A DNA stretch of 64,000 bases from Bacteroidales bacterium (GTDB lineage: Bacteria > Bacteroidota > Bacteroidia > Bacteroidales > P3): positions 124,001 to 188,000 of the forward strand of contig JAFURZ010000010.1 of NCBI GenBank assembly GCA_017480785.1, written 5' to 3'. Made by a program: the position numbers and the translations under genes. The notes beneath the pieces are model-generated. The model was not told the DNA's origin and ran no database searches. It saw only the letters and a list, made by a program, of their open reading frames with translations. Each line of letters opens with the position of its first letter. Position 1 is the first letter of the stretch. Positions 1 to 64,000 of the stretch are shown here, one piece after another.

Positions 1-549
1 GGGGGTGTCGAAATACAGTTCCGTCGTTGGAACAACAATGTGGGTGTCGGGCTTCCCAAACGGACCTAGTTCATAGTCGAAGTAGCAGTCCCTGCGTACA
101 TTGGTCACGGACAACGAGTCGTATATCCGTACCGGGGTCCATCCTGGTTCTCTCATTGTGGAGTCGTTCACCACATACAACCCCATAATGGGCATCATGT
201 CTTGCCCATCCACAGGTACTGGAAAGTTATACGCAGTGACGGCAATGCCATACAAGAATTCCTCATCATTTTGGATTACGCTCATTTTAAAGTGGTCATC
301 AAGTGTTCCACGATTGGCATAATATGAGTATAATCCACTCCTACTAAAAAAACCACCACAATACACAAACCCGTGGGTTATATCATACAATCTCTCCAGC
401 GGGTTGCTATCCTCCGAGGAATACCACGGGTCCGCCCGTCGCACTGTATCCTGGGCTCTTGCCGCCAGGGTCGAGAAAAAGAATAATGCAGCAACGAAAT
501 GCTTGGTGTTAATATGTGATAAACCAATGATAGGCAATAACTTTTTCAT
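1..549 (-). CDS. Secreted protein, paralogue of the 795-2210 gene, cut by the window edge
   Basis: The frame opens at an ATG ending at 549 and stays open to the window edge (183 codons), so the C-terminus is missing. The N-terminus is basic and then hydrophobic, with an AARA-Q signal peptidase I type site near residue 32. The mature part closely resembles the start of the mature protein encoded at 795-2210; shared stretches include DTVRRADPWYSSED, YGIAVTAYNFPVPV, LYVVNDS and PDTHIVVPTTELYFDTP. By analogy it may continue into a fibronectin-like segment and a T9SS sorting tail, but that lies outside the window. It has its own promoter (584-591), and the upstream DNA is nearly the same as that upstream of the gene at 2224-3627. 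No enzymatic motif was recognised. Confidence 0.8.
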   Translation of the reverse strand, partial: MKKLLPIIGLSHINTKHFVAALFFFSTLAARAQDTVRRADPWYSSEDSNPLERLYDITHGFVYCGGFFSRSGLYSYYANRGTLDDHFKMSVIQNDEEFLYGIAVTAYNFPVPVDGQDMMPIMGLYVVNDSTMREPGWTPVRIYDSLSVTNVRRDCYFDYELGPFGKPDTHIVVPTTELYFDTP

Positions 550-583
550 AACCCGTCAGCTTTTGGATGAATATTATCGACTG

Positions 584-591
584 CAAATATA
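584..591 (-). promoter_or_regulatory. Promoter -7 element for the gene ending at the window start
   Basis: On the minus strand this reads TATATTTG, matching the Bacteroidetes -7 consensus TAnnTTTG. It lies about 35 nt upstream of the start codon at 549. The surrounding 60 nt recur almost unchanged upstream of the start at 3627. Confidence 0.6.
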
Positions 592-619
592 CACAATTTT
601 TCCATACTTGAAAGATTAT

Positions 620-793
620 TTTTACGGCGAATTACTCGAATTACGCTCAAGAATGAATTTATGACAATTCACGGATATTCATGGCAATTTGTGTGAAAAA
701 ACATGAATGCCCACGAAATACCACGAATATTCAAGAATGAATTTATGATATTTTACGGATATTCGTGGCAATTTGTGTGGAAAAAAACGAATG
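620..793. repeat. Dispersed intergenic repeat block with an 84-bp tandem duplication
   Basis: The block starts with ACGGCGAATTACTCGAATT. A segment beginning CAAGAATGAATTTATGA and running through CACGGATATTCATGGCAATT to a GAATG end occurs at about 648-711 and again at about 732-793, an 84-bp offset with a few substitutions. The same modules recur at 3700-3950 and 7658-7801. No open reading frame fits here. Confidence 0.7.
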
Positions 794-794
794 T

Positions 795-2210
795 CTACCG
801 CGTCACTACCACGCGGCGGTGGCGGTGGTACTGCTGTGTGCGGAGCGTGTAGACGCCCTGCGGCAGTGGGGCGGTGCTGCCGTCGGCCTCCAGCAGTGCC
901 ACGCGGCAGCCCTTCATGTCGTACACCTCGGCCCGCTCGCCGGCGGCGAGGCCCTGCACCGCGATGCAGCCCGCCTGCACGGTCACCCGCAGGCCTCCGT
1001 CGTCCACCTCGTCGATACCCACCGAGGCGCGGAAGACCAGCGGCTGGCTCCAGTCGCTCCACACCAACGTGTCGTAGCCCGCCGTGGTGTAGCGGCAGGC
1101 CTTGCGCACCCAGGCCTGGTAGATGGCGTCGGGCTGCAGGCCGCTGAAGGTGTGGAACGTGTCGGCCGGCGTCACCAGCAGCCCCGAGTCGGGGTTGCCG
1201 CCGTAGGTCCCCAGCGCAAGCTGATATGCTTCGCCTGCCTCCGCCTGCCACCAGCTCACCGTCGCCGCATTCCCCTCGCGCCCAGCAAGGTACAGATGTG
1301 GCGACGTGCACCGCAGGTTCTTTATCGGGAAAATGCAGCCCCAATAGGCTCTAGTACCATCTGGATATCCGGTCGGATTTAGTAGTCCATCATATTCCAA
1401 TCGGACTTTGTTGTAGCTATAACTCAGACTTGGTATGTTGGGGTCGGAGGGTGTACCATTATAGTCGGAATCCCAGATTTCTATTACATCAGTGTACATC
1501 ACGGGCACTCCAAACCAAAGACTTGTCGGGAGCGATGGCCCAAAGGCTACTACAGGCTGCATCATGCAATCTATTGGGTCCACAGAGGGACATTGGTTCG
1601 CCATCCAGTTTATGTACTGTTGCTTTCGCTCGTTAGTCCAGTTAAGGGAAAGGAAAATTGTATCGGGAAGGGAATCTCTGTGGTAGGGTGTGTCAAAATA
1701 TAGTTCTGTCGTTGGAACAACAATGTGGGTGTCGGGCTTTTCCGGATGGCCTAGTTCATAGTCAAAAAAGCAGTCTTTGCGCATGTTGAACACAGTCAAT
1801 GAGTCGTATATATTTACCGCTGTTCCTGCAAATCCAATACTATTAGTTCTTGGAAAGGAATCGTTCACCACATACAATCCCATAATGGGCGTCATATCTT
1901 GCCCTTCTACAGGTACCGGGAAGTTATACGCGGTAACTGCAATGCCATATATATAATCTTCGTCATTCTGAGGAACGCACGCTTTGAAAAAATCATCCCA
2001 AGTACGAAGGACAGTATAATACTCATTACCAGGCCAAGACCCGGTAAATCTATAAAAATGAGAAGCTCCCAAACCCATGTTGATAATTCGTGTAAGCGAA
2101 TTGTAATCCTCCGAGGAATACCATGGATCCGCCCGTCGCACTGTGTCCTGGGCAGCAAGAAGTGGTACAATGATTACTAGCAGAAAAACAAAAAAAACAA
2201 TCTTTTTCAT
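795..2210 (-). CDS. Secreted protein with fibronectin III-like region and T9SS sorting tail
   Basis: This is a 471-residue protein with a signal peptide (MKKIVFFVFLLVIIVPLLAA, cut before QDTVRRADP). The N-terminal ~290 residues match the paralogue at 1-549 and belong to no family I recognise. Residues ~300-395 look like a fibronectin type III-type beta-sandwich (AATVSWWQAEAGEAYQLAL ... YQAWVRKAC). The last ~70 residues (VQGLAAGERAEVYDMKGCRV ... LPQGVYTLR) have the pattern of a T9SS C-terminal sorting domain, so the protein is probably exported to the cell surface or medium. It starts 13 nt after the stop of 2224-3627, so the two form an operon. Base composition changes sharply inside the gene: the sorting-tail end is very GC-rich while the N-terminal half is AT-rich, which suggests a mosaic origin. 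Confidence 0.75.
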   Translation of the reverse strand: MKKIVFFVFLLVIIVPLLAAQDTVRRADPWYSSEDYNSLTRIINMGLGASHFYRFTGSWPGNEYYTVLRTWDDFFKACVPQNDEDYIYGIAVTAYNFPVPVEGQDMTPIMGLYVVNDSFPRTNSIGFAGTAVNIYDSLTVFNMRKDCFFDYELGHPEKPDTHIVVPTTELYFDTPYHRDSLPDTIFLSLNWTNERKQQYINWMANQCPSVDPIDCMMQPVVAFGPSLPTSLWFGVPVMYTDVIEIWDSDYNGTPSDPNIPSLSYSYNKVRLEYDGLLNPTGYPDGTRAYWGCIFPIKNLRCTSPHLYLAGREGNAATVSWWQAEAGEAYQLALGTYGGNPDSGLLVTPADTFHTFSGLQPDAIYQAWVRKACRYTTAGYDTLVWSDWSQPLVFRASVGIDEVDDGGLRVTVQAGCIAVQGLAAGERAEVYDMKGCRVALLEADGSTAPLPQGVYTLRTQQYHRHRRVVVTR

Positions 2211-2223
2211 ATCTATGTGTTTT

Positions 2224-3627
2224 TTATTTGTCGTCGCAAAGATGGATGATTTTCGTTGGGTTTATCACCGCATTTCTTGTTGTACTGTGATATGTTGTAG
2301 TAATTGTATCAGTCAAATAAAAAAAGTTTGATGTTAAAATAGGTATGGGTCTAATTTTAATTTCATCAACTTGAGGACATTGGTTTTCGTTTGGCTGAGG
2401 TGCTGTAGTATGTTGATAATACCACCAATTCTGCCCTGTGGCTACATAAAACTCGTCGTTGAACATGTCAAGTGAGGTATATAAACCCTTTTGTGGGAAT
2501 AGCACTGGAGCTGTGTATGTGGCTTTAGAATAAGGATCTATTTGCACAAAGTAAGAATTATTGTATGATAATAGAGCCGGAAACGGCATTGTGTGAAGAA
2601 GCGTTAATATTTGGTTTTTAGGGTCGTATGCCAGTTCTGTCGGTTCGTCTTTTGAATATGTCTTGAACTGTTGTGAGGAAAGCATATCCATTGAGGGTAT
2701 ATCAATTACCCTTAGTCGTGTATAAAACTTTTCTGCAGTGTTGTCGTGATATACATACGAGACGGCGATTTTGTTTTCATCCAAAGCGACAGCATGGATG
2801 TTGTTATTAACTTCAGGCATTAGGGTGCTGTAATAGTAATGGTTATCAAGCATTGGGTCTCCGATAACAGCTTGTTTGTTTGCATAGCGCACACAAATGG
2901 AATAATTTGAGTTTATTGGTGAATAAGGGAAGTTTAATCGTCCAACCAATACTACATAATCTCCAACCAATACCAAATCCATCATCGCTTCTCTTGGTGC
3001 ACCCCAATAATTAAACGGTTTTATTTCCCGGATAAGTATAGATGGTACGCTTGACATGATATATTCTTCTACAAGACATGATGGATATAGGTACACAGTG
3101 TCAACCATATCATATTCTCTATACGAGCCAAGTGCTACTATTTTATAATCCGTCATATCCTTGTATGCCACCATCCTGTTGAATTCCCTGGTGCTGTCAT
3201 ACACATGAAGATTGATATTCAGAGTATTGTTTTGATACATGTCACTTATGTTAAAATAGCCGAGAAAACCATGGCTGATATAAGTGGTTGAGTCTATCGA
3301 GTCCCAAACACTCCCGCACATAAAAGCATATTCGTCGACAATTCTCATATCTAAAACGTTAAGATTTGGAATGGAATCGGTTATCAATGCAATATAATAT
3401 GCAAGGGAGCCGGTGGTTGCATTGGTAATTCCAAAATCTGTCTTGACAAAATAAGTTCCCCCTTTCGCCATGTGAGAAGATAAACTATAATTGTTTTCTC
3501 CATTTCGGACGACGGAATAATCTACAGGATTAATTAGATAAAAATTCTCACTGGCTACCGCACTTTCGTTTTGCGCCATTAATGATAGGGGAAATGCTAA
3601 AATACTAATAAACAATAATTTTTTCAT
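2224..3627 (-). CDS. Secreted protein of unknown function
   Basis: This is a 467-residue protein with a clear signal peptide (MKKLLFISILAFPLSLMAQ). No known domain was recognised. The mature part is rich in short beta-strand-like segments alternating with Asp/Asn/Tyr turns (for example MMDLVLVGDYVVLVGRLNF and HAVALDENKIAVSYVYHDN), which fits a beta-propeller-like fold, but that is inference from pattern only. No convincing T9SS tail is visible; the C-terminus contains NENQCPQVDEIKIRPIPI followed by a Thr-rich stretch. It is first in an operon with the gene at 795-2210 and has a TAnnTTTG promoter at 3662-3669. The coding DNA is AT-rich compared with most of the window. Confidence 0.7.
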   Translation of the reverse strand: MKKLLFISILAFPLSLMAQNESAVASENFYLINPVDYSVVRNGENNYSLSSHMAKGGTYFVKTDFGITNATTGSLAYYIALITDSIPNLNVLDMRIVDEYAFMCGSVWDSIDSTTYISHGFLGYFNISDMYQNNTLNINLHVYDSTREFNRMVAYKDMTDYKIVALGSYREYDMVDTVYLYPSCLVEEYIMSSVPSILIREIKPFNYWGAPREAMMDLVLVGDYVVLVGRLNFPYSPINSNYSICVRYANKQAVIGDPMLDNHYYYSTLMPEVNNNIHAVALDENKIAVSYVYHDNTAEKFYTRLRVIDIPSMDMLSSQQFKTYSKDEPTELAYDPKNQILTLLHTMPFPALLSYNNSYFVQIDPYSKATYTAPVLFPQKGLYTSLDMFNDEFYVATGQNWWYYQHTTAPQPNENQCPQVDEIKIRPIPILTSNFFYLTDTITTTYHSTTRNAVINPTKIIHLCDDK

Positions 3628-3661
3628 ATCCTGTCAACTTTTAATGGTTAGTATTCGACTG

Positions 3662-3669
3662 CAAATATA
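3662..3669 (-). promoter_or_regulatory. Promoter -7 element for the 3627-795 operon
   Basis: The minus strand reads TATATTTG (TAnnTTTG consensus), about 35 nt before the start codon at 3627. The flanking sequence (ACTTGAAAGAT, GACTGCAAATATACACAA on the plus strand) is shared with the promoter at 584-591, so the promoter region was duplicated along with or between these genes. Confidence 0.6.
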
Positions 3670-3699
3670 CACAAATTTTCCATACTTGAAAGATTTTTT

Positions 3700-3950
3700 T
3701 TAACGGCGAATTACTCGAATTATGCGAATGCTACGCAGGTCAATCAAACGGCGAATTACTCGAATTGTAAGAATCAATTCCCGGCAATTCACGTTCAGAG
3801 GAACCGCACTGCGGAAAAATCTACTGGATTTATAGATTTCGCTCGCGCAGCGAGCAGGCGAACAAAGAAACTCGTGGCAATTTGTGTGAAAAAACACGAA
3901 TGCCCACGAAATTCCGCGAATGTTCAAGAATTATTCAGTGGCAATTTCCG
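3700..3950. repeat. Dispersed intergenic repeat block
   Basis: Two copies of ACGGCGAATTACTCGAATT (near 3704 and 3749) bracket GAATGCTACGCAGGTCAAT, whose reverse complement occurs at about 7732-7751. Further on, GGCAATTTGTGTGAAAAAAC and CACGAATGCCCACGAAAT repeat modules seen at 670-790. Together with the 11-bp array and tRNA that follow, it fills the 690-bp gap between 3627 and 4319; no protein gene is seen there. Confidence 0.7.
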
Positions 3951-3989
3951 TGCTGTGTTGCACGCTGGTTGTCAGTGTGATGTGTGGCT

Positions 3990-4035
3990 GTTCTTTTAGA
4001 AAAGTAAAAGAACAGTAAAAGAATACAGAAAGAAC
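3990..4035. repeat. 11-bp phased palindromic repeat, copy 1
   Basis: A 24-nt core (3990-4013) begins GTTCTTTT and ends AAAAGAAC, its reverse complement. It is followed by two further 11-bp units, AGTAAAAGAAT and ACAGAAAGAAC, each matching the right half-site at 11-bp spacing. Related arrays occur at 8954, 17099, 22096, 26486, 36811, 44197, 57618 and 63003. Confidence 0.75.
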
Positions 4036-4094
4036 AGAGGGAAAAAGGGGGGCGTGGAGAACGAAAAAAGGGGACCTTTGGTGGTCCCCCTGGG

Positions 4095-4168
4095 TGACTC
4101 CTGCAGGATTCAAACCTGCAACCTTCTGATCCGTAGTCAGATGCTCTATTCAGTTGAGCTAAGGAGCC
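4095..4168 (-). tRNA. tRNA-Arg (anticodon ACG)
   Basis: The 74-nt cloverleaf on the minus strand has acceptor GGCTCCT paired with AGGAGTC (one G-T), D arm AGCTCAACTGAATAGAGC, an anticodon stem-loop CTGACTACGGATCAG with anticodon ACG, and T arm GCAGGTTTGAATCCTGC. The discriminator base is A; the genome continues with CCC, so the CCA end is not encoded. It lies between an 11-bp repeat array and the GNAT gene. Confidence 0.93.
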
Positions 4169-4318
4169 GAACTGCTTTTGGGAAGCTCTCTTCCTTGAAA
4201 GCGGGTGCAAAAGTACTAACTTTTCCGATACTGGCCAAATTTTTTTTTGATTTTTTTCTTCCTCCGTCCGCAACCGCCTGATTGATAGTGGTGATAGGGG
4301 AGTGAAAAAATGGTCCGG

Positions 4319-4840
4319 TCAGGCTGTTTCGCCGTACACTTCGCGGTAGAGGAGGGTGCGTATTTCGTTAAATTCGTCGTCGTCGAGTTCGTATTTCGAC
4401 ATGATTATCATCGGCACGGTGCGTCCGTCGTGGTGGTAGGAGGGCTGCACGTAGGGCTGCGGGTTGTGGTAGAAGCCCATGGAGGCGTAGAATTCCACGC
4501 GGTGGTCGGCCTCTTCGGTGTTGGGCAGCTCCACTTCGAGCACCACCTGCTCGGTCTGCTGCGAGAGGAAGTTGAGGAAGACGGCTTTGCCGAGTCCCTG
4601 GTTGCGGAGTTCTTCGGCGATGGCGAAGTGCTCCACGTAGATGAGTTCGTCGAAGGTCCAGTAGGTGAGTATGCCTACCGGCTCGTCGCCGTTTTCGGCC
4701 ACGAGGAAGTGGAATTTGCCGGCATCGCGCTGCCGGAGAATAGAGAAGGGCGGGCGTTCCTGCTCGGGGAACGCCTCTTCGAACAGGTCTTGTGCGAAAT
4801 GCGAATGGTCGCTGTCTTCCAGGTTGGTAAAGGTGATCAT
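4319..4840 (-). CDS. GNAT family N-acetyltransferase
   Basis: This is a 173-residue protein with the GNAT fold pattern. The central strand LIYVEHFAIAEELR is followed by the acetyl-CoA-binding motif A segment RNQGLGKAVF (near residues 77-86), then VVLEVELPNTEEADHRVEFYASMGF, the typical late beta-strand plus helix ending in Y-x-x-x-G-F. The acceptor substrate cannot be told. Its start overlaps the stop of the upstream outer-membrane-like gene by 4 nt (ATGA), so it is translationally coupled and last in the 7534-4319 operon. The operon link to a sigma factor is positional only. Confidence 0.8.
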   Translation of the reverse strand: MITFTNLEDSDHSHFAQDLFEEAFPEQERPPFSILRQRDAGKFHFLVAENGDEPVGILTYWTFDELIYVEHFAIAEELRNQGLGKAVFLNFLSQQTEQVVLEVELPNTEEADHRVEFYASMGFYHNPQPYVQPSYHHDGRTVPMIIMSKYELDDDEFNEIRTLLYREVYGETA

Positions 4841-5751
4841 TTTATAAAGCTGAAATTGTTTATTTCAAATCGTATGCCGAGCATGTGCTGCCACCCCCAG
4901 GCGGTGTAGGGGTCGACGGTCCCGTCAGTCCCTGTGCCGCCTTTGAGGACGGTCTTGCTTTGGTAGCAGGTGTAGCCGGCCTTGATGGCTCCCACTGAGG
5001 GGATGGAGTAGCCCAGCAGGACGCTGATGAAGACGCCGTAGCCGATGCCCCCTTGGTTGATGTATTCGTAGCTGCCCACGCCGTAGTCGGGCGACTGGCC
5101 GTCCCACACGTCGAGGATGGAGTAGGTGGCGCCGCCCACCTCGATGAGGTTGTCCTGCACCTTGGTGTTGATGAGCGAGGCGCCGAGGTTGATTTCGAGG
5201 TCGAGCGTGGAGGAGAGCCGGGCGGTCTTGGCGAGGGCGAAGTCGATGCTGATGCGCTCCTCCTTGCCGAGGATGCCGCAGCGGATGTAGGGGTCGTTGC
5301 CGAGGATGCTGGCGCCGTTGTCGCTGCTGAGGTTGAAGGCTCCGATGGCATTCAGGCGCGTCAGGTCGAAGCGCAGCAGCCATCCGAAACCCGAGGTGTA
5401 GTCGTAGCGCAGGCCGAGGCCTATCTGGTAGCTGATGCGGTAGTACATGTCGGCGTATTCCACCACCTGCAGCTGGTTGTAGCTTCCGATGGTCGAGGGC
5501 GAGATGGCGCCCTGGTTGACCAGGTGCTGCCATATCTGGGTGCCGTAGGTGCTGCTGTGCAGCACGCGGTCGATGGTGTTCGCGTTGGAGGGGTGGCCGT
5601 TGTAGAAGTTGGCCGTGTTGTTGCTGGCCCAGAAGGCGCCGGCATTGGCGAAGAAGGAGAGGCCGGTACTGGGAGGCTTGCCGTCGTCGGCGGTGGCGGT
5701 GGCCGAGGCGGCAAGCAGGAGGGTGGCGGCGATGAGGGCTATCCGTTTCAC
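4837..5751 (-). CDS. Outer-membrane beta-barrel-like protein
   Basis: This is a 304-residue protein with a signal peptide (MKRIALIAATLLLAASATATA). The mature part alternates polar and aromatic/hydrophobic residues in strand-length runs (YRISYQIGLGLRYDYTSGFG, WLLRFDLTRLNAIGAF, RISIDFALAKTARL, GYGVFISVLLGYSIPSVG) and ends in a short strand, INNFSFIK, as barrel proteins often do. No named family was recognised. It overlaps the upstream ECF sigma gene by 4 nt and the downstream GNAT gene by 4 nt, so all three are likely co-translated from one mRNA. The role is unknown; a membrane target or partner of the sigma factor is possible but only inferred from position. Confidence 0.65.
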   Translation of the reverse strand: MKRIALIAATLLLAASATATADDGKPPSTGLSFFANAGAFWASNNTANFYNGHPSNANTIDRVLHSSTYGTQIWQHLVNQGAISPSTIGSYNQLQVVEYADMYYRISYQIGLGLRYDYTSGFGWLLRFDLTRLNAIGAFNLSSDNGASILGNDPYIRCGILGKEERISIDFALAKTARLSSTLDLEINLGASLINTKVQDNLIEVGGATYSILDVWDGQSPDYGVGSYEYINQGGIGYGVFISVLLGYSIPSVGAIKAGYTCYQSKTVLKGGTGTDGTVDPYTAWGWQHMLGIRFEINNFSFIK

Positions 5752-6359
5752 AGCTCGACTCCTTTCTTCTTCACGATGGCGGCAAGCAGCTCTTTGGCCC
5801 GCATGAGGCGTATCTTGACTGTGCCGAGGGGTATGCCCAGCTTCGAGGCTATCTCCTCGTAGCTGAGGTCGTCATAGTAGCGCAGGCGCACTATCTGGCG
5901 GTAGGGCTCCTTCAGCCCGTCGACAATGGCCTTCAGGGTCTCGTCGCGCTGCATGCGGATGAGGGCCTCCTCGGGGTTGGGCTGGTTGGAGGGTATCTGG
6001 TATTCGATGTATTCGCCGTCGGGCGTGTGCTCCGCGGCGCTCAGCGGCACGGTGTCGAGGCGCTTGCGGCGCAGCTGGTCGATATACAGGTGCACGCCGA
6101 TGCTGTAGAGCCAGGCGCTGAAAGTGGAGGTGGGGGCGTAGCGGTGCAGCTGCATGAAGGCCTTGCCGAAGGTCTCGATGGTGAGATCGGCGGCCGTCGT
6201 GGTGTTGCGGGTCATGCGGAGCAGCAACAGGTAGAGCGGCTCGCGGTAGGCGGCCATGAGGTCGGCAAAGGCCTTGTGGCTGCCCTCGTCGCGTGCGGCA
6301 CACACGAGCTGGTAGTCGTGTTGCAGGCGCTCCTTTGTTGCTGTCGCGGTGTTCTCCAC
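5748..6359 (-). CDS. RNA polymerase sigma factor, ECF (sigma-70) family
   Basis: This is a 203-residue protein. Region 2 is seen at about residues 33-105 (AYREPLYLLLLRMTRNTTTAADLTIETF ... FSAWLYSIGVHLYIDQLRRKR, including the -10 recognition helix). Region 4 is seen at about 150-195 (LKEPYRQIVRLRYYDDLSYEEIASKLGIPLGTVKIRLMRAK), a helix-turn-helix for the -35 element. It directs RNA polymerase to alternative promoters. No anti-sigma factor gene adjoins it: the neighbours are a glycosyltransferase (2 nt upstream) and an outer-membrane-like protein (4-nt overlap downstream). Control may therefore be by transcription from the promoter at 7558 or by a factor encoded elsewhere. Confidence 0.9.
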   Translation of the reverse strand: MENTATATKERLQHDYQLVCAARDEGSHKAFADLMAAYREPLYLLLLRMTRNTTTAADLTIETFGKAFMQLHRYAPTSTFSAWLYSIGVHLYIDQLRRKRLDTVPLSAAEHTPDGEYIEYQIPSNQPNPEEALIRMQRDETLKAIVDGLKEPYRQIVRLRYYDDLSYEEIASKLGIPLGTVKIRLMRAKELLAAIVKKKGVEL

Positions 6360-6361
6360 TT

Positions 6362-7534
6362 CTATTTTTTGAACTTTCTGTTGTTGGGTAACGGCAAAAG
6401 TATCAAAATAGTATTTGCGAGTGCAAAATAAATTTCATACAGGGGTGCGGCGAGGTGTACGTGCCCCCCCTCGAAACGCTTGGTGAGTCGGGAGAAGCTC
6501 ACGATTTGCCAGGCCCATTTCAGCGCCATGGCGGCGGCTACGACGACCCACGGGAGGGTGCCGCGCAGCACCAGCAGCACGGCAGCGGCATAGAAGAGGA
6601 GGCTGGCCCAGCCGGGCAGGCTCTCGCGCAGCCGGTCGCCCAGGCGGTGCCGGTTGCGCGTGGCCACGCGGTGGCGCCGCTCGTCGTGCCACTGGTAGAA
6701 GTGCTTCCGCGGCTCAACCGCCAGGCAGGCGTCGCTGTCGATGCAGATGGTGGTGTTCCTGCGGGTGGCGTTCTGGTAGACGAACAGGTCGTCGCTCCCG
6801 TCGGCCACGTCGTAGTGGCGTATGAAGGCCCCCTGGCTGAAGAAGAAGGAGCGCCGGTAGCTGAGGTTGCGGCCCGAGCCGGTGTAGGGGTGCCCCAGGA
6901 GGGCGGCCCCCAGGTATTGGGCGCCGTAGGCCAGGGCGTCGTACTGCTGCAGGCAGCCCAGCAGGGTCTTGCTGCGCTTCACGCCGCAGTAGCCCAGCAC
7001 TATCTCCACTCTCCGCTCTCCGCTCGCCACTCCCTGTTCGCGGTAGCCGCGCACCATGCCGCGCAGCCACAGCAGGTTCTTCGGCGTGCAGTCGGGGTCG
7101 GCCAGCATCAGGATGTCGTTCTTGGCGCTCTTGATGCCGATGGAGAGGGGGTATTTCTTGCCCTGGAAGAGGTTCACGTCCTCCTTGAAGGGCACCACCT
7201 TCAGGTGGGGGTAGTAGTCCTTGAGCAGCTTGAGGACAAACTCGGTCTCATCGGTCGACAGGTAGTTGACCACGACCACCTCGAAGTCGGGGTAGTCCTG
7301 CTCGAGCAGGTAGACCAGGTTTTCCTTGAGCCAGGCGGCGTCGTTGCGGGCGGTGAGCACCACGCTCACGGGCGGCAGCTGGTCGTCGTCGGTCTTGCCT
7401 TTCCGCTCGGCCAGACGCCCCACGCGAAAGTGGTACAGCCCGTAGTAGAAACACAAATATATCATGGCCGCCAGCGTCACCGCCGCCAGCGCAACAGCAT
7501 AGCTATCAGTGAGAAAATGACTGAAGTCGAACAT
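6362..7534 (-). CDS. Membrane-anchored family 2 glycosyltransferase
   Basis: The product has 390 residues from the start at 7534. The frame extends further upstream to 7582, but that would place the start beyond the promoter at 7558-7565, so the ATG at 7534 (MFDFSHFL) is preferred. There is one N-terminal membrane segment (ALAAVTLAAMIYLCFYYGLY), a GT-A domain with PPVSVVLTARNDAAWLKENL and a metal-site DPDC in LMLADPDCTP, then QQYDALAYG, and two C-terminal membrane segments (LLFYAAAVLLVL, WVVVAAAMALKWAW). The donor and acceptor are unknown. Residues ~168-178 (VASGERRVE) are encoded by a GAGAGTGG-type low-complexity stretch that recurs elsewhere. It heads the operon with sigma factor, outer-membrane-like protein and GNAT. 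Confidence 0.85.
   Translation of the reverse strand: MFDFSHFLTDSYAVALAAVTLAAMIYLCFYYGLYHFRVGRLAERKGKTDDDQLPPVSVVLTARNDAAWLKENLVYLLEQDYPDFEVVVVNYLSTDETEFVLKLLKDYYPHLKVVPFKEDVNLFQGKKYPLSIGIKSAKNDILMLADPDCTPKNLLWLRGMVRGYREQGVASGERRVEIVLGYCGVKRSKTLLGCLQQYDALAYGAQYLGAALLGHPYTGSGRNLSYRRSFFFSQGAFIRHYDVADGSDDLFVYQNATRRNTTICIDSDACLAVEPRKHFYQWHDERRHRVATRNRHRLGDRLRESLPGWASLLFYAAAVLLVLRGTLPWVVVAAAMALKWAWQIVSFSRLTKRFEGGHVHLAAPLYEIYFALANTILILLPLPNNRKFKK
7004..7034. repeat. GAGAGTGGA-type low-complexity repeat inside a coding sequence
   Basis: On the minus strand the gene reads through GGAGTGGCGAGCGGAGAGC and GGAGAGTGGAG, encoding about ten residues (VASGERRVE). Similar purine-rich stretches lie in the coding DNA at 11169-11225 and 51314-51345 and between genes at 26711-26745. 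Confidence 0.5.
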
Positions 7535-7557
7535 CTTTGCACTTTGTTTTCCAGCCG

Positions 7558-7565
7558 CAAAGATA
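7558..7565 (-). promoter_or_regulatory. Promoter -7 element for the glycosyltransferase-sigma operon
   Basis: The minus strand reads TATCTTTG, matching TAnnTTTG, about 24 nt before the chosen start at 7534. The implied 5' leader is short (roughly 15-20 nt). Confidence 0.6.
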
Positions 7566-7657
7566 CACAATAAACCCCGCATGGCGAAGAGCCCCGCAAT
7601 GAAAATATCAACACATAATAAACATCTACATTAATTCAAACGGCTTAGTATATTTAT

Positions 7658-7801
7658 AACGGCGAATTACTCGAATTAAACGAATTGCTTGCGCAGGAAT
7701 GTGTTGCGTGGCATTCGAGTAATTCGCCATAAATTGACCTGCGTAGCATTCGCGTAATTTGCGAAATTCGCCGTTTCAAAAACGTAATGTAATTCGCCGT
7801 T
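7658..7801. repeat. Dispersed intergenic repeat block (GGCGAATTACTCGAATT family)
   Basis: ACGGCGAATTACTCGAATT at about 7659 faces inverted copies (CATTCGAGTAATTCGCC near 7713, then ATTCGCGTAATTTGCG and AATGTAATTCGCCGTT). ATTGACCTGCGTAGCATTCG here is the reverse complement of the module near 3724-3742. The block occupies the gap between the divergently placed operon start at 7534 and the corA stop at 7813; no gene is seen. Confidence 0.7.
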
Positions 7802-7812
7802 CAGGCAGCAGG

Positions 7813-8742
7813 TCACTGCCGTGTGCGGTGGTGGAAGAAGAGGATGAGGACCGTGGTGAGGATGGCCAGGGCGCCGAGGATAATCCAGAATGCCGTGGTG
7901 TCGGGGGTGAAGGGGAACTCCACGTTCATGCCGAAGAACCCGGTGACCACCGTCAGCGGCAGCATGATGGTGGAGAAGTAGGTCAGCACCCGCATAATCT
8001 CGTTGGTGCGGTTGGTCAGCAACGAGTCGAAGGTCTGCGAGAGGCCCTCAATCAACTCGCCGTAGTCCTCAATCGAGTCGTACATCTTCTGGTACTGGTC
8101 CAGGATGTTGCCCCAGTAGTCGTCCATCTCCAGCACCTCGGGGTCGACGAAGCCTTTGATGCCGCCGCTCTCGAACATGTGCAGCACGCGTAGCTGAGCC
8201 CGGAACGTGGTGTTCAGCAGGATGATGTTGCGCCGCGTGACCGATATCTGCTCGATGATGGAGCGGGCGCGCCGGTTGAAGATGTCGTAGTTGATGAGGT
8301 CCACCTCGGCGCCGATGCGTTGCACGAGGGTGTTGGTCTCCAGCATCAGCCGGTTGAGGATGTGGTAGAGCAGCTGGTCGCTGGTGGCCATCATCTCCTG
8401 CGTCTCCTCGTCGCCCTCCTGCAGGTCTTCGTTCATCTCGTCGAAGAGCTTCTTCACCACCCAGTGGGCCTTGCCCACGGTGATGATGTAGTCCCTGCCC
8501 CAGAAGAGCTTCACCTCGCGGATGCGCACCGTCTTGTTGTCGCGGTCGAAATAGGGGAAATGCAGTATCAGGAAATAGTAGTCGTCGTATTCATCAATCT
8601 TCGGACGCTGGGTGGTGCCGCGGCAGTCCTCGATATCCAGGGGGTGGAAGTGATAGTCGTCGAGCAACATCGTGTAATCCTTCTCGCTGGGATTCGTGAT
8701 ATCGAGCCACTGCAAGGTCTGATATTGGATTTTTTCTATCAT
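7813..8742 (-). CDS. corA: CorA-family divalent cation transporter
   Basis: This is a 309-residue protein. It has a large soluble N-terminal domain, a long helical stalk region (LMLETNTLVQRIGAEVDLI ... SIEDYGELIEGLSQTFDS) and two C-terminal membrane helices. The CorA selectivity signature GMN is present in FFGMNVEFPF, between helix 1 (TIMLPLTVVTGFF) and helix 2 (FWIILGALAILTTVLILFF), and the tail ends in basic residues. These features fit a pentameric Mg2+ (or Co2+/Ni2+) channel of the inner membrane. Length is normal for the family. It is a single gene with a TAnnTTTG promoter at 8819-8826. Confidence 0.9.
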   Translation of the reverse strand: MIEKIQYQTLQWLDITNPSEKDYTMLLDDYHFHPLDIEDCRGTTQRPKIDEYDDYYFLILHFPYFDRDNKTVRIREVKLFWGRDYIITVGKAHWVVKKLFDEMNEDLQEGDEETQEMMATSDQLLYHILNRLMLETNTLVQRIGAEVDLINYDIFNRRARSIIEQISVTRRNIILLNTTFRAQLRVLHMFESGGIKGFVDPEVLEMDDYWGNILDQYQKMYDSIEDYGELIEGLSQTFDSLLTNRTNEIMRVLTYFSTIMLPLTVVTGFFGMNVEFPFTPDTTAFWIILGALAILTTVLILFFHHRTRQ

Positions 8743-8818
8743 AATTGCACCTCCTTTCTTGGGTTAAAGATTGATAATCTGCGGTCTACATTCGTTATCT
8801 ATGCTTTGGTTGACGTTG

Positions 8819-8826
8819 CAAAGATA
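8819..8826 (-). promoter_or_regulatory. Promoter -7 element for corA
   Basis: The minus strand reads TATCTTTG (TAnnTTTG), about 77 nt before the corA start codon at 8742. Confidence 0.6.
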
Positions 8827-8869
8827 CGAAAAATTCTTTTCGGGGCAAAATAAAAGTATCAAACCGTCA

Positions 8870-8906
8870 CCTCAGAGAGACGCGACATCTCTCCGATATG
8901 CGAGGC
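8870..8906. repeat. Small hairpin-forming intergenic repeat
   Basis: AGAGAGACGCGACATCTCTC can fold as GAGAG/CTCTC around ACGCGACAT. It lies between the corA promoter and the 11-bp array at 8954 in the 374-bp divergent region 8743-9116. No coding potential is seen. Confidence 0.35.
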
Positions 8907-8953
8907 CTATAAGTAGCTCTTCCACTCCCCATAACACCAACTATTCCCTACGA

Positions 8954-8999
8954 GTTCTTCAGGAGTTCTTTACAAATCCGTAAAGAACTCCTAAGGAAC
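8954..8999. repeat. 11-bp phased palindromic repeat, copy 2
   Basis: A 24-nt core at 8965-8988 starts GTTCTTTAC and ends GTAAAGAAC. One 11-bp unit precedes it (GTTCTTCAGGA, 8954-8964) and one follows it (TCCTAAGGAAC, 8989-8999), so both arms extend at 11-bp spacing. It sits in the divergent region between corA and the lipoprotein gene at 9117. Confidence 0.75.
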
Positions 9000-9065
9000 T
9001 CCTGTAAAATATATTGATAAACAGGCAATTTGATATTTGTTGCACACGGTGTTGTTTTTTTTCTG

Positions 9066-9073
9066 TATTTTTG
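9066..9073 (+). promoter_or_regulatory. Promoter -7 element for the 9117 lipoprotein gene
   Basis: TATTTTTG matches TAnnTTTG and lies 43 nt before the ATG at 9117. This excludes the longer upstream frame start at 9030. Confidence 0.6.
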
Positions 9074-9116
9074 CAAGCCGGACAATACTGAAAAAAATAT
9101 AATTAACAAACACAAC

Positions 9117-9560
9117 ATGAAACGTTTAGGACTTCTTTTGATGTGTGTCGCCACGCTGGCACTTACCTCGTGCGGCATGATGCAGTCGGCCGCCGGCAGC
9201 AACAGCGCCGCCCAGGCCACGGGTACTGCCTGCGGCACCGCCGTGCAGGGCCTCTACAGCAGCTACAAGAACACCGGCAAGGTGGACCTCACCGTGGGCA
9301 ACAACCTCACCAACGCCCTCGCCGTGGCCACGGCCTACAGCGAGCTGCAGAACAACAAGGACAACGCCGCCTACCGCAAGGCCTTCACTACGGGCCTCAT
9401 CGCCTCCTCGGCCGGCCTCATCACCTCGGCCAACGCCAACTCGTTTGTCGACAAGCTGATGAACAGCGTGGGACTGAGCAACGTGACGGCCGACAAGATA
9501 AGCCAGACGGCCACCACCGCCGCCGCCATCGTCACCCTCCTCAACGCACTGAACCAGTAG
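9117..9560 (+). CDS. Putative lipoprotein, Ala/Thr/Asn-rich
   Basis: The protein has 147 residues. The ATG at 9117 follows the promoter at 9066 and gives a lipoprotein signal (MKRLGLLLMCVATLALTSCG, lipidated Cys at residue 19). The mature part is small-residue rich, with amphipathic helices (FTTGLIASSAGLITSANANSF, TATTAAAIVTLLNAL). Bacteroidales carry many such short lipoproteins; no function is assigned here. A nitroreductase gene starts 5 nt after its stop, so the two are likely cotranscribed. Confidence 0.7.
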   Translation: MKRLGLLLMCVATLALTSCGMMQSAAGSNSAAQATGTACGTAVQGLYSSYKNTGKVDLTVGNNLTNALAVATAYSELQNNKDNAAYRKAFTTGLIASSAGLITSANANSFVDKLMNSVGLSNVTADKISQTATTAAAIVTLLNALNQ

Positions 9561-9565
9561 ATGCC

Positions 9566-10102
9566 ATGGAAGCCCTCGAGTGTATGAAGACGCGGCGCAG
9601 CTGCCGCGCCTACAGCGACCGTATGCCGTCGCGCGAAGTGCTGGAGCGCATCTGCGAGGCCGGCACCTATGCCCCTTCGGGTCACGGCAAGCAGAGCCCC
9701 CTCATCGTGGCCGTCACCAACCGCGCCATGCGCGACCGTCTCAGCGCCCTCAATGCCGACATCATGCGCCGCACCCACCCGCTGCCCGAAGGGTTCGACC
9801 CCTTCTATGGCGCCCCGGTGGTGCTGCTGGTGCTGGCCGACAGCCGCGTGGTGACCCACATGTACGACGGCTGCGCCGTGGTCACCAACCTGCTCAACGC
9901 CGCCCACGCCTGCGGCCTGGCCTCCTGCTGGGTGCACCGTGCCAAGGAGGAGGGCGAGAGCGAGGAAGGGCGCGCCCTGCTGCGCGAGTGGGGCATCGGC
10001 GACGAGTATGTGGGTGTCGACCACGTCATCCTCGGCTACCCCGCCGCCACGCCTTCGACCGTCGCTCCCCGCAAGGCCGACTATGTGCGCTGGGTGGAAT
10101 AA
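9566..10102 (+). CDS. Nitroreductase family protein
   Basis: The protein has 178 residues from the ATG at 9566, 5 nt after the lipoprotein stop. The N-terminal MEALECMKTRRSCRAYSDR is the standard FMN-binding RRS-x-R motif of nitroreductases. APSGHGKQ follows (the AP-S-x-x-N/G-x-Q flavin contact), and the middle contains GCAVVTNLLNAAHACGLASCW, the helix typical of this fold. It is probably an FMN-dependent NAD(P)H oxidoreductase; the natural substrate cannot be read from sequence. Length is in the family range. Confidence 0.88.
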   Translation: MEALECMKTRRSCRAYSDRMPSREVLERICEAGTYAPSGHGKQSPLIVAVTNRAMRDRLSALNADIMRRTHPLPEGFDPFYGAPVVLLVLADSRVVTHMYDGCAVVTNLLNAAHACGLASCWVHRAKEEGESEEGRALLREWGIGDEYVGVDHVILGYPAATPSTVAPRKADYVRWVE

Positions 10103-10123
10103 AAAAATTTTTTTCAACCTGCC

Positions 10124-10151
10124 TGTAAGAAAACACCCCCTTCGCGCGACT
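10124..10151 (+). promoter_or_regulatory. Possible ECF-type promoter ahead of the sigma gene at 10163
   Basis: TGTAAG (10124-10129) and GCGCGACT (10144-10151) are spaced about 15 nt apart and end 11 nt before the start codon; an A/T run lies just upstream. The layout resembles auto-regulated ECF promoters seen before Bacteroidetes sigma/anti-sigma pairs. This is a pattern call from memory, not a search. Confidence 0.35.
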
Positions 10152-10162
10152 ATTAGGCGAAT

Positions 10163-10663
10163 ATGACAGCGAAGGAATACAACACAGCAGCACCCTTCTG
10201 GGCCGACGACGCCATGCGCCTGGCCGTGCGTTGCGGCGGCAGCAAGGCCGACTCGGAGGATGCCGTGCAAGAGGCCCTTGCCGCTCTCTGGCAATGCCGC
10301 GACGATGTGGCGCTGGAGAAGGGCAAGGGCTACTTGCTGAGTGCCACCTACCGTCGCTTGATGTCGACCTTCCGCCACCGTGCCGTGCAGCGCGAGTATG
10401 CCGCCTCGGAGCTGACGGAAGGCATGCAGAGCCAGGCCCCTGACGAGGGCTTCGACCTGCGCGATGCCATCGGACGCGCCCTCTCCGTGCTGCCCGAGGT
10501 GCAACGGGCCATCCTCCAGCTGCGCGACGTGGAGGGCTACAGCTACCGCGAGATAGGGGAGACCCTGCAGCTGAGCGACGACCGCGTGCAGGTCTACCTC
10601 TTCCGTGCCCGCGTGGCTATGCGTAAACAATTAATTAAACTAGGCTATGGAAACAATCAATGA
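10163..10663 (+). CDS. RNA polymerase sigma factor, ECF (sigma-70) family
   Basis: This is a 166-residue protein. Region 2 spans about residues 10-75 (ADSEDAVQEALAALWQCRDD ... YLLSATYRRLMSTFRHR) and region 4 about 108-160 (LPEVQRAILQLRDVEGYSYREIGETLQLSDDRVQVYLFRAR, helix-turn-helix). The gene overlaps the next one by 17 nt, which has the features of a membrane anti-sigma factor, so this is a classical sigma/anti-sigma pair. The genes behind it (surface protein, TonB-dependent receptor, HMA protein) suggest that the pair controls an outer-membrane uptake or envelope function, as inference. Confidence 0.9.
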   Translation: MTAKEYNTAAPFWADDAMRLAVRCGGSKADSEDAVQEALAALWQCRDDVALEKGKGYLLSATYRRLMSTFRHRAVQREYAASELTEGMQSQAPDEGFDLRDAIGRALSVLPEVQRAILQLRDVEGYSYREIGETLQLSDDRVQVYLFRARVAMRKQLIKLGYGNNQ

Positions 10664-11474
10664 TAACAACTACGAACTCTGGCTGGTGCGCTATGCCGAC
10701 GGCTGCCTGACGGCCGACGAGCGCGAGGCCGTGGAGCAGTGGCTCGAGGGGCACCCCGAGGCTGCCGAGGAGCTGGCCCTCTATGGCGAGGCGCCGCGGC
10801 TGGAGCGCGACGAGAGCGTGAGGTATGTCGCACAGCAACACACCCGGCCCCTGTGGCCTGCCGTGTTGCGCTGGAGTGCCGCCGCTGCCGTGATCCTGCT
10901 GCTGCTCTCGCCGGTGGTGTGGCACAATGCCGCTCCGCAGGAGGAAGGGATGCAGGTGGCGCAGGTGCGCGAGGTGCCGGCAGTCGACACCCTGCCGACG
11001 GCTCCCGCCGCTGTCCCCATGGCCACTCCTGCCAAACCGGAAGCTCCCTCTGCGATGCCGAGGGAGGAGAAGCCTACCGAGCCGCAGCGGCAGTTGGAGG
11101 AGGCCGAGAACTACCTGCCTACGCGCCCCATGGTGCTGCAGCCCATGCCGGTGGCTGAAGCCGAGGAGGTGGAGAGAGGTGAGTGGATAGAGGAGAGTGG
11201 AGAGTGGAGAGAGGGGAGTGGAGAGCCGCAGATGGTCTATGTCGACAACCTCTTTGTCGAGGACACCCTCGACGACCTGGAGCAGCGCCTGCTGTCCCTC
11301 AACAACGATGTGCGCGAGGGGTTGCAGGGTACCTACCTGGGACGCCGTCTGGCCCGCCGCCTGCTGGACGACGAGGAACTGCTGGCCCGCGTCGACGAGC
11401 GTCGCCAGCGCACACCCCGCGGCCTGCGCATGGTGGCCGATTTCATCAGCACATACAGTGAAGTAAACAAATAA
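10647..11474 (+). CDS. Probable membrane anti-sigma factor
   Basis: This is a 275-residue protein. The N-terminal ~70 residues are soluble and acidic with an anti-sigma-like helical pattern (YELWLVRYADGCLTADEREAVEQWL). A single membrane helix follows (LRWSAAAAVILLLLSPVVW, about residues 74-92), then a Pro/Ala/Glu-rich periplasmic part. No zinc-binding His/Cys anti-sigma motif is seen. It overlaps the sigma gene by 17 nt, which is the main reason for the call. Residues ~175-193 (ERGEWIEESGEWREGSGE) are encoded by a GAGAGTGGA low-complexity repeat and probably form a flexible linker. Confidence 0.65.
   Translation: METINDNNYELWLVRYADGCLTADEREAVEQWLEGHPEAAEELALYGEAPRLERDESVRYVAQQHTRPLWPAVLRWSAAAAVILLLLSPVVWHNAAPQEEGMQVAQVREVPAVDTLPTAPAAVPMATPAKPEAPSAMPREEKPTEPQRQLEEAENYLPTRPMVLQPMPVAEAEEVERGEWIEESGEWREGSGEPQMVYVDNLFVEDTLDDLEQRLLSLNNDVREGLQGTYLGRRLARRLLDDEELLARVDERRQRTPRGLRMVADFISTYSEVNK
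11169..11225. repeat. GAGAGTGGA-type low-complexity repeat in the anti-sigma gene
   Basis: Units such as GGAGAGTGGAGAGTGGAGAG repeat in frame and encode alternating Glu/Gly/Trp/Ser/Arg residues. The stretch looks unlike the flanking coding DNA and like the intergenic stretch at 26711-26745. Confidence 0.55.
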
Positions 11475-11489
11475 AAAAAGCATATCATT

Positions 11490-12824
11490 ATGAAACAGAC
11501 AATCAAAACAGTGGCCGCAATGGCCACACTGATGCTTCCCGCCATGGGATGGGCCCAGTCGTCGCAACTGCTGTCCGACAACATCACCGAAATCCGCCTC
11601 GAGGACTACGCCGCCCTGCGTGTGATGCAAGGCGACGAAAACCGCCTCACCGTCAGCGGCAACGCCCACCAGCTGGGCACCTACAAGGGCTCGCGCCTCA
11701 CCCTCAAGGAGACCGACGACGAGGCGACGCTCTACCTGCGTCCCGGACGCACCATGAGCTTCAACACGCAGGACTTCAGCGCCCTGAAATTCGTTGGCAA
11801 TTTCTCCATGATGGACAGCCTCAACCTGCATGCCGAGGACTATTCGCGCATCACCTACAGTGGCAATGACGGCGACACCCTGCGTGCCCGCCGCATGACG
11901 ATGAAGTGCGAAGACTACTCGCACATCACCACCACGCAGCCCGTGCAGTACGGCGTGGGCCGCTACACGGCTATCGACTACAGTCGCATCAATCTGTCCG
12001 CCACCGACATGCGTCGTGAGCTGGCCCCCGAGGGTGTCGGCGACGAACTCTTCAGTAATAGCGACTTCGGCCGCATCAACTCCGGGCGCCACACGGTGGA
12101 CGGCGAGTTGAAGAGCGAGCGAGTGGAGTATGACGGCTACGAGGCGATAGATTTCATGGACCGTGTTACCTCTACCATGAGCGATATGGCCCGTCAATCC
12201 AAGAAAAAGGCCAATTACCATCCGTGGAACACGGAGTTTGACCTGGCTTTCGGCTGGCACAACTGGGGCGGTGAGATAGGCAGCGGCTTCGGCGGCGTGG
12301 AAGGTGTCTCGGCAGTGAGTACCAACTTCCACAACATCCAGCTGGCCATCAACATCCCTGTGGTCAACGTGCGTGGTTTCGCCCTCAAGGCCGGCTTGGG
12401 ATTGGATTGGGACCGCTACAACTTCACTACTCCCGAGGTGACCTTCGACGCCACTGCCGACCCGATGACCTTCGCTGCCGGCGCCAGCACCGACGCCACC
12501 TCGCGCCTCAAGACGCGCAGCGTCGTGGTACCCATTAAAATGGAGTTCGGCAATCCCAAGAAGTGGCACTTCAGCGTCGCCGCCCTGCCGGGTCTCAACT
12601 GGAGCGGCAACAACACCGGCCTGCGCCGCAAGTATGACAACCCCAGCAGTACTGTCAAGGAGAAGGACTTCGCCGTCAATCAGTACTTCAACCCCTATCA
12701 TCTGGATGTCCGCGTGGCCGTGCAGTACAAGGGCATGGGTCTCTACGTCCAGGCAGCCACCCTGCCGCTGCTCAAGGACGGCTGCCAGGAGCTCTATCCC
12801 ATCAAGTTCGGCATTATTTTGTAA
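11490..12824 (+). CDS. Envelope protein with GIN-like N-terminal domain and barrel-like C-terminus
   Basis: This is a 444-residue protein with a signal peptide (MKQTIKTVAAMATLMLPAMGWAQ). Residues ~30-190 carry repeated short strands (YAALRVMQGDENRLTVSGNA, DYSRITYSGNDGD, EDYSHITT, DYSRINLS), resembling the head-GIN/auto-transporter adhesin (DUF2807-like) beta-helix. The rest alternates strand-like segments (FALKAGLGLDWDRYNFTTP, SVVVPIKMEFGNPKKW, FSVAALPGLNWSGNN, DVRVAVQYKGMGLYVQAAT) and ends in KFGIIL, as outer-membrane barrels do. It follows the anti-sigma gene by 15 nt in the same operon. The function is unknown; it may be part of the envelope system sensed or made by this sigma pair. Confidence 0.6.
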   Translation: MKQTIKTVAAMATLMLPAMGWAQSSQLLSDNITEIRLEDYAALRVMQGDENRLTVSGNAHQLGTYKGSRLTLKETDDEATLYLRPGRTMSFNTQDFSALKFVGNFSMMDSLNLHAEDYSRITYSGNDGDTLRARRMTMKCEDYSHITTTQPVQYGVGRYTAIDYSRINLSATDMRRELAPEGVGDELFSNSDFGRINSGRHTVDGELKSERVEYDGYEAIDFMDRVTSTMSDMARQSKKKANYHPWNTEFDLAFGWHNWGGEIGSGFGGVEGVSAVSTNFHNIQLAINIPVVNVRGFALKAGLGLDWDRYNFTTPEVTFDATADPMTFAAGASTDATSRLKTRSVVVPIKMEFGNPKKWHFSVAALPGLNWSGNNTGLRRKYDNPSSTVKEKDFAVNQYFNPYHLDVRVAVQYKGMGLYVQAATLPLLKDGCQELYPIKFGIIL

Positions 12825-12869
12825 GGATAGTACACAATAAATAAAAAAGAACTGCGTTTATGGTCGTGT

Positions 12870-14900
12870 ATGAAAAGAACGACTATAATCGCAGTTCTCC
12901 TTTTTGCCGCTGTGCCGCTGCTTCGTGCGCAGCAGCCCGACACGGTGCGCCATGCTGTGCTGGAGGAGGTGACAATACAATCCAAAAGTGAGGGCATCAA
13001 GCGCATGTCGGGTGCGGTGAACGGCAGCGAGATAGGGCAGGACGAGCTCTTCAGGGCCGCCTGCTGTAATCTGGGCGAGAGTTTTGTGAGCAACCCCGCC
13101 GTAGACGTGAACTACAGCGATGCCGCCGTGGGAGCCCGCCAGATACGCCTGCTGGGCCTGGGCGGCCAGTATGTGCAGATGCTTGTCGAAGGCCTGCCGA
13201 TGGCGGGGGGCGCCGCACAACCTTACCTGCTGGGTCGCGTGCCCGGCTCGTGGATGAAGAGCATACAGGTGAGCAAGGGGGCGTCGAGCGTGAAGAACGG
13301 GCCTCAGAGCATCACGGGTCAAATCGACGTGGAGTACATCAAGCCCGACGATGAGCAAAACCTGTATCTCAACTTATATGGCGACAGCCATACGAAGACG
13401 GAAGCGAACATGGTGCTGAACAAGGCCTTCGGGCGTTATTTCACTGCCGAAGCATTGCTGCATTATGAAAACCAGTGGGTGCACCACGACATGAATGAAG
13501 ACGGTTGGATAGACATGCCGGTGGTGCGGCAATGGAACAGCAGCCTCCGCGCCAAATACCGTCGTGGCCGCTATCTGGGGCATTATGGCGTCAACCTGTT
13601 CAGCGAGTCGCGTCTTGGAGGCACCGTGCAGTCGTGGCCGTCAATACTCCCCGGGACGCTGGCCGTCTTGTTGCATACAGGGCCGGATATCAACCTGCTG
13701 GGAAGCGGCGTCGGGGCCTACATGAAACATGCCTTCCTGCTCAACCGCGAGCACAATACCAATCTGGCCCTCACTGCCACCTGGGACAGGCAGCACCTGA
13801 GCGGCGGGATGTGGCAGCGCGATATAATGAACGACAGGCAGATGAATATCGCCCAATCCATGCTCAACTCCCAGCTGATGCTCGAGCACGACTTTACCGA
13901 GGCGCACCAGCTGAGTACTGGATTGAGCTTCACCCATGAAAGTATGAACGAGACTTATCTGCCCATTCCGCGATACGATTCCTTGCTGACGGAGGAGAAC
14001 ACCCCGGGGCTGTATGCCCAATATACATACAAACCCTCCTACCGCTTCACGGCCATGGCAGGGTTGCGTGCCGACTACAGCACGCTCTATGAGAGGGCGT
14101 ATTTCACCCCGCGCCTGCACCTCAAATGGGCTCCCGCCGACTGGCTGACGCTCCGTTCCTCGGCCGGCAAGGGTTACCGCACCACCCATCCTTTCGCCGA
14201 GTATCATTACCTTGCCGCTTCGGGACGCACGCTTGTCATCGATGCCGGATTGCCGATGGAGGAAGCCTGGAACACAGGCCTCGCGGCGGTCTTCTATATT
14301 CCGGCCGGCAACCGTACCATAACGCTGAACACCGAATTCTACTACACCTCCTTCCAGCAGCAGACCGTGCTCGACTACGACAGCGACCCGGCCTTGATTC
14401 ACATCACCTCGTTGCATGGTCGGTCGTTCTCCCGCACGCTGCAGGTCGACGCCTCCTACAACCCCTCCGACGAATGGAGTTTCGTGGCTGCTTTCCGTCT
14501 GAACGATGTGCACTGCACCTATGGAGGCATCCTGATGGAAAAACCGTTGCAGAGTCGCTACAAGGGACTGGTTACCGTGAGTTGGGAGCCCATGATGGCG
14601 TTGTGGCACTTCGACCTGACGCTCCAGATTAACGGCCCGGGCCGCCTCCCTGCCTACAACGACGGCGAAGGGTTGGTGGAGAGCGGGGACTTCCCCGCCT
14701 ATCCGCAACTCAACGTGCAGCTCACGCGCGACTTCCGCCACTTCAGCATCTACCTGGGAGGCGAGAACCTCACCAACTACCGGCAGCCTGTGCCGGTTAT
14801 CGACGCGGCCCATCCCTGGAGCAGCACCTTCGACCCCACCATGCTCTGGGGACCTGTTTATGGCCGTATGTTTTATGTCGGAGTAAGAATCAACAAATAA
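12870..14900 (+). CDS. TonB-dependent outer-membrane receptor
   Basis: This is a 676-residue protein with a signal peptide (MKRTTIIAVLLFAAVPLLRAQ). The plug domain is at about residues 25-150 (AVLEEVTIQSKSEG ... GARQIRLLGLGGQYVQMLVEGLPM ... GSWMKSIQVSKGASSVKNGPQSITGQIDV, the usual plug signature). A long 22-strand-type barrel follows, with FSIYLGGENLTNYRQPVP near the end. No carboxypeptidase-like N-terminal domain is present and no SusD partner follows, so this is not a glycan-type SusC. A small HMA-domain protein follows after 13 nt, which suggests a metal (for example copper) or metallophore ligand; that is inference. Confidence 0.88.
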   Translation: MKRTTIIAVLLFAAVPLLRAQQPDTVRHAVLEEVTIQSKSEGIKRMSGAVNGSEIGQDELFRAACCNLGESFVSNPAVDVNYSDAAVGARQIRLLGLGGQYVQMLVEGLPMAGGAAQPYLLGRVPGSWMKSIQVSKGASSVKNGPQSITGQIDVEYIKPDDEQNLYLNLYGDSHTKTEANMVLNKAFGRYFTAEALLHYENQWVHHDMNEDGWIDMPVVRQWNSSLRAKYRRGRYLGHYGVNLFSESRLGGTVQSWPSILPGTLAVLLHTGPDINLLGSGVGAYMKHAFLLNREHNTNLALTATWDRQHLSGGMWQRDIMNDRQMNIAQSMLNSQLMLEHDFTEAHQLSTGLSFTHESMNETYLPIPRYDSLLTEENTPGLYAQYTYKPSYRFTAMAGLRADYSTLYERAYFTPRLHLKWAPADWLTLRSSAGKGYRTTHPFAEYHYLAASGRTLVIDAGLPMEEAWNTGLAAVFYIPAGNRTITLNTEFYYTSFQQQTVLDYDSDPALIHITSLHGRSFSRTLQVDASYNPSDEWSFVAAFRLNDVHCTYGGILMEKPLQSRYKGLVTVSWEPMMALWHFDLTLQINGPGRLPAYNDGEGLVESGDFPAYPQLNVQLTRDFRHFSIYLGGENLTNYRQPVPVIDAAHPWSSTFDPTMLWGPVYGRMFYVGVRINK

Positions 14901-14913
14901 AAACTACCAAGTT

Positions 14914-15231
14914 ATGATAAAGAATCTGTTTGTCATCATCTCCTCCATCCTGCTGCTGGCCGTCGGCGGCAAGGACCTGCGCCAGCTGGTGCTGACGCCG
15001 ACTCCCGTGATGCATTGCCAGAGCTGCGAGGACAAAATCAAGGGCAACATGCGTTTCGAGAAGGGCGTGGTCAACATCGAGACCGACCGCGAGAAGCAGA
15101 CGGTCACCATCACCTACGACCCCCGCAAGACCAATGTGGAGACCCTGCAGGCCGCCATGAAGAAGATAGGCCGCGACACCCAGGTGCTCAGCGACAAACC
15201 GTTTGTGAAAGAGAAGAAGCAGAAGAAATGA
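14914..15231 (+). CDS. Heavy-metal-associated (HMA) domain protein
   Basis: This is a 105-residue protein. An N-terminal hydrophobic segment (LFVIISSILLLAVGG) acts as signal or anchor, and an HMA fold follows with the metal motif MHCQSCE (Cys35 and Cys38), then VVNIETDREKQTVTITYDP and TVETLQAA-like strand/helix order (NVETLQAAMKKIG). The CxxC pair typically binds Cu+, Zn2+ or Hg2+. It sits between the TonB-dependent receptor and the M14 peptidase (4-nt ATGA overlap), so it is likely a periplasmic metal carrier working with the receptor. Confidence 0.85.
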   Translation: MIKNLFVIISSILLLAVGGKDLRQLVLTPTPVMHCQSCEDKIKGNMRFEKGVVNIETDREKQTVTITYDPRKTNVETLQAAMKKIGRDTQVLSDKPFVKEKKQKK

Positions 15232-16490
15232 AGCGATTGGCCATTAGCGCGCTGCTCCTGCTGGCGGCAGGCAGCCTGTGGGCCCAGCAGCCCCTCAAGC
15301 CGCGCCCCGACGCCTTCCCGCCGGCGCCCGAAGCCATAGGCTCCAAGGCGGTGACTATGGCCGCCTTGGTCGACGAGATGGCCGCGTGGGACCGTTATCC
15401 GACCTACGAGACCTACCTTGCCATGATGCAGCGATGGGCCGAGCGCTATCCCGACCTGTGCACCATCGACACCATCGGCACCTCGGTCAGGGGACGCCTC
15501 ATCCTGGCGGCACACATCGAGGGCAACCGCTCCCTCGACCTCTACAGGCCCCAGTTCTTCTACTCCTCTACCATCCATGGCGACGAGGTGACGGGCTACG
15601 TGATGATGCTCCGCCTCATCGACACGTTGCTGGCCAGTTACGGCACCAGCCAGCGGCTCACCGACCTGGTCGACGAGACGGCCATCTACATCAACCCCCT
15701 GGCCAATCCCGACGGCGCCTACTGGCAGGGCAACCAGAGCGTGCAGGGCTCCATGCGCTACAACGCCAACTGGGTCGACCTCAACCGTAACTATCCCGAC
15801 CCCTTCGGCGGAGCCAAGGCCGCGGTGGAGCAGGAAAACGAGGCCATGATTGACTACTTCACCGCCCATCGCTTCCGCCTGAGCGCCAACCTGCATGGCG
15901 GTAGCGAGGTGATGAACTATCCGTGGGACTGCTTCACGTCGTTGCAGAACCCGCACCCGCAGGCCGGCTGGTGGAAAGGGGTGTGCAAGCGCTTTGTCGA
16001 CACCGTGCGCACCTACAATAACACACTCTTCCGCGACGTCGTCTCGAGCGGCATCATCGCCGGTGGCGACTGGTATGTCATCCACGGTGGCCGCCAGGAC
16101 TACGTGAACTACTACCACGACTGCCTCGAGGTGACCATGGAGGTGTCGACCGTCAAGACCCTCTCGTCCGACCTTTTGCCGGCCTACTGGAACGCCCTCG
16201 GCCACTCGTTCATCAACTACATCGCCGAGGTGCACAACCTGCCCGAAGGGGTGGGCATCGCCGACGGCCAGCCGTCCGCGACAGGTGCGCGACTCGCCGT
16301 CTATCCCAACCCTGCCACCGGACAGGTGACCGTCCAGGGACTGGAGCCCGATGCCGAGGTCTGCATCCTCGACCTCGGCGGCCGATGCCTGTACCGAGGC
16401 ACCGGTCCCACCCTCGACCTGAGCGCCCTCCCTGCCGGCGTCTATACCCTCCAGGCCGGCGGCCGCAGCACCCGGATAATAAAAAAATAA
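15228..16490 (+). CDS. Secreted M14-family zinc carboxypeptidase with T9SS tail
   Basis: The protein has 420 residues from the ATG at 15228, which overlaps the HMA stop by 4 nt. Signal peptide MKRLAISALLLLAAGSLWAQ. The peptidase M14 domain shows the zinc ligands HGDE (in SSTIHGDEVTGY) and the later His in ANLHGGSEVMNYPWD, plus the substrate-binding VDLNRNYPDPFGG. The last ~70 residues (LAVYPNPATGQVTVQGLEP ... LPAGVYTL, ending in IIKK) form a T9SS sorting domain, so it should be secreted. Products are free C-terminal amino acids from peptides. Position behind the receptor/HMA genes suggests cotranscription; a direct link to metal handling is not shown. Confidence 0.88.
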   Translation: MKRLAISALLLLAAGSLWAQQPLKPRPDAFPPAPEAIGSKAVTMAALVDEMAAWDRYPTYETYLAMMQRWAERYPDLCTIDTIGTSVRGRLILAAHIEGNRSLDLYRPQFFYSSTIHGDEVTGYVMMLRLIDTLLASYGTSQRLTDLVDETAIYINPLANPDGAYWQGNQSVQGSMRYNANWVDLNRNYPDPFGGAKAAVEQENEAMIDYFTAHRFRLSANLHGGSEVMNYPWDCFTSLQNPHPQAGWWKGVCKRFVDTVRTYNNTLFRDVVSSGIIAGGDWYVIHGGRQDYVNYYHDCLEVTMEVSTVKTLSSDLLPAYWNALGHSFINYIAEVHNLPEGVGIADGQPSATGARLAVYPNPATGQVTVQGLEPDAEVCILDLGGRCLYRGTGPTLDLSALPAGVYTLQAGGRSTRIIKK

Positions 16491-16556
16491 CTCTCCACAC
16501 AATAAAAACAACCAACCGTCGTTAAAGCCGATAGAATAATGATAAAACGAAATACA

Positions 16557-17003
16557 ATGAAAAAGAACATCAGCCTCATTGCCGTCGCGCTGCTCGTTGC
16601 GTCGGCATCACTGTTCACCGTCTCCTGCAAGGATGAGTTCCAAGTCGAGGAAAGCCAGCTCTACGGCAAGTGGTACTTCCCCCTGAACCTAGCCCCCGAC
16701 ACCCTCACCGGATTCAACTGGGCCGGCGACTCCATCACCTTCAAGGCTCCCGACACCATGTGGGTGCAGGACCTCCCGGGCCTGAAATTCAACTGGACCC
16801 TCCGCGGCAACAATGTCACCGCCACCTGCAAGCCCCGCGCCAACGTCGACGAGACCTATGTCGTGGCTTTCACCGTCTACGAAGCCAGCGCCAATGCCCT
16901 GAAGATTTCCGGCAAGTACCGCTACCTCTACAACGGCGACAACATCCCCCGCGGCGACATCAGCTGCACCCTCGGCAAGACCAACCCCAACCCGGAGATG
17001 TAG
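16557..17003 (+). CDS. Putative lipoprotein
   Basis: The protein has 148 residues from the ATG at 16557; an ATG 18 nt upstream (16539) is also possible. The 16557 start gives a clean lipoprotein signal ending in SLFTVSC-KDEF (Cys at residue 24). The mature part has a lipocalin-like strand pattern (LYGKWYFPLNL, GDSITFKAPDTMW, LKFNWTLRGNNVTATCKP, YVVAFTVYEAS, LKISGKYRYLYNGDN), as in many Bacteroidetes lipoproteins, but no family was identified. It ends the 10163-17003 run of genes and is followed by a strong terminator. Confidence 0.65.
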   Translation: MKKNISLIAVALLVASASLFTVSCKDEFQVEESQLYGKWYFPLNLAPDTLTGFNWAGDSITFKAPDTMWVQDLPGLKFNWTLRGNNVTATCKPRANVDETYVVAFTVYEASANALKISGKYRYLYNGDNIPRGDISCTLGKTNPNPEM

Positions 17004-17023
17004 TCCGATACAAGACCATGGGA

Positions 17024-17060
17024 AAGGCCGGTATTCCAAGCGGAATACCGGCCTTTTTTT
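17024..17060 (+). terminator. Rho-independent terminator
   Basis: A 14-bp perfect stem AAGGCCGGTATTCC / GGAATACCGGCCTT with a 4-nt loop AAGC is followed by TTTTT. It closes the operon ending at 17003. Confidence 0.9.
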
Positions 17061-17098
17061 GCATTTGTTTATTATTGTCTTTCAGTTTTTTGTATTCT

Positions 17099-17144
17099 GT
17101 TCTTTTACTTTTCTAAAAGAACAGTAAAAGAACAGCAATAGAAC
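17099..17144. repeat. 11-bp phased palindromic repeat, copy 3
   Basis: The 24-nt core (17099-17122) starts GTTCTTTTAC and ends CTAAAAGAAC. Two 11-bp units follow: AGTAAAAGAAC (17123-17133) and AGCAATAGAAC (17134-17144). It lies between convergent genes, behind the terminator at 17024-17060. The cores at 44197 and 63003 are identical to this one. Confidence 0.75.
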
Positions 17145-17157
17145 AATAGTATAACTG

Positions 17158-17547
17158 TCAGTTATTCTGACTTTTGATTCTTTCGCGGTTGACGAAGCGC
17201 ACCAGCGCGACGGTCTCGAAGACGAGGCTGACGGCATAGCCGATGCTGAAGGCGATGGTGAACAGGCGTGCATGCGAGGGGTGGGTGAAGAGGTAGACGG
17301 CCAGCACGGCGATGTGGATGAAAAGGACTCCGATGACCGAGCCCAGGAACATCTGGATGAAGGTCTTGGGCGAGCGGTACATGGCGCGGGTGACAATCCA
17401 GTGCTGCAGCCCGCAGACGACGCCGAAGTAAAGCGCCAGCAGGGGCATGACGGGCAGATAGTACTGCGGCATCGTCCACATGACGACAAAGCTTGCCAGC
17501 ACCAGTGCCAGCGTCAGCGCCAGCAGTGATATCAGGTAGCGTTTCAT
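17158..17547 (-). CDS. Small membrane protein of unknown function
   Basis: The protein has 129 residues from the ATG at 17547, which overlaps the pyrI stop by 4 nt; the frame runs further up inside pyrI but the overlap start is preferred. Four hydrophobic segments are visible: LISLLALTLALVLASFVVMW, LPVMPLLALYFGVVCGLQ, MFLGSVIGVLFIHIAVLAVYLF and FTIAFSIGYAVSLVFETVALV. This fits a four-helix inner membrane protein. The link to pyrimidine synthesis is only the coupling to pyrI. Confidence 0.7.
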   Translation of the reverse strand: MKRYLISLLALTLALVLASFVVMWTMPQYYLPVMPLLALYFGVVCGLQHWIVTRAMYRSPKTFIQMFLGSVIGVLFIHIAVLAVYLFTHPSHARLFTIAFSIGYAVSLVFETVALVRFVNRERIKSQNN

Positions 17548-18005
17548 TCGGCGAACTTCATGGTTTCCTTGGTGGTGAACTTCTCGCAGTAGTGGCAACG
17601 CAGCTTGAGGTTCTCCTTGTCGATGATGTCGAACTTGGTCGGGACGGCCTCGGCGTTGGTGATGCACTTGGGGTTGGCGCAGCGCACGAAGTTCTCCACG
17701 TGGTCCGGTATCTCGGCCTTGAACTTCTTGACCACCTTGTAGTCCTCGATGTCGATGATGGAGGCGAAGGGGGCCACGAGGGCGATCTTGCTCACCTCCT
17801 CGACAGAGAAGTGCTTGTTCTTGATTTTGACGATGCCTTTGCGGCCGAGCTTGTTGCTGGAGAGGTAGTTGCCGATGAGCACCTCGTCTTTGTAGCGCTC
17901 GAGCCCGAGGATACGGATTACCTGATAGACGCTTTCGGTCGGAATATGGTCGATGACGGTGCCGTTTTCGATAGCGGAGACCACCATTTCTTTTTTGCTT
18001 TCCAT
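17544..18005 (-). CDS. pyrI: Aspartate carbamoyltransferase regulatory subunit
   Basis: This is a 153-residue protein of normal PyrI length. The N-terminal allosteric domain (IENGTVIDHIPTESVYQVIRIL ... SSNKLGRKGIVKIKNK) binds nucleotide effectors. The C-terminal zinc domain has Cys109, Cys114, Cys137 and Cys140 (CANPKC ... CHYC). It joins with PyrB into the ATCase holoenzyme and gives CTP/ATP control of the first committed pyrimidine step. It lies 33 nt behind pyrB, with a 7-bp repeat array in the spacer, and overlaps the membrane protein gene downstream. Confidence 0.95.
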   Translation of the reverse strand: MESKKEMVVSAIENGTVIDHIPTESVYQVIRILGLERYKDEVLIGNYLSSNKLGRKGIVKIKNKHFSVEEVSKIALVAPFASIIDIEDYKVVKKFKAEIPDHVENFVRCANPKCITNAEAVPTKFDIIDKENLKLRCHYCEKFTTKETMKFAE

Positions 18006-18009
18006 TGTC

Positions 18010-18037
18010 TTAAACTTTAAACATTAAACTTTAAACA
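18010..18037. repeat. 7-bp tandem array upstream of pyrI
   Basis: Four perfect-phase units, TTAAACT TTAAACA TTAAACT TTAAACA, fill the spacer between the pyrB stop (18039) and the pyrI start (18005), directly at the ribosome-binding position. Confidence 0.7.
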
Positions 18038-18038
18038 T

Positions 18039-18956
18039 TTATTTTGCGCCGAGGATGGCCGCCATGAGTGCCTGACGGACGTAGACACCGTTCTGTGCCT
18101 GCTGGAAGTAGTAGGCATAGGGGGTGCGGTCCACGTCGGTGGTAATCTCGTTGACGCGGGGCAGGGGGTGCAGCACGCGCATGTTGGGTTTGCAGCCTTG
18201 CAGCATGTCGGCGCTGAGGATGCAGCTGTCTTTCACGCGCTCGTACTCCATGGGGTCGGGGAAGCGCTCGCGCTGCACGCGGGTCATGTAGATGATGTCG
18301 GCGGTGGGGATGATGTCGCGCAGGTCGGTGTACTGGTAGTACTTGAGGCCGGCGTCCTTGATGCTCATCTTGACGCTGGAGGGGAGTTTGAGCTCCTGGG
18401 GCGAGACGAGGTGGAAGGTGGCGTTGAAGTTGCACATGGCCTGCACGAGGCTGTGCACGGTGCGGCCGTACTTGAGGTCGCCGACGCAGGCTATCTGCAG
18501 GTTCTCCAGGGTGCCCTGGGTCTTGCGGATGCTGTAGAGGTCGAGCATGCACTGGGTGGGATGCTGGTTGGCACCGTCGCCGGCGTTGATGACGGGCACC
18601 GAGGCCACCTCGGAGGCATAGCGGGAGGAGCCCTCCTTGGGGTTGCGCATCACGATGAGGTCGCTGTAGGAGCTGACCATGACGATGGTGTCGTGAAGCG
18701 ACTCGCCTTTCTGGACGCTGGTGCCGCCGGGGTCGGAGAAGCCGATGATACGGGCTCCCAGTTGGTTGGCGGCGCTCTCAAAGCTCAGTCGCGTACGCGT
18801 AGAGGGCTCGAAAAAGAGGGTTGCGACCACTTTGTCCGATAAGATTTTCTGCTTGGGGTTCTTCTCGAATCCTTCGGCAATGTCCAGCACCTCGATATAC
18901 TCTTCCTTCGAGAAGTCGGTGATGGAAATCAGGTTGCGTCCTTTTAAAGTGCTCAT
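18039..18956 (-). CDS. pyrB: Aspartate carbamoyltransferase catalytic subunit
   Basis: This is a 305-residue protein of normal length. It has the carbamoyl-phosphate loop STRTRLSFESA (near residue 52), the HPTQ motif in GANQHPTQCMLDLYSI, and the late HPLPRVNEI loop. It makes N-carbamoyl-aspartate from carbamoyl phosphate and aspartate in the cytoplasm. With pyrI directly behind it, the enzyme is the allosteric class B type. The upstream neighbour on the same strand is a TPR lipoprotein gene (29 nt gap). Confidence 0.96.
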   Translation of the reverse strand: MSTLKGRNLISITDFSKEEYIEVLDIAEGFEKNPKQKILSDKVVATLFFEPSTRTRLSFESAANQLGARIIGFSDPGGTSVQKGESLHDTIVMVSSYSDLIVMRNPKEGSSRYASEVASVPVINAGDGANQHPTQCMLDLYSIRKTQGTLENLQIACVGDLKYGRTVHSLVQAMCNFNATFHLVSPQELKLPSSVKMSIKDAGLKYYQYTDLRDIIPTADIIYMTRVQRERFPDPMEYERVKDSCILSADMLQGCKPNMRVLHPLPRVNEITTDVDRTPYAYYFQQAQNGVYVRQALMAAILGAK

Positions 18957-18984
18957 GGTATATATTGTTTGATTGTTTGATTGC

Positions 18985-19896
18985 TTATTTAGTCATTGCC
19001 TCTTCGGCCAGTTGGCGGTTGGCGCGGGCCGCGGCGTGGGTGGGGTCGGCCAAGAGGGCACTGTCGAAGCAGGCCGCTGCACGGGGATAGTCGTTGTAGT
19101 GGGTGAGCTCGATGTAGCCCAGGTTGTGCCATGCGTCGGCGCTGGCGGGGTTGAGGGTCAGCAGCTGCCGGTAGAGGCTCTCGGCCTGCTCCATGTTGCC
19201 CTCCTCCTGGCTGTACATGGCCAGGGCATAGAGTACGTTGGTGTTGTTGGGCTCCAGCCGCAGGGCGGTGTTGAGGTATTCGACGGCCAGCGGGTCGTGG
19301 CGGGAATAGTAGAGGATGCCGAGCTCCTCGAAGGCGCCGGCATAGTCGGGGTAGAGGTCGCAGACGCGCCGCAGGAGGGTGACGGCACTGGCGGTGTCGC
19401 CTTTCTCCACGTAGATGAAGCTCTTCATAAAGAGGGCCGTGCGGTTGTCGGGGTCGCGCTCGGTGACGTTGGTCAGGCACCGCAGCGAGCGGTCGTAGTC
19501 GCGGCTGTAGAAGGTGACCTCACCCATCTTGAGCTGCACCTCGTTGCTCTTGGGGTCCAGCTTCTCGGCCTCGGAGAGGGCTTTGTAGCTGTTCTCCACG
19601 TCGCCGTCGGCGAAGTAGAGGTCGGCCTGCTGCATGCGGTAGTCGGCGTTGCCGGGCTCCAGCGTGACGGCCTTGTTGATGTCGGCGAGGGCTTCCTTGC
19701 TGCGTCCCAGGTTGAAGAGCACCATGGACCGTTCGGCCAGGGCCTCGGCGTCCTTGGGATGACGTTCCAACCGGAGGTCGAGGACCTCCAGCTTCTCGCT
19801 GTCGCTAAGAGTGTCAAAATCAGAGGAGCTCTGCTTGCAGCCCGCCAAGGTGAGTGCCAGCAACGCTATCAGGAGGGGTGTTTTGATTCGATACAT
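18985..19896 (-). CDS. TPR-repeat lipoprotein
   Basis: This is a 303-residue protein with a lipoprotein signal (MYRIKTPLLIALLALTLAGC, Cys at residue 20). At least six tetratricopeptide repeats follow (for example PKDAEALAERSMVLFNLGR, EPGNADYRMQQADLYFADGD, RDPDNRTALFMKSFIYVEKG, NPASADAWHNLGYIELTHY). TPR lipoproteins usually scaffold periplasmic or envelope complexes; no partner is evident. It lies 29 nt after dus and 29 nt before pyrB, all on one strand. Confidence 0.85.
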   Translation of the reverse strand: MYRIKTPLLIALLALTLAGCKQSSSDFDTLSDSEKLEVLDLRLERHPKDAEALAERSMVLFNLGRSKEALADINKAVTLEPGNADYRMQQADLYFADGDVENSYKALSEAEKLDPKSNEVQLKMGEVTFYSRDYDRSLRCLTNVTERDPDNRTALFMKSFIYVEKGDTASAVTLLRRVCDLYPDYAGAFEELGILYYSRHDPLAVEYLNTALRLEPNNTNVLYALAMYSQEEGNMEQAESLYRQLLTLNPASADAWHNLGYIELTHYNDYPRAAACFDSALLADPTHAAARANRQLAEEAMTK

Positions 19897-19925
19897 TCTG
19901 CTCTTATTACGTTAAAATGTTTTTT

Positions 19926-20849
19926 TTATTGTATGAAGGAGTCAATCAAGTTATCAACAATGGTTAATTCCTGAGCCCTCAGCACCTGCCGGGCCTGCAT
20001 CTCGCTGATTGGCAGTGCACGCCAGAGTAGGCTCCAGTATTCTTTGGTCTTGCGGACCACGGCCTCCTCGCGCGGGAGGGTCGTGCGGATGGCCTCCAAC
20101 AGACGCCTGATGAAGTGTTTGACGCTCTCCCTGTCGGTCGGGCTGCCGTCCACCTCCAGCGGCAGGGTGGGGCGGTAGAGGATGCCCCTTCCCACCATCA
20201 GGTCGGCCACCTGCGGGAAGCGCTGGCGGATGCGCCGTATGTCGTCGGGGGTGCAGAGGTCGCCATTGTATATCACGGGGTGTTTTATCAGCGGCAGCAC
20301 CTGACCAAAGGTATCCAGGTCGGGCACTCCGGTGTATTGCTGGCGGCCGAGGCGCGGATGCACCGTAACGCTGGCCAGCGGGTAGTCGTTCAGCACGGGC
20401 ACCATGGCGAATATCTCTTCCTTGTCCTTCAGCCCGAGACGCACCTTGACGCTCAGGCGTCCCTCCAGACGTGGCACGACGGTGTCGAGTATGGCGCGCA
20501 CCTCGTCGGGGTGGGCCATCAGGCCGCAGCCGCGGTGTTTGGCGGTGACGGCGCGCATGGGGCAGCCCATGTTCCAGTTCACTTCGCTATAGCCGAGGGC
20601 GTACAGATGGTTGGCCAGCAGGACAAACTCGTCGGGCTCTTTGCCCAATATCTGAGGTATGACGGGGATGGAGCCGCGGTTGTTTTCAGGCAGCACATCG
20701 CGTATCTGGGCGTTGTCGGTCGAGAAACGCAGGTTGCGCGTCAGTGCGATGAAGGGCGACACTGCCAGCGGAAGGGCGCCGGTGAAGCACTCCTCGTAGA
20801 CGCGGCGGAAGAGCACCTCGGTCAATCCCTGCATCGGTGCCAGTATCAT
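19926..20849 (-). CDS. tRNA-dihydrouridine synthase
   Basis: This is a 307-residue FMN protein of the Dus family. The N-terminus MILAPMQGLTEVLFR is the standard AP-M-G flavin motif. The catalytic-Cys region reads NWNMGCPMRAVTAKHRGCGLM, and VKVRLG plus YNGDLCTPDDI are the usual FMN phosphate-binding strands. It reduces uridine in the tRNA D loop with NAD(P)H. It overlaps the cvpA-like gene by 4 nt. Which of the three Dus subfamilies it belongs to was not determined. Confidence 0.92.
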   Translation of the reverse strand: MILAPMQGLTEVLFRRVYEECFTGALPLAVSPFIALTRNLRFSTDNAQIRDVLPENNRGSIPVIPQILGKEPDEFVLLANHLYALGYSEVNWNMGCPMRAVTAKHRGCGLMAHPDEVRAILDTVVPRLEGRLSVKVRLGLKDKEEIFAMVPVLNDYPLASVTVHPRLGRQQYTGVPDLDTFGQVLPLIKHPVIYNGDLCTPDDIRRIRQRFPQVADLMVGRGILYRPTLPLEVDGSPTDRESVKHFIRRLLEAIRTTLPREEAVVRKTKEYWSLLWRALPISEMQARQVLRAQELTIVDNLIDSFIQ

Positions 20850-21355
20850 TTCACCACCTCCTTCAGCGTCTCTTTGTTTTCCACGATGTATTCCTTCAGG
20901 TGGGTGGTGAGCCAGTTGCCGGTGGAGAAGACAGGCTGGTAGAGCACGCTCTTCTCCTTGACGGCCGGCTTGAGAATCATCTCGTTGCTGTCAATCATCA
21001 CGAGGAAGTTGAGCAGCACGGCCAGTATGCAGAGCGCCTTCGCGGCCCCCAGCAGTGCGCCTGCCAGCCGGTTGAGGAGGCTCAGCTTGGCGGCTTTCAT
21101 CAGCCCCTCGATGCAGCGTCCGAGCAGGTAGGTGAGCATCAAGGCCACGAGGAAGGTGACGATGAAGGCGATGAGTACCGCGCTCTCGCCGTCGAGGCCC
21201 AGCAGGGGCGCCACCTGCTGTGAGAGGTGCACCGAGGCCCATACGCCCAGCAGCACACCTGCCAGGGTGGCCACCTCGCGCACCAGCCCCTTCTTCCATC
21301 CCATGAAGATGAAGAAGAGCAGCGGCAGGGTCAGCAGTATGTCAAGCAGTGTCAT
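20846..21355 (-). CDS. CvpA family membrane protein
   Basis: The protein has 169 residues from the ATG at 21355 (MTLLDILLTLPLLFFIFMGW). The frame extends to 21421, but that part is a hairpin-forming repeat and gives no sensible N-terminus. Four membrane segments are present, and the CvpA pattern GWKKGLVREVATLAGVLLGVW appears at residues 18-38. CvpA proteins affect colicin V export, purF-linked traits and envelope homeostasis in other bacteria; the molecular role is not settled. The stop overlaps the dus start by 4 nt. Confidence 0.85.
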   Translation of the reverse strand: MTLLDILLTLPLLFFIFMGWKKGLVREVATLAGVLLGVWASVHLSQQVAPLLGLDGESAVLIAFIVTFLVALMLTYLLGRCIEGLMKAAKLSLLNRLAGALLGAAKALCILAVLLNFLVMIDSNEMILKPAVKEKSVLYQPVFSTGNWLTTHLKEYIVENKETLKEVVK

Positions 21356-21384
21356 AGTGCAGCAGGGGTGGGAGGGATATAATA

Positions 21385-21411
21385 AGCGTCCTTCCTTGAG
21401 GGGAGGACGCT
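21385..21411 (-). terminator. Weak hairpin behind the PAP2 gene
   Basis: The minus strand folds as AGCGTCC / GGACGCT around a 13-nt loop and is followed by TTATTATAT. It may end the PAP2 transcript, or be a small dispersed repeat; there is no clean T-run. Confidence 0.3.
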
Positions 21412-21485
21412 CGAATAACACATTTTCTTCTCTCTATCATTGCTGATAGAAATAAGCAAGCACGTCATATATAACGCAGGATGGT

Positions 21486-22058
21486 TCATTTTGTTTCACC
21501 AGTTGGTAACTTTTTTTCAGTCCAGGCACATAACCACCAAACAATCAATCCTATAACGGTACCGAAAAGAGCCCCGCAGAGGAGGTCTCCCGGATAGTGC
21601 TTGCCGAGATAGGCGCGGCTGTAGCAGGTGGCCAGAGCCCAGAGAGCCAAGAGGATGCAGGGAAGCAGGCGCCTGCGGTAGCGCAGCAGGAGGTATGTGA
21701 CGATGGCGAAGGCGTTGGCGGCGTGGGAGGACACGAAGCCGTATTGTCCGCCGCAGTGGGTGCGGAACATGCGCACGCCCTCCAGCGCGTGGCAGGGCCG
21801 CAGCCGGCCGACGGTCTCCTTGAAGAGGTGTACGCTGCCCTGGTCGGCCAGTAGGAAGCAGAGTCCGATGGCCGCCAGCACCAGCCACCAGCGGCGGGGC
21901 TCGTGGCGCAGGGTGAGCAGCGCGTAGGCCAGCAGCAGCATCCCCGCCCAGCACCAGTGCTGGCTCAGTGTCCACATCACCCAGTCCAGCACCGTGTTGT
22001 GGTGGCTGTTAACCCATAGGAACCACTGGGTGTCCAGTTCTTTCAGTGTCTCGAGCAT
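21486..22058 (-). CDS. PAP2-family membrane phosphatase
   Basis: This is a 190-residue protein with about five membrane helices. The three PAP2 phosphatase motifs are present: KETVGRLRPCH (motif 1), VSSHAANAF (motif 2, catalytic His in SSH) and SRAYLGKHYPGDLLCGAL (motif 3). It is likely an undecaprenyl-pyrophosphate, phosphatidylglycerophosphate or lipid A phosphatase; substrate cannot be decided from sequence. A second, unrelated undecaprenyl-PP phosphatase (uppP) is at 37782. Confidence 0.9.
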   Translation of the reverse strand: MLETLKELDTQWFLWVNSHHNTVLDWVMWTLSQHWCWAGMLLLAYALLTLRHEPRRWWLVLAAIGLCFLLADQGSVHLFKETVGRLRPCHALEGVRMFRTHCGGQYGFVSSHAANAFAIVTYLLLRYRRRLLPCILLALWALATCYSRAYLGKHYPGDLLCGALFGTVIGLIVWWLCAWTEKKLPTGETK

Positions 22059-22095
22059 CGTTCCGGTCTGTTTTGTCGCTCCCTTTTCTAGGGCT

Positions 22096-22141
22096 GTTCT
22101 TCGGTTGTTCTTCGGTTGTTCTTCGGTTTTTGCCGAAGAAC
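22096..22141. repeat. 11-bp phased repeat, copy 4
   Basis: Three identical tandem 11-bp units GTTCTTCGGTT (22096-22128) are followed after a 4-nt gap by the inverted CCGAAGAAC (22133-22141). It lies between the obg stop (22182) and the PAP2 start (22058) on the minus strand. It could fold as a hairpin in the obg 3' transcript, but no T-run follows. Confidence 0.75.
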
Positions 22142-22181
22142 AAGCGGCGAAGAGTGGTTGAAAAGCCTGAGAAATAGTGGA

Positions 22182-23183
22182 TTATTGTTCATTCTCTTCT
22201 GTCAGGTATGAGTATATCCTGTCTTTCAGTTCCTGAATGCCCTGTCCGCTCACAGCGCTGATGAACACCGTCTCGATGCCTTTGGGCAGCCGGCGCTTCA
22301 ACTGCTTTTGCATCTCGTCGTCGATGATGTCGCACTTTGTGACGGCGAGGAGCCGTTTCTTGTCGAGCAGTTCGGGATTGTATTTCTTCAGTTCGTCGAG
22401 CAACACATGGTACTCTTTGGCAATCTCCAGCTGCTCGCAGCTGACCATGAACAGCAGTATCGAATTGCGTTCGATGTGACGCAGGAAACGCAGGCCGAGG
22501 CCCTTGCCCTCGGCGGCGCCCTCGATGATTCCGGGGATGTCTGCGATGCAGAACGAGCGGTCGTCGCGGTATTTCACGATGCCCAGGTTTGGCACCAAGG
22601 TGGTGAAGGGGTAGTCGGCTATCTCGGGGCGTGCGGCGCTTACGGTGCTGAGCAGGGTGCTCTTGCCGGCATTGGGGAAGCCCACGAGGCCTACGTCGGC
22701 CAGCACCTTGAGTTCGATGACGACCCACCGTTCCTCGGCCGGCTCGCCGGGCTGGGCGTAGCGCGGTGTCTGGTTGGTGGCGCTTTTGAAATGGTCGTTG
22801 CCCAGGCCGCCGCGGCCGCCCTTGGCAATAATCAGCTCTTGCCCTTCCTCGGTCACCTCGCCCAGGTATTCACCCGTCTCGGCATCGCGGCACACGCAGC
22901 CCAGCGGCACCTCGAGCACCTGGTCGCGACCTGTGCGGCCGGTGCAGAGGTTCTCGCCCCCGTGCTCGCCGTCCTCGGCGAAGACGTGTTTGGTGTACTT
23001 CAGGTGCAGCAGGGTCCAGCGCTGGGTGGTGCCCCGCAGTATGACGTGGCCGCCACGGCCCCCGTCGCCCCCGTCGGGACCTGCCTTGGCGTTGTACTTC
23101 ACCCGCAGCAGGTGGGCCGAACCGGCACCACCTTTGCCGCTGCGCACCAGTATCTTGACGTAGTCTACAAAGTTAGAGGTCAT
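22182..23183 (-). CDS. obg: GTPase Obg
   Basis: This is a 333-residue protein. The Gly-rich Obg domain is at residues 1-158 ([46 protein letters not shown]). The G domain follows with P-loop [11 protein letters not shown], switch [16 protein letters not shown] and the NKxD-equivalent TKCD. No third C-terminal domain is present beyond the G domain. Obg binds the 50S subunit and ppGpp and is essential in most bacteria. It lies behind adk in an operon nrnA-FKBP-FKBP-adk-obg. Confidence 0.95.
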
Positions 23184-23254
23184 CGTATAGTTCTTCTATT
23201 TGAAACGCCTGTGCCGTCACCAGCGCAGGCGTTTGGGTTGCCGTGGCGGCCTGT

Positions 23255-23812
23255 TTAGCCAATCGCCTGACGAATGCGGGCGGCGATGTCGTCGATGGAG
23301 CCGAGGCCGTCGACGAGGCGCTGCTTGCCCTGGGCGGCGTAGTAGTCGGCCACGGGCTTGGTCTTGTTGTTGTACTCCTGGAGGCGGTTGTTGATGGTGG
23401 CCTCGTTGTCGTCGGCGCGGCCTTGTATCTTGGCGCGCTCCAGCAGACGGCGCATCAGCTCCTCCTTGGGCACCTCGAGCTGCACCATGCAGGTGAGGCT
23501 GCGGCCGTATTTGGCCAGCAGGCGGTCCAGCGTCTCGGCTTGGGCCACCGTGCGGGGGAAGCCGTCGAAGAGCATGCCCTTGGTGTCGGCGGCGATGGCC
23601 TTGTCCATCATCTCCACCACGATGTCGTCGCTCACCAGCTGGCCGTTGTCCATGATGTTCTTGATGCGGAGGCCCAGCTCGGTCTGGTCGGCTATTTCCT
23701 TGCGCAGGAGGTCACCGGTGCTGACGTGGGTCAGGCCGTAGTGCTCCACGATGAAGTCGCTCTGGGTGCCTTTGCCGGCACCCGGGGCTCCGAAAATGAC
23801 GATGTTCTTCAT
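23255..23812 (-). CDS. adk: Adenylate kinase
   Basis: The protein has 185 residues from the ATG at 23812, which overlaps the FKBP stop by 4 nt. P-loop GAPGAGKGT (residues 8-16), AMP-binding STGDLLRKEI and FDGFPRTVAQAE, and the short LID (RAKIQGRADDNEATINNRL) without a zinc-Cys set, so it is the short-LID type. It interconverts 2 ADP and ATP plus AMP. It is cotranscribed with obg and the FKBP genes. Confidence 0.95.
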   Translation of the reverse strand: MKNIVIFGAPGAGKGTQSDFIVEHYGLTHVSTGDLLRKEIADQTELGLRIKNIMDNGQLVSDDIVVEMMDKAIAADTKGMLFDGFPRTVAQAETLDRLLAKYGRSLTCMVQLEVPKEELMRRLLERAKIQGRADDNEATINNRLQEYNNKTKPVADYYAAQGKQRLVDGLGSIDDIAARIRQAIG

Positions 23813-24714
23813 TTCACGCTGACGATTTCGATGTCGAACACAAGGGGTGAGTAGGGGGGGATGTTCTGTCCAGCGCCCTGCGAGCCGTAGCCCATGGCCG
23901 ACGGGATGATGAGCTGCAGCTTCGAGCCTTCGGGCTGACCCATGACGCCCTCTTCCCAGCCGGGGATGAGGCTCATCTGGCCTACCACGTAGGTCAGCGG
24001 CTCGTGGCACTGCAGGCCACTCTCGCGGCAGTCGGCCTCGTTGCTGGAGTCGAACATGGTGCCGTCAAGCAGGCGGCCGGTGTAGCTGATGGTCACTTCG
24101 CGACCCACGGCCACCGTGGGACCGTTGCCTTTCTTGTTCACGATGACGTACAGCCCTTTGGCGTTGGGCTGGGCCTTGACGCCGTGCTCCTTGACGTAGG
24201 CTGCAATCAGTTCGGGCTCGGCCACGCGGGCGTGCTCCATCTGCTGCTGGTAGTTGGCCTGCTCTTCGGCAAACTCGTCGCGGGTGACGATGTCCTGGAG
24301 GTTCACCTCATAGTAGAACTTCATGCCCTTGCCCTGCTCGTACATGGGAGGCATTTGGTTGGGCTGCAGGAATTTGGCCATAGAGTCGGCCTCGATGGCG
24401 AAGATGGCGCGGTCGCCCTTGTGCATCATCAGCAGTCCCTCGTGCAGCACGCCGTCGTACATCGGCACGACGGGCATCAGGCGCTCGGTGCGGCCCACGT
24501 TGGAACGCAGGATGGTGGTGTCGAGGCGGATGGTCATCTCGCCCACCAGCACGTCGCCTTCCTGCACTTGCAGCGAGTCTTTGCATTGCTGCTCGAAGCG
24601 GTAGTAGAGGCCTTCGTCAGTCTGCTTGTAGCCCTTCATGTCGCTGCTGCCGCAGGCGGCCAGCAGCATTGTCCCTGCCACCAGTAAGGTGGCCATTCTT
24701 GCTTGTTTCTTCAT
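23809..24714 (-). CDS. FKBP-type peptidyl-prolyl isomerase lipoprotein
   Basis: The protein has 301 residues from the ATG at 24714 (MKKQARMATLLVAGTMLLAAC, lipidated Cys at residue 21). The first ~150 mature residues form a degenerate FKBP-like half (VQEGDVLVGEMTIRLDTTIL ... GLLMMHKGDRAIFAIEADS). The C-terminal half is a canonical FKBP domain (GREVTISYTGRLLDGTMFDSS ... LIPGWEEGVMGQPEGSKLQLIIPSAMGYG). It is probably a periplasmic or outer-membrane folding catalyst. The next FKBP-like lipoprotein gene lies 26 nt upstream, and adk overlaps downstream. Confidence 0.9.
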   Translation of the reverse strand: MKKQARMATLLVAGTMLLAACGSSDMKGYKQTDEGLYYRFEQQCKDSLQVQEGDVLVGEMTIRLDTTILRSNVGRTERLMPVVPMYDGVLHEGLLMMHKGDRAIFAIEADSMAKFLQPNQMPPMYEQGKGMKFYYEVNLQDIVTRDEFAEEQANYQQQMEHARVAEPELIAAYVKEHGVKAQPNAKGLYVIVNKKGNGPTVAVGREVTISYTGRLLDGTMFDSSNEADCRESGLQCHEPLTYVVGQMSLIPGWEEGVMGQPEGSKLQLIIPSAMGYGSQGAGQNIPPYSPLVFDIEIVSVK

Positions 24715-24740
24715 TTGTATGTGATTGATTGTTTGTTTTA

Positions 24741-25280
24741 TTAATTGATACATTGCTTTACTTGTTCCACTTCGACGAGATATACCAGCACCATCCGGGT
24801 GTTGATGCGGTCGCCGTCGCCCACGACGCCATAGGCTTGGTCGGAAGGCACGATGACGTGGGCGGTGGCGTTTCCGTGCAGCGTGCGCAGGGCGGCATCG
24901 AGGCCGCGGGTGGGCTTCAGGTGGCCGGCGACCACGGTGTCGGAGCGCCAGTCGTAGATGTCGTCGCCGCCCAGTGTCGACACGCGGTAGCGGAGGGCCA
25001 CGGTGTCCTCGTAGCCGATGGCTTGGCCGAGAGGCACCTCGCTGTTCTCATACTCAGCCACCCACACGCCGTTGGGTAGTTTCTGTTTGGGCCAGCCGCG
25101 ACGTTCCAGGAAGGCGTCAATCTGTTTCTCCTCGCTCTGGGCGATGATGCGGTTGGCGTTAATCATGTTCTCTTTCAGCGTGTCGCCCTTCGGGGCGCCG
25201 ATGTCGTAGGCCGGCACCTCGCGGCAACCCGCTGCGAGCAGGGCCGTAAGCAGGAGCAGTATGTGTGCGCTGTTCTTCAT
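24741..25280 (-). CDS. FKBP-like lipoprotein
   Basis: The protein has 179 residues from the ATG at 25280, overlapping the nrnA stop by 4 nt. The lipoprotein signal MKNSAHILLLLTALLAAGC has its Cys at residue 19. The C-terminal ~100 residues follow the FKBP pattern (VALRYRVSTLGGDDIYDWRSD ... LDAALRTLHGNATAHVIVPSDQAYGV), but the active-site aromatic residues are less complete than in the neighbour. It resembles the gliding-motility-associated GldI-type PPIases of Bacteroidetes in layout, though I cannot confirm that name here. Confidence 0.8.
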   Translation of the reverse strand: MKNSAHILLLLTALLAAGCREVPAYDIGAPKGDTLKENMINANRIIAQSEEKQIDAFLERRGWPKQKLPNGVWVAEYENSEVPLGQAIGYEDTVALRYRVSTLGGDDIYDWRSDTVVAGHLKPTRGLDAALRTLHGNATAHVIVPSDQAYGVVGDGDRINTRMVLVYLVEVEQVKQCIN

Positions 25281-26320
25281 TGGTTTCCGGTCAGTCCCAG
25301 TTTCTTTTTCACAATCTCCACAGTCTCGTCGAGCGTCCGGAGGCTGGTGGCGCCGGCGGCACGCTTGTGGCCGCCGCCGTCGAACATCTCGCGGGCCAGC
25401 TGGTTCACGTCGTAGAGTTCTTTTGAGCGCAGCGAGAGGCGCACCTTGCCCTCCTCTTCGCGCACCAGTATGCCGCAGTCCACGTCCCGCAGGCGCATGA
25501 CCTCGTTGATGAGGCCTGTGAGTTCGCTGCTTTGCACGCCCCCCTGGCTGATGTCGTCGGCCGAGAGGACCATGAGGGCCACGCGCTGCCGCTCGTAAAC
25601 GGTGAGCCGGTGGGCCACGGCGAAGCCGAAGAAGCGCAGCCGTGCCTCGGTGAAGACGTTCTTGATGCAGCGGTTGATGTGCATGGGGTCGATGCCGAAG
25701 TGCAGCAGGTCGGCGGCGGCCAGGTAGACGCTTGGCCGGTCGTTGCTGTAGCTGAAGGTGCCGGTGTCGGTGCAGATGCCTGTGAAGAGGCTCTCGGCGG
25801 CCTCCTTGCCGAAGAGCCCGTCGCCGAAGGCGGCGCGCATCAGCCAGTAGACCAGCTCGCAGGTGCTCGACGCGTCGGGCTCGCTGACTACGGTGTCGAA
25901 CGCCTCGCGGTCGGGGCATTCGTGGTGGTCCACCAGCAGTTTCTTGGCCTGCGAGGCTCGCAGCCAGGGTTCCAGCATGCCGGTGCGGCCGAAGCTGCTG
26001 ATGTCGAGCCCGACGATAAGGTCGGCGTCGGCGATGGCCTCGCGACAGCGGTCGGGCGAGTCTTTCGCGCTGACGATGCGGTCGGTGTTGGGCAGCCAGG
26101 CCAGCTCCTCGGGTACTCCGTCGGGGAGCAGGGGCGTCGCCTCGGACAGGCCGGCTGCCGTCAGCAGCGCCGTCATGCCGGTCAGCGACCCCACGGCGTC
26201 GCCGTCGGCATTGGTGTGGGCCACGAGCACCGCATGGCGCGCACGGCGCACCAGGGCACGCACGGCCTCGACGTCCCATTCCGAGTCGAATCCGACAGGG
26301 TATTTTCGCTCTATCTGCAT
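25277..26320 (-). CDS. nrnA: DHH-family nanoRNase / pAp phosphatase
   Basis: The protein has 347 residues from the ATG at 26320; the longer frame start at 26368 lies within the promoter element and is rejected. The DHH domain has AHTNADGDAVGS, DLIVGLDIS and DHHECPD. The C-terminal DHHA1 domain has the Gly-rich GGGHKRAAGA. NrnA-type enzymes degrade 2-5 nt RNAs and dephosphorylate pAp using Mn2+. It is first in the operon nrnA-FKBP-FKBP-adk-obg. Confidence 0.92.
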   Translation of the reverse strand: MQIERKYPVGFDSEWDVEAVRALVRRARHAVLVAHTNADGDAVGSLTGMTALLTAAGLSEATPLLPDGVPEELAWLPNTDRIVSAKDSPDRCREAIADADLIVGLDISSFGRTGMLEPWLRASQAKKLLVDHHECPDREAFDTVVSEPDASSTCELVYWLMRAAFGDGLFGKEAAESLFTGICTDTGTFSYSNDRPSVYLAAADLLHFGIDPMHINRCIKNVFTEARLRFFGFAVAHRLTVYERQRVALMVLSADDISQGGVQSSELTGLINEVMRLRDVDCGILVREEEGKVRLSLRSKELYDVNQLAREMFDGGGHKRAAGATSLRTLDETVEIVKKKLGLTGNQ

Positions 26321-26365
26321 AAACCACAACGGTTTGGAATGCCAAATCGGCTCCCAATCCAACTG

Positions 26366-26373
26366 CAAATTTA
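26366..26373 (-). promoter_or_regulatory. Promoter -7 element for the nrnA operon
   Basis: The minus strand reads TAAATTTG (TAnnTTTG), about 46 nt before the nrnA start at 26320. Confidence 0.6.
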
Positions 26374-26485
26374 CACAAAAATCCCGATATAATCACAGCA
26401 ATAAAAAAAGTTTATACATTGTATTTAGAGACGGCAATAAACGGCCCCAGTTCAATGCCGCTAACAATCAGTGTTTTGTATTGCT

Positions 26486-26542
26486 GTTCTTTTACTGTTC
26501 TTTTACTGTTCTTTACGAATTTGTAAAGAACGCGTAAAGAAC
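26486..26542. repeat. 11-bp phased palindromic repeat, copy 5
   Basis: Two units GTTCTTTTACT (26486-26496 and 26497-26507) run directly into a 24-nt core (26508-26531, GTTCTTTAC ... GTAAAGAAC), followed by GCGTAAAGAAC (26532-26542). It lies in the 447-bp divergent region between nrnA and the cyclophilin gene. That region also holds the nrnA promoter and a GAGAGTGG-like purine stretch (26711-26745); no gene was seen in it. Confidence 0.75.
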
Positions 26543-26767
26543 TGGTGGTAATTGGTTGTAAAAGAGAGGGATAATTATGCGGGGTGTCTATGGCGCTGTA
26601 TGTGTGTGGCTTAGGGGAGGGTTGAGGGGAGATGGAGGTTAAATTAACAAAAATTTTTTAACATTTACACAATAAAATGCAATAAACGCAGTTAAAGTGG
26701 CACTAAAGGAAGTGGAAAGTGGAGAGAGGAGAGTGAGAACGGAGAGATTATTTATACAACTTAATAT

Positions 26768-27226
26768 ATGAAAGCTGTAATCAAGACTGCGAAAGGCACG
26801 ATGCATGCAGAGCTGTATGCCAAGGAGGTGCCGGGCACTGTGGCCAATTTTGTGAAGTTGGCCAAGAGCGGTTTCTACGATGGACTGCGGTTCCACCGGG
26901 TGATACCTGATTTCGTCATTCAGGGTGGCTGTCCGTACAGCCGTACGGTGGGAGACCCGCGGACGGGCACTGGCGGCCCGGGCTGGAGCATCAAGTGCGA
27001 GACTTCGGCGCCGCGCCAGCACCACGACCGGGGTGTGCTGAGCATGGCGCATGCCGGCAAGGATACCGGCGGGAGCCAGTTTTTTGTGTGCCACAACCGG
27101 CGGAGCACGCAGCACCTGGACGGTGTGCACACCTGCTTCGGCCGTGTGGCGGAGGAGGACTGGCCTGTGATTGACGCCATCAGGCCGAATGATTTGATTG
27201 AAAGTATCACAATAGAGGAGGAATAG
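26768..27226 (+). CDS. Cyclophilin-type peptidyl-prolyl isomerase
   Basis: This is a 152-residue protein without a signal peptide, so likely cytoplasmic. It has the cyclophilin core [19 protein letters not shown] (catalytic Arg in FHR), [20 protein letters not shown] (GSQFF) and TCFGRVAEE. It catalyses cis-trans isomerisation of Xaa-Pro bonds. The response regulator gene starts 3 nt after its stop, so the two are cotranscribed. Confidence 0.92.
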
Positions 27227-27229
27227 GTT

Positions 27230-27922
27230 ATGAATTTAGGAATCAAATTGCTGGTTGCCGAGGACGACCCGAACTTGGGTACCATCCTGAAGGCTTATCT
27301 GACCCAGAAGGGTTACACGGTGGTGTGGGCGAAGGACGGGGAGGAGGCGTTGACTTGTTTCGACGAGGAGGATGTGGATGCCTGCATACTGGACGTGATG
27401 ATGCCGGTGAAGGACGGTTTCGCGGTGGCGAAGGAGATAAGGAAGGTTGACAAGAAGGTGCCCATCATCTTCTTGACCGCCAAGAACCTGGAGGAGGACA
27501 AGTTGAAGGGTTTCGAGGTGGGAGCGGACGACTACATGACGAAGCCGTTCTCGATGGAGGAGCTGCTGGCGCGGTTGAACGCGACGATGCGGCGCTCGTT
27601 CAATGAGGACCGGCCGGACAAGAATGTGTTCCGGATAGGAAATTTCACGTTCGACTATGTGCACCAGACGTTGACGATAGGCGACACGGTGCAGCGGTTG
27701 ACGGCGAAGGAGTGCGACCTGCTGCGTATCTTCGCCATCAATTTCAACCAGTTGGTGGACCGCAACACGACGCTGCAGAAGATTTGGAAGGACGACAGCT
27801 ACTTTGCGGCGCGTTCGATGGATGTGTATATCACGAAGCTGCGGAAGTACCTGAAGGCTGACCCGACGGTGGAGATTGTGAATGTGCACGGGGTAGGGTT
27901 CAAGCTGACGCACAAGGAGTAG
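27230..27922 (+). CDS. OmpR-type response regulator, RprY-like
   Basis: This is a 230-residue protein. The receiver domain is at residues 5-120, with acidic pocket EDD (11-13), phospho-acceptor Asp55 in CILDVMMPVKDG, Thr in IFLTAKN and Lys in YMTKPFS. The winged-helix OmpR DNA-binding domain follows (LTAKECDLLRIFAINFNQLVDRNTTL, AARSMDVYITKLRKYLK, VNVHGVGFKLT). No histidine kinase gene adjoins it, so it is an orphan in this window. It resembles Bacteroides RprY from memory; the kinase would be elsewhere. Confidence 0.9.
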   Translation: MNLGIKLLVAEDDPNLGTILKAYLTQKGYTVVWAKDGEEALTCFDEEDVDACILDVMMPVKDGFAVAKEIRKVDKKVPIIFLTAKNLEEDKLKGFEVGADDYMTKPFSMEELLARLNATMRRSFNEDRPDKNVFRIGNFTFDYVHQTLTIGDTVQRLTAKECDLLRIFAINFNQLVDRNTTLQKIWKDDSYFAARSMDVYITKLRKYLKADPTVEIVNVHGVGFKLTHKE

Positions 27923-27929
27923 ATGATAG

Positions 27930-28721
27930 ATGAGGCTGACGTTTTTGGGTACGGGGACGTCGCAGGGTGTGCCGGTGATAGCGTGCCACTGCGGGGTGTG
28001 CCGGTCGACGGACGAGCGGGACCGGCGTCTGCGCACGTCGGCGTTGCTGCGTACGGACGGGGGGAGGAATATCCTTTTCGATATCGGGCCTGATTTCCGT
28101 CAGCAGATGCTGCGAGAGGGGGTGGAGCGGCTGGACGCGATACTGATTACGCATGCGCACCGCGACCACGTGGGAGGGCTGGACGACATCAGGTCGTTCA
28201 ATTATGTGCAGGGGAGGAAGATGGATGTGTACCTGAACGAGGAGGCTGCGCGGGCGATAAGAAACGACTATCATTATATTTTCGAGCCGCATGTGTATCC
28301 TGGCCTTCCGGAGGCGGAGCTGCATGTTCTGGGCCTCACCGGGGGGGGCTCTCCGATTGGAGAGGGGAGTGTAGAGGTGGCAGGTGTGATGGTGACGCCT
28401 ATCAAGGCGATGCACAAGGATTTGCCGGTGCTGGGGTACCGTGTGGGGAAGATGGCGTATGTTACGGATGCCAACTATATTGCGGAGGAGGAGCAGGAGA
28501 AGCTGAGGGGGTTGAAGGTGCTGGTGCTGAACGCGCTGCGGAAGGAGAAGCACTTCTCGCACTTCTGTTTGGGCGAGGCGCTGGAGCTGATTGAACGGGT
28601 GAAGCCTGAGCGGGCACTGCTGACGCACATCAGCCACGAGATGGGGCTGCATGCCGAGGTGTCGGACGAGTTGCCGGCAGGAGTGGAACTGGCGTATGAC
28701 GGGGAGGAGGTGGAGATATGA
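27930..28721 (+). CDS. Metallo-beta-lactamase-fold hydrolase, PhnP-like
   Basis: This is a 263-residue protein. The N-terminus MRLTFLGTGTSQGVPVIAC and CHCGVC match PhnP/RNase Z-like phosphodiesterases. The metal motif is ITHAHRDHVGGLDDI, later ligands are in PIKAMHKDLPVLGY and MAYVTDAN, and LLTHISHEMGLH supplies the last His. Residues ~135-147 (TGGGSPIGEGS) are encoded by a palindromic repeat element inserted in frame (28332-28369). The stop overlaps the glycosyltransferase start (ATGATG). The substrate, likely a cyclic or linear phosphodiester, is unknown. Confidence 0.9.
   Translation: MRLTFLGTGTSQGVPVIACHCGVCRSTDERDRRLRTSALLRTDGGRNILFDIGPDFRQQMLREGVERLDAILITHAHRDHVGGLDDIRSFNYVQGRKMDVYLNEEAARAIRNDYHYIFEPHVYPGLPEAELHVLGLTGGGSPIGEGSVEVAGVMVTPIKAMHKDLPVLGYRVGKMAYVTDANYIAEEEQEKLRGLKVLVLNALRKEKHFSHFCLGEALELIERVKPERALLTHISHEMGLHAEVSDELPAGVELAYDGEEVEI
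28332..28369. repeat. In-frame palindromic element in the MBL hydrolase gene
   Basis: GGCCTCACCGGGGGGG followed by CTCTCCGATTGGAGAGGGG (stem CTCTCC/GGAGAG, loop GATT) lies inside the coding sequence and keeps the frame. The same element is in the next gene (28794-28832) and, doubled, in truB (37144-37239). Confidence 0.7.
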
Positions 28722-29653
28722 TGCTGAGTGTGTGTGTGCCGGTGTACAACTACGATGCGCGGGGCCTAGTGAGGAGCCTGGCCGCGCAGGCAAGCCTCAC
28801 CCCCGGCTCCTCTCCGACTGGAGAGGGGAGAGAAGTGGAGGTGGTGTGCTTGGACGACGGTTCGGGCCCTGAGTGGAGAGAACGGGGAGAGGAGCTGAAG
28901 AAGTGGGGGAGGTATGTGAGGCTGGAGGAGAATGTAGGGAGGTCGCGTGTGAGGAATTTGTTCCTGGACTATACGGAGGGTGACTGGCTGCTGTTTCTGG
29001 ATGTGGATTCGGAGGTGGGGGAGGGTTTTCTGGCCCGCTATGTGGAGGCGTTGCATGAGGGAGTGGATGTGGTTGTGGGCGGCAGGGTGTATGACCGTCG
29101 CGGGAACGACGATGCGCACCGGCTGCGCTACCTGTACGGCACGGAGGTGGAGAGCAAGGGAGTGGAGTGGCGGCGGCGCCATCCGTACCAGTCATTTATG
29201 AGCAACAATTTCGCGGTGAGGCGCGAGGTGCTGCGGCGGTATCCGTTCGACGAGAGTATTACGCATTACGGGCATGAGGACACGTTGTTCGGCTACCGGC
29301 TGGAGCAGGCGGGGGTGAGGATAGTGCATATTGACAATCCGGTGGTGAACGGGGAGGTGGAGGAGAACGAGGAGTTCCTGGCGAAGACGGTGGAGGCAGT
29401 GCGGACGCTGGCGGAGGTGGAGGAGCGGTTTGCTGGGGACGAGAGGTTTGGGGAGCGAGTGCGCCTGGTGGGTGCCTACCGGCGCCTGCGGCGGCTGGGA
29501 TTGACGAGGCCGGTGGGCTGGCTGTGCGAGCTGATGCGCCGTCCGATGGAGAGTCATTTCAGGAGCGGCAACGCTGTGAGTGTTGCGCAGCTGAATTTCT
29601 ATAAGTTAGGAGAGTTTATTAAAGCAAAAAACAAAATTAATAAAAACGTATAA
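28718..29653 (+). CDS. Family 2 glycosyltransferase
   Basis: This is a 311-residue soluble GT-A protein. The N-terminus LSVCVPVYNYDARGLVRSL is the usual GT2 start, VVCLDDGSGPEW the nucleotide-binding strand, and WLLFLDVDSEVGEGFL contains the DVD metal motif. FMSNNFAVRREVL and GHEDTLFGYRLEQAG carry the acceptor-side ED motif. Residues ~26-38 (SLTPGSSPTGEGR) come from a palindromic repeat inserted in frame between the first helix and second strand. It overlaps the MBL gene; a MORN protein gene follows after 3 nt. Confidence 0.88.
   Translation: MMLSVCVPVYNYDARGLVRSLAAQASLTPGSSPTGEGREVEVVCLDDGSGPEWRERGEELKKWGRYVRLEENVGRSRVRNLFLDYTEGDWLLFLDVDSEVGEGFLARYVEALHEGVDVVVGGRVYDRRGNDDAHRLRYLYGTEVESKGVEWRRRHPYQSFMSNNFAVRREVLRRYPFDESITHYGHEDTLFGYRLEQAGVRIVHIDNPVVNGEVEENEEFLAKTVEAVRTLAEVEERFAGDERFGERVRLVGAYRRLRRLGLTRPVGWLCELMRRPMESHFRSGNAVSVAQLNFYKLGEFIKAKNKINKNV
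28794..28832. repeat. In-frame palindromic element in the glycosyltransferase gene
   Basis: GCCTCACCCCCGGCTCCTC then TCTCCGACTGGAGAGGGG form the same element as at 28332 and 37144. The 39-nt length equals 13 codons, so the frame is kept. It falls in a surface loop position of the GT-A fold. Confidence 0.75.
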
Positions 29654-29656
29654 ATT

Positions 29657-30286
29657 ATGAAAATAACTGTAAAAATTGCAACATTGCTCACGTTGGGGCT
29701 GTTTGTTTGCGGCACGGCCATGGGGCAGGTGCAGGAGACGAAGACTTACAAGGACGGAAGCGTCTACACGGGCCAGTTCAACGGGAAGGGGAAGAAGGAG
29801 GGCACAGGCCGAATGGTGTGGCCCAACGGCAACGAGTACGAGGGACAGTGGAAGAAGGACAAGCCGCACGGCGAGGGTACGTTCACCTATGCCAACGGCA
29901 TTACCTACCAGGGGCAGTGGGAGGAGAACGTGGCTAAAGGAAGCGGGACGATTACGATGCCGAACGGATGTGTCCTTGTGGGCGAGTGGACGGAGATGGG
30001 CAACGGAGTGGGCGTGGCCACGTGGGCTGACGGCACCCGCTATGAGGGGCCGTTCAAGGACGGTGCCGCGCATGGAGAGGGCATCAAGATTTGGCCGAAC
30101 GGTGACCGCTACGAGGGTACGTTCTCGATGGGTCACATGTCGGGTCAGGGTACATGCAAGTACCACGACGGGGCAGTCTATACGGGAAGCTGGAACAACG
30201 ACATGTATAACGGTCAGGGCCGCTATGTGGGCGCTGACGGCAGTGTGTCGGAGGGTACTTTCCGCGCAGGTAAACTACAGAAATAA
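29657..30286 (+). CDS. Secreted MORN-repeat protein
   Basis: This is a 209-residue protein with a signal peptide (ending GLFVCGTAMGQ). About eight MORN repeats fill the rest, each with the Y-x-G-x-(W/F)-x-x-G pattern (VYTGQFNGKG, EYEGQWKKDKPHGEG, TYQGQWEENVAKGSG, LVGEWTEMGNGVG, RYEGPFKDGAAHGEG, RYEGTFSMGHMSGQG, VYTGSWNNDMYNGQG). MORN repeats form elongated beta-hairpin stacks that bind membranes or proteins. The neighbours (glycosyltransferase, lipoprotein) suggest an envelope role, as inference. Confidence 0.88.
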   Translation: MKITVKIATLLTLGLFVCGTAMGQVQETKTYKDGSVYTGQFNGKGKKEGTGRMVWPNGNEYEGQWKKDKPHGEGTFTYANGITYQGQWEENVAKGSGTITMPNGCVLVGEWTEMGNGVGVATWADGTRYEGPFKDGAAHGEGIKIWPNGDRYEGTFSMGHMSGQGTCKYHDGAVYTGSWNNDMYNGQGRYVGADGSVSEGTFRAGKLQK

Positions 30287-30292
30287 AACGAG

Positions 30293-31138
30293 ATGAAACG
30301 GTTAATTTATGTAATGCTTCTGTTGTCCGCGATGTTGTTTTCCGGATGCTGGGGGAGCCGATATGTGTCGGCCGACAGCGCGCTGGAGGAGATGTATGTG
30401 GGCAAGAGCTACTATGAGGTGCTAGACGATTTCGGCCGTCCAAGCTCGACGGTTGACGACGGCAACCAGGGCACGCGGGCGGTGTACAGGAACGTCAGCC
30501 TGCTGGGTACGCGAGCCGCGGGGATGTACCGGCGGTACAACATGCGAAACAAGCGGACTGGGGAGAGCGGGGAGCCTACGGGCGACATCTCTTTCTTCTT
30601 CAACGCGAAGATGCGCTGCTATGCGGTCAGCAGCAACCTGCAGTGTGAACGGGTGAAGGAGCAGAAGGAGCGGCCGGCGCCGCGTGATCCCAACCGGTGG
30701 GCCTGGGAGAATCCCAAGGTGCCGCGCAGCATTGATTTTCCGGAGGTTGAGCGCCGTTCGCCCAATGCCGACGTGATTAGCATTGAGCGCATCGAGGTGA
30801 ACAAGGAGAATACGGTGGTGCACTTCCGCTACCATGCCCGCACGCCGAAGAAGCGCCCTGTTCCCGACTATGGGGTGAGCATCATGCCGGACATCTATAT
30901 AGTGGACGAGGCCACGGGTCGTCGCAGTGCCTTGGTCGAGGCCGAGGGCATCACGCTGTATCCGGAGCAAACCTTCTTTGCCCACAATGTGGGTGGCTAC
31001 GACATGCTCAACTACACGCTAACGTTCGAGCCTGTCGAGCGCCAGACGGTGAAAATCAGCATTATCGAGCCGGGGCATTCGGGATGCAGTTTTTACGGCA
31101 TCGACATCGAGACCCGTCTGCAACCGCGATTAGAATAA
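30293..31138 (+). CDS. Putative lipoprotein of unknown function
   Basis: This is a 281-residue protein with lipoprotein signal MKRLIYVMLLLSAMLFSGC (Cys at residue 19). An N-terminal segment (MYVGKSYYEVLDDFGRPSSTVDDG ... TGDISFFFNAKMRCYAVSSN) resembles SmpA/OmlA-like small lipoprotein domains. The C-terminal half is beta-rich (ISIERIEVNKENTVVHFRY ... YTLTFEPVERQTVKISIIEPG) like a DUF-type sandwich. No family name is certain. It lies 6 nt after the MORN gene and 18 nt before the S9 peptidase. Confidence 0.7.
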   Translation: MKRLIYVMLLLSAMLFSGCWGSRYVSADSALEEMYVGKSYYEVLDDFGRPSSTVDDGNQGTRAVYRNVSLLGTRAAGMYRRYNMRNKRTGESGEPTGDISFFFNAKMRCYAVSSNLQCERVKEQKERPAPRDPNRWAWENPKVPRSIDFPEVERRSPNADVISIERIEVNKENTVVHFRYHARTPKKRPVPDYGVSIMPDIYIVDEATGRRSALVEAEGITLYPEQTFFAHNVGGYDMLNYTLTFEPVERQTVKISIIEPGHSGCSFYGIDIETRLQPRLE

Positions 31139-31156
31139 CGTATAACATACCAAAAC

Positions 31157-33256
31157 ATGAAGAAAACAACAATACTACTGATGGCAGGGGCGTTGAGCAT
31201 GGTTGCATGCCGTCCCGCTGCCGAGAAACCGATTGAGAAGCCGCAGGTGACGGTGGAGGACGGCCGTTTCACCCCCGAGGTGATGTGGAGCTTGGGCGTG
31301 ATGAGCGAGTATGCCGTCAGTCCCGACGGCAGCGAGGTGCTCTACACGGTGCGCTACACCGACATGGAGCAAAACAAGAACAACGCCGAGCTTTACCGTA
31401 TGTTCACCTCCGGCGGCGAGGCGCAGCGCCTGACCACCACCGCACAAAGCGAGTTCAACCCCGCATGGTATGACGAGGGCACCATCATGTACTGCCGTGG
31501 CAGCCAGATTCTCGCGATGAACCTCAAGAGCAAGAAAGAGACCGTTGTGGCCGAGTGCGAGCGCGGCTTCGAGGGCTTCAAGATTGCCCCCGATGGGAAG
31601 TCGCTGGTCTACATCTCGACCATTCCCGTGGAGCGTCCGGAGCATATCAACAAACTCTATGCCGGCCTCGACAAGACCACGGGCCGCATCAACGAGGACC
31701 TGATGTACCGCCACTGGGACAACTGGGTGGACGAGATACCCCAGATATTCTACGTGCCGCTGGAGAACGGCAAGGCCGTGATGGACAAGGTGGTCAACAT
31801 CATCGACAGCACCTTCGAGAGTCCCATGCGCCCGTGGGGCGGTACGGAGCAGTACAACTACAGCCCCGACAGCAAGACCATTGCCTACACCTGCCGCAAG
31901 AAGACGGGTTATGACTACGCCCACTCGACCAACAGCGACATCTACCTCTATAATATAGAGACCGGCGAGACGCGCAACATCAGCGAGGGCATCATGGGCT
32001 ACGACCAGAACCCCGTGTTCAGCCACGACGGCAAGATGATTGCCTGGGAGAGCATGGAGCGCGACGGCTACGAGAGCGACAAGCTGCGCCTGATGGTGAT
32101 GGACCTCGAGAGCGGCGAGAAGACCGACTACACCGAAGGCTTCGACTACGGTGTGATGAGTATCAACTGGGCTCCGGACGACAAGGAGCTCTACGCGGTG
32201 GTGATGTACCGCGGCATGAACGAGATATTCGCCTTCAACCGCGAGACCAAGGCCATTCGCCAGATAAGCCACGGTTACCACGACGTGAACGGCATCCAGA
32301 TGGCTGGCGACAAGATTATTGCCACCCAGGTCTCGATGCAGTACCCGGCCACACTCTATGCCTACAATGTCAGCGACGACAAGGTCGAGGGCACCAAACT
32401 CAGCACCTTCAACGACGACGTGCTCTCGCAGGTGCGCATGGGTGAGGTCAGGGAACAGTGGGTGAAGACCGTCGACGGCAAGGAGATGCTCACCTGGATT
32501 ATCTACCCCTACGACTACGACTCGACCAAGACCTATCCTGCGCTGCTCTTCTGCGAGGGCGGTCCTCAGAGCATGGTGAGCCAGTTCTGGAGCACCCGTT
32601 GGAACTTCGAGGTGATGAGCGGTGCCGGCTACTTCGTCATCGCCCCCAACCGCCGCGGCTGCCCGGGCTTCGGCATGGAATGGCTCGAGGAAATCAGCGG
32701 CGACTACGGCGGACTCTGCATGCAGGATTACATGTCGGCCACCGACTGGGCTGCCGCCAACATCCCGCAGATTGACCGTGAGCGCATCGGTGCCTGCGGC
32801 GCCTCGTTCGGCGGCTACAGCATCTATTGGCTTGCCGGCCACAACCACGACGTGAAGGGCTACAACGAGGGCCGCCGCTTCAAGGCTTTCCTGGCCCACA
32901 ACGGCATGTTCAACTTCGAGCAGCAGTACCTCGAGACCGAGGAGATGTGGTTCGACAACTGGGACCTCGGCGGCCCCTACTGGGACTGGAACAACCCGCA
33001 AATCAAGAAGAGCTATAGCAACTCGCCCCACCTCTTCGTCGACAAGTGGAACACGCCCATCTGCGTCATCCACTCGGAGTTCGACTTCCGCATTGTGGCC
33101 AGCGAGGGTATGGCGGCCTACAACGCAGCCCAGATGCGCCACATCCGCAGCCGCTACCTCTACTTCCCCGACGAGACCCACTGGGTGCTCAAGCCGCAGA
33201 ACAGCCTCCTGTGGCACCGCAACTTCATCGACTGGTTCGATGAGTGTTTGAAATAA
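31157..33256 (+). CDS. S9-family prolyl oligopeptidase lipoprotein (DPP/acylaminoacyl type)
   Basis: This is a 699-residue protein with lipoprotein signal MKKTTILLMAGALSMVAC (Cys at residue 18). Residues ~40-430 form a beta-propeller with WD-like strands. The C-terminal alpha/beta hydrolase domain has Ser550 in GACGASFGGYS, Asp643 in HSEFDFRI and His675 in PDETHWVL. It cleaves short peptides, often at Pro or N-terminal dipeptides, in the periplasm. It closes the operon and is followed by a bidirectional terminator. Confidence 0.93.
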   Translation: MKKTTILLMAGALSMVACRPAAEKPIEKPQVTVEDGRFTPEVMWSLGVMSEYAVSPDGSEVLYTVRYTDMEQNKNNAELYRMFTSGGEAQRLTTTAQSEFNPAWYDEGTIMYCRGSQILAMNLKSKKETVVAECERGFEGFKIAPDGKSLVYISTIPVERPEHINKLYAGLDKTTGRINEDLMYRHWDNWVDEIPQIFYVPLENGKAVMDKVVNIIDSTFESPMRPWGGTEQYNYSPDSKTIAYTCRKKTGYDYAHSTNSDIYLYNIETGETRNISEGIMGYDQNPVFSHDGKMIAWESMERDGYESDKLRLMVMDLESGEKTDYTEGFDYGVMSINWAPDDKELYAVVMYRGMNEIFAFNRETKAIRQISHGYHDVNGIQMAGDKIIATQVSMQYPATLYAYNVSDDKVEGTKLSTFNDDVLSQVRMGEVREQWVKTVDGKEMLTWIIYPYDYDSTKTYPALLFCEGGPQSMVSQFWSTRWNFEVMSGAGYFVIAPNRRGCPGFGMEWLEEISGDYGGLCMQDYMSATDWAAANIPQIDRERIGACGASFGGYSIYWLAGHNHDVKGYNEGRRFKAFLAHNGMFNFEQQYLETEEMWFDNWDLGGPYWDWNNPQIKKSYSNSPHLFVDKWNTPICVIHSEFDFRIVASEGMAAYNAAQMRHIRSRYLYFPDETHWVLKPQNSLLWHRNFIDWFDECLK

Positions 33257-33268
33257 GAGACAGAAAAG

Positions 33269-33292
33269 AAGGGCCCGCAACCGCGGGCCCTT
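33269..33292. terminator. Bidirectional rho-independent terminator
   Basis: Perfect 10-bp stem AAGGGCCCGC / GCGGGCCCTT with a 4-nt loop AACC, followed by TTTCTTTT on the plus strand and preceded by GAAAAG (CTTTTC on the minus strand). It separates the convergent S9 peptidase and solute-binding protein genes. Confidence 0.88.
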
Positions 33293-33296
33293 TCTT

Positions 33297-34865
33297 TTAT
33301 TCTATCTTCACCCTGCGCAGGTCGAGGGTGTTCATGGCGTCGGAGCGTAGCCCCTGAACGTTCTTGTGCGTAAAGTGGAGTATCTGGTCGTAGTACAGCA
33401 CGATGACGGGCGCTTGTTGCATGACAAGGCTGTCGATGGTATTGTACAGCTGTATCCTGCGGTCGGGGTCCGTGCAGCGGCGCGATTCACGATACAGGCG
33501 GTTCACCTCCTCCATGTCGAAGCGCGTGTAGTTGGGACCGGCCGGGGTGCGGTTGGGGCCGTAGAAGAGCGACAGGTAGTTCTCGGCATCGGGATAGTCT
33601 GCAATCCACGAGCCGCGAAACCACTCACACTTCCCTTCGGCAATCTGTTGTCGCAAGGCGGCGGGCGGGTTGACGTCGACCTGCACCTCGATACCCAGCA
33701 GGCCCAGTTGCTGTTGGATGTACTTGCAAAGGTCGAGGTAGTTGGACGTGGTGGAGAGCTTCAGCTTGGGCAGGCCGCGTCCGTCGCGATAGCCCGCCTC
33801 GGCCAGCAGGCGCTTGGCCCGGTCGGGGTCGTACTCATAGCCGCAGGCACTGTACCCCGGCAGTCCACGCGGGACAAAACCTCCCACTCCCGGCGCACCG
33901 ATATTGTTGCGCAGGTAGCGCATCATCTTCTGCCGGTCGAATCCGCAGGAGATGGCCTGCCTGACGCGACGGTTCTTCAGCGGCGAGTCGTCGTTCTCCA
34001 TGTCGAAACCGAGATACTCGGTGTTCAGGTAGGGGGTAGACACCATGTCGATACGGTCGGCGTATTTCTCCTTCAGTTGCCCGTCGAGGGTGAGTATTTC
34101 GTCCTTGTAGCTGGCGTCGAGCGAATTCATGAAATCCAGATTACCCTTGACGAACTCCAGAAACACCGTCTGCCGGTCGATGATGAAGGTGACGGCCACT
34201 GCATCGAGATAGGGCAGGGGAGCGCCGTCGTCGTCGTGCTCAAAGTAGTCGGTGTTTTTTCGGAGCACCAGCTTGACGCCCTCTTTCCAGTACTGGAAGC
34301 GGAAGGGGCCGGTGCCGCAGGGATGCGAGCGGAACTCCTTGCCGTAGCGTTCCACCTCTTCGCGCGGCACCACCGAGCAATAGACCATGCCCAGCTGGCT
34401 GAGGAAGGGCGCGAAGGGCTCGGCGAGCCGTATGGTGAAGGTGCTGTCGTTCTCGGCGCGGAAGCTTTCCACCCCGCTGAATATCCAGGCGCCCGGCGAG
34501 GCCACGTCGGGGTCGACGATGCGGCCGAAGCTGTATTCAAAGTCGGCAGCCGTCACCGTGCGGCCGTTGTGGAACCGCACGTCGTCGCGCAGGGTGAAGG
34601 TGTAGCGCAAGCCGTCGGGGCTGATGTCCCATCGCTTGGCGATGCAGGGCTGCACCTGCAGGGCGGTGTCGAGCTGTATCAGTCCGTTGTACAGCTGGCG
34701 GCAGGGCCAGATGATGCTCTGGTCCTTGGCGAAAGCGGGGTCCAGGGTGGCAATGCCGGCGCTCTCGTTGTAGCGGAATATCATCTTGTCGTCGTGACGG
34801 TGTCCGCTACAGCTGCAGCACAGACAAAGCAGAAAGCCCATTACAGTGGTGATAATGGGCTTCAT
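33297..34865 (-). CDS. ABC transporter solute-binding lipoprotein, peptide (SBP5) family
   Basis: The protein has 522 residues from the ATG at 34865; a start at 34892 is possible but lengthens the signal. The lipoprotein signal MKPIITTVMGFLLCLCCSC has its Cys near residue 19. SBP family 5 features are present: the N-terminal DPAFAKDQSIIWPCRQLYNGLI, LRYTFTLRDDVRFHNGRTVTAADFEYSF and ILYYD/VLYYDQI near the C-terminus. It binds oligopeptides or other solutes for an ABC importer, yet no permease or ATPase gene lies nearby. It is 46 nt behind atpC on the same strand and may be read from the atpDC promoter. Confidence 0.9.
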   Translation of the reverse strand: MKPIITTVMGFLLCLCCSCSGHRHDDKMIFRYNESAGIATLDPAFAKDQSIIWPCRQLYNGLIQLDTALQVQPCIAKRWDISPDGLRYTFTLRDDVRFHNGRTVTAADFEYSFGRIVDPDVASPGAWIFSGVESFRAENDSTFTIRLAEPFAPFLSQLGMVYCSVVPREEVERYGKEFRSHPCGTGPFRFQYWKEGVKLVLRKNTDYFEHDDDGAPLPYLDAVAVTFIIDRQTVFLEFVKGNLDFMNSLDASYKDEILTLDGQLKEKYADRIDMVSTPYLNTEYLGFDMENDDSPLKNRRVRQAISCGFDRQKMMRYLRNNIGAPGVGGFVPRGLPGYSACGYEYDPDRAKRLLAEAGYRDGRGLPKLKLSTTSNYLDLCKYIQQQLGLLGIEVQVDVNPPAALRQQIAEGKCEWFRGSWIADYPDAENYLSLFYGPNRTPAGPNYTRFDMEEVNRLYRESRRCTDPDRRIQLYNTIDSLVMQQAPVIVLYYDQILHFTHKNVQGLRSDAMNTLDLRRVKIE

Positions 34866-34910
34866 GGGGGTGATGGAAGAAAGTGTCTTCAATTCTCGAA
34901 AGGCATTTCT

Positions 34911-36649
<1,739 letters not shown>

Positions 36650-36681
36650 TTATCTGTGTTTTTTCTGCAAAAAAAGCGATG

Positions 36682-36689
36682 CAAAGATA
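36682..36689 (-). promoter_or_regulatory. Promoter -7 element for atpDC
   Basis: The minus strand reads TATCTTTG (TAnnTTTG), 35 nt before the atpD start at 36646. Confidence 0.65.
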
Positions 36690-36810
36690 CGACTTTTTTT
36701 GCAATCGGAGTAAAAAAAATGACCTATGGGTGCATTTTTAACAATTCCGCCCTCCCGACCCCTCGGCGACACCCCCGTGCCGACCCCCGGTTTCCTCCCC
36801 ACATCCTCCG

Positions 36811-36907
36811 CCATTTTAACGGTAGTATTACGGTAGTATTACGGTAGTATTACGCTTTTAAAGCGTAATACTACCGTAATACTACCGTAATACTACCGTT
36901 AAAATGG
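36811..36907. repeat. 97-nt near-perfect palindrome of 11-bp units, copy 6
   Basis: Three identical units GGTAGTATTAC (36821-36853), a centre GCTTTTAAAGC (36854-36864) and three inverted units GTAATACTACC (36865-36897) are bracketed by CCATTTTAAC and GTTAAAATGG. Only the central base is unpaired. It starts 11 nt behind the truB stop on the minus strand and lies upstream of the atpD promoter. No T-run follows on either side. Confidence 0.9.
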
Positions 36908-36917
36908 GGGACTTGAA

Positions 36918-37751
36918 TCAGGCAGTGAGGTGGTTGTGCACCTCGTCGAGCCGGAGGGCCTGGTCGACTGTGTAGGAGCCTATCTGTTCGCGCCGGAGGG
37001 CGCTGAGGAAGGCGCCGCTGCCGAGGGCCTCGCCGAGGTCGCGGGCCAGGGAGCGGATATAGGTGCCTTTGCCGCAGCTGATGCGGAAATCGGCCTGTGG
37101 CAGGTGGGGCGGCACCTCGCCCTGGGGGTGGTCGTAGAGGTGGGGCCTCACCCCCGTCCCCTCTGCGATTGGAGAGGGGGGTGGAATGCAAGGAGTGTCT
37201 GCTCCCCTCTCCAATCGGAGGGGGGCTGGGGGTGAGGCCGGTCTGAAGTCGGTTATCTCGAAGCTGTAGACCTGTACGGGCTTGGGTTGGATGGTGACCG
37301 ACGGGTCGTCGCGGCGGGCGTATTCGTAGGCCCGCTGCCCGTCGACCTTGACGGCGCTGAACATGGGTGGCACCTGCATGATGGTGCCTGTCAGCCGGGC
37401 CGCTTCCTCGCGCAGGCGAGCGGGGGTGATGTGCTCGTAGGGGTAGTAGCGGTCTATGGCCTGCTCGAGGTCGAAGCAGGGGGTGGTGGCGCCGAGGACG
37501 AAGGTGCCGGTGTAGACCTTGTCGCCGTCCTGCAGCCGGGGTATGAGCTTGGTGGCCTTGCCGAGGCAGACGAGCAGCAGGCCGGTGGCGAGGGGGTCGA
37601 GGGTGCCGGCGTGGCCTATCTTGAATTTTTTAAGGCCGTAGGTGTTGCGCACCACGGCCTTTATCTTGTTCACCGCCTGGAAGGAGGTCCACTGGCGGGG
37701 CTTGTCGATGGGCAGTACGAGGCCTGCCTGCAGCTGTTCGAGGGTAACCAT
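36918..37751 (-). CDS. truB: tRNA pseudouridine-55 synthase
   Basis: This is a 277-residue protein, about 30-40 longer than usual Bacteroidales TruB. The catalytic Asp52 is in HAGTLDPLATGLLLV, followed by KVYTGTFVLGATT and the late SCGKGTYIRSLARDLGEALG. Residues ~171-203 (PASPPAPLRLERGADTP ... IAEGTGVRP) are encoded by a 96-nt inverted-repeat element inserted in frame (37144-37239), between the strand SFEITDF and the segment DFRISCGKGTY. It makes the psi55 of the tRNA T loop. It ends the dnaN-ftsX-DUF3098-uppP-truB gene run. Confidence 0.95.
   Translation of the reverse strand: MVTLEQLQAGLVLPIDKPRQWTSFQAVNKIKAVVRNTYGLKKFKIGHAGTLDPLATGLLLVCLGKATKLIPRLQDGDKVYTGTFVLGATTPCFDLEQAIDRYYPYEHITPARLREEAARLTGTIMQVPPMFSAVKVDGQRAYEYARRDDPSVTIQPKPVQVYSFEITDFRPASPPAPLRLERGADTPCIPPPSPIAEGTGVRPHLYDHPQGEVPPHLPQADFRISCGKGTYIRSLARDLGEALGSGAFLSALRREQIGSYTVDQALRLDEVHNHLTA
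37144..37239. repeat. In-frame double palindromic element inside truB
   Basis: The ends GGCCTCACCCCC (37144-37155) and GGGGGTGAGGCC (37228-37239) are perfect inverted repeats. Inside them lie TCTGCGATTGGAGAGGGG and CCCCTCTCCAATCGGAGG, two opposed copies of the element seen at 28332 and 28794. The 96-nt length equals 32 codons. Confidence 0.85.
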
Positions 37752-37781
37752 GCCTAGGACAGTCTAGAGGGGCTGGAAAAC

Positions 37782-38585
37782 CTAGATTAACGGGATGACG
37801 ATGGTGGCCAGGCCTACCACGGCACAGTAGAGGGCGAACCAGATGAGCTTGCCGCGCTTGACGATGTTAATCATCCACTTGCAGGCCAGGCATCCGCACA
37901 CGAAGGCGGCCACGAAGCCGACGGCGAGCGAGAGGGGCGGCAGGCCGGCCATGGCCTGGCTGACGCCCATTTCGGCCATGTCCTTCACGTCGAGCAGGGC
38001 TTCGCCGAGGATAGGCGGTATGACCATCAGGAAGGAGAACTGGGCCAGACGCTCTTTCTTGTTGCCCAGCAGGAGGCCGGTGGCGATGGTGGAGCCCGAG
38101 CGCGAGAGGCCCGGCAGGACGGCCAGGGCCTGGGCGATGCCGATGATGAAGGCGTGCAGCGGCGAGATGTTCTCGCGCTGGCGCGGCTTGGCCCAGTAGC
38201 TGAAGGCGAGCAGCAGGGCGGTGATGCAGAGGCAGATGCCCACCACGAGCAGGCCGCTGCCGAAGATGGCTTCCACCTTGTCTTTGAAGAAGAGGCCCAC
38301 GATGCCGACGGGTATCATGGAGATGAGGATGTTGACGATGTAGCGGGTGCCTTCGTTCCAGCGCCACTTGAAGAGGTCGGTGAAGAGCCACACTATCTCG
38401 CGCCAGAGGATGACGATGGTGCTGAGGACCGTGGCCACGTGGACGGCGACGGTGAAGGTGAGGTTCTCCTCGCCGCTGAGGCCGAAGAGGTGGGCCCCGA
38501 TGGCGAGGTGGCCGCTGCTGCTGACGGGCAGATACTCGGTGAGTCCCTGGATGATGCCCAGGACAAGTGCTTCAAACCATTCCAT
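37782..38585 (-). CDS. uppP: Undecaprenyl-diphosphatase
   Basis: This is a 267-residue integral membrane protein with about eight helices. The BacA/UppP motifs are [15 protein letters not shown] (residues 14-28) and [16 protein letters not shown] (catalytic Arg/Ser region). It recycles the undecaprenyl-PP carrier for peptidoglycan and surface glycan synthesis and gives bacitracin tolerance. It follows DUF3098 in the conserved Bacteroidetes cluster, separated from it by a 7-bp repeat array. Confidence 0.95.
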
Positions 38586-38588
38586 TTT

Positions 38589-38714
38589 GGTTTACGGTTT
38601 ACGGTTTACGGTTTACAGTTTACGGTTTACGGTTTACTGTTTAAGGTTTAAGGGTTGTCGGCATCGGGTGCGGCAAATCCATTTAACAGTAAACGGTAAA
38701 CAGTAAACGGTAAA
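38589..38714. repeat. Inverted arrays of a 7-bp unit (GTTTACG / CGTAAAC)
   Basis: Nine tandem 7-bp units (GTTTACG with A, T and AAG variants) at 38589-38653 face four or more inverted units (CAGTAAACGGTAAAC twice) at 38684-38714, with a ~30-nt spacer. It fills the gap between the DUF3098 stop (38717) and the uppP start (38585), so the uppP mRNA leader would carry a long stem-loop. Confidence 0.8.
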
Positions 38715-38716
38715 CT

Positions 38717-38962
38717 TTAGTCTTTTTTCTTATACATGATGGCTACTATCTCGACGACGAACCCGAGGACGATGAGGATGGGGGCCCAGAGGAGGCGTCG
38801 GGCGTCGAACATGGCGGGGTTGAAGACGTTGGGGTCGTCGCTTCCGCCGCCGCTGAGGAGGATGTAGCCGAGGGCAAGCAGGACGATGCCGACAGCCATC
38901 AGGATATAGTTAATCTTGCCGAAAGCCAGTTCAAAGCGGCTGTTTTGTTCTTGATTCTCCAT
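38717..38962 (-). CDS. DUF3098-type small membrane protein
   Basis: This is an 81-residue protein with two membrane helices (INYILMAVGIVLLALGYILLSGG and LLWAPILIVLGFVVEIVAIMY) separated by DDPNVFNPAMFDARR. The pattern FGKINYILMA and FNPEIF/FNPAMFDARR is typical of the DUF3098 family, which in Bacteroidetes lies next to ftsX. The role is unknown; the fixed position suggests a cell-division or envelope link. Confidence 0.85.
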   Translation of the reverse strand: MENQEQNSRFELAFGKINYILMAVGIVLLALGYILLSGGGSDDPNVFNPAMFDARRLLWAPILIVLGFVVEIVAIMYKKKD

Positions 38963-38980
38963 GATGTTTTGGTTTAAACG

Positions 38981-39838
38981 TTAATTGTTTTTGACGATGT
39001 AGCGGCGCACGGTGACGGCGGTGGCGAGGTAGGACACGACGATGCCGGCCAGGATGAGCAGCAGCGCTATGGCGCCGTACCAGAGCCAGTGCTCGGGGGC
39101 GATGAGTGCGAGGCCGAACTGGTTGCCGAAGACCCAGAGGGTGACGAGCGTCAGGACCGAGGCTATGAGGCCGCCCAGGGCGCCGTAGAGGACGCTGCGC
39201 CAGAGGAAGGGGCGCGAGATGAAGGCGGCGGTGGCTCCGACCATGCGCATGGTGGCGATGGCTTCGCGGCGGCTGTAGATGGCGATGCGGATGAGGCTGG
39301 CGATGAGCACCACGGTGATGACCAGCAGCAGGAGCACAAAGACGATGAGGAACCACGAGAGCTTGTAGAACACCTCGCGCAGCTCGCTGACGACGTTCTC
39401 CTGGTAGGCCACGCCGGTGACGCCTTCCAGCCGGCTCACCTCGGCGCAGAAGTGGTCGAGCACTTCGGTCGAGTTGTCGGGCAGCAGCTGCACGTTGAAG
39501 TTGACCATCAGCGACGGGTAGAGGGGGTTGTAGCCGATGAAGCCCACGAAGTCCTCGCCGAGGTCTTCGGTGAATATCTCGGCGGCTTTCTCCTTCGAGA
39601 TATAGTCCACGTGCTTGACGAAGGACATCCGCTCCACCACCGCTTTCTGCACCAGGGCCAGCGAGTCGCTCACGTCGGGCGAGAGGTCCACTTTGTAGGT
39701 GATGCGCTCCTGGGCGTCGTGGGTGAGGCGGTAGGAGTGGTACTCGATGCAGAGCAGCAGTCCCAGCATGAACAGCACCAGCGTGATGCCGAGCACTGTG
39801 GCGCCGTGCGTCCCCCAGAGGTTGACTTTGTTCTTCAT
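38981..39838 (-). CDS. ftsX: Cell division protein FtsX
   Basis: This is a 285-residue protein. A first membrane helix (TVLGITLVLFMLGLLLCIEY) is followed by a periplasmic domain (~residues 35-160), then three helices in a FtsX/MacB-type permease domain (LIVFVLLLLVITVVLIASLIRIAIYSRR-type segment with EAIATMRMVGA). FtsX with FtsE forms an ABC-like complex that controls peptidoglycan hydrolases at the septum. No ftsE is in the window. It lies 10 nt behind dnaN. Confidence 0.93.
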   Translation of the reverse strand: MKNKVNLWGTHGATVLGITLVLFMLGLLLCIEYHSYRLTHDAQERITYKVDLSPDVSDSLALVQKAVVERMSFVKHVDYISKEKAAEIFTEDLGEDFVGFIGYNPLYPSLMVNFNVQLLPDNSTEVLDHFCAEVSRLEGVTGVAYQENVVSELREVFYKLSWFLIVFVLLLLVITVVLIASLIRIAIYSRREAIATMRMVGATAAFISRPFLWRSVLYGALGGLIASVLTLVTLWVFGNQFGLALIAPEHWLWYGAIALLLILAGIVVSYLATAVTVRRYIVKNN

Positions 39839-39847
39839 TGCTAGGGA

Positions 39848-40993
39848 TTAGTTGGCGAGCATCACAGGCATGACAAGCATCAGTATGTCGTCATTCTTCT
39901 CGGCGTTCTCCTCGGTGTAGTAGGGGAAGATGATGCCTGCCCGCGAGGGGTGGGAGAGCTCGACGAGCACCTGCTCGCTGTCGAGGTTGGTGAGCATCTC
40001 GGTGAGGAACTTGGCGTTGAAGCCGATATCCATGGCGTCGCCTTCATACTGGCAGGGGATGGTCTCGTGGGCGTTGTTGGAGAACTCGATGTCCTCGGCC
40101 GAGATGTCGATGTGGTCGGCGTTGATGGAGAGGCGTACCTGACGGGTGGCTTCGCTGGCGAAGATGCTCACGCGGCGCAGGGTGTTGAGGAACGAGAGGC
40201 GGTCGAGGATGAGCTTGTTGGGGTTGTTCTTGGGGATGGCGGCCTCGTAGTTGGGGTAGCGGCCGTCGACGAGGCGGCAGACGATGTAGAAGTTGTCGAA
40301 GGTGATGAAGAGGTTGGTGCTGTTGTAGGCCACGGTGAGCTCTATGTCGTCCTTGCGGGCGGCGAGGATATTCTTGACGATGGTGATGGGCTTCTTGGGC
40401 AGGATGAAGTGGGTGCTCTCGTCGCAGTGCACGTCGTTGCGGCGGTAGCGGACCAGCTTGTGGGCGTCGGTGGCCACGAAGGTGATGCCGTCGGGGGTCA
40501 TCTCGCAGTAGATGCCGCTCATCTGCTGGTGCATCTCGTCGTTGCTGGTGGCGAAGACGGTCTTGTTGATGGCCTCGACAAGGGCATTGCTGCCGATGGC
40601 CACGGAGCTGGTGCTTTCGGCCACGGGCATGGTGGGGTAGGTGGCGGCGTCCATGCCGGCCAGCTTGTATTCACCCTGGCCCGAGGCGATGGTGATGGAG
40701 TAGTTGCTCTGGTCCACGTCGAAGGTGAGGGGCACGTCGTCGAAAGTCTTGAGGATGTCAAGCAGCATCTTCGAGGGGATGGCCACTTCCTCGGCCTGCT
40801 CCATGCGCGAGGTCTCCACCTCGAGGCTGGCCACGAGGGTGGTGGTCAGGTCGGTGGTCTTCATGGTGAGCTTCTTCTCTTCCAGATGGAAGTGGAAGCA
40901 GCCGATGATGGGCATGGTGTTGTTGCTGGAGAGCACTCCGCTGAGCGATTGCAACTGCTTGAGAAGCTGTTGACTGTTAACGATAAATTTCAT
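39848..40993 (-). CDS. dnaN: DNA polymerase III sliding clamp (beta subunit)
   Basis: This is a 381-residue protein of normal length with the three-fold clamp architecture. The N-terminus MKFIVNSQQLLKQLQSLSGV and NNTMPIIGCFHF is typical, FVATDAHKLVRYRR is the mid-domain signature, and the C-terminal LMLVMPVML stands where the M-P-M/L partner-binding end is found. It tethers polymerase and other clamp-binding proteins to DNA. It has a promoter at 41029 and heads the ftsX-DUF3098-uppP-truB run; no dnaA is near. Confidence 0.95.
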   Translation of the reverse strand: MKFIVNSQQLLKQLQSLSGVLSSNNTMPIIGCFHFHLEEKKLTMKTTDLTTTLVASLEVETSRMEQAEEVAIPSKMLLDILKTFDDVPLTFDVDQSNYSITIASGQGEYKLAGMDAATYPTMPVAESTSSVAIGSNALVEAINKTVFATSNDEMHQQMSGIYCEMTPDGITFVATDAHKLVRYRRNDVHCDESTHFILPKKPITIVKNILAARKDDIELTVAYNSTNLFITFDNFYIVCRLVDGRYPNYEAAIPKNNPNKLILDRLSFLNTLRRVSIFASEATRQVRLSINADHIDISAEDIEFSNNAHETIPCQYEGDAMDIGFNAKFLTEMLTNLDSEQVLVELSHPSRAGIIFPYYTEENAEKNDDILMLVMPVMLAN

Positions 40994-41028
40994 GTTATTC
41001 TCGGTTTTTATTATTATCTTTTGAACTG

Positions 41029-41036
41029 CAAAAATA
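41029..41036 (-). promoter_or_regulatory. Promoter -7 element for dnaN
   Basis: The minus strand reads TATTTTTG (TAnnTTTG), 35 nt before the dnaN start at 40993. Confidence 0.65.
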
Positions 41037-41085
41037 CGGATTTATTCCCAATACTTGCCGCTTAATCCTTAATTCTTTTCAACTT

Positions 41086-41469
41086 TTATTCAACAGTCAC
41101 CTTCAGGAACACCCCTTCGGGCACATTCATCTCGTCCCACACGAGGCTGCAGTTGGCCCGCGAGTACTTGTCGTCGAGGTAGAAGGTGCCGCGGATGGTG
41201 TCTCTCACGTAGAGCAGCCGGGGCGGCTCGTAGAGCACGATGATGTTGGTCATGGTCTCGCCCTCGGTCGAGGTCATGGTGCCGCCGATGCTGTCGGGGC
41301 TGAAGAGCTTGACGATGAAACCCATGTTGTCGTCCATCAGGATGCCCGAGCATCCGCGGGTGCCCACCACCACGCCCTCGAAGCTTATCTCTTCGTGGTT
41401 GACGCAGGAGGTGGCCAGCAGCGCCAGCAATGCCGGCAGCAGGAGTTTAGAAAAGACGGAGTGCTTCAT
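41086..41469 (-). CDS. Putative lipoprotein
   Basis: This is a 127-residue protein with lipoprotein signal (KLLLPALLALLATSC, Cys near residue 22). The mature part is beta-rich (ISFEGVVVGTRGCSGILMDD, IIVLYEPPRLLYVRDTIRGTFYL), and no family was recognised. The start overlaps the dapD 3' end by 23 nt in another frame, which indicates tight coupling to dapD. The function is unknown. Confidence 0.7.
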   Translation of the reverse strand: MKHSVFSKLLLPALLALLATSCVNHEEISFEGVVVGTRGCSGILMDDNMGFIVKLFSPDSIGGTMTSTEGETMTNIIVLYEPPRLLYVRDTIRGTFYLDDKYSRANCSLVWDEMNVPEGVFLKVTVE

Positions 41470-42244
41470 TGAGAGATGTTTTTTTGTCGGTTGATTCTTT
41501 ACGTTGTCCGATGATGAGCGCGCAGGGCACGCCGTATTCGCCGGCAGGGAAGCGTTTGGGCAGGGTGCCCGGTATCACCACGCTGCGGGCCGGCACGCGA
41601 CCCATGTAGACCACCGGCTCGGGACCCGTGACGTCGACTATCTTGGTGCTGGCCGTGAGCACGGTGCCGGCGCCGAGCACCGCCTCGCGCTCCACGTGCA
41701 CCCCCTCGACCACGATGCAGCGGCTGCCGATGAAGCAGTGGTCCTCGATGATGACGGGATTGGCCTGTACGGGCTCCAGCACGCCACCCAGTCCCACGCC
41801 GCCGCTCAGGTGCACCTCTTTGCCCACCTGGGCGCAGCTGCCCACCGTGGCCCACGTGTCGACCATCGTGCCGCTGTCGACATAGGCGCCTATGTTCACA
41901 TAGCTCGGCATCATCACCGTGCCGGGGGCCAGGTAGCTGCCATAGCGGGCCACCGCCGGAGGCACCACGCGCACGCCGCGCGCTTCGAGGCCGCGCTTGA
42001 GGGGTATCTTGTCGCGGTATTCCATAGGCCCTGCCTCGAGGGTCTGCATCCCCTGCAGGGGGAAGTAGAGCAGGATGGCCTTCTTCACCCATTCGTTCAC
42101 CCGCCAGTGGCCGTCGCCGTCAGGCTCTGCCACGCGCAGCTGGCCGCGGTCCAGTTGCTCCACGGTCGCCAGCACCGCCTCGCGCACCTCGCGGCGCTCC
42201 AGCAGTTCGCGCTGTTCCCATGCTTGTTCTATCAGTTGTTGCAT
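41447..42244 (-). CDS. dapD: Tetrahydrodipicolinate N-succinyltransferase
   Basis: This is a 265-residue protein. The N-terminal helical domain is followed by a left-handed beta-helix of hexapeptide repeats (MMPSYVNIGAYVDSGTMVDTW, ATVGSCAQVGKEVHLSGGVGLGG, VIIEDHCFIGSRCIVVEGVHV, AVLGAGTVLTASTKI). It transfers succinyl from succinyl-CoA to tetrahydrodipicolinate in the lysine/meso-DAP pathway. A lipoprotein gene overlaps its end and a T9SS surface protein gene lies 12 nt upstream. Confidence 0.94.
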   Translation of the reverse strand: MQQLIEQAWEQRELLERREVREAVLATVEQLDRGQLRVAEPDGDGHWRVNEWVKKAILLYFPLQGMQTLEAGPMEYRDKIPLKRGLEARGVRVVPPAVARYGSYLAPGTVMMPSYVNIGAYVDSGTMVDTWATVGSCAQVGKEVHLSGGVGLGGVLEPVQANPVIIEDHCFIGSRCIVVEGVHVEREAVLGAGTVLTASTKIVDVTGPEPVVYMGRVPARSVVIPGTLPKRFPAGEYGVPCALIIGQRKESTDKKTSLNEALRLF

Positions 42245-42255
42245 TGTCGTTTTGT

Positions 42256-44100
42256 TTATCTAATCAATAGTACGCTTCCCGACCGCTCCTGCAGCCACTC
42301 GGGGTGGGCGCGGGTGCGGAAGCGGACGGTGTAGACGTAGGTGCCCTGCGGGCAGTCGCCGCCGTCCCAGTCGTCGTCGGGTCCCGTCAGGTGGGCCACC
42401 AGCACCCCCTGCCGGTTGTATATCCACACCTCCGACTCCACCACGTCCTGCATCACCGGCCGCCAGCGGTCGTCGGTCTCCAGCTCGGGGGTGAAGACGT
42501 TGGGGATGAACACCCGCGAGCGGTCGTAGCGCGCCACCACCCAGGCCGTGTCGTGGCAGCCCTCACGGCTGACGGCTTCGAGCCCTATCTCCAGCGAGTC
42601 GAGGTCGGCAGGGTAGGTGAGGCTCCATTCGCGTTCGGTGACGCTGATGTCGCCCACCAGCCAGCGGCTGTCGACGTGGTTCAGGCTGATGTCTTTCATG
42701 CGTATCTCGCATCCCGGCTCCTCGACAATCAGCGGGTGCACATAGCAACGTGCCTTGAGGTTGCGCGAGAGCACCTTCAGCCGCAGGCGGCGCAGCGAGT
42801 CGCATCCGTGCACCGTCGTCAGGCGGTGGGTAAAGGTGCCGTCCTCGCAGTAGGAGCTCCCCTCGAAGGGGTAGGGCACGTTCGCACAGGTGCTGTCGGC
42901 GATGAGGGTGTCGTAGACGGGATAGACCTTCAGCGTCAGGTGCACCGCCGAGTCGCATCCCGCGGCGGTGGTGAGCGTCACCGTGCCGCTCGTGTCGACC
43001 AGGTAGGGCCCCACGAAGTAGTCGTCGCCCTGGCAGATGGTGTCGTCCACGGCGCTCTCCTTGTTGGGGTGGAACACCACCGTGGCCGTCGTGTCGACGG
43101 TGTCGCCGCAGGAGGTAATCACCAGGAAGCGGTATTCCACCGCGCTGTCGGCCTCGACAGCGGCGGGGGCCGCCAGGAGGAAGGTCGAGTCGTCCACCCG
43201 TTGCACGACGCCCCCCTCCATCTCGTAGCGCTCGGGCTTGCAGTCGTCGGGCAGCAAAGAGGGGTCGAGCGCCAGCTCCCACTCGAAGATGTAGCCGTTG
43301 TCGACCGAGAAGCCGTCCACCACCTCGATAAACCAGGTGCCGTTCAGCGGACACCCCTCCAGGCTGGAGAAGTGCTCGTCGGGGTGGTAGAAGTTGCTGT
43401 GGGCCGCCACGTTGCTCGAGTCCACATGCCCGTTGTGGGCGTGCCCCGACCGGTAGATGATGCCGTCGCCCGAGGCATACTGGAAGCCGCTGCCCGTGTT
43501 GTTGCTCCAGCAGTAGTTCCACCCGATGCCGGGTTGGTTGCCGCTGGCCGTCGCCTCGCAGGGCTGCGACGGGTTCTCGTGGTCGTAGGCCTGGCCGAAG
43601 AAGTTGCTCTCGTCGATGTTGTTGCCCGGAAGCCAGTGGCGCGAGCTCTGCGGTATCACGTTGTCGCACGACGACGTGCCGCTGCCGGCAAAGCGCATCA
43701 GGTCGGCCTTCTGCCCGCTGGGACAGGTGATGTTGATGTAGATGTCGCCGATGAACGAGTGCTCTATCTTCAGCCTCACGTACTTCAAATCCTGTGCCGA
43801 GGTCAGCTTCGCCCCGTCGGCAAAGGCCGTGAACGTCACCGGCGAGCGGTAGGAGCAGCTGCCGTCGCACTCCACCCCGTCGGGCAGGAACACCAGCTCG
43901 CTGTGACCCAGCGAGGCCTCTTGGCGCCCCACCACCACGGTGTTCGACGGCCGTGCCCCGAAGGACACCCGCTGCGTGGAGCCCGCGCACATGTCGCGCT
44001 GCAATTGCAGCGACCGGATGACCACCTGGCACGCCCCGTCGCTCGGCAACAGGCACGCTGCCAACGCGATGAGTAATATTATGTACTTGTCCGTGCGCAT
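42256..44100 (-). CDS. Surface protein with P-domain-like region and T9SS type-B sorting domain
   Basis: The protein has 614 residues from the ATG at 44100; the frame start at 44115 lies within the promoter and is rejected. A signal peptide is present (IILLIALAACLLPSDGACQ). Residues ~90-280 resemble a proprotein convertase P-domain (LKYVRLKIEHSFIGDIYINI ... CPLNGTWFIEVVDGFSVDNGY, IFEWELAL). A middle part has repeated Cys-rich adhesive-like segments (GCDSAVHLTLKVYPVYDT, GCDSLRRLRLKVL). The end (VFIPNVFTPELETDDRW ... EVWIYNRQGVLV ... CPQGTYVYTVRF) is a gliding-motility type C-terminal (CHU_C) domain for T9SS export. No protease domain is present. Confidence 0.85.
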   Translation of the reverse strand: MRTDKYIILLIALAACLLPSDGACQVVIRSLQLQRDMCAGSTQRVSFGARPSNTVVVGRQEASLGHSELVFLPDGVECDGSCSYRSPVTFTAFADGAKLTSAQDLKYVRLKIEHSFIGDIYINITCPSGQKADLMRFAGSGTSSCDNVIPQSSRHWLPGNNIDESNFFGQAYDHENPSQPCEATASGNQPGIGWNYCWSNNTGSGFQYASGDGIIYRSGHAHNGHVDSSNVAAHSNFYHPDEHFSSLEGCPLNGTWFIEVVDGFSVDNGYIFEWELALDPSLLPDDCKPERYEMEGGVVQRVDDSTFLLAAPAAVEADSAVEYRFLVITSCGDTVDTTATVVFHPNKESAVDDTICQGDDYFVGPYLVDTSGTVTLTTAAGCDSAVHLTLKVYPVYDTLIADSTCANVPYPFEGSSYCEDGTFTHRLTTVHGCDSLRRLRLKVLSRNLKARCYVHPLIVEEPGCEIRMKDISLNHVDSRWLVGDISVTEREWSLTYPADLDSLEIGLEAVSREGCHDTAWVVARYDRSRVFIPNVFTPELETDDRWRPVMQDVVESEVWIYNRQGVLVAHLTGPDDDWDGGDCPQGTYVYTVRFRTRAHPEWLQERSGSVLLIR

Positions 44101-44112
44101 GAATACAAAGTG

Positions 44113-44120
44113 CAAAGATA
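44113..44120 (-). promoter_or_regulatory. Promoter -7 element for the 44100 surface protein gene
   Basis: The minus strand reads TATCTTTG (TAnnTTTG). It ends only 12 nt before the ATG at 44100, so the mRNA leader would be about 5-6 nt, close to leaderless. Confidence 0.55.
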
Positions 44121-44196
44121 CGAAATAAATCCGAATATGGAGGAAAATATCATTCCGTCACTTTAATCACCACTGTGTTTCAGCTGTTTACCCCCT

Positions 44197-44253
44197 GTTC
44201 TTTTACTTTTCTAAAAGAACAGTAAAGAAACAGCAAGGAAACGGCAAAGAGAC
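44197..44253. repeat. 11-bp phased palindromic repeat, copy 7
   Basis: The 24-nt core (44197-44220) starts GTTCTTTTAC and ends CTAAAAGAAC, identical to copies at 17099 and 63003. Three increasingly diverged 11-bp units follow (AGTAAAGAAAC, AGCAAGGAAAC, GGCAAAGAGAC). It lies in the 349-bp divergent region before ftcD, which also holds two promoters and the repeat at 44313. Confidence 0.75.
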
Positions 44254-44312
44254 AGGGGCAGATAACCTGCTGTGTTTCACTCTCAATAACCCCATGCTGC
44301 CGTGTGGGGAGG

Positions 44313-44355
44313 GGAAGCCACGTAGTGGCGACAGACAATAGCCGTGGGCGAGGGG
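44313..44355. repeat. GCCACGTAGTGGC dispersed-type repeat
   Basis: GAAGCCACGTAGTGGCGACA is followed by GACAATAGCCGTGGGCGAGG. It contains the palindrome GCCAC-GTA-GTGGC. I recall similar intergenic elements in gut Bacteroidales, but there is only one copy in this window. Confidence 0.4.
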
Positions 44356-44418
44356 CTAATACGATGCCTATTCATTGGAAATTGACGGCTTTTTTATTGT
44401 AGTATTGAAAATAATTCG

Positions 44419-44426
44419 TATCTTTG
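44419..44426 (+). promoter_or_regulatory. Promoter for ftcD
   Basis: TATCTTTG matches TAnnTTTG, with a TTG at 44397-44399 as a -33 element at 19-bp spacing. It lies 23 nt before the ftcD start. Confidence 0.7.
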
Positions 44427-44449
44427 CAGCAGTTTAATTCTATAGCACT

Positions 44450-46147
44450 ATGAAGCAACTTATTGAATGCGTGCCCAATATCAGTGAAGGCCGCAACATG
44501 GATATCATCAATCAGGTCACTGCCGAGATTGAGAAGGTGGAGGGTGTGAAACTGCTCGATGTGGACCCCGGCCAGACCACCAACCGCACCGTCATCACCT
44601 TTGTGGGTGAGCCCGAGCCGGTGCTCGAAGCCGCCTACCAGGTGGTGAAGAAGGCCGCCGAGCTTATCGACATGACGCAGCACCACGGCGCCCACCCGCG
44701 TCAGGGTGCCACCGACGTGTGCCCCCTCATCCCCGTGAGCAACATCACGATGGACGAGGTGGTCGAGTATGCCCACCGCCTCGGCAAGCGCCTGGGCGAC
44801 GAGCTGCAGATTCCCATCTACTGCTACGAGAACGCCGCCTTCCTGCCCGAGCGCCGCAACCTGGCCTACTGCCGCACCGGCGAGTACGAGAGCCTCAGCT
44901 CCCGCCTCGGCACCGAGCAGTGGAAGCCCGACTTCGGACCCAACGCGTGGAACGACCACACCGCCCGCACCGGCGCCACCCAGGTGGGAGCCCGCGACTT
45001 CCTCGTGGCCATCAACTACAACCTCAACACCACCTCCACGCGCCGCGCCAACGCCATCGCCTTCGACGTGCGCGAGAAGGGGCGTCCCGCCCGCGAGGGT
45101 GGCAAGCCCAGCGGCAAGCCCCTCAAGGACGAGAACGGCAAGCCCGTGATGATTCCCGGCACCCTGAAGGGTACCAAGGCCATCGGCTGGTACATCGAGG
45201 ACTACGGCATCGCCCAGGTGTCGATGAACATCACCTCCATCAAGGTGGCCCCTGTGCACCTGTGCTTCGACGAGGTGTGCCGCTGCGCCCAGAACCGCGG
45301 CCTGCGCGTCACCGGGTGCGAGATTGTGGGCCTCATCCCCAAGAGCGTCCTCATCGACGCCGGAAAGTACTACCTGCAGAAACAGCAGCGCAGCCTCGGC
45401 GTGAGCGAGGAGGAAATCATGAAGGTGGCCATCAAGAGCATGGGGCTCGACGACCTGAAGCCTTTCGACCCCAAGGAGAAGGTGATTGAATACCTCATCG
45501 AGGACCACTCGAAGAAGAAGCTGGTCGACCTCACCTGCCGCGGCTTCTGCGACGAGACGGCCAGTGAGAGCCCCGCCCCCGGCGGCGGAAGCGTCAGCGC
45601 CTACATGGGCGCCCTGGCCGCCAGCCTCGGCACCATGGTGGCCAACCTCACCGGCGGCAAGGCCGCCTACGACGACGAGTGGGAGAAGTTCAGCGACGTG
45701 GCTGTCAAGGGACAGGCCCTGAAGGAGGAGCTGCTGCACCTCGTCGACGAGGACACCGCCGCCTTCAACAAGATTATGGATGCCTTCGGCCTGCCCAAGA
45801 AGACCGACGAGGAGAAAGCCGCCCGCAGCGCCGCCATCCAGGAGGCCACGCGCTTCGCCACCGAGGTGCCTTTCCGCACCATGCAGCGCTCGCTCGAGTG
45901 CTTCGAGGTGTGCCGCGCCATGGTGGAGTGGGGTAACCCCAACTCGGTGACCGACGGTGGCGTGGGCAGCCTCGCTGCCCGTGCAGCCGTCATGGGAGCC
46001 CACCTCAACGTGAAGATTAACGCCTCCTCGCTCAAGGACGAAGCCTTCAAGGCCGACATCCTGGCCCGCGCCCAGGCCATCGAGGACGAGGCCGTCCGCC
46101 AGGAGCAGGAAATCCTGAAGATAGTAAATGAAAAGATTGGACTGTAA
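44450..46147 (+). CDS. ftcD: Glutamate formiminotransferase / formimino-THF cyclodeaminase
   Basis: This is a 565-residue bifunctional protein. Residues ~1-325 are the formiminotransferase (QLIECVPNISEGRN, QHHGAHPRQGATDVCPLIP, the His-containing folate site). A linker with YLIEDHSKKKLVDLTCRGF leads to the cyclodeaminase (~350-565, SESPAPGGGSVSAYMGALAASLGTMVANL, MDAFGLPKKTDEEKAARS). Together they move the formimino group from formiminoglutamate to THF and release ammonia in histidine breakdown. No other hut genes are in the window. A small lipoprotein gene starts 1 nt after its stop. Confidence 0.95.
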   Translation: MKQLIECVPNISEGRNMDIINQVTAEIEKVEGVKLLDVDPGQTTNRTVITFVGEPEPVLEAAYQVVKKAAELIDMTQHHGAHPRQGATDVCPLIPVSNITMDEVVEYAHRLGKRLGDELQIPIYCYENAAFLPERRNLAYCRTGEYESLSSRLGTEQWKPDFGPNAWNDHTARTGATQVGARDFLVAINYNLNTTSTRRANAIAFDVREKGRPAREGGKPSGKPLKDENGKPVMIPGTLKGTKAIGWYIEDYGIAQVSMNITSIKVAPVHLCFDEVCRCAQNRGLRVTGCEIVGLIPKSVLIDAGKYYLQKQQRSLGVSEEEIMKVAIKSMGLDDLKPFDPKEKVIEYLIEDHSKKKLVDLTCRGFCDETASESPAPGGGSVSAYMGALAASLGTMVANLTGGKAAYDDEWEKFSDVAVKGQALKEELLHLVDEDTAAFNKIMDAFGLPKKTDEEKAARSAAIQEATRFATEVPFRTMQRSLECFEVCRAMVEWGNPNSVTDGGVGSLAARAAVMGAHLNVKINASSLKDEAFKADILARAQAIEDEAVRQEQEILKIVNEKIGL

Positions 46148-46148
46148 T

Positions 46149-46271
46149 ATGAAAAAGAAAGCATTAACCCTTATCGCCGTTGTGGTTTTGACGCTGGTCG
46201 CCAGCGCCTGCACCCACCACACCTGCCCCGCCTACCGCGGCAGCACGGCCATGGCCGAAGTGGTCGAGTAA
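46149..46271 (+). CDS. 40-residue putative lipoprotein behind ftcD
   Basis: ATG at 46149 and TAA at 46269-46271 define 40 codons. The product starts MKKKALTLIAVVVLTLVASAC (lipidated Cys at residue 21) and ends with THHTCPAYRGSTAMAEVVE. A hydrophobic signal with a perfect lipobox (ASA-C) in so short an ORF argues for a real gene. It begins 1 nt after the ftcD stop and is followed by hairpins. Many Bacteroidales carry tiny lipoproteins with a CPAY motif; their role is unknown. Confidence 0.65.
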   Translation: MKKKALTLIAVVVLTLVASACTHHTCPAYRGSTAMAEVVE

Positions 46272-46293
46272 CCACCCCCTCCGGGTAAAACAG

Positions 46294-46338
46294 AAAACCC
46301 TGCATGGAGAAGTGAAACGCTTTTCCATGTAGGGTTTT
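46294..46338. terminator. Hairpin between convergent genes, likely terminator
   Basis: AAAACCCTGCATGGA pairs with TCCATGTAGGGTTTT (one G-T), giving a 15-bp stem with flanking A and T runs, so it can work in both directions. A second hairpin follows at 46342-46373 (ATTTGTGCCAC / GTGGCACAAAT). It separates ftcD plus the small lipoprotein from the minus-strand lipoprotein at 46390. Confidence 0.65.
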
Positions 46339-46389
46339 GTCATTTGTGCCACCATTGTCTCTGTGGCACAAATCCTACACTGACATACC

Positions 46390-46818
46390 TTACTGCTGCT
46401 TGGCAAGCGTGTAGGTCTCGCCCAGCAGGTGCAGCGTGAGCGTTGTGCCGTTGATGCTGAAGGTGGCAGTGCCGACGTTTTGCTGAGAGGCAATGTCATT
46501 CAAAGTAATTGTGCCGTTACCTGCGGAATAGGTATAGGCACCGCCATAGATTTCGTAGGTCTGTTCACCACCGGTGCAATAAGTGTGATTAACGGTGGCC
46601 ATACCCATGTCGAATCCCACGCCGACATAAATGTAGCCGTCCTGGCTGTTGGTACCGACGGTGTAGAGCCAGCTGGTGCCGTTCAGGCTGGTGGTTTCCG
46701 TGTTGCCGCCGCCATTGTTGTTACCGCCGCCGTTGTCGGTTGTGTTGTCTTTCTCGCCGCAGGCGACCATCGCTGTCATCGCGAATGCGACCATCAGGAT
46801 TGAAAATACTTTCTTCAT
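46390..46818 (-). CDS. Putative lipoprotein with Gly/Asn linker
   Basis: This is a 142-residue protein with signal MKKVFSILMVAFAMTAMVAC (Cys at residue 20). A low-complexity linker NGGGNNNGGGN follows. The rest is a small beta-rich domain (LNGTSWLYTVGTNSQDGYIYV ... TATFSINGTTLTLHLLGETY), lipocalin-like as in many Bacteroidetes lipoproteins. The signal plus linker is nearly identical to that of the next gene (46849-47397), also at DNA level, while the main domains are unrelated. Confidence 0.75.
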   Translation of the reverse strand: MKKVFSILMVAFAMTAMVACGEKDNTTDNGGGNNNGGGNTETTSLNGTSWLYTVGTNSQDGYIYVGVGFDMGMATVNHTYCTGGEQTYEIYGGAYTYSAGNGTITLNDIASQQNVGTATFSINGTTLTLHLLGETYTLAKQQ

Positions 46819-46848
46819 GGTGATTTGTGTTTTATGGGTTTTAAATAA

Positions 46849-47397
46849 TTATTGGTTTTGCACAAGGCAGACGGAGCACTTTGAATTGCTGAGAGTCGTG
46901 CATTCTCGAATACCCGGCGTGTTGCCTGCAACGACGTGTGCTATCCATGCATGTTCATCGGAATAATCTGTCATGGTTTTTGTCCAATAATTACCTTCAT
47001 CTCCCACATCTGAAGCCTGATCGGTCATCCATTCGCCCGGGAGCGGAATAACGATAACATTTTCGTTGGGACCCGTAACCTTCATGTCAAACCCACCTTC
47101 AATAGGAAGCCATCTAAATGTGCAGTTAGCAATCAACTCCTCCCACTGCTCTTTTGTTGGCATATTGTCGCCAAATTTCTGCATGGCCTCGGCATAAGTG
47201 TAAAACCCGTCCTCGACCCCATTTTTCCACAAGGTGCCGCTCGGCAAACCCAAATCCACGTAAGTGGCGGAATTGCCACCGCCGTTACCTCCACCATTGT
47301 TTCCACCGCCATTGTCGGTGCCTTCGTTCTTGTCGCCGCAGGCGACCATCGCTGTCATCGCGAATGCGACCAACAGAATTGAAATTACTTTTTTCAT
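46849..47397 (-). CDS. Lipoprotein with FISUMP-like domain
   Basis: This is a 182-residue protein with signal MKKVISILLVAFAMTAMVAC and a Gly/Asn linker. The mature domain begins YVDLGLPSGTLWKNG and continues NMPTKEQWEELIANCTF and GNYWTKTMTD, which is the pattern of the Fibrobacter major paralogous (FISUMP) domain. The function of that domain is not known; it occurs in surface lipoproteins. It lies 30 nt upstream of the related lipoprotein gene on the same strand. Confidence 0.78.
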   Translation of the reverse strand: MKKVISILLVAFAMTAMVACGDKNEGTDNGGGNNGGGNGGGNSATYVDLGLPSGTLWKNGVEDGFYTYAEAMQKFGDNMPTKEQWEELIANCTFRWLPIEGGFDMKVTGPNENVIVIPLPGEWMTDQASDVGDEGNYWTKTMTDYSDEHAWIAHVVAGNTPGIRECTTLSNSKCSVCLVQNQ

Positions 47398-47423
47398 CTT
47401 GATAAAAAATTTAAATGATAAAC

Positions 47424-47502
47424 AAAAAGCCCCGGACGGATGCCATGCTGTTCCGAACGCGACCGTAGTGGAGCGAACGGAACAACTCGGAATCGTCCGA
47501 GG
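47424..47502 (-). terminator. Terminator behind the toxin-antitoxin pair
   Basis: On the minus strand, CCTCGGACGAT pairs with ATCCGTCCGGGG and is followed by CTTTTTGTTT; an inner arm GTTCCG/CGGAAC adds a second stem. It lies downstream of the toxin stop (47602) and upstream of the lipoprotein at 47397. Confidence 0.6.
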
Positions 47503-47601
47503 CCGTGAATTCTTCGGTAAGTAAGCGTCTTTCCCGCCGGCTACATCTTGCAGGGGGGGGTAAAAATCAGCGGGTTATGAGTGTCTATTGCCATCATTGT
47601 A

Positions 47602-47880
47602 CTACATTCCGAACAAATCGGCGTGTGTGCCGGTACGCATCAACACGAGCTGCAACATAAGGTCGTCTTTGCGGTACATCAACAGCCAGTTGGGTTGGAT
47701 GTGGCACTCACGGAAGCCGCGGAACTCGCCTTTCAGCGCATGGTCTTTGTTGGCGGCTGGCAAAGGTTGGTCGGTGGCAAGAAGCTTAATGACCTCATTA
47801 AGCTTCTCCTCGGGAAGTTTGCGGCGGAGAGCCAATTTTAGGTCGCGCTTGTACTGCGACGTAAAGACAATCTGCCTCAT
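47602..47880 (-). CDS. YafQ-type (RelE superfamily) mRNA interferase toxin
   Basis: This is a 92-residue protein. It aligns by eye with E. coli YafQ: KDHALKGEFRGFRECHIQPNW (two conserved His and the Gly/Arg loop), LLMYRKDDLMLQLVLMRTGT and the C-terminal THADLFG containing the catalytic His. YafQ toxins cut mRNA on the ribosome. The start overlaps the antitoxin stop by 4 nt, the usual antitoxin-first order. Length is normal, and the reading frame is intact. Confidence 0.9.
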   Translation of the reverse strand: MRQIVFTSQYKRDLKLALRRKLPEEKLNEVIKLLATDQPLPAANKDHALKGEFRGFRECHIQPNWLLMYRKDDLMLQLVLMRTGTHADLFGM

Positions 47881-48068
47881 GCGTGTATCTTTTTGAGATA
47901 GTCCTCAAAGCTGTCGCACACGGTGACGTTGCCCATTCGGTAGTCGGCGATGGCCTGTATTGTATCGTCGTAGCCCTTTTTTTCCTTTGCGCCAAGGGTG
48001 AACAGTACGCCAATCAGCTGCTTGATAGCGCTGTTGCGCCCGTCGTATTCAAGTGTTATCGTTGCCAT
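47877..48068 (-). CDS. Antitoxin of the YafQ-type pair
   Basis: The protein has 63 residues from the ATG at 48068 (MATITLEYDGRNSAIKQLI); a TTG 6 nt upstream is less likely. It overlaps the toxin by 4 nt. It is shorter than DinJ and I see no clear ribbon-helix-helix signature; the N-terminal strand TITLEYDGRN and the C-terminal SFEDYLKKIHA tail, which would wrap the toxin, are the main visible features. The call rests on its place and size. Confidence 0.75.
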   Translation of the reverse strand: MATITLEYDGRNSAIKQLIGVLFTLGAKEKKGYDDTIQAIADYRMGNVTVCDSFEDYLKKIHA

Positions 48069-48184
48069 AATCAATGTGTGTTTTGTCCTAATAACGCGGC
48101 GGATTTGTTTTTATTGCCCGCGGCACCAAATTTACTACCCCTAGAAGCAAACCACCCTGCACTTTCATCGTGCAGGGACGGAAA

Positions 48185-49297
48185 TCAGCCTTCGGCGCCG
48201 AACTCCATGAGGTAGGCCTTGATGAACTCGTCCAGGTGGCCGTCGAGCACCCCGGCTACGTCGCTGGTCTGGTAGTTGGTGCGGTGGTCCTTCACGCGGC
48301 GGTCGTCCATCACATAGGAGCGTATCTGCGAGCCCCATTCTATCTTCTTCTGGCTGGCCTTGATTTTGTCCTTCTCCTCCATGCGGTGCTTCAGCTCGCG
48401 GTCGTAGAGTTGCGAGCGCAGCAGGCGCATGGCGTTCTCCTTGTTCTTGGGCTGGTCGCGGGTCTCGGTGTTCTCGATGAGTATCTCTTCTTCGACGCCG
48501 GTGTAGGGGTCTTTGTACTGGTAGCGCAGGCGTACGCCGCTCTCCACCTTGTTCACGTTCTGTCCGCCGGCGCCGCCGCTGCGGAAGGTGTCCCAGCTGA
48601 GACGGCTCATGTCGACGACCACCTCGATGCTGTCGTCCACGAGCGGGGTGACGCTGACCGAGGTGAAGGATGTCATGCGTTTGCCTTGCGCGTTGAAGGG
48701 CGAGACGCGCACCAGGCGGTGCACGCCGGTCTCGCTCTTCAGGTAGCCATAGGCGAAGTCGCCTTCAATCTGGAGGGTGCAGCTCTTGATGCCGGCACCG
48801 TCGCCGTCGAGCGAGTTGCTGATGACCACCTTGTAGCCGTGGGTCTCGGCGTAGCGTATGTACATGCGCATGAGCATCTCGGCCCAGTCCTGTGCCTCCA
48901 CGCCGCCGGCGCCGGCATTGATGGAGAGCACGGCGTCCAGCCGGTCGCTGTCGTTGCGGAGCATGTTCTTGAACTCCAGCTCTTCCACCTTCTTCAGTGT
49001 CAAAGCCACCTGGGCCTGCAACTCCTCTTCGCTGGCGTCGCCCGCCTCGTAGAATTCGCCCATCACCTCCAGGTCGCCACAGGCGGCATCCACCTCCTTG
49101 TAGGCCACCACCCAGCTCTTCTGCGCGTTGATGCCTTTCACCACCTTCTGTGCCTCCTTGGGGTCGTTCCAGAAGTCGGGGGCTTCGGTCTTCTTCTCTT
49201 CCTCGGCTATCCACGCCTGCTTGGCGTCTATCTCCAGAAAACGTTTCAGCGCTTCCTTGCGCTGAACGAGGTCCTTTATTTGTTCTTGGTTTGTCAT
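48185..49297 (-). CDS. prfB: Peptide chain release factor 2
   Basis: The protein has 370 residues from the ATG at 49297 (MTNQEQIKDL); a GTG 12 nt upstream is possible. Codon-specificity motif SPF is in VRVSPFNAQG and the catalytic GGQ in GAGGQNVNKVES. The C-terminal SQIRSYVMDDRRVKDHRT is typical of RF2. It releases peptides at UGA and UAA. No +1 programmed frameshift is needed: the frame is continuous through the region (RKEALKRFLEID) where many bacteria have the in-frame UGA. The start is only 13 nt behind the T-run of the SRP RNA gene, so prfB likely depends on read-through from that promoter. Confidence 0.95.
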   Translation of the reverse strand: MTNQEQIKDLVQRKEALKRFLEIDAKQAWIAEEEKKTEAPDFWNDPKEAQKVVKGINAQKSWVVAYKEVDAACGDLEVMGEFYEAGDASEEELQAQVALTLKKVEELEFKNMLRNDSDRLDAVLSINAGAGGVEAQDWAEMLMRMYIRYAETHGYKVVISNSLDGDGAGIKSCTLQIEGDFAYGYLKSETGVHRLVRVSPFNAQGKRMTSFTSVSVTPLVDDSIEVVVDMSRLSWDTFRSGGAGGQNVNKVESGVRLRYQYKDPYTGVEEEILIENTETRDQPKNKENAMRLLRSQLYDRELKHRMEEKDKIKASQKKIEWGSQIRSYVMDDRRVKDHRTNYQTSDVAGVLDGHLDEFIKAYLMEFGAEG

Positions 49298-49316
49298 AGA
49301 TATATGCACTAAAAAA

Positions 49317-49412
49317 GGGCAAGCTGTTTATATCGCACCGCTACAACCAAACACCCTTGCTGTATTCCTACCCTGGGGGATTCAATGGGAGCTGGTCGTA
49401 TAAGACTTGCCC
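49317..49412 (-). ncRNA. ffs: Bacterial small SRP RNA (4.5S-like)
   Basis: The 96-nt minus-strand RNA closes with GGGCAAG/CTTGCCC, then TTATA/TATAA and CGACC/GGTTG. Its apical part reads CAGG-GTA-GGAA-TAC-AGCA, the domain IV symmetric loop (CAGG/AGCA), a short helix and the GGAA tetraloop that binds Ffh. TTTTTT (49311-49316) directly follows the 3' stem and serves as terminator. A TATTTTTG promoter element lies about 55 nt upstream (49467-49474), so a short 5' leader is probably trimmed. Confidence 0.92.
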
Positions 49413-49466
49413 AAAACTATTGAAATACAGGTTAATTCCTGTGTTCTCATGTTCTCGTTCAGATTG

Positions 49467-49474
49467 CAAAAATA
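49467..49474 (-). promoter_or_regulatory. Promoter -7 element for ffs (and probably prfB)
   Basis: The minus strand reads TATTTTTG (TAnnTTTG). It is the only such element upstream of ffs and prfB. The rest of the gap up to the priA stop (49475-49757) holds a boxA-like GTTCTTTGACA (49674-49684, plus strand) and a GCGGCGC/GCGCCGC hairpin (49708-49735), but no gene. Confidence 0.6.
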
Positions 49475-49757
49475 CGAATAATTTCTTACATGACAAATTA
49501 TTTTTGTGTCGTCCTGCGAAAATCAGCGTGAAAAAGTGTCGGGAAACAGGGTCTCCGGGGAAGTGGGCGGAGTGGGAAATTCAGGTACATTTATGGGAAA
49601 GTTAGGTATTATCGTGGGTCGATTTCAGGCATTTTGCGATTTTGGCCTTATTTTGGAGGGCAACGAACAAAGCGTTCTTTGACATATTGAGTTGAGAGGA
49701 GTACAGAGCGGCGCCGTATATGGTGTGTGCGCCGCCGAAGTAAGGAAAAGAGGCTGG

Positions 49758-52223
49758 TCAGCAGGGGTCGACGTCGAAGTGGACGCTGATGCCGCTCCAT
49801 CCTTCCTGTTTCGTCAGGTCGTCGGCCATCTGCATGATGACGCGCTTCGCGTCGGCGATGGGTTCGGTGCGTTCAAAGCGGAGGGTGATGACCTTCAGGT
49901 AAAGGGCCCGTACCCGGCTGACGAGGGGATACTCCGGTCCCATGACACGCCATGCGAAGGTGGCGCGCAGCTGGGCCGCCAGCCAGGTGGCGGCGGCGTT
50001 GAGCACGGCGTCGTCGCGGTGTTTGAGGGTAATTTCGACGAGGCGGTAGTAGGGCGGGTAGCGGAAGACGCGCCGCTCCTGTATCTGCTCGTCGTAGAGG
50101 TGCCTGTAGTCGCCCGCCGCCACATCGGCGAGCACCTGGTGCTGCGGGTTGAAGGTCTGGATGATGACCTGTCCGGTGCGGCCGTGCCGGCCGGCACGGC
50201 CGCTGACTTGCGTCAGCTGCTGGTAGGCACGCTCGAAGGAGCGGAAGTTGGGATAGCTCCAGATGTTGTCGGCATTGACCACCCCCACCACGCTGACATG
50301 CTCGAAGTCGAGCCCCTTGGTGACCATCTGGGTGCCCACCAGGATGTCGATGCGGCGGTTCTGGAAGTCGTTGAGCAACTCCAGGTACTGGTTCTTCTGC
50401 AGGGTGGTGTCGAGGTCCATGCGTGCCACCGTGGCGTCGGGGTACATTATCTGCAGGTCCTCTTCGATGCGTTCGGTTCCGATGCCGACCATGCGGAGGT
50501 GCGAGGAGTGGCAGGCGGGGCACTCGGACGGCACGGGGATGGAGTAGCCGCAATAGTGGCAACGGAGGGAGCCCGTGGCCTTGTGGTAGACCAACGATAC
50601 GTCGCAGTGGATGCACTGGGGCGTGTGGTGGCAGTCGTCGCATTCGAGCCGCAGCGAGAAGCCGCGCCGGTTCTGATAGAGGATGACCTGCTCGTGCCGG
50701 GCGAGGGCTTGGTCGATGGCTGTGAGAAGGGTCTGGCTGAAGTGGCCGTGCACCTGCTTCAGCTGGTGCGCCTCGCGCATGTCGACCACCTTCACCTCGG
50801 GCAGGCTGAAGCCGCCATAGCGCTGTGTGATGGCCGCCAGGCCGTAGCGACCCGAGACGGCATGGTGGTAGGTCTCGATGCTGGGTGTGGCGCTGCCCAG
50901 CACCACGCGGGCACCACAGCGCGAGGCGAGCCAGAGGGCTGCGTCGCGGGCATGGTAGCGCGGGGCGGGGTCCTGCTGCTTGTAGCTGGGGTCGTGTTCC
51001 TCGTCGACGATGATGAGGGACAGGTCGCGGAAGGGGAGGAGGAGGGCGCTGCGGGCCCCGAGGAGCACCTGGAAGCGGTCGGGGCCATCGGTGAGGGTGC
51101 GGTTCCACACCTCGACACGCTGACTGGCCGAGAAGCGGGAGTGGTAGACGCCTACCTTGTCGCCGAAGTAGCGCTTCAGGCGGTTGATGACCTGTGTGGT
51201 GAGGGCTATCTCGGGCAGCAGCAGCAAGGCTTGGCGCCCTTGCCGCACCACCTGGTCTATGAGCTTGATGTAGACCTCGGTCTTGCCGCTCGAGGTGACG
51301 CCGTGCAGGAGGAACGTGGAGTGTGGAGCGTGGGGAGAGGAGAGTTGCCGGAAAGCTGCCTGCTGTTCGTCGTTGAGCACGATGTCGGCAGGGGAGAGGA
51401 GGTCGGTGTCGCGGTAGTTCTCGATGCGGCTTTCGATGTGCTCCTCAGTGGTGAGCACGCCGTTTTTAATCAACGTGCCCAGCGCCGACCCCTGTGGAAG
51501 CAGGCGCTTGGCTACGGCCTCGGTGCCGGTGTGGGAGAGTTGCAGGAGCTGCATCAGCAGGTCTATCTGCTTGGTGCGCCTCTTGTGGTCCAGGTCGTCG
51601 AAGAGTTGCCGTTGCTCCTCTTCGGTGCTGTATGCGTCGGAGAAGCGGACATAGGTGGAGGTCTTGGGGACGAAGCGCTGCCGCAGCTCTTCGTCCATCA
51701 CTATGATTGAGTTTTCAATCATGGTCCTCATCAGCGGCATTACCTTCTGCACCCCCAGGGCGCGTCCGATGTCGGCCACCCGCATGACGGGATGGTCGCT
51801 GAGGAGCTGTACCACCTGCCGTTCCTGCTTGGAGAGGGCTGAGAGCTCGCCGTCGAAGTCGGGGTGTATGGCTACGGCGCTCTCGCTGGCTAGCTTCATG
51901 CCTGCCGGCAAGGCCATGGCCATTACGTCGCCCGGGTAACACATGTAGTAGCGCGCCATCCACTCCCAGAACTCCATCTGCAGCTCGGTGACGATGGGGG
52001 CGGTGTCGAGGATTGCCATGATGTATTTCGACTTCCACTCCGGCTGCTGTGTATGTATGCGTCGCACCAGGGCGGAGTAGATGCGCTGGTGGCCGAACTG
52101 CACCACCACCCGCTGGCCGGGATGTACCTGTCCGTTGTACTCCTGCGGCACCCGGTAGGTGTAGCAGTTGGGAATGTGCAACGGCAGCAGTACGTCGACG
52201 TAATATATGCCTTCTGTGCTCAA
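49758..52223 (-). CDS. priA: Primosomal protein N' (replication restart helicase)
   Basis: This is an 821-residue protein. The 3'-DNA-binding N-terminal domain is at ~1-110. The helicase core has Walker A GVTSSGKTE, DEAH-type box IIVDEEHDPSYKQQ and QVSGRAGRHGRTG. The zinc module is CDDCHHTPQCIHCDVSL ... CHYCGYS ... CPACHS (eight Cys). It reloads the DnaB helicase at stalled forks. The linker before Walker A (LSSPHAPHSTF, ~residues 293-304) is encoded by a GAGAGTGG-type low-complexity stretch (51314-51345) but has normal length. Confidence 0.96.
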   Translation of the reverse strand: MSTEGIYYVDVLLPLHIPNCYTYRVPQEYNGQVHPGQRVVVQFGHQRIYSALVRRIHTQQPEWKSKYIMAILDTAPIVTELQMEFWEWMARYYMCYPGDVMAMALPAGMKLASESAVAIHPDFDGELSALSKQERQVVQLLSDHPVMRVADIGRALGVQKVMPLMRTMIENSIIVMDEELRQRFVPKTSTYVRFSDAYSTEEEQRQLFDDLDHKRRTKQIDLLMQLLQLSHTGTEAVAKRLLPQGSALGTLIKNGVLTTEEHIESRIENYRDTDLLSPADIVLNDEQQAAFRQLSSPHAPHSTFLLHGVTSSGKTEVYIKLIDQVVRQGRQALLLLPEIALTTQVINRLKRYFGDKVGVYHSRFSASQRVEVWNRTLTDGPDRFQVLLGARSALLLPFRDLSLIIVDEEHDPSYKQQDPAPRYHARDAALWLASRCGARVVLGSATPSIETYHHAVSGRYGLAAITQRYGGFSLPEVKVVDMREAHQLKQVHGHFSQTLLTAIDQALARHEQVILYQNRRGFSLRLECDDCHHTPQCIHCDVSLVYHKATGSLRCHYCGYSIPVPSECPACHSSHLRMVGIGTERIEEDLQIMYPDATVARMDLDTTLQKNQYLELLNDFQNRRIDILVGTQMVTKGLDFEHVSVVGVVNADNIWSYPNFRSFERAYQQLTQVSGRAGRHGRTGQVIIQTFNPQHQVLADVAAGDYRHLYDEQIQERRVFRYPPYYRLVEITLKHRDDAVLNAAATWLAAQLRATFAWRVMGPEYPLVSRVRALYLKVITLRFERTEPIADAKRVIMQMADDLTKQEGWSGISVHFDVDPC
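51314..51345. repeat. Low-complexity GAGTGTGGAGCGTGGGGAGAGG stretch in priA
   Basis: The plus strand holds GTGGAGTGTGGAGCGTGGGG followed by AGAGGAGAG, like the repeats at 7004 and 11169. It encodes a variable linker in front of Walker A and does not clearly lengthen it. Confidence 0.4.
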
Positions 52224-52230
52224 GAGGTAT

Positions 52231-52354
52231 AAAAAAAAGTAGTTAAAGTGGTTAAAGTAGTCAGCTCGCTTGGCTCACGGTAGTTAGAAGGCAATGGTTC
52301 CGGCAGGTACATTGGGCTTTTAACTACATAACTACTTTAACTCCTTTAACTACT
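52231..52354 (-). terminator. Terminator built from inverted 9-bp repeat arrays
   Basis: On the minus strand, GTAGTTAAAGGAGTTAAAGT (52321-52354 region) can pair with ACTTTAACCACTTTAACTAC (52239-52262 region), which runs straight into TTTTTTTT. Both arms are tandem ~9-bp units (AGTTAAAGT-like). It lies behind the decarboxylase operon (stop at 52373) and ahead of priA. Confidence 0.65.
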
Positions 52355-52372
52355 CGGCTGGTGTTTTTGTGA

Positions 52373-53545
52373 TTAGTGCAGGAATGCAAGCAGGATACCG
52401 GCGGCCACAGCCGAGCCCACCACGCCGGCCACATTGGGACCCATGGCGTGCTGGAGCAGGTAGTTGCTCTTGTCGTACTCCAGACCCACGTTGTTCGACA
52501 CGCGGGCGGCATCGGGCACGGCGCTGACGCCGCTGTTGCCGATGAGGGGGTTAATCTTGTTGCCTTCCTTGAGGAAGAGGTTCATTATCTTCACGAAGAG
52601 CACGCCGCAGAAGGTGGCCACGATGAACGAGCCGGCACCGAGTCCGAATATCATCACCGACTTGCCGCTCAGGAAGACAGACGCCTGGGTGGAGGCACCC
52701 ACGGTGATGCCGATGAGCAGGGTGCAGATGTTGACCACGGCATTGGATGCTACATCGGAGAGACGCTTGGTGACACCGCACTCTTTCAACAGGTTGCCGA
52801 AGAAGAGCATGCCCAGCAGGGGCAGGCCGCTCGGCACGATGAAGGCGCAGAAGAGCAGGCCGATGATGGGGAAGGTAATCTTCTCCAGTTTCGATACCTG
52901 ACGCGGCGGCTTCATGCGGATGGTGCGCTCCTTTGGGGTGGTCATCAGTCGCATGATGGGCGGCTGGATGACGGGCACAAGGGCCATGTAGGAGTAGGCC
53001 GACACAGCGATAGCACCCATCAGGTCGGGAGCGAGCTGGCTGGAGATGAAGATGGCGGTGGGACCGTCGGCTCCGCCGATGATGCCGATGGCACCGGCTT
53101 CGTTAGGCATGAAGCCGAGGGCCAGAGCACCCATGTAGGCGGCGAAGATGCCGACCTGCGCGGCGGCTCCAATCAGCATCAGCTTGGGGTTGGAAAGCAG
53201 GGCCGAGAAGTCGGTCATGGCTCCGATGCCTAGGAATATCAAGGGTGGATACCAGCCGTTCTGAACACCGTGGTAGAGAATGTTGAGCACCGACCCCTGT
53301 TCGTAGATGCCTATCTTCAGGCCGGGATAGAACGGGATGTTGCCGATGAGCATGCCGAATCCGATAGGTACCAGCAGCAAGGGTTCAAACTCGAACTTGA
53401 TGCCCAGGAAGATGAACACCAAGCCGATGATTATCATGGCTATGTGGCCCCATGTCACGTTGGCAAAGCCGGTATATTCCAGGAACTGGACCAGCTGTGT
53501 CGACATGAACTCCATGAAGCCACCTGTTGCTAACAAGTTGAACAT
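52373..53545 (-). CDS. mmdB: Na+-pumping decarboxylase beta subunit (methylmalonyl-CoA type)
   Basis: This is a 390-residue integral membrane protein with about ten helices. The family signatures are visible: GAMTDFSALLSNPKLMLIGAAAQ, GIIGGADGPTAIF (the conserved GGADGPT), and NPLIGNSGVSAVPDAARVS with LLQHAMGPNVAGVVGSAVAAG at the end. It decarboxylates carboxybiotin and exports Na+ across the inner membrane. It is last in the mce-mmdA-...-biotin carrier operon, and this context is the reason for calling methylmalonyl-CoA rather than oxaloacetate as substrate. Confidence 0.9.
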   Translation of the reverse strand: MFNLLATGGFMEFMSTQLVQFLEYTGFANVTWGHIAMIIIGLVFIFLGIKFEFEPLLLVPIGFGMLIGNIPFYPGLKIGIYEQGSVLNILYHGVQNGWYPPLIFLGIGAMTDFSALLSNPKLMLIGAAAQVGIFAAYMGALALGFMPNEAGAIGIIGGADGPTAIFISSQLAPDLMGAIAVSAYSYMALVPVIQPPIMRLMTTPKERTIRMKPPRQVSKLEKITFPIIGLLFCAFIVPSGLPLLGMLFFGNLLKECGVTKRLSDVASNAVVNICTLLIGITVGASTQASVFLSGKSVMIFGLGAGSFIVATFCGVLFVKIMNLFLKEGNKINPLIGNSGVSAVPDAARVSNNVGLEYDKSNYLLQHAMGPNVAGVVGSAVAAGILLAFLH

Positions 53546-53566
53546 TTCCTTAGAGTTTTAGTTGTT

Positions 53567-53995
53567 TTAACCTATAACGACAAGCACATCGCCCTCGAGG
53601 ACGCTGTCGCCCTTGCGGACTTTCACTTCCTTGACGGTACCGGCGGTGTCGGCCTCGATGTTGTTCTCCATTTTCATGGCCTCGAGCAGCACGACGGTCT
53701 GTCCGGCCTTGACGGCGTCGCCCACGTTGACATAGACGTCGAGGATGGTGCCGGGCAGGGGAGTGGTCACTTTGGCGCCGGCAGCGGCGGCGGAGGAAGC
53801 CTTCGGGGCGGCGGCAGGAGCGGTTGCCTGCGGACGCGGGGTGCTGACGACGGGTTTCTTCTGTTGCTTGATTTCCTTGTCGACAGTGACTACATAGTTG
53901 GCGCCGTTGACGCTGAGCTTCACTTCCTGGCCCTCGACCTCATTGATGTCGACATTATAGTCGTTGCCGTTTATCTTGAGCTTATAATTCTTCAT
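53567..53995 (-). CDS. mmdC: Biotin carboxyl carrier subunit
   Basis: This is a 142-residue protein. The N-terminal ~45 residues form a small beta domain (YKLKINGNDYNVDINEVEGQE). An Ala/Pro/Lys linker follows (PRPQATAPAAAPKASSAAAA). The lipoyl/biotinyl domain holds the biotinylated Lys in EAMKMEN (Lys near residue 108). It shuttles CO2 from the transferase MmdA to the membrane subunit. It is 3 nt from the OadG-like gene and 21 nt from the beta subunit gene. Confidence 0.92.
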   Translation of the reverse strand: MKNYKLKINGNDYNVDINEVEGQEVKLSVNGANYVVTVDKEIKQQKKPVVSTPRPQATAPAAAPKASSAAAAGAKVTTPLPGTILDVYVNVGDAVKAGQTVVLLEAMKMENNIEADTAGTVKEVKVRKGDSVLEGDVLVVIG

Positions 53996-53998
53996 GGC

Positions 53999-55003
53999 TT
54001 ATCTTCTATTATTAAAGTATTGATTCATATTATAGAACTTGGCGTTCCACGGAGTCCATTCGCGCTCCACCTTCTGGATGGTGATAACGGCCTCTTCCTC
54101 GTCGTGCAGTTCCTCGTTGTAGAGGTAGATGGCGGCACCAATGGCGGCGTAGATTTCCTCGTCATGGCTGCTGCCGTCGGAGACGGGTTTGATGGAGCGT
54201 TCCTTCTTCCCTTTCTCTTTGTTCTTCTCTTCGGTCTTGGCAATGAGCTTGCCCGAGCCGCTGATGAGAAGGGCGATGCACACCAGTGCCAGGAACACCA
54301 CAGCCACAGCCACGGCAGTCAAGCCGATGCCGATGGGGTCGCTCTCCTTGATTTTCTCGGATTGCTTGGCCACACGGTAGTGGTGGGTCAGGATATCGCC
54401 CTCGGCAAACTGTTTGAGGTCCATGCGGTGCAGCGGCAGGAGGTTGATGTCGTAGCCGTAGGGATTGCGGCCGGCCACAACAAGCACGCCGTGCTCACGG
54501 TGCATGGCGTACATCGGGCTGTTGAAGCTGCGACGTGCCAGCTCGTTCAGCTCGCCGTCCAGTATGGCCACGTAGGATGTGTCGTTCACGGCCGAAGCCA
54601 GCACCAGCACGTAGGGACCCATGGCCGATACGCTCACCGGACGCAGGATGTTCTTCAGGTCATGGCGCTTGTGGATGTTGTCGGTCTGGAAGCTGGCCAC
54701 GGTCTTGAGGCTGTCGCCCACAATCTTGACGAGGTGCACCGAGCACTCCACACTGTCTATCGCCACGAAGGCGCCCAGGTCGGGCGCATAGCAGGTCTTC
54801 ACGCTCGTGAAGTCCACCGACGGTGTCAGGGCATGCATCGGGCAGCCGGCGTGTGGCTGCTCTTGCTGAGGCTGCGCCTGGGTGGCGCCAGCCACGGCGT
54901 CCGGGCCACCAGCCTCGTGGTGATGGTGCCGGGGCGCCGCCATTGCCGTCAGCGTGGCGAAACTCAGCAGACCTGCGATTAGCAGTTTATTAAGTGTTTT
55001 CAT
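53999..55003 (-). CDS. OadG/MmdD-like decarboxylase subunit with long extracytoplasmic N-terminus
   Basis: This is a 334-residue protein with signal peptide MKTLNKLLIAGLLSFATLTAMA, a His-rich start of the mature part (APRHHHHEAGG), then ~170 residues of beta-rich sequence (FTSVKTCYAPDLGAFVAIDSV, VSAMGPYVLVLASAVND, YVAILDGELNELARRSFN). A single OadG-type helix follows (IGIGLTAVAVAVVFLALVCIALLISG, ~residues 220-245), then a charged cytoplasmic tail. Classical OadG/MmdD subunits are about 80-120 residues and begin near this helix, so the N-terminal part is an addition. It sits between the Cys-rich lipoprotein and the biotin carrier. Confidence 0.75.
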   Translation of the reverse strand: MKTLNKLLIAGLLSFATLTAMAAPRHHHHEAGGPDAVAGATQAQPQQEQPHAGCPMHALTPSVDFTSVKTCYAPDLGAFVAIDSVECSVHLVKIVGDSLKTVASFQTDNIHKRHDLKNILRPVSVSAMGPYVLVLASAVNDTSYVAILDGELNELARRSFNSPMYAMHREHGVLVVAGRNPYGYDINLLPLHRMDLKQFAEGDILTHHYRVAKQSEKIKESDPIGIGLTAVAVAVVFLALVCIALLISGSGKLIAKTEEKNKEKGKKERSIKPVSDGSSHDEEIYAAIGAAIYLYNEELHDEEEAVITIQKVEREWTPWNAKFYNMNQYFNNRR

Positions 55004-55105
55004 CTAACAATCTCTTTGTTTTAACATCAAAACGCATTCTTCAAGGGTGGTTTTCCGGCGCGCCGAGCGACGCGCCGGAATTCCCCTTGTGGTTGAAGTC
55101 GGGCC

Positions 55106-55375
55106 TTACTTGGCAGCCTCTTTGGGGCACTCTTTGCCTTCGGCCTTGCAGCACTTCTCGCCTTCAGCCTTGCAGCAGGCCTTGGTGCTATCCATGGCCA
55201 TGCCTTCGGCTTTGCAGCACATGGCGCTGTCGCCCTCGGCTTTGCAGCACTTCTTCTCGCACTGCTCGGTAGCGGCGCAGGTGTCTTCGGTAGCCTCGGC
55301 GGCTTTGTTGTTGTTGCAGGCGGTCATGGCGAAGAGGGCCATGGCGGCGAAAGCGGTGAACAGAACTTTCTTCAT
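55106..55375 (-). CDS. Cys-rich CCKAEG-repeat lipoprotein
   Basis: This is an 89-residue protein with lipoprotein signal MKKVLFTAFAAMALFAMTAC (Cys at residue 20). The mature part has four CCKAEG units (in KKCCKAEGDSAM, MCCKAEGMAMDS, ACCKAEGEK, KCCKAEGKE) plus three single Cys residues, 12 Cys in total including the lipidated one. No fold is known to me. Paired Cys with Lys/Glu suggest metal binding or disulfide cross-linking at the membrane surface. It lies inside the decarboxylase operon, 50 nt behind mmdA and 100 nt before the OadG-like gene. Confidence 0.75.
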   Translation of the reverse strand: MKKVLFTAFAAMALFAMTACNNNKAAEATEDTCAATEQCEKKCCKAEGDSAMCCKAEGMAMDSTKACCKAEGEKCCKAEGKECPKEAAK

Positions 55376-55424
55376 TGTGTTTTGATGTTTTAATTTATAA
55401 ATGATTTGATTGGAATTGCTGTGA

Positions 55425-56984
<1,560 letters not shown>

Positions 56985-56999
56985 AATATTGTGTTTTTT

Positions 57000-57407
57000 T
57001 TATTTGCAACAGAATTCAGTGAGCACGCCGAGGGTCGACTTGGGGTGCAGGAAGCCGATGTTCAGATGCTCGGCACCGGGGCGGGCTTTCTCGTCGATGA
57101 GGCGCACACCTTTGGCCTTGGCTTCGGCGAGGGCGGTGTTGGTGTCTTCCATGGCGAAGGCGATGTGGTGCATGCCACCCTTGCCGCCGTTCTTCTCGAT
57201 GAATGCCGCGATGGTGCTCTCGGGGCAGGTGGGCTCCAGCAGTTCGATTTTCACGTCGCCGCAGCGGAAGAAAGCGGTCTTGACTTTCTGGTCGGTCACT
57301 TCTTCAATAGCATAGCATTTCAACCCCATGACGTCTTCCCAGTAGCGAATGGCTTCTTCGAGGTTGGTTACGGCAATGCCGATGTGTTCAATGTGTGAAG
57401 GTGTCAT
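57000..57407 (-). CDS. mce: Methylmalonyl-CoA epimerase
   Basis: The protein has 135 residues from the ATG at 57407 (MTPSHIEHIGIAV); the frame runs to 57443, but that extension lacks family similarity. It is a vicinal oxygen chelate fold with metal ligands His in HIEHIGIAV, Glu/His in GGKGGMHHIAFAME and Glu in VLTEFCCK. It interconverts (R)- and (S)-methylmalonyl-CoA. It is first in the operon, behind promoter 57483-57490, and supplies the substrate of MmdA in the succinate to propionate route. Confidence 0.94.
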   Translation of the reverse strand: MTPSHIEHIGIAVTNLEEAIRYWEDVMGLKCYAIEEVTDQKVKTAFFRCGDVKIELLEPTCPESTIAAFIEKNGGKGGMHHIAFAMEDTNTALAEAKAKGVRLIDEKARPGAEHLNIGFLHPKSTLGVLTEFCCK

Positions 57408-57482
57408 TTCTGTATGTGTTTTAATTTGTTTTCTTATTATCAATCACTTAATTACACACCCGTCGGGGGGTATTTGAAAGTG

Positions 57483-57490
57483 CAAATATA
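57483..57490 (-). promoter_or_regulatory. Promoter -7 element for the mce-mmd operon
   Basis: The minus strand reads TATATTTG (TAnnTTTG), about 75 nt before the mce start at 57407. Confidence 0.6.
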
Positions 57491-57617
57491 CGAATAAATT
57501 TCTAATAATTCAGAAAAAGTTATCTACAACCTCCAGGCAACCGAGCACCGCCCCCTCGGGCAGAATCCATCCTCATCATACCTTCCAGCCCCTACATCCT
57601 CAGGGTTTTCGACTGCT

Positions 57618-57697
57618 GTTCTTCGGTAGTTTTACGGTAGTATTACGCTTTTTTCCCGAAGAACAGTAAAAGAACAAGCGTAAAACTACCGTTGAAA
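57618..57697. repeat. 11-bp phased repeat, copy 8
   Basis: Left arm: three 11-bp units GTTCTTCGGTA, GTTTTACGGTA and GTATTACGCTT (57618-57650). Right arm: CCGAAGAAC, AGTAAAAGAAC and AAGCGTAAAAC then TACCGTTGAAA (57656-57697). The units mix the motifs of copies 4, 5 and 6. It lies in the 468-bp divergent region between mce and nadE, in which no gene is seen. Confidence 0.75.
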
Positions 57698-57875
57698 TGG
57701 GAGAGGGGGCGGGGTGTGCACGGGTGTTGTCTGGGGAGGAGGTCGGAAGGGTCTGGGGAAGAGTGTTTTGGGAGAGTGTTGATAATATTTATTCCACCGG
57801 CACATACTAAAACCGGGCGGGTTGCGTTGTATAAGGTGGAATGAAGAAATAATAATGTTGATAAATATCTGAGTT

Positions 57876-59432
57876 ATGAAGGTACATATAGTTCAGCATG
57901 ATGTCCGCACGTTGCGGATGGAGGAGAACGAGGAATGGATTTTGAAGGAGCTGGAGTCGCAGGAGTCGAAGGATGCTTTGTTGACTGTGTTCCCGGCCTG
58001 CACCGTGTGCGGAGCGCCGTTGTTTGCTGCGGCGGGCTACACTGACGTGCAGAAGCGGGCGCAGGGGGTGCTTCAGGAGCTGATAGCGCGGTCGGAGCAC
58101 CGTGCCTTCCTGGTGGGCATGCCGTTGCAGATGCAGGAGAAGGGGCTGTGCAACGCCTTGGTGTTTGTGCAGAACTGCGCCATCCGCGGGGTGGTGACGA
58201 AGAAGTACCTGACGGTGGACGAGCAGAAGTATTTTGTGCGCGGCGAGGGTGTGCAGGTGATTGACTTCCACGACCAGCGCATAGCGATAGGTTTCTACGA
58301 GGACCTGAAGGAGTTGTCGAAGGGTTATGTGGAGCAGCCTGATATGGTGGTGTGCTGCGGGAGCCAGGTGTTTGACTACCAGAAGCCGTACCGCATTCGC
58401 TACCGGATGAGCAAGATAGTGGAGACGCTGAATGCGAGCCTGGTGTATGTGAACCGCACGGGTGGCGAAGGGAGCTACCTCTATGCGGGTGGGTCGATGG
58501 CGATGAACGCTGCCGGTGGAGTGTTGTGCCAGCTGCCTTACTTTGAGGAGGCCTGCGAGACGATCGACATGCAGGAGCTGGAGACGGTGGATGACGAGAA
58601 GCCGGAGGCGGTGGAGCTGGTGTACAAGGCGCTGGTGTGCGGCATACGCGATTACTTCCACAAGAACGGGCAGGGGCGGGCGGTGCTGGGCCTGAGCGGC
58701 GGCATCGACTCGGCGCTGGTGGCTGTGCTGGCGGTGGACGCGCTGGGTGCGGAGAATGTGCACGGCTTGCTGATGCCGAGCCAGTATTCGACCGACCACT
58801 CGGTGAAGGATGCTGTGGATTTGGCGGACAACCTGGGCATGAAATACGACATTGTGCCTATTCGGGCCATGTTCGACGAGTTTGCCAAGGCCCTGAAGCC
58901 CGTCTTTGGCGACCGGGCCGAGGACGTGACGGAAGAGAACCTGCAGGCACGCATCCGCGGCACGCTGGTGATGAGCTATGCGAACAAGTTCGGCGCGTTG
59001 GCGTTGAATACTACAAACCGGAGCGAGGCTGCCATGGGCTACGGTACGCTGTACGGCGACTCGTGCGGGTCGCTGGCGGTGATAGGCGACCTGTACAAGA
59101 CAGAGGTGTACGAACTGAGCGAGTGGATTAACCGCGACGGGATAAGGATACCGCAGAACAGCATTGACAAGGCTCCGAGCGCGGAACTGCGACCGGGGCA
59201 GAAGGACAGCGACTCGCTGCCCGACTACGGGGTGCTCGATGCGATACTGGCTCTCTACCTGGACGAGAACATGACCGAGGAGGAGATTGTGGCCGAGGGT
59301 TATGACAGCGCCACGGTGCAGCTGGCCATCCGCAAGACGCGCCAGAATGAGTGGAAGAGGCTCCAGTTTGCCCCACAGCTGAAGGTGAGCCCGATGAGCT
59401 TCGGTCTGGACCGGCGGTGGCCGATTAGTTGA
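57876..59432 (+). CDS. nadE: NAD+ synthetase with degenerate glutaminase domain
   Basis: This is a 518-residue protein. The C-terminal synthetase half is intact: PP-loop SGGIDS (274-279), TTNRSEAAMGYGTLYGDSCGSLAVIGDLYKT-type region and KAPSAELRPGQKDSDSLPDY. The N-terminal ~240 residues have the nitrilase (glutaminase) fold, but the catalytic triad looks broken. The Glu of FPE is Ala41 (TVFPACTV), the Lys is kept near 109-110 (KKYLTVDEQKYF), and the Cys of the ICED motif is Tyr141 (IGFYEDL). It may therefore use free ammonia. It makes NAD+ from deamido-NAD and ATP. No nearby glutaminase gene was seen. Confidence 0.92.
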   Translation: MKVHIVQHDVRTLRMEENEEWILKELESQESKDALLTVFPACTVCGAPLFAAAGYTDVQKRAQGVLQELIARSEHRAFLVGMPLQMQEKGLCNALVFVQNCAIRGVVTKKYLTVDEQKYFVRGEGVQVIDFHDQRIAIGFYEDLKELSKGYVEQPDMVVCCGSQVFDYQKPYRIRYRMSKIVETLNASLVYVNRTGGEGSYLYAGGSMAMNAAGGVLCQLPYFEEACETIDMQELETVDDEKPEAVELVYKALVCGIRDYFHKNGQGRAVLGLSGGIDSALVAVLAVDALGAENVHGLLMPSQYSTDHSVKDAVDLADNLGMKYDIVPIRAMFDEFAKALKPVFGDRAEDVTEENLQARIRGTLVMSYANKFGALALNTTNRSEAAMGYGTLYGDSCGSLAVIGDLYKTEVYELSEWINRDGIRIPQNSIDKAPSAELRPGQKDSDSLPDYGVLDAILALYLDENMTEEEIVAEGYDSATVQLAIRKTRQNEWKRLQFAPQLKVSPMSFGLDRRWPIS

Positions 59433-59490
59433 TTTCTAAATTCTAATTTCTAATTTCTAATTTCTAAATTCTAATTTCTAAATTCTAATT
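59433..59490. repeat. 7-bp tandem array (TTCTAAT/TTCTAAA) behind nadE
   Basis: About eight units of TTTCTAA/ATTCTAA fill the spacer between the nadE stop and the next start at 59506. Units keep a strict 7-bp period. Confidence 0.75.
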
Positions 59491-59505
59491 AAGAATAAAA
59501 TCAAT

Positions 59506-61032
59506 ATGAAGAAGATGATAGTGATGCTGGCGCTGCTACTGGCAACGGGCGGTGCTGTGAGGGCACAGATGCAGGCGATGTTCGGCTACTCGAAGTTTTT
59601 CCTCACGGAGAAGGGACAGCCGTATGTGGAGACCTACCTGCAGTTCGACGCCTGGACGATGCAGTTCAGGGCGGTGGAGGGCGGCTACCGCGCGGATGCT
59701 GAGGTGACGCTGGTGCTGCGGCAGCAGGACTCGGTGTGCTACGTGAAGAAGTACGACCTGAGCAGTCCGACGGTGGCCGACCTGGAGCATCTGGACTTCA
59801 GTTTCCTGGATGTGCAGCGTTTCTCGGTGGGCAACGGCATCTACACCCTCGACATGACGCTGCGCGACAAGGGGAGCGAGGCTCCTGCCTCGACGGTGAG
59901 CGAGAAGCTGGTGGTGAACTACAGCGGGCGTCAGCCGTCGCTCTCGAGTCTGCTGCTGCTGGCCAGCATGAAGCCTACACAGAAGGAGAATATCCTCTCG
60001 CGCGGGGGCTACGATATGGAGCCCTACGTGAGCGACTTCATGCCTGAGCAGGTGAAGCAGCTTCAGTTCTACTATGAGGTGTATGACATCGACGGTTATT
60101 TTCCGAAGGCTTCGAGCGGGGAGGCGGTGCTGACGGTGGCCTACATCGAGGAGCTGGAGACGGGCCGCAGAGTGGAGGGCAGCCAGGTGGTGCAACGCCG
60201 CCAGGTGGCTACGACGATGGCGGTGCCGGGCAGCCTCGACATCAGCGGCCTCCCGTCGGGCAACTACAACCTTGTGTGCGAGGTGCGCGACCGCAACAAC
60301 AACCTGCTGCTCTACAGCAAGCTGCCTTTCTTCCGTTCCAACCCCGAGGTGAAGGGGGTGGAGATGGGCGACTATGCCACCTCGTTTGCGGGCAAGATTA
60401 CGGACGAGTCGTTGATGAACCTCTACCTCGACGCCCTCTACCCGCTGGCGTCGGAGACGGAGAAGGGCGCCGTGGCGGGACTGGTGAGGCGTCCCGGTCT
60501 GGCCGAGAAGCAGGAGTTCCTCTATCACTTCTGGACGCTGCGCAACCCGATGTCGCCCGAGGCGGAGTGGCTCAAATACAAGGAGCGCATCGACTATGTG
60601 CAGGCGCACTACAGCTACCCGATGACACGAGGCATAATGACCGACCGCGGGCGTGTGTACCTGACCTATGGGGCGCCCGACTTCATACGTGACGAGAAGA
60701 ACTTCGCCATCGTGGGTCATTCCACCAGTCGCGAGAACCGCTCGTCGACCATCACCGACCTGGGCAACCGGACCTACGAAGGCGACGGCGTGGGAGTGGG
60801 GCAGGTGTTCTATCTGCCTTACCAGCTGTGGCGCTACAACCGTATCAGCGGCGATGCGGAGAACCGCGTGTTCATCTTCTGGGACGAACACCGTTCGGGC
60901 AACTACCAGCTGCTGCACAGCAACGCTCGGGGCGAGGTGCACGAGGCCGACTGGGAGCGCCGCCTGAGCCGCCAGCAGATACCAGAGGGCGAGGTGGGCG
61001 AAGTGGGGCGCCAGTTCAACCGAGGCTATTGA
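59506..61032 (+). CDS. Secreted GWxTD-domain protein
   Basis: This is a 508-residue protein with signal peptide MKKMIVMLALLLATGGAVRAQ. Residues ~25-290 are beta-rich (YVETYLQFDAWTMQFRAVEGG ... LPSGNYNLVCEVRDRNNNLL). The C-terminal third fits the GWxTD domain of Bacteroidetes (FLYHFWTLRNPMSPEAEWLKY, KERIDYVQAHYS, GIMTDRGRVYLTYGAPDFI, YQLWRYNRIS). The domain's role is unknown; it occurs in exported proteins. An acyltransferase gene follows after a short repeat array. Confidence 0.82.
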   Translation: MKKMIVMLALLLATGGAVRAQMQAMFGYSKFFLTEKGQPYVETYLQFDAWTMQFRAVEGGYRADAEVTLVLRQQDSVCYVKKYDLSSPTVADLEHLDFSFLDVQRFSVGNGIYTLDMTLRDKGSEAPASTVSEKLVVNYSGRQPSLSSLLLLASMKPTQKENILSRGGYDMEPYVSDFMPEQVKQLQFYYEVYDIDGYFPKASSGEAVLTVAYIEELETGRRVEGSQVVQRRQVATTMAVPGSLDISGLPSGNYNLVCEVRDRNNNLLLYSKLPFFRSNPEVKGVEMGDYATSFAGKITDESLMNLYLDALYPLASETEKGAVAGLVRRPGLAEKQEFLYHFWTLRNPMSPEAEWLKYKERIDYVQAHYSYPMTRGIMTDRGRVYLTYGAPDFIRDEKNFAIVGHSTSRENRSSTITDLGNRTYEGDGVGVGQVFYLPYQLWRYNRISGDAENRVFIFWDEHRSGNYQLLHSNARGEVHEADWERRLSRQQIPEGEVGEVGRQFNRGY

Positions 61033-61053
61033 TGAGGTGGAGGTTGGAGGAGA

Positions 61054-61089
61054 AAAGGAGTAAAGTAGTAAAGGAGTAAAGTAGAAAGA
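61054..61089. repeat. 8-bp tandem array before the acyltransferase gene
   Basis: Units AAAGGAGT, AAAGTAGT, AAAGGAGT, AAAGTAGA run with an 8-bp period up to 3 nt before the ATG at 61093. They also offer several AGGAG-like segments. An in-frame TAA lies within the array (61069-61071). Confidence 0.65.
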
Positions 61090-61092
61090 CCA

Positions 61093-61944
61093 ATGTATAT
61101 TTTGTCGGACATACTCTATCTGGTGGTCTACTATGTGGTGGGCTACCGGCGGCGTGTGGTGCGGGAGAACCTGAAGGCCTGCTTTCCCGACAAGAGCGAG
61201 CAGGAGCGGCGTCGCATCGAGCGCCGCTATTACCGCTACCTGTGCGACCTGCTGATGGAGGGGGTGTATAACGTCTTTTTCGCCACGCCGCCCTACCTGA
61301 AGCGCCACTACCGGATGGTGAACCGGCAGCTGGTGGACCGCTACTACGAGCAGGGGCGGACGGTGGTGCTGATGTCGGCCCACTACGGCAACTGGGAGTA
61401 TATGGTGTCGTCGCTCAACATGCAGCTGCTGCATCACGGCATCGGGGTGGGCAAGCCCTTGGACGACAAGAGCGTGGCCGAGTTCATCACCCGTCGGCGC
61501 ACACGCTACGGCACCCAGGTGGTCGACCAGACCGATGTGCGCGAGCATGTGGCCTTCTTCGACGAGCATCGCGTGCCGTGTGCGCTGATGATGCTCAGCG
61601 ACCAGTCGCCCAGCAACCCGCACCGCAGCTACTGGACCACCTTCCTGGGACGCGACACGGCTTTCCTCTACGGTGCCGAGCACTTTGCCCGCAAGTATGA
61701 CTATCCGGTGCTCTACTACAGCGTCAAGCGTGTGCGGAGGGGCTACTACGAGGTGACCTTCAGCCAGCTCTGCGAACATCCGCTGGAGGTGCCGCAGTAC
61801 ACCATCGTCGAAAGCTATGTGCGCCGGTTGGAGCGACAGATAACGGAGCAACCCGAATACTGGCTTTGGAGCCACCGGCGCTGGAAACTGACGCGCAACG
61901 GCCGTATCCGCAAGGACGGTACCATAAAAATCATTGAAAACTGA
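61093..61944 (+). CDS. Lipid A biosynthesis-type (LpxL/HtrB family) acyltransferase
   Basis: The protein has 283 residues from the ATG at 61093. The family features are YRRRVVRENLKACFPDKSEQERRRIERRYYRY near the N-terminus, SAHYGNWEYM (the HX4D/E-type active-site motif), and DQSPSNPHRSYWTTFLGRDTAFLYGAEHFARK. It transfers an acyl chain to a lipid A precursor or related lipid at the inner membrane. The N-terminus begins at DILYLVVYYVVGYRRR and lacks the ~20-residue hydrophobic stretch usual in Bacteroides relatives; the 8-bp array with a stop sits at that place. It is followed by a glycosyltransferase gene. Confidence 0.85.
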   Translation: MYILSDILYLVVYYVVGYRRRVVRENLKACFPDKSEQERRRIERRYYRYLCDLLMEGVYNVFFATPPYLKRHYRMVNRQLVDRYYEQGRTVVLMSAHYGNWEYMVSSLNMQLLHHGIGVGKPLDDKSVAEFITRRRTRYGTQVVDQTDVREHVAFFDEHRVPCALMMLSDQSPSNPHRSYWTTFLGRDTAFLYGAEHFARKYDYPVLYYSVKRVRRGYYEVTFSQLCEHPLEVPQYTIVESYVRRLERQITEQPEYWLWSHRRWKLTRNGRIRKDGTIKIIEN

Positions 61945-61954
61945 GAACGGAAAA

Positions 61955-62971
61955 GTGAAAACAGCTGTCGTCATACTCAACTGGAACGGACGCGGGATGC
62001 TGGAGCGCTTCCTGCCATCGGTGACGGCCCATAGCGCCGCGGCCGACGTGGTGGTGGCCGACAATGGCTCGACCGACGACTCGGTGGCCTTCCTACAGGC
62101 CCGCTATCCCCAAGTGAAGCTAGCTCAACTCGACAAGAACTACGGCTTTGCCGAAGGCTACAACAAGGCCATGAAGGCGCTGGAGGCAGACTATGACTAC
62201 TATGTGCTGCTGAACAGCGACGTGGAGTGCACGCCGCAGTGGCTGGAGCCCGTGGTGGCGATGATGGAGTCCGACCCGCAGATTGCCATTGCGCAGCCCA
62301 AACTGTTGATGTACGACCGGAAGGACACGTTCGAGTATGCCGGCGGCGCAGGCGGATTCATCGACCGCTATGGCTATCCTTTCTGCCGCGGGCGTCTCTT
62401 CTCGACCTTGGAGAAAGACCATGGCCAATACGACGACCCGTGCGATATCTTCTGGGCCACCGGAGCCTGCATGTTTGTCCGCGCCAGCGTGTGGAAAGCG
62501 TTGGGCGGGCTGGATGGCGACTTTTTTGCCCACATGGAGGAGATTGACTTCTGCTGGCGTGCCCACCTGGCAGGCTACCGCGTGTGCTACTGCCCGCAGT
62601 CGACGGTGTATCACGTGGGCGGAGGCACGCTGCCCAAGTCCTCGCCGTTCAAGACGGAGCTCAACTTCCGCAACAACCTATCCATGCTCTACAAAAACCT
62701 GCCCGAGGAGCGCCGCGGCTGGGTGCTGGCCGCCCGCATGTGGCTCGACCGCGTGGCGGCCGTCAAGTTCCTTCTCGAAGGCCATGTGGGCGAGTACCGC
62801 GCCGTACGCAAAGCCCACAGGCAATACCGGGCGTGGAAGCCGCAGCTGCGAGAGAAACGCCGAAAGAACGGCACCCATCCCGTATCAGAAGTCTACCTCG
62901 GATGGCTGCTCCCCGAATACTACCTTCTGAGACGCACGGAATTCACCTCCCTGAAGGGCCGGTTTTCCTAA
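61955..62971 (+). CDS. Family 2 glycosyltransferase (rhamnosyltransferase-like)
   Basis: The protein has 338 residues from the GTG at 61955, which gives the family-typical start MKTAVVILNWNGRGMLERFL; a TTG at 61934 inside the previous gene is less likely. GT-A motifs are VVVADNGSTDDS, YYVLLNSDVECTP (metal site SDV), WATGACMFVRASVW and GDFFAHMEEIDFCWRAHLAGY (ED motif). It has a C-terminal segment WVLAARMWLDRVAAVKFLL that may bind the membrane. It lies 10 nt behind the acyltransferase, so both may act in surface lipid or glycan assembly. Confidence 0.9.
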   Translation: MKTAVVILNWNGRGMLERFLPSVTAHSAAADVVVADNGSTDDSVAFLQARYPQVKLAQLDKNYGFAEGYNKAMKALEADYDYYVLLNSDVECTPQWLEPVVAMMESDPQIAIAQPKLLMYDRKDTFEYAGGAGGFIDRYGYPFCRGRLFSTLEKDHGQYDDPCDIFWATGACMFVRASVWKALGGLDGDFFAHMEEIDFCWRAHLAGYRVCYCPQSTVYHVGGGTLPKSSPFKTELNFRNNLSMLYKNLPEERRGWVLAARMWLDRVAAVKFLLEGHVGEYRAVRKAHRQYRAWKPQLREKRRKNGTHPVSEVYLGWLLPEYYLLRRTEFTSLKGRFS

Positions 62972-63002
62972 ATTCATATTGACGTACAATTGATTAAATG
63001 CT

Positions 63003-63048
63003 GTTCTTTTACTTTTCTAAAAGAACAGTAAAAGAACAGCGACGGAAC
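63003..63048. repeat. 11-bp phased palindromic repeat, copy 9
   Basis: The 24-nt core (63003-63026) starts GTTCTTTTAC and ends CTAAAAGAAC, identical to copies at 17099 and 44197. Units AGTAAAAGAAC (63027-63037) and AGCGACGGAAC (63038-63048) follow. It lies upstream of the dnaB promoter. Confidence 0.75.
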
Positions 63049-63125
63049 AGCGGTAGAGATGAGGGAGTTAAAGGGGAGGGGGAGAGGTGTTGATAAAAAA
63101 AAGCCGCCGAGTCGGAAAAAGTTTG

Positions 63126-63133
63126 TACTTTTG
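63126..63133 (+). promoter_or_regulatory. Promoter -7 element for dnaB
   Basis: TACTTTTG matches TAnnTTTG and lies 25 nt before the dnaB ATG at 63159. Confidence 0.6.
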
Positions 63134-63158
63134 TAATTCCAAAAAAAGAGACCCAGAG

Positions 63159-64000
63159 ATGCCTGTTACCGACATAAAACGCAAAGGCCGAATGACTTAT
63201 GACCAGGCATTCAGCATCAACAGCAACACTCCGCCGCAAGCCGTGGAGTTGGAGGAGAGCGTGTTGGGGGCGCTGATGCTGGACCAGACGGCCCTAATCA
63301 ATGCCATCGAGACGCTACATGTGGAGTATTTCTACAAACCCGAACACCAGGCCGTGTACCGCGCCATCCGCAAGCTCTTCGAGCAGAGCCAGCCGGTGGA
63401 CCTGCTGACGGTGGTGGAGCGTCTGCGGCTGGACGGGGAGTTGGAGTCGGCGGGAGGGTCGTATGCCGTCAGCAAGCTGACGGAGAACGTGGTGTCGGCG
63501 GCGCACATCGAATACCACATACGTGTGCTGAGCGAGAAGTACATCCAGCGAGAGATGATACGCATCAGCACAGAGACTATCACGCAGGCCTACGACGAGA
63601 CGACGGACGTGGTGAACCTGCTGGACCAGACGGAGCAGCGGCTGATGGATATCAACGACAAGAATTTCCGGAGCGACTATCATCCAGTGGGCGACTTTGT
63701 GAGCCTGGCGACGGAGCAGATAGAGGAGGCTGGCCAGAAGGAGGACGGGCTGAGCGGGTTGGAGAGCGGCTTTATCGGGTTGGACCGCATCACGGCGGGT
63801 TTCCAGCCGGGGACGCTGATTATCCTGGCTGCACGCCCGGCGATGGGCAAGACGGCCTGCGCGATGAGTATGGCGCGCAATATGGCGGTGGACTTCAAGA
63901 AGCCGGTGGCCTTCTTCTCGCTGGAGATGAGCGGGCAGGAGTTGGCGATGCGCCTGATGAGCAGCGAGGCGCGCATCAAGGGCGACAAGCTGAAGAAGGG
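63159..64000 (+). CDS. dnaB: Replicative DNA helicase, 5' part
   Basis: The frame is open from the ATG at 63159 to the window end (280 full codons), so the C-terminus is missing. The N-terminal domain shows PPQAVELEESVLGALMLDQ and YFYKPEHQAVYRAI. A linker helix follows (EKYIQREMIRISTETITQAYD), then the RecA-like ATPase with Walker A ARPAMGKTACAMSMA and AFFSLEMSGQELAMRLMS. DnaB unwinds the fork as a hexamer; no intein is seen in the visible part. It is a separate transcription unit with its own promoter. Confidence 0.95.
   Translation, partial: MPVTDIKRKGRMTYDQAFSINSNTPPQAVELEESVLGALMLDQTALINAIETLHVEYFYKPEHQAVYRAIRKLFEQSQPVDLLTVVERLRLDGELESAGGSYAVSKLTENVVSAAHIEYHIRVLSEKYIQREMIRISTETITQAYDETTDVVNLLDQTEQRLMDINDKNFRSDYHPVGDFVSLATEQIEEAGQKEDGLSGLESGFIGLDRITAGFQPGTLIILAARPAMGKTACAMSMARNMAVDFKKPVAFFSLEMSGQELAMRLMSSEARIKGDKLKK

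Follow-up and report, generated by a model that had tools for sequence, protein, structure and literature searches.

Nine intergenic sites in the window, the stretch of 64,000 nucleotides analysed here from the genome of a Bacteroidales bacterium probably of rumen origin, were initially annotated as 11-bp phased inverted units around a 24-nt dyad core. They raise the question of whether such arrays are binding sites for a protein, the footprint of a self-copying palindrome, or the product of some other process.

Array sites of the window

All nine sites are readable where they were first listed, and the merged output of an array script (lag-11 runs, spaced half-sites, and family cores) also gives nine, each overlapping a listed site and none lying beyond them in the window; because the script uses patterns made from these same families, this is not an independent test. 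At up to one mismatch, GTTCTTTTACT occurs 11 times in the window, against a mean of 0.45 and a maximum of 3 in shuffles, one of the matches (15554) being inside a called gene and not an array. A strict lag-11 test that uses no sequence pattern detects five segments, distributed over four sites (17099, 22096, 26486, and 36811) of the nine, and the same test at lags of 9, 10, 12, and 13 detects none. The 11-bp period claimed by the initial annotation stands out in the window, with lags 10 and 12 empty. Its description of the units needs amendment, since 11-bp units are present but 36811 and 57618 carry other half-sites (GTATTAC and GTTTTAC), and since the units, phased at 11 bp, become degenerate rather than exact when distant from the centre.

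The six GTTCTTT-type cores are present, and their 24-nt geometry recurs at 22096, where the arms are GTTCTTCGG, which makes it common to seven sites. As had been noted, 17099, 44197, and 63003 have identical cores; the core at 3990 repeats that 24-mer on the opposite strand, bringing the identical cores to four. The gene calls made here confirm divergent genes on the flanks of 8954, 26486, 44197, and 57618, and no site of the window is mostly inside a called gene.

None of the sites is assigned a strand. Family B is found downstream of a tRNA-Arg (3990-4046; core at 3990-4013, with decaying 11-bp units from 4014 onward), in a convergent gap (17099-17155; core at 17099-17122, right units AGTAAAAGAAC, AGCAATAGAAC, and AATAGTATAAC), in a divergent gap (44197-44253; core at 44197-44220, degenerate right units), and upstream of a dnaB-like gene (63003-63052; core at 63003-63026, right units AGTAAAAGAAC and AGCGACGGAAC). 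Both family-B2 sites occupy divergent gaps. The first (8954-9010) has the core GTTCTTTACAAATCCGTAAAGAAC at 8965-8988, flanked on either side by an 11-bp unit and followed on the right by another, weaker unit, whereas the second (26486-26542), upstream of cyclophilin and RprY-type genes, has two GTTCTTTTACT units (26486-26507) followed by the core GTTCTTTACGAATTTGTAAAGAAC at 26508-26531. Family C (22096-22152) consists of two GTTCTTCGGTT units, the core GTTCTTCGGTTTTTGCCGAAGAAC at 22118-22141, and one weak right unit. Family A (36812-36906) lies between truB and atpD, upstream of a promoter-like TATnTTTGCA of atpD, and forms a palindrome with three CGGTAGTATTA units in each arm. Finally, the mixed array in the divergent gap at 57618-57697 reads GTTCTTC-N4-GTTTTAC-N4-GTATTAC-N11-GAAGAAC-N4-AAAGAAC-N4-GTAAAAC-N4-GTTGAAA; its inner pair spans 25 nt and joins unlike half-sites, the geometry being kept.

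Half-site and register across species

Related species carry 11-bp arrays with different units. When 15 distinct families are aligned by the dyad centre alone, an outward half-site of approximately GWWRAAC with a 4-nt spacer (11 bp) and a 24/25-bp dyad are common to them. The outward unit scores 4.3 and 5.1 bits, whereas jittered placement averages 2.6 (sd 0.39) and in none of 2000 cases scores as high; two seemingly mis-centred dyads (L099 12338 and L111 12423) are part of the set. Moreover, when a heptamer matrix built only from the dyads of 10 relatives is applied to the flanking sequence of 27 copies of family B in this genome, the highest mean among the 11 phases falls at the predicted register on both sides, although the copies share ancestry and so are not 27 independent events. 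At offsets 4, 15, 26, and 37, the z values against the far flank are 10.8, 8.9, 9.2, and 2.4 on the strong side and 5.6, 7.6, 3.8, and 0.9 on the weak side; off register, offset 1 exceeds offset 4 on the strong side and offset 28 exceeds offset 26 on the weak side.

Among distinct pairs of half-sites, direct ones cluster at 11 and 22 bp and inverted ones at 17-18 and 28-29 bp, the opposite orientation contributing no more than one pair at each distance. The four spacer columns of the dyad families are low in information. Of the five inner flanking units of family B that vary, four have 58-71% of their information at positions 1, 2, and 9-11, while in weak unit 2 the most conserved positions are 4 and 5 and not the ends, and the outer units are more degenerate. 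A consensus over all 26 unit clusters, non-dyad arrays included, reaches 5.87 bits, where 12 shuffles give 5.99 (sd 0.26), and a motif common to all unit types is rejected as a general claim, appearing only in the centre-anchored dyad families. Also, a pattern of seven constant and four variable columns is null over 105 arrays (z 0.13), the variation not being concentrated in four columns.

It is reasonably probable, judging from the sequence, that the sites are phased binding arrays for a putative oligomerising protein, copied and homogenised within each species. Half-site, spacing, dispersal, location, and turnover are legible in the DNA itself. The protein-binding reading of the initial annotation gains from the half-site shared in register across species, the spacing peaks, the geometry at 57618, and the enrichment in divergent gaps described below; its last step, the binding by a protein, we infer, as we do oligomerisation and an action on transcription or chromosome structure.

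Dispersal, turnover, and rival explanations

The family-A palindrome is found at 45 places in the genome and is absent from 30 relatives, and the 24-nt core of family B is found in 23 exact copies here and in none in those 30. A scan of the whole genome for the dyad with up to three mismatches gives 34 places against 0 in a backward-read control, and neither a loss of the period nor copies at chance frequency, either of which would have told against the initial annotation, was observed. Stretches lacking exact copies of family B contain 15 array sites in 200 kb, and the 64-kb window contains nine. None of 53 array sites in this genome is coding. Arrays occupy 15 of 28 divergent gaps, 6 of 14 convergent gaps, and 26 of 125 co-directional gaps, divergent gaps being enriched; for family A, the contexts are co-directional in six cases, divergent in five, and convergent in one. 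The flanking genes examined share no pathway, and a comparison of neighbours across genomes gives two close orthologous pairs (one of them atpD) and a weak match of 62 residues. Likewise, 10 proteins scanned next to long arrays include no common regulator.

REPIN- or MITE-like palindromes that have no binding role, are dispersed by gene conversion or a transposase, and give rise to the 11-bp units within the element would be a less likely explanation that nonetheless carries some weight. The near-identical copies of families A and B and their absence from relatives agree with it, as do spacers that are alike within a species, a likeness that binding alone would not need, and the same change in both arms of many of 16 family-A copies (by eye). 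The genome also has three genes for Y1 transposases, the C14 gene being about 0.9 kb from an array and one gene about 2 kb from a family-A copy. However, C14, the only one with flanks read, adjoins different repeats, CCCCTACGGGGC and GTGGGTTTGCACCCAC (by eye), and the other two have no array within 1.5 kb; an automatic check for inverted repeats was uninformative, detecting none beside these genes. Moreover, spread alone leaves unexplained the half-site and spacing common to different species, the mixed half-sites in one register, and the enrichment in divergent gaps. The self-copying palindrome of the initial annotation is partly supported, being favoured by dispersed copies in one species only and opposed by arrays that are not palindromic and by the different repeats beside that one gene of the three. 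As movers of the arrays, a RAYT is not supported, no RAYT gene flanked by arrays having been found, and a reverse transcriptase acting as a telomerase-like repeat writer was set aside, the one RVT_1 match being near the cut-off in a locus with no array.

The comparison of syntenic gaps proposed initially reveals that orthologous gaps retain arrays with rewritten units. In three orthologous pairs, two of which share L029, array identity is 94% against 79 and 81% in the two flanks, 87% against 68 and 77%, and 90% against 83 and 79%; in the pair L041/L055, the array has changed more than its flanks. Neutral tandem duplication by replication slippage with quasi-palindrome correction would account for L030 and L031, which differ by exactly one 11-bp unit, and for the degenerate outer units and the missing consensus over all units. 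It is unlikely as a general explanation, because lengths are discrete (in 48 loci of relatives, lags 7 and 11 give 60 and 61 segments, whereas lags 8, 9, 10, 12, and 13 give 9, 15, 2, 1, and 0), because genes are avoided by lag-11 arrays (2 of 114 coding) and not by lag-7 arrays (68 of 134), and because the half-site register is common to different species.

Arrays are not ubiquitous, which tells against the favoured reading: the one between truB and atpD is absent from four of eight such gaps and degenerate in one more, and eight stretches of genus relatives (one, L074, all N) hold two lag-11 segments in 141 kb. With search patterns chosen on the basis of the motif, a three-half-site pattern has no match in 36 of 59 genus genomes, and across the order, apart from G000 (52 matches), 17 of 118 genomes give 26 matches against 19 in a backward control, so that the pattern outside the genus hardly exceeds background, with G023 and G088 (4 each) as possible exceptions. 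In viral contigs, eight stretches have three GAAGAAC at 11-bp steps, and the parts inspected look like plain tandem repeats.

A role as RNA hairpins, either terminators or mRNA stabilisers, is quite improbable. Family A folds into an almost perfect hairpin (-71.8 kcal/mol, z -19) and three other folded sites beat their shuffles (z -4.5, -5.1, and -4.3), but divergent gaps, which are downstream of no gene, are the most often occupied, 45 co-directional arrays have no strand bias (C exceeding G in 22 and G exceeding C in 21), and several long arrays (for example, L059 15167-15316) have no inverted arm within the stretch inspected. A Rho site was rejected for want of a C-over-G bias (22 of 45). 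Least credible is a role as DNA gyrase sites or nucleoid wrapping sites defined by a periodic GC content (BIME-like or strong gyrase sites), since, despite the length of about 100 bp, the period near the helical repeat, and the preference of gyrases for GC with 10-11 bp periodicity given in the accessible part of one source (PMC12324340), periodic GC content is not found in the arrays, G+C within units being phased no more than by chance (z 0.02 over 26 clusters, -1.8 over 95 units), and specific bases are common to the dyad arrays.

Known systems, candidate proteins, and meaning

ParR/parC partition sites are sets of 11-bp repeats around a centre, one locus per plasmid; the arrays are like them in the repeats around a centre and unlike them in their many chromosomal sites, and neither parM nor parR was matched among the flanking genes scanned. 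An Xer/dif-type site is a single site with a fixed spacer between 11-bp arms, and was discarded on account of the inverted distance of 17 or 18, the many copies, and the tandem arms.

In the PhoP operator, 7-bp direct repeats are separated by a 4-bp spacer (PMC4832192). From the portions of the literature available, OmpR/PhoB-family operators resemble the arrays in this half-site and spacer, the 11-bp period, and cooperative tandem sites, whereas the arrays differ in having inverted 24/25-bp centres, as many as four half-sites on a side (at 57618), numerous sites in each genome, and units that change between species. The direct-pair peak at 11 bp and the low-information spacers of the dyad families match such operators, and the absence of a four-column concentration over 105 arrays does not. 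A candidate binder, a response regulator of the OmpR/PhoB type, is encoded in the window (27230-27922, + strand), its best NCBIfam match being RprY at 306 bits (cut-off 370), and is one of two Trans_reg_C genes in this genome. Arrays lie upstream of rprY in all three genomes where the gene was seen; the RprY recognition helix is identical in three genomes with differing units, and thus does not track the unit.

CarH operators, of the MerR family, are tandem 11-bp direct repeats nnnnTnnACAn (PMC9304148), and in the accessible text they share with the arrays the repeat, two short contact zones, and degenerate pseudo-repeats; they comprise three to four repeats at carotenoid promoters, in contrast to the dyads and genome-wide spread seen here. 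A CarH operator was rejected, the unit being approximately N4-G-W-A-R-A-A-C and the sole MerR_1 protein of this genome having 103 aa, aligned to roughly the first 57 of the 274 residues in the CarH model, and not being a full-length MerR-B12 protein. This small MerR protein is present in 52 of 59 genus genomes and was not found in G173 (10 array matches) or G015 (1 match), and its recognition segment has no clear match to unit type (by eye). Both the RprY-type and the small MerR regulators are unproven candidates. BldC, MerR-like, binds direct-repeat arrays AATTXXXX(C) (PMC5859096) as a head-to-tail oligomer on a variable number of repeats, as is proposed for the arrays, with a different repeat and, in the part of the source available, no mention of a dyad centre.

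REPINs and BIMEs (PMC3116915), as partially sourced, are likewise extragenic, palindromic, dispersed, and species-specific, and the trait of dispersed extragenic palindromes is found here (45 and 34 places, 0 of 53 sites coding); the arrays differ in the 11-bp half-site grid, the enrichment in divergent gaps, and the absence of any array-flanked RAYT among the genes found. TAACTGA-type heptamer repeats, described in the accessible part of their source for Beggiatoaceae and some Bacteroidetes, and mostly just upstream of start codons in the main species (PMC4679880), are also short intergenic tandem repeats, but with a period of 7 instead of 11 and one sequence. For 11-bp tandem repeats in Bacteroidetes or Prevotella, the open-licence literature searched, as far as its accessible text goes, describes no such arrays, which are therefore called undescribed here.

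For the phased binding arrays favoured above, a DNA-binding protein would recognise a 7-bp half-site, approximately GWWRAAC read outward and different from species to species. Two half-sites that face each other and together span 24 or 25 bp would form the centre, and further half-sites would follow outward each 11 bp on one or both sides, so that protomers would align on one helix face over roughly 60 to 100 bp. Since the arrays are in gaps, above all divergent ones, the effect would likely be global, organising or tuning promoter regions. Arrays would spread within each species and copying would keep them alike, which would explain why one genome has few units at many places and a relative has others at the same gaps.

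More speculatively, there may be a chromosome-wide phased array code, in which one conserved oligomeric protein nucleates on the 24/25-bp dyad and spreads outward per helical turn at an estimated hundred or more gaps per genome, its recognition sequence drifting and its sites being rewritten in concert in each species, in this rumen Bacteroidales genus and perhaps in kin elsewhere in the Bacteroidia. This wider proposal is doubtful, and if true would be a bacterial counterpart of drive-like binding-site evolution. To our knowledge, little is known of nucleoid organisation in this bacterial group. If a protein binds the arrays, this would be a DNA-binding system of global reach, with numerous sites in each genome, and the same gaps and geometry with different letters in relatives would offer a natural experiment on how protein and site specificity change together.

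Eleven-base-pair arrays in the window and in its genome

The initial annotation described nine sites in the window carrying units with an 11-bp period, and all nine (3990, 8954, 17099, 22096, 26486, 36811, 44197, 57618, and 63003) are readable in the sequence. A site finder, which uses family patterns too, returns these nine and no others. The unit GTTCTTTTACT is more frequent than chance (11 occurrences with at most one mismatch against 0.45 expected), and the period holds as well: segments repeating themselves at 11 bp, found without a sequence pattern, number five, in four of the nine sites, being zero at lags of 9, 10, 12, and 13 bp.

In the genome of the window (G000; 2.25 Mb in 19 contigs, the window being C1:124001-188000), the 24-nt dyad (family B) occurs at 34 places with at most three mismatches (backward control, 0) and its exact core at 23. 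Family A, the CGGTAGTATTA palindrome seen at window site 36811, occurs at 45 places with at most three mismatches. The 24-nt core, with at most two mismatches, has no match among 18 same-genus and 12 order relatives, nor does the CGGTAGTATTA palindrome in 30 relatives. A third family, GTTCTTCGG-N6-CCGAAGAAC (family C, window site 22096), has six copies in the loci examined; for three of them (L009, L010, and L014), families B and C lie 99-111 bp apart within one gap.

The dnaN protein of G000 is nearest to metagenome-assembled genomes labeled uncultured Bacteroidales, many of them rumen-derived according to their titles. The G+C content of the window is 56-63% per 4 kb, except for the first 4 kb (44%). 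This segment (1-4000), possibly acquired, adjoins a tRNA-Arg gene (4093-4168), and no Pfam match was obtained for its protein at 2224-3579. Also, the window holds a RelE/YafQ-type toxin of a toxin-antitoxin pair (47602-47880) and a Bacteroidales small SRP RNA (49313-49419, minus strand).

Arrays with a 7-bp period form a second, separate class, being coding in 68 of 134 cases versus 2 of 114 for the 11-bp arrays, according to gene calls from a hexamer model, on which all coding and gap classes rest. They are found at window 7003-7032, 11182-11221, 18010-18039, 38584-38715, and 59430-59490 and, in relatives, at L102 5284-5369, L100 9869-9975, and L095 8280-8316, with AGTGGGT, AAAATTG, GGAGAGT, and GGTTTAC as unit types. 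Frequently, a direct array is followed by a loop and then by an array in inverse orientation, and an open frame runs through the array in four of five translated stretches (L102, L095, L100, and window 11000-11400).

Geometry and a half-site common to dyad families

Distinct half-site pairs were counted with G[AT][AT][AG][AT]AC, which was derived from the same data, although the spacing was not. Direct pairs peak at 11 bp (8 in G000, 9 in relatives) and 22 bp (8 and 7), with 3 and 1 at 33 bp, and inverted pairs at 17-18 (5 and 7) and 28-29 (7 and 6), pairs of the opposite orientation being at most one at every distance. Other distances with three pairs are inverted 20 in G000 and direct 9 and 18 in relatives.

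An all-kinds consensus over 26 unit clusters was not found (5.87 bits versus 5.99 in shuffles). However, when 56 dyad arrays, selected for their symmetry plus a further copy 11 bp outward and with no sequence motif, were aligned on their center alone, the 15 distinct families gave a common outward unit of about N4-G-W-A-R-A-A-C. The first two outward units hold 4.3 and 5.1 bits, against a jitter mean of 2.6, with 0 of 2000 as high. Moreover, a heptamer matrix trained on 10 dyads from relatives, with no G000 sequence, was applied to the flanks of 27 family-B copies of G000; on each side, the highest mean among the 11 phases falls at the predicted one. At offsets 4, 15, and 26, the scores are 10.8, 8.9, and 9.2 standard deviations over the far flank on the strong side and 5.6, 7.6, and 3.8 on the weak side, although offset 1 exceeds 4 on the strong side and 28 exceeds 26 on the weak one. 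Because the copies share ancestry, this is one strong case and not 27. The weak-side consensus, AGCagttAAac and A..TGaAaAaC, read as AGCA-GTTAAAC and A..T-GAAAAAC, would be the general half-site in register and not a decayed strong-side copy.

Site 57618 has GTTCTTC, GTTTTAC, and GTATTAC on the left and GAAGAAC, AAAGAAC, GTAAAAC, and GTTGAAA on the right, every spacer being 4 nt and the center 25 nt. An alternative reading is a family-A palindrome into which two further units have been inserted in phase; under either reading, one register is common to units of three families. Its RNA folding beats shuffles (z -4.5).

Spread among relatives and change in orthologous gaps

In 48 dnaN-region loci from other genomes, there are 61 lag-11 segments in 29 loci, compared with two for lag 10 and a single one for lag 12, and the unit sequences vary from genome to genome. 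Density varies, with just two lag-11 segments (both in genome G001) in eight genus-relative stretches totaling 141 kb, one of them all N, and neither lag-11 segments nor finder sites in twelve stretches (180 kb) that represent other families of the order. Three half-sites at 11-bp steps are present in 23 of 59 genus genomes (391 matches with rows summed; backward control, 14) and without match in 36. Among the matches listed, one or few units and spacers dominate each of G000, G140, G146, and G164; GAAGAAC-AATC makes up all 11 matches of G146 and GAAGAAC-TACT the majority of those listed for G140.

Beyond the genus, the searches are pattern-based and miss arrays with other half-sites: 7 of 198 phylum genomes have matches, including G000, with 3 control matches. 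Half-sites of genome G291 are mainly GTTGAAC or GATGAAC, and their spacers vary. When one mismatch was allowed in a related pattern, an order sample of 119 genomes gave 52 matches in G000 (control, 0); the rest, 26 matches in 17 of 118 genomes versus 19 control matches, are near background. At L204 10496-10726, about 20 direct 11-bp units of the GGGTAGTACTA type make up an array of 231 bp, which lies in a gap called divergent and adjoins a protein bearing a Por secretion tail.

Orthologous gaps, compared with one genome per species, retain arrays with altered letters. For example, between L041 and L055, which have a common neighbor, all units differ (GTTTAAC-type versus GTTCTTT/C-type), the CATT spacers are unchanged, and the array is less alike than the flanks; the array is absent from the orthologous gap of L040. 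Exactly one unit separates L030 from L031. The array shows higher similarity than its flanks in three orthologous pairs, L029 being part of two of them. L052 and L053 have arrays at one gap, and each array's unit recurs elsewhere in its own locus. Of eight truB-atpD gaps, three contain the array, one has it in degenerate form, and four lack it, a promoter-like TATnTTTGCA-type end being retained across all eight.

Genomic location and candidate binding proteins

The initial claim that the sites avoid coding sequence extends to 464 kb of G000 (the window and 20 stretches, ten chosen knowing that they held family-B copies), where none of 53 sites is coding by the hexamer-model calls. Among gaps of at least 60 bp, 15 of 28 divergent, 6 of 14 convergent, and 26 of 125 co-directional ones are occupied (divergent versus co-directional, Fisher p 0.0008), and the difference is also seen in 200-600 bp gaps (14/19 versus 14/39, p 0.011). 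The other ten stretches hold 15 sites in 200 kb, about 75 per Mb, which may be an underestimate because the family-B stretches are set aside; the 64-kb window contains 9. Neighboring genes of the window sites include CorA, PAP2, Obg, DHH, cyclophilin, TruB, atpD, FTCD, a T9SS-tail protein, glyoxalase, NAD synthase, glycosyltransferase, and DnaB, some others being without a Pfam match, and no pathway common to them was found.

A RAYT-like Y1 transposase gene (L101 7250-7910) is bordered on each side by repeats of its own (CCCCTACGGGGC and GTGGGTTTGCACCCAC), which by eye are unrelated to the arrays. OmpR/PhoB-type regulators use 7-bp repeats with a 4-bp spacer (PMC4832192), CarH tandem 11-bp repeats (PMC9304148), and BldC forms head-to-tail oligomers (PMC5859096), and the arrays here seem similar in architecture to these sites. 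G000 has two Trans_reg_C genes and one MerR_1 protein, with no match to HTH_17. This 103-residue MerR_1 protein (L207 1486-1797) has an 11-bp array downstream (L207 1982-2026). Within the genus (L210-L239), it varies widely, mostly at 48-76% identity to the G000 protein.

RprY of P. gingivalis is reported to bind its own promoter (PMC3646045). An array lies upstream of rprY in all three genomes compared (G000 and those of L052 and L053), with a different unit in each and, in G000, a cyclophilin gene in between. The RprY recognition helix is identical in the three genomes although the units are unlike, which speaks against the unit sequence deriving from RprY. Finally, we infer binding at the arrays, which, judged from their sequence, would most likely be binding arrays for an oligomerizing protein, copied within species.
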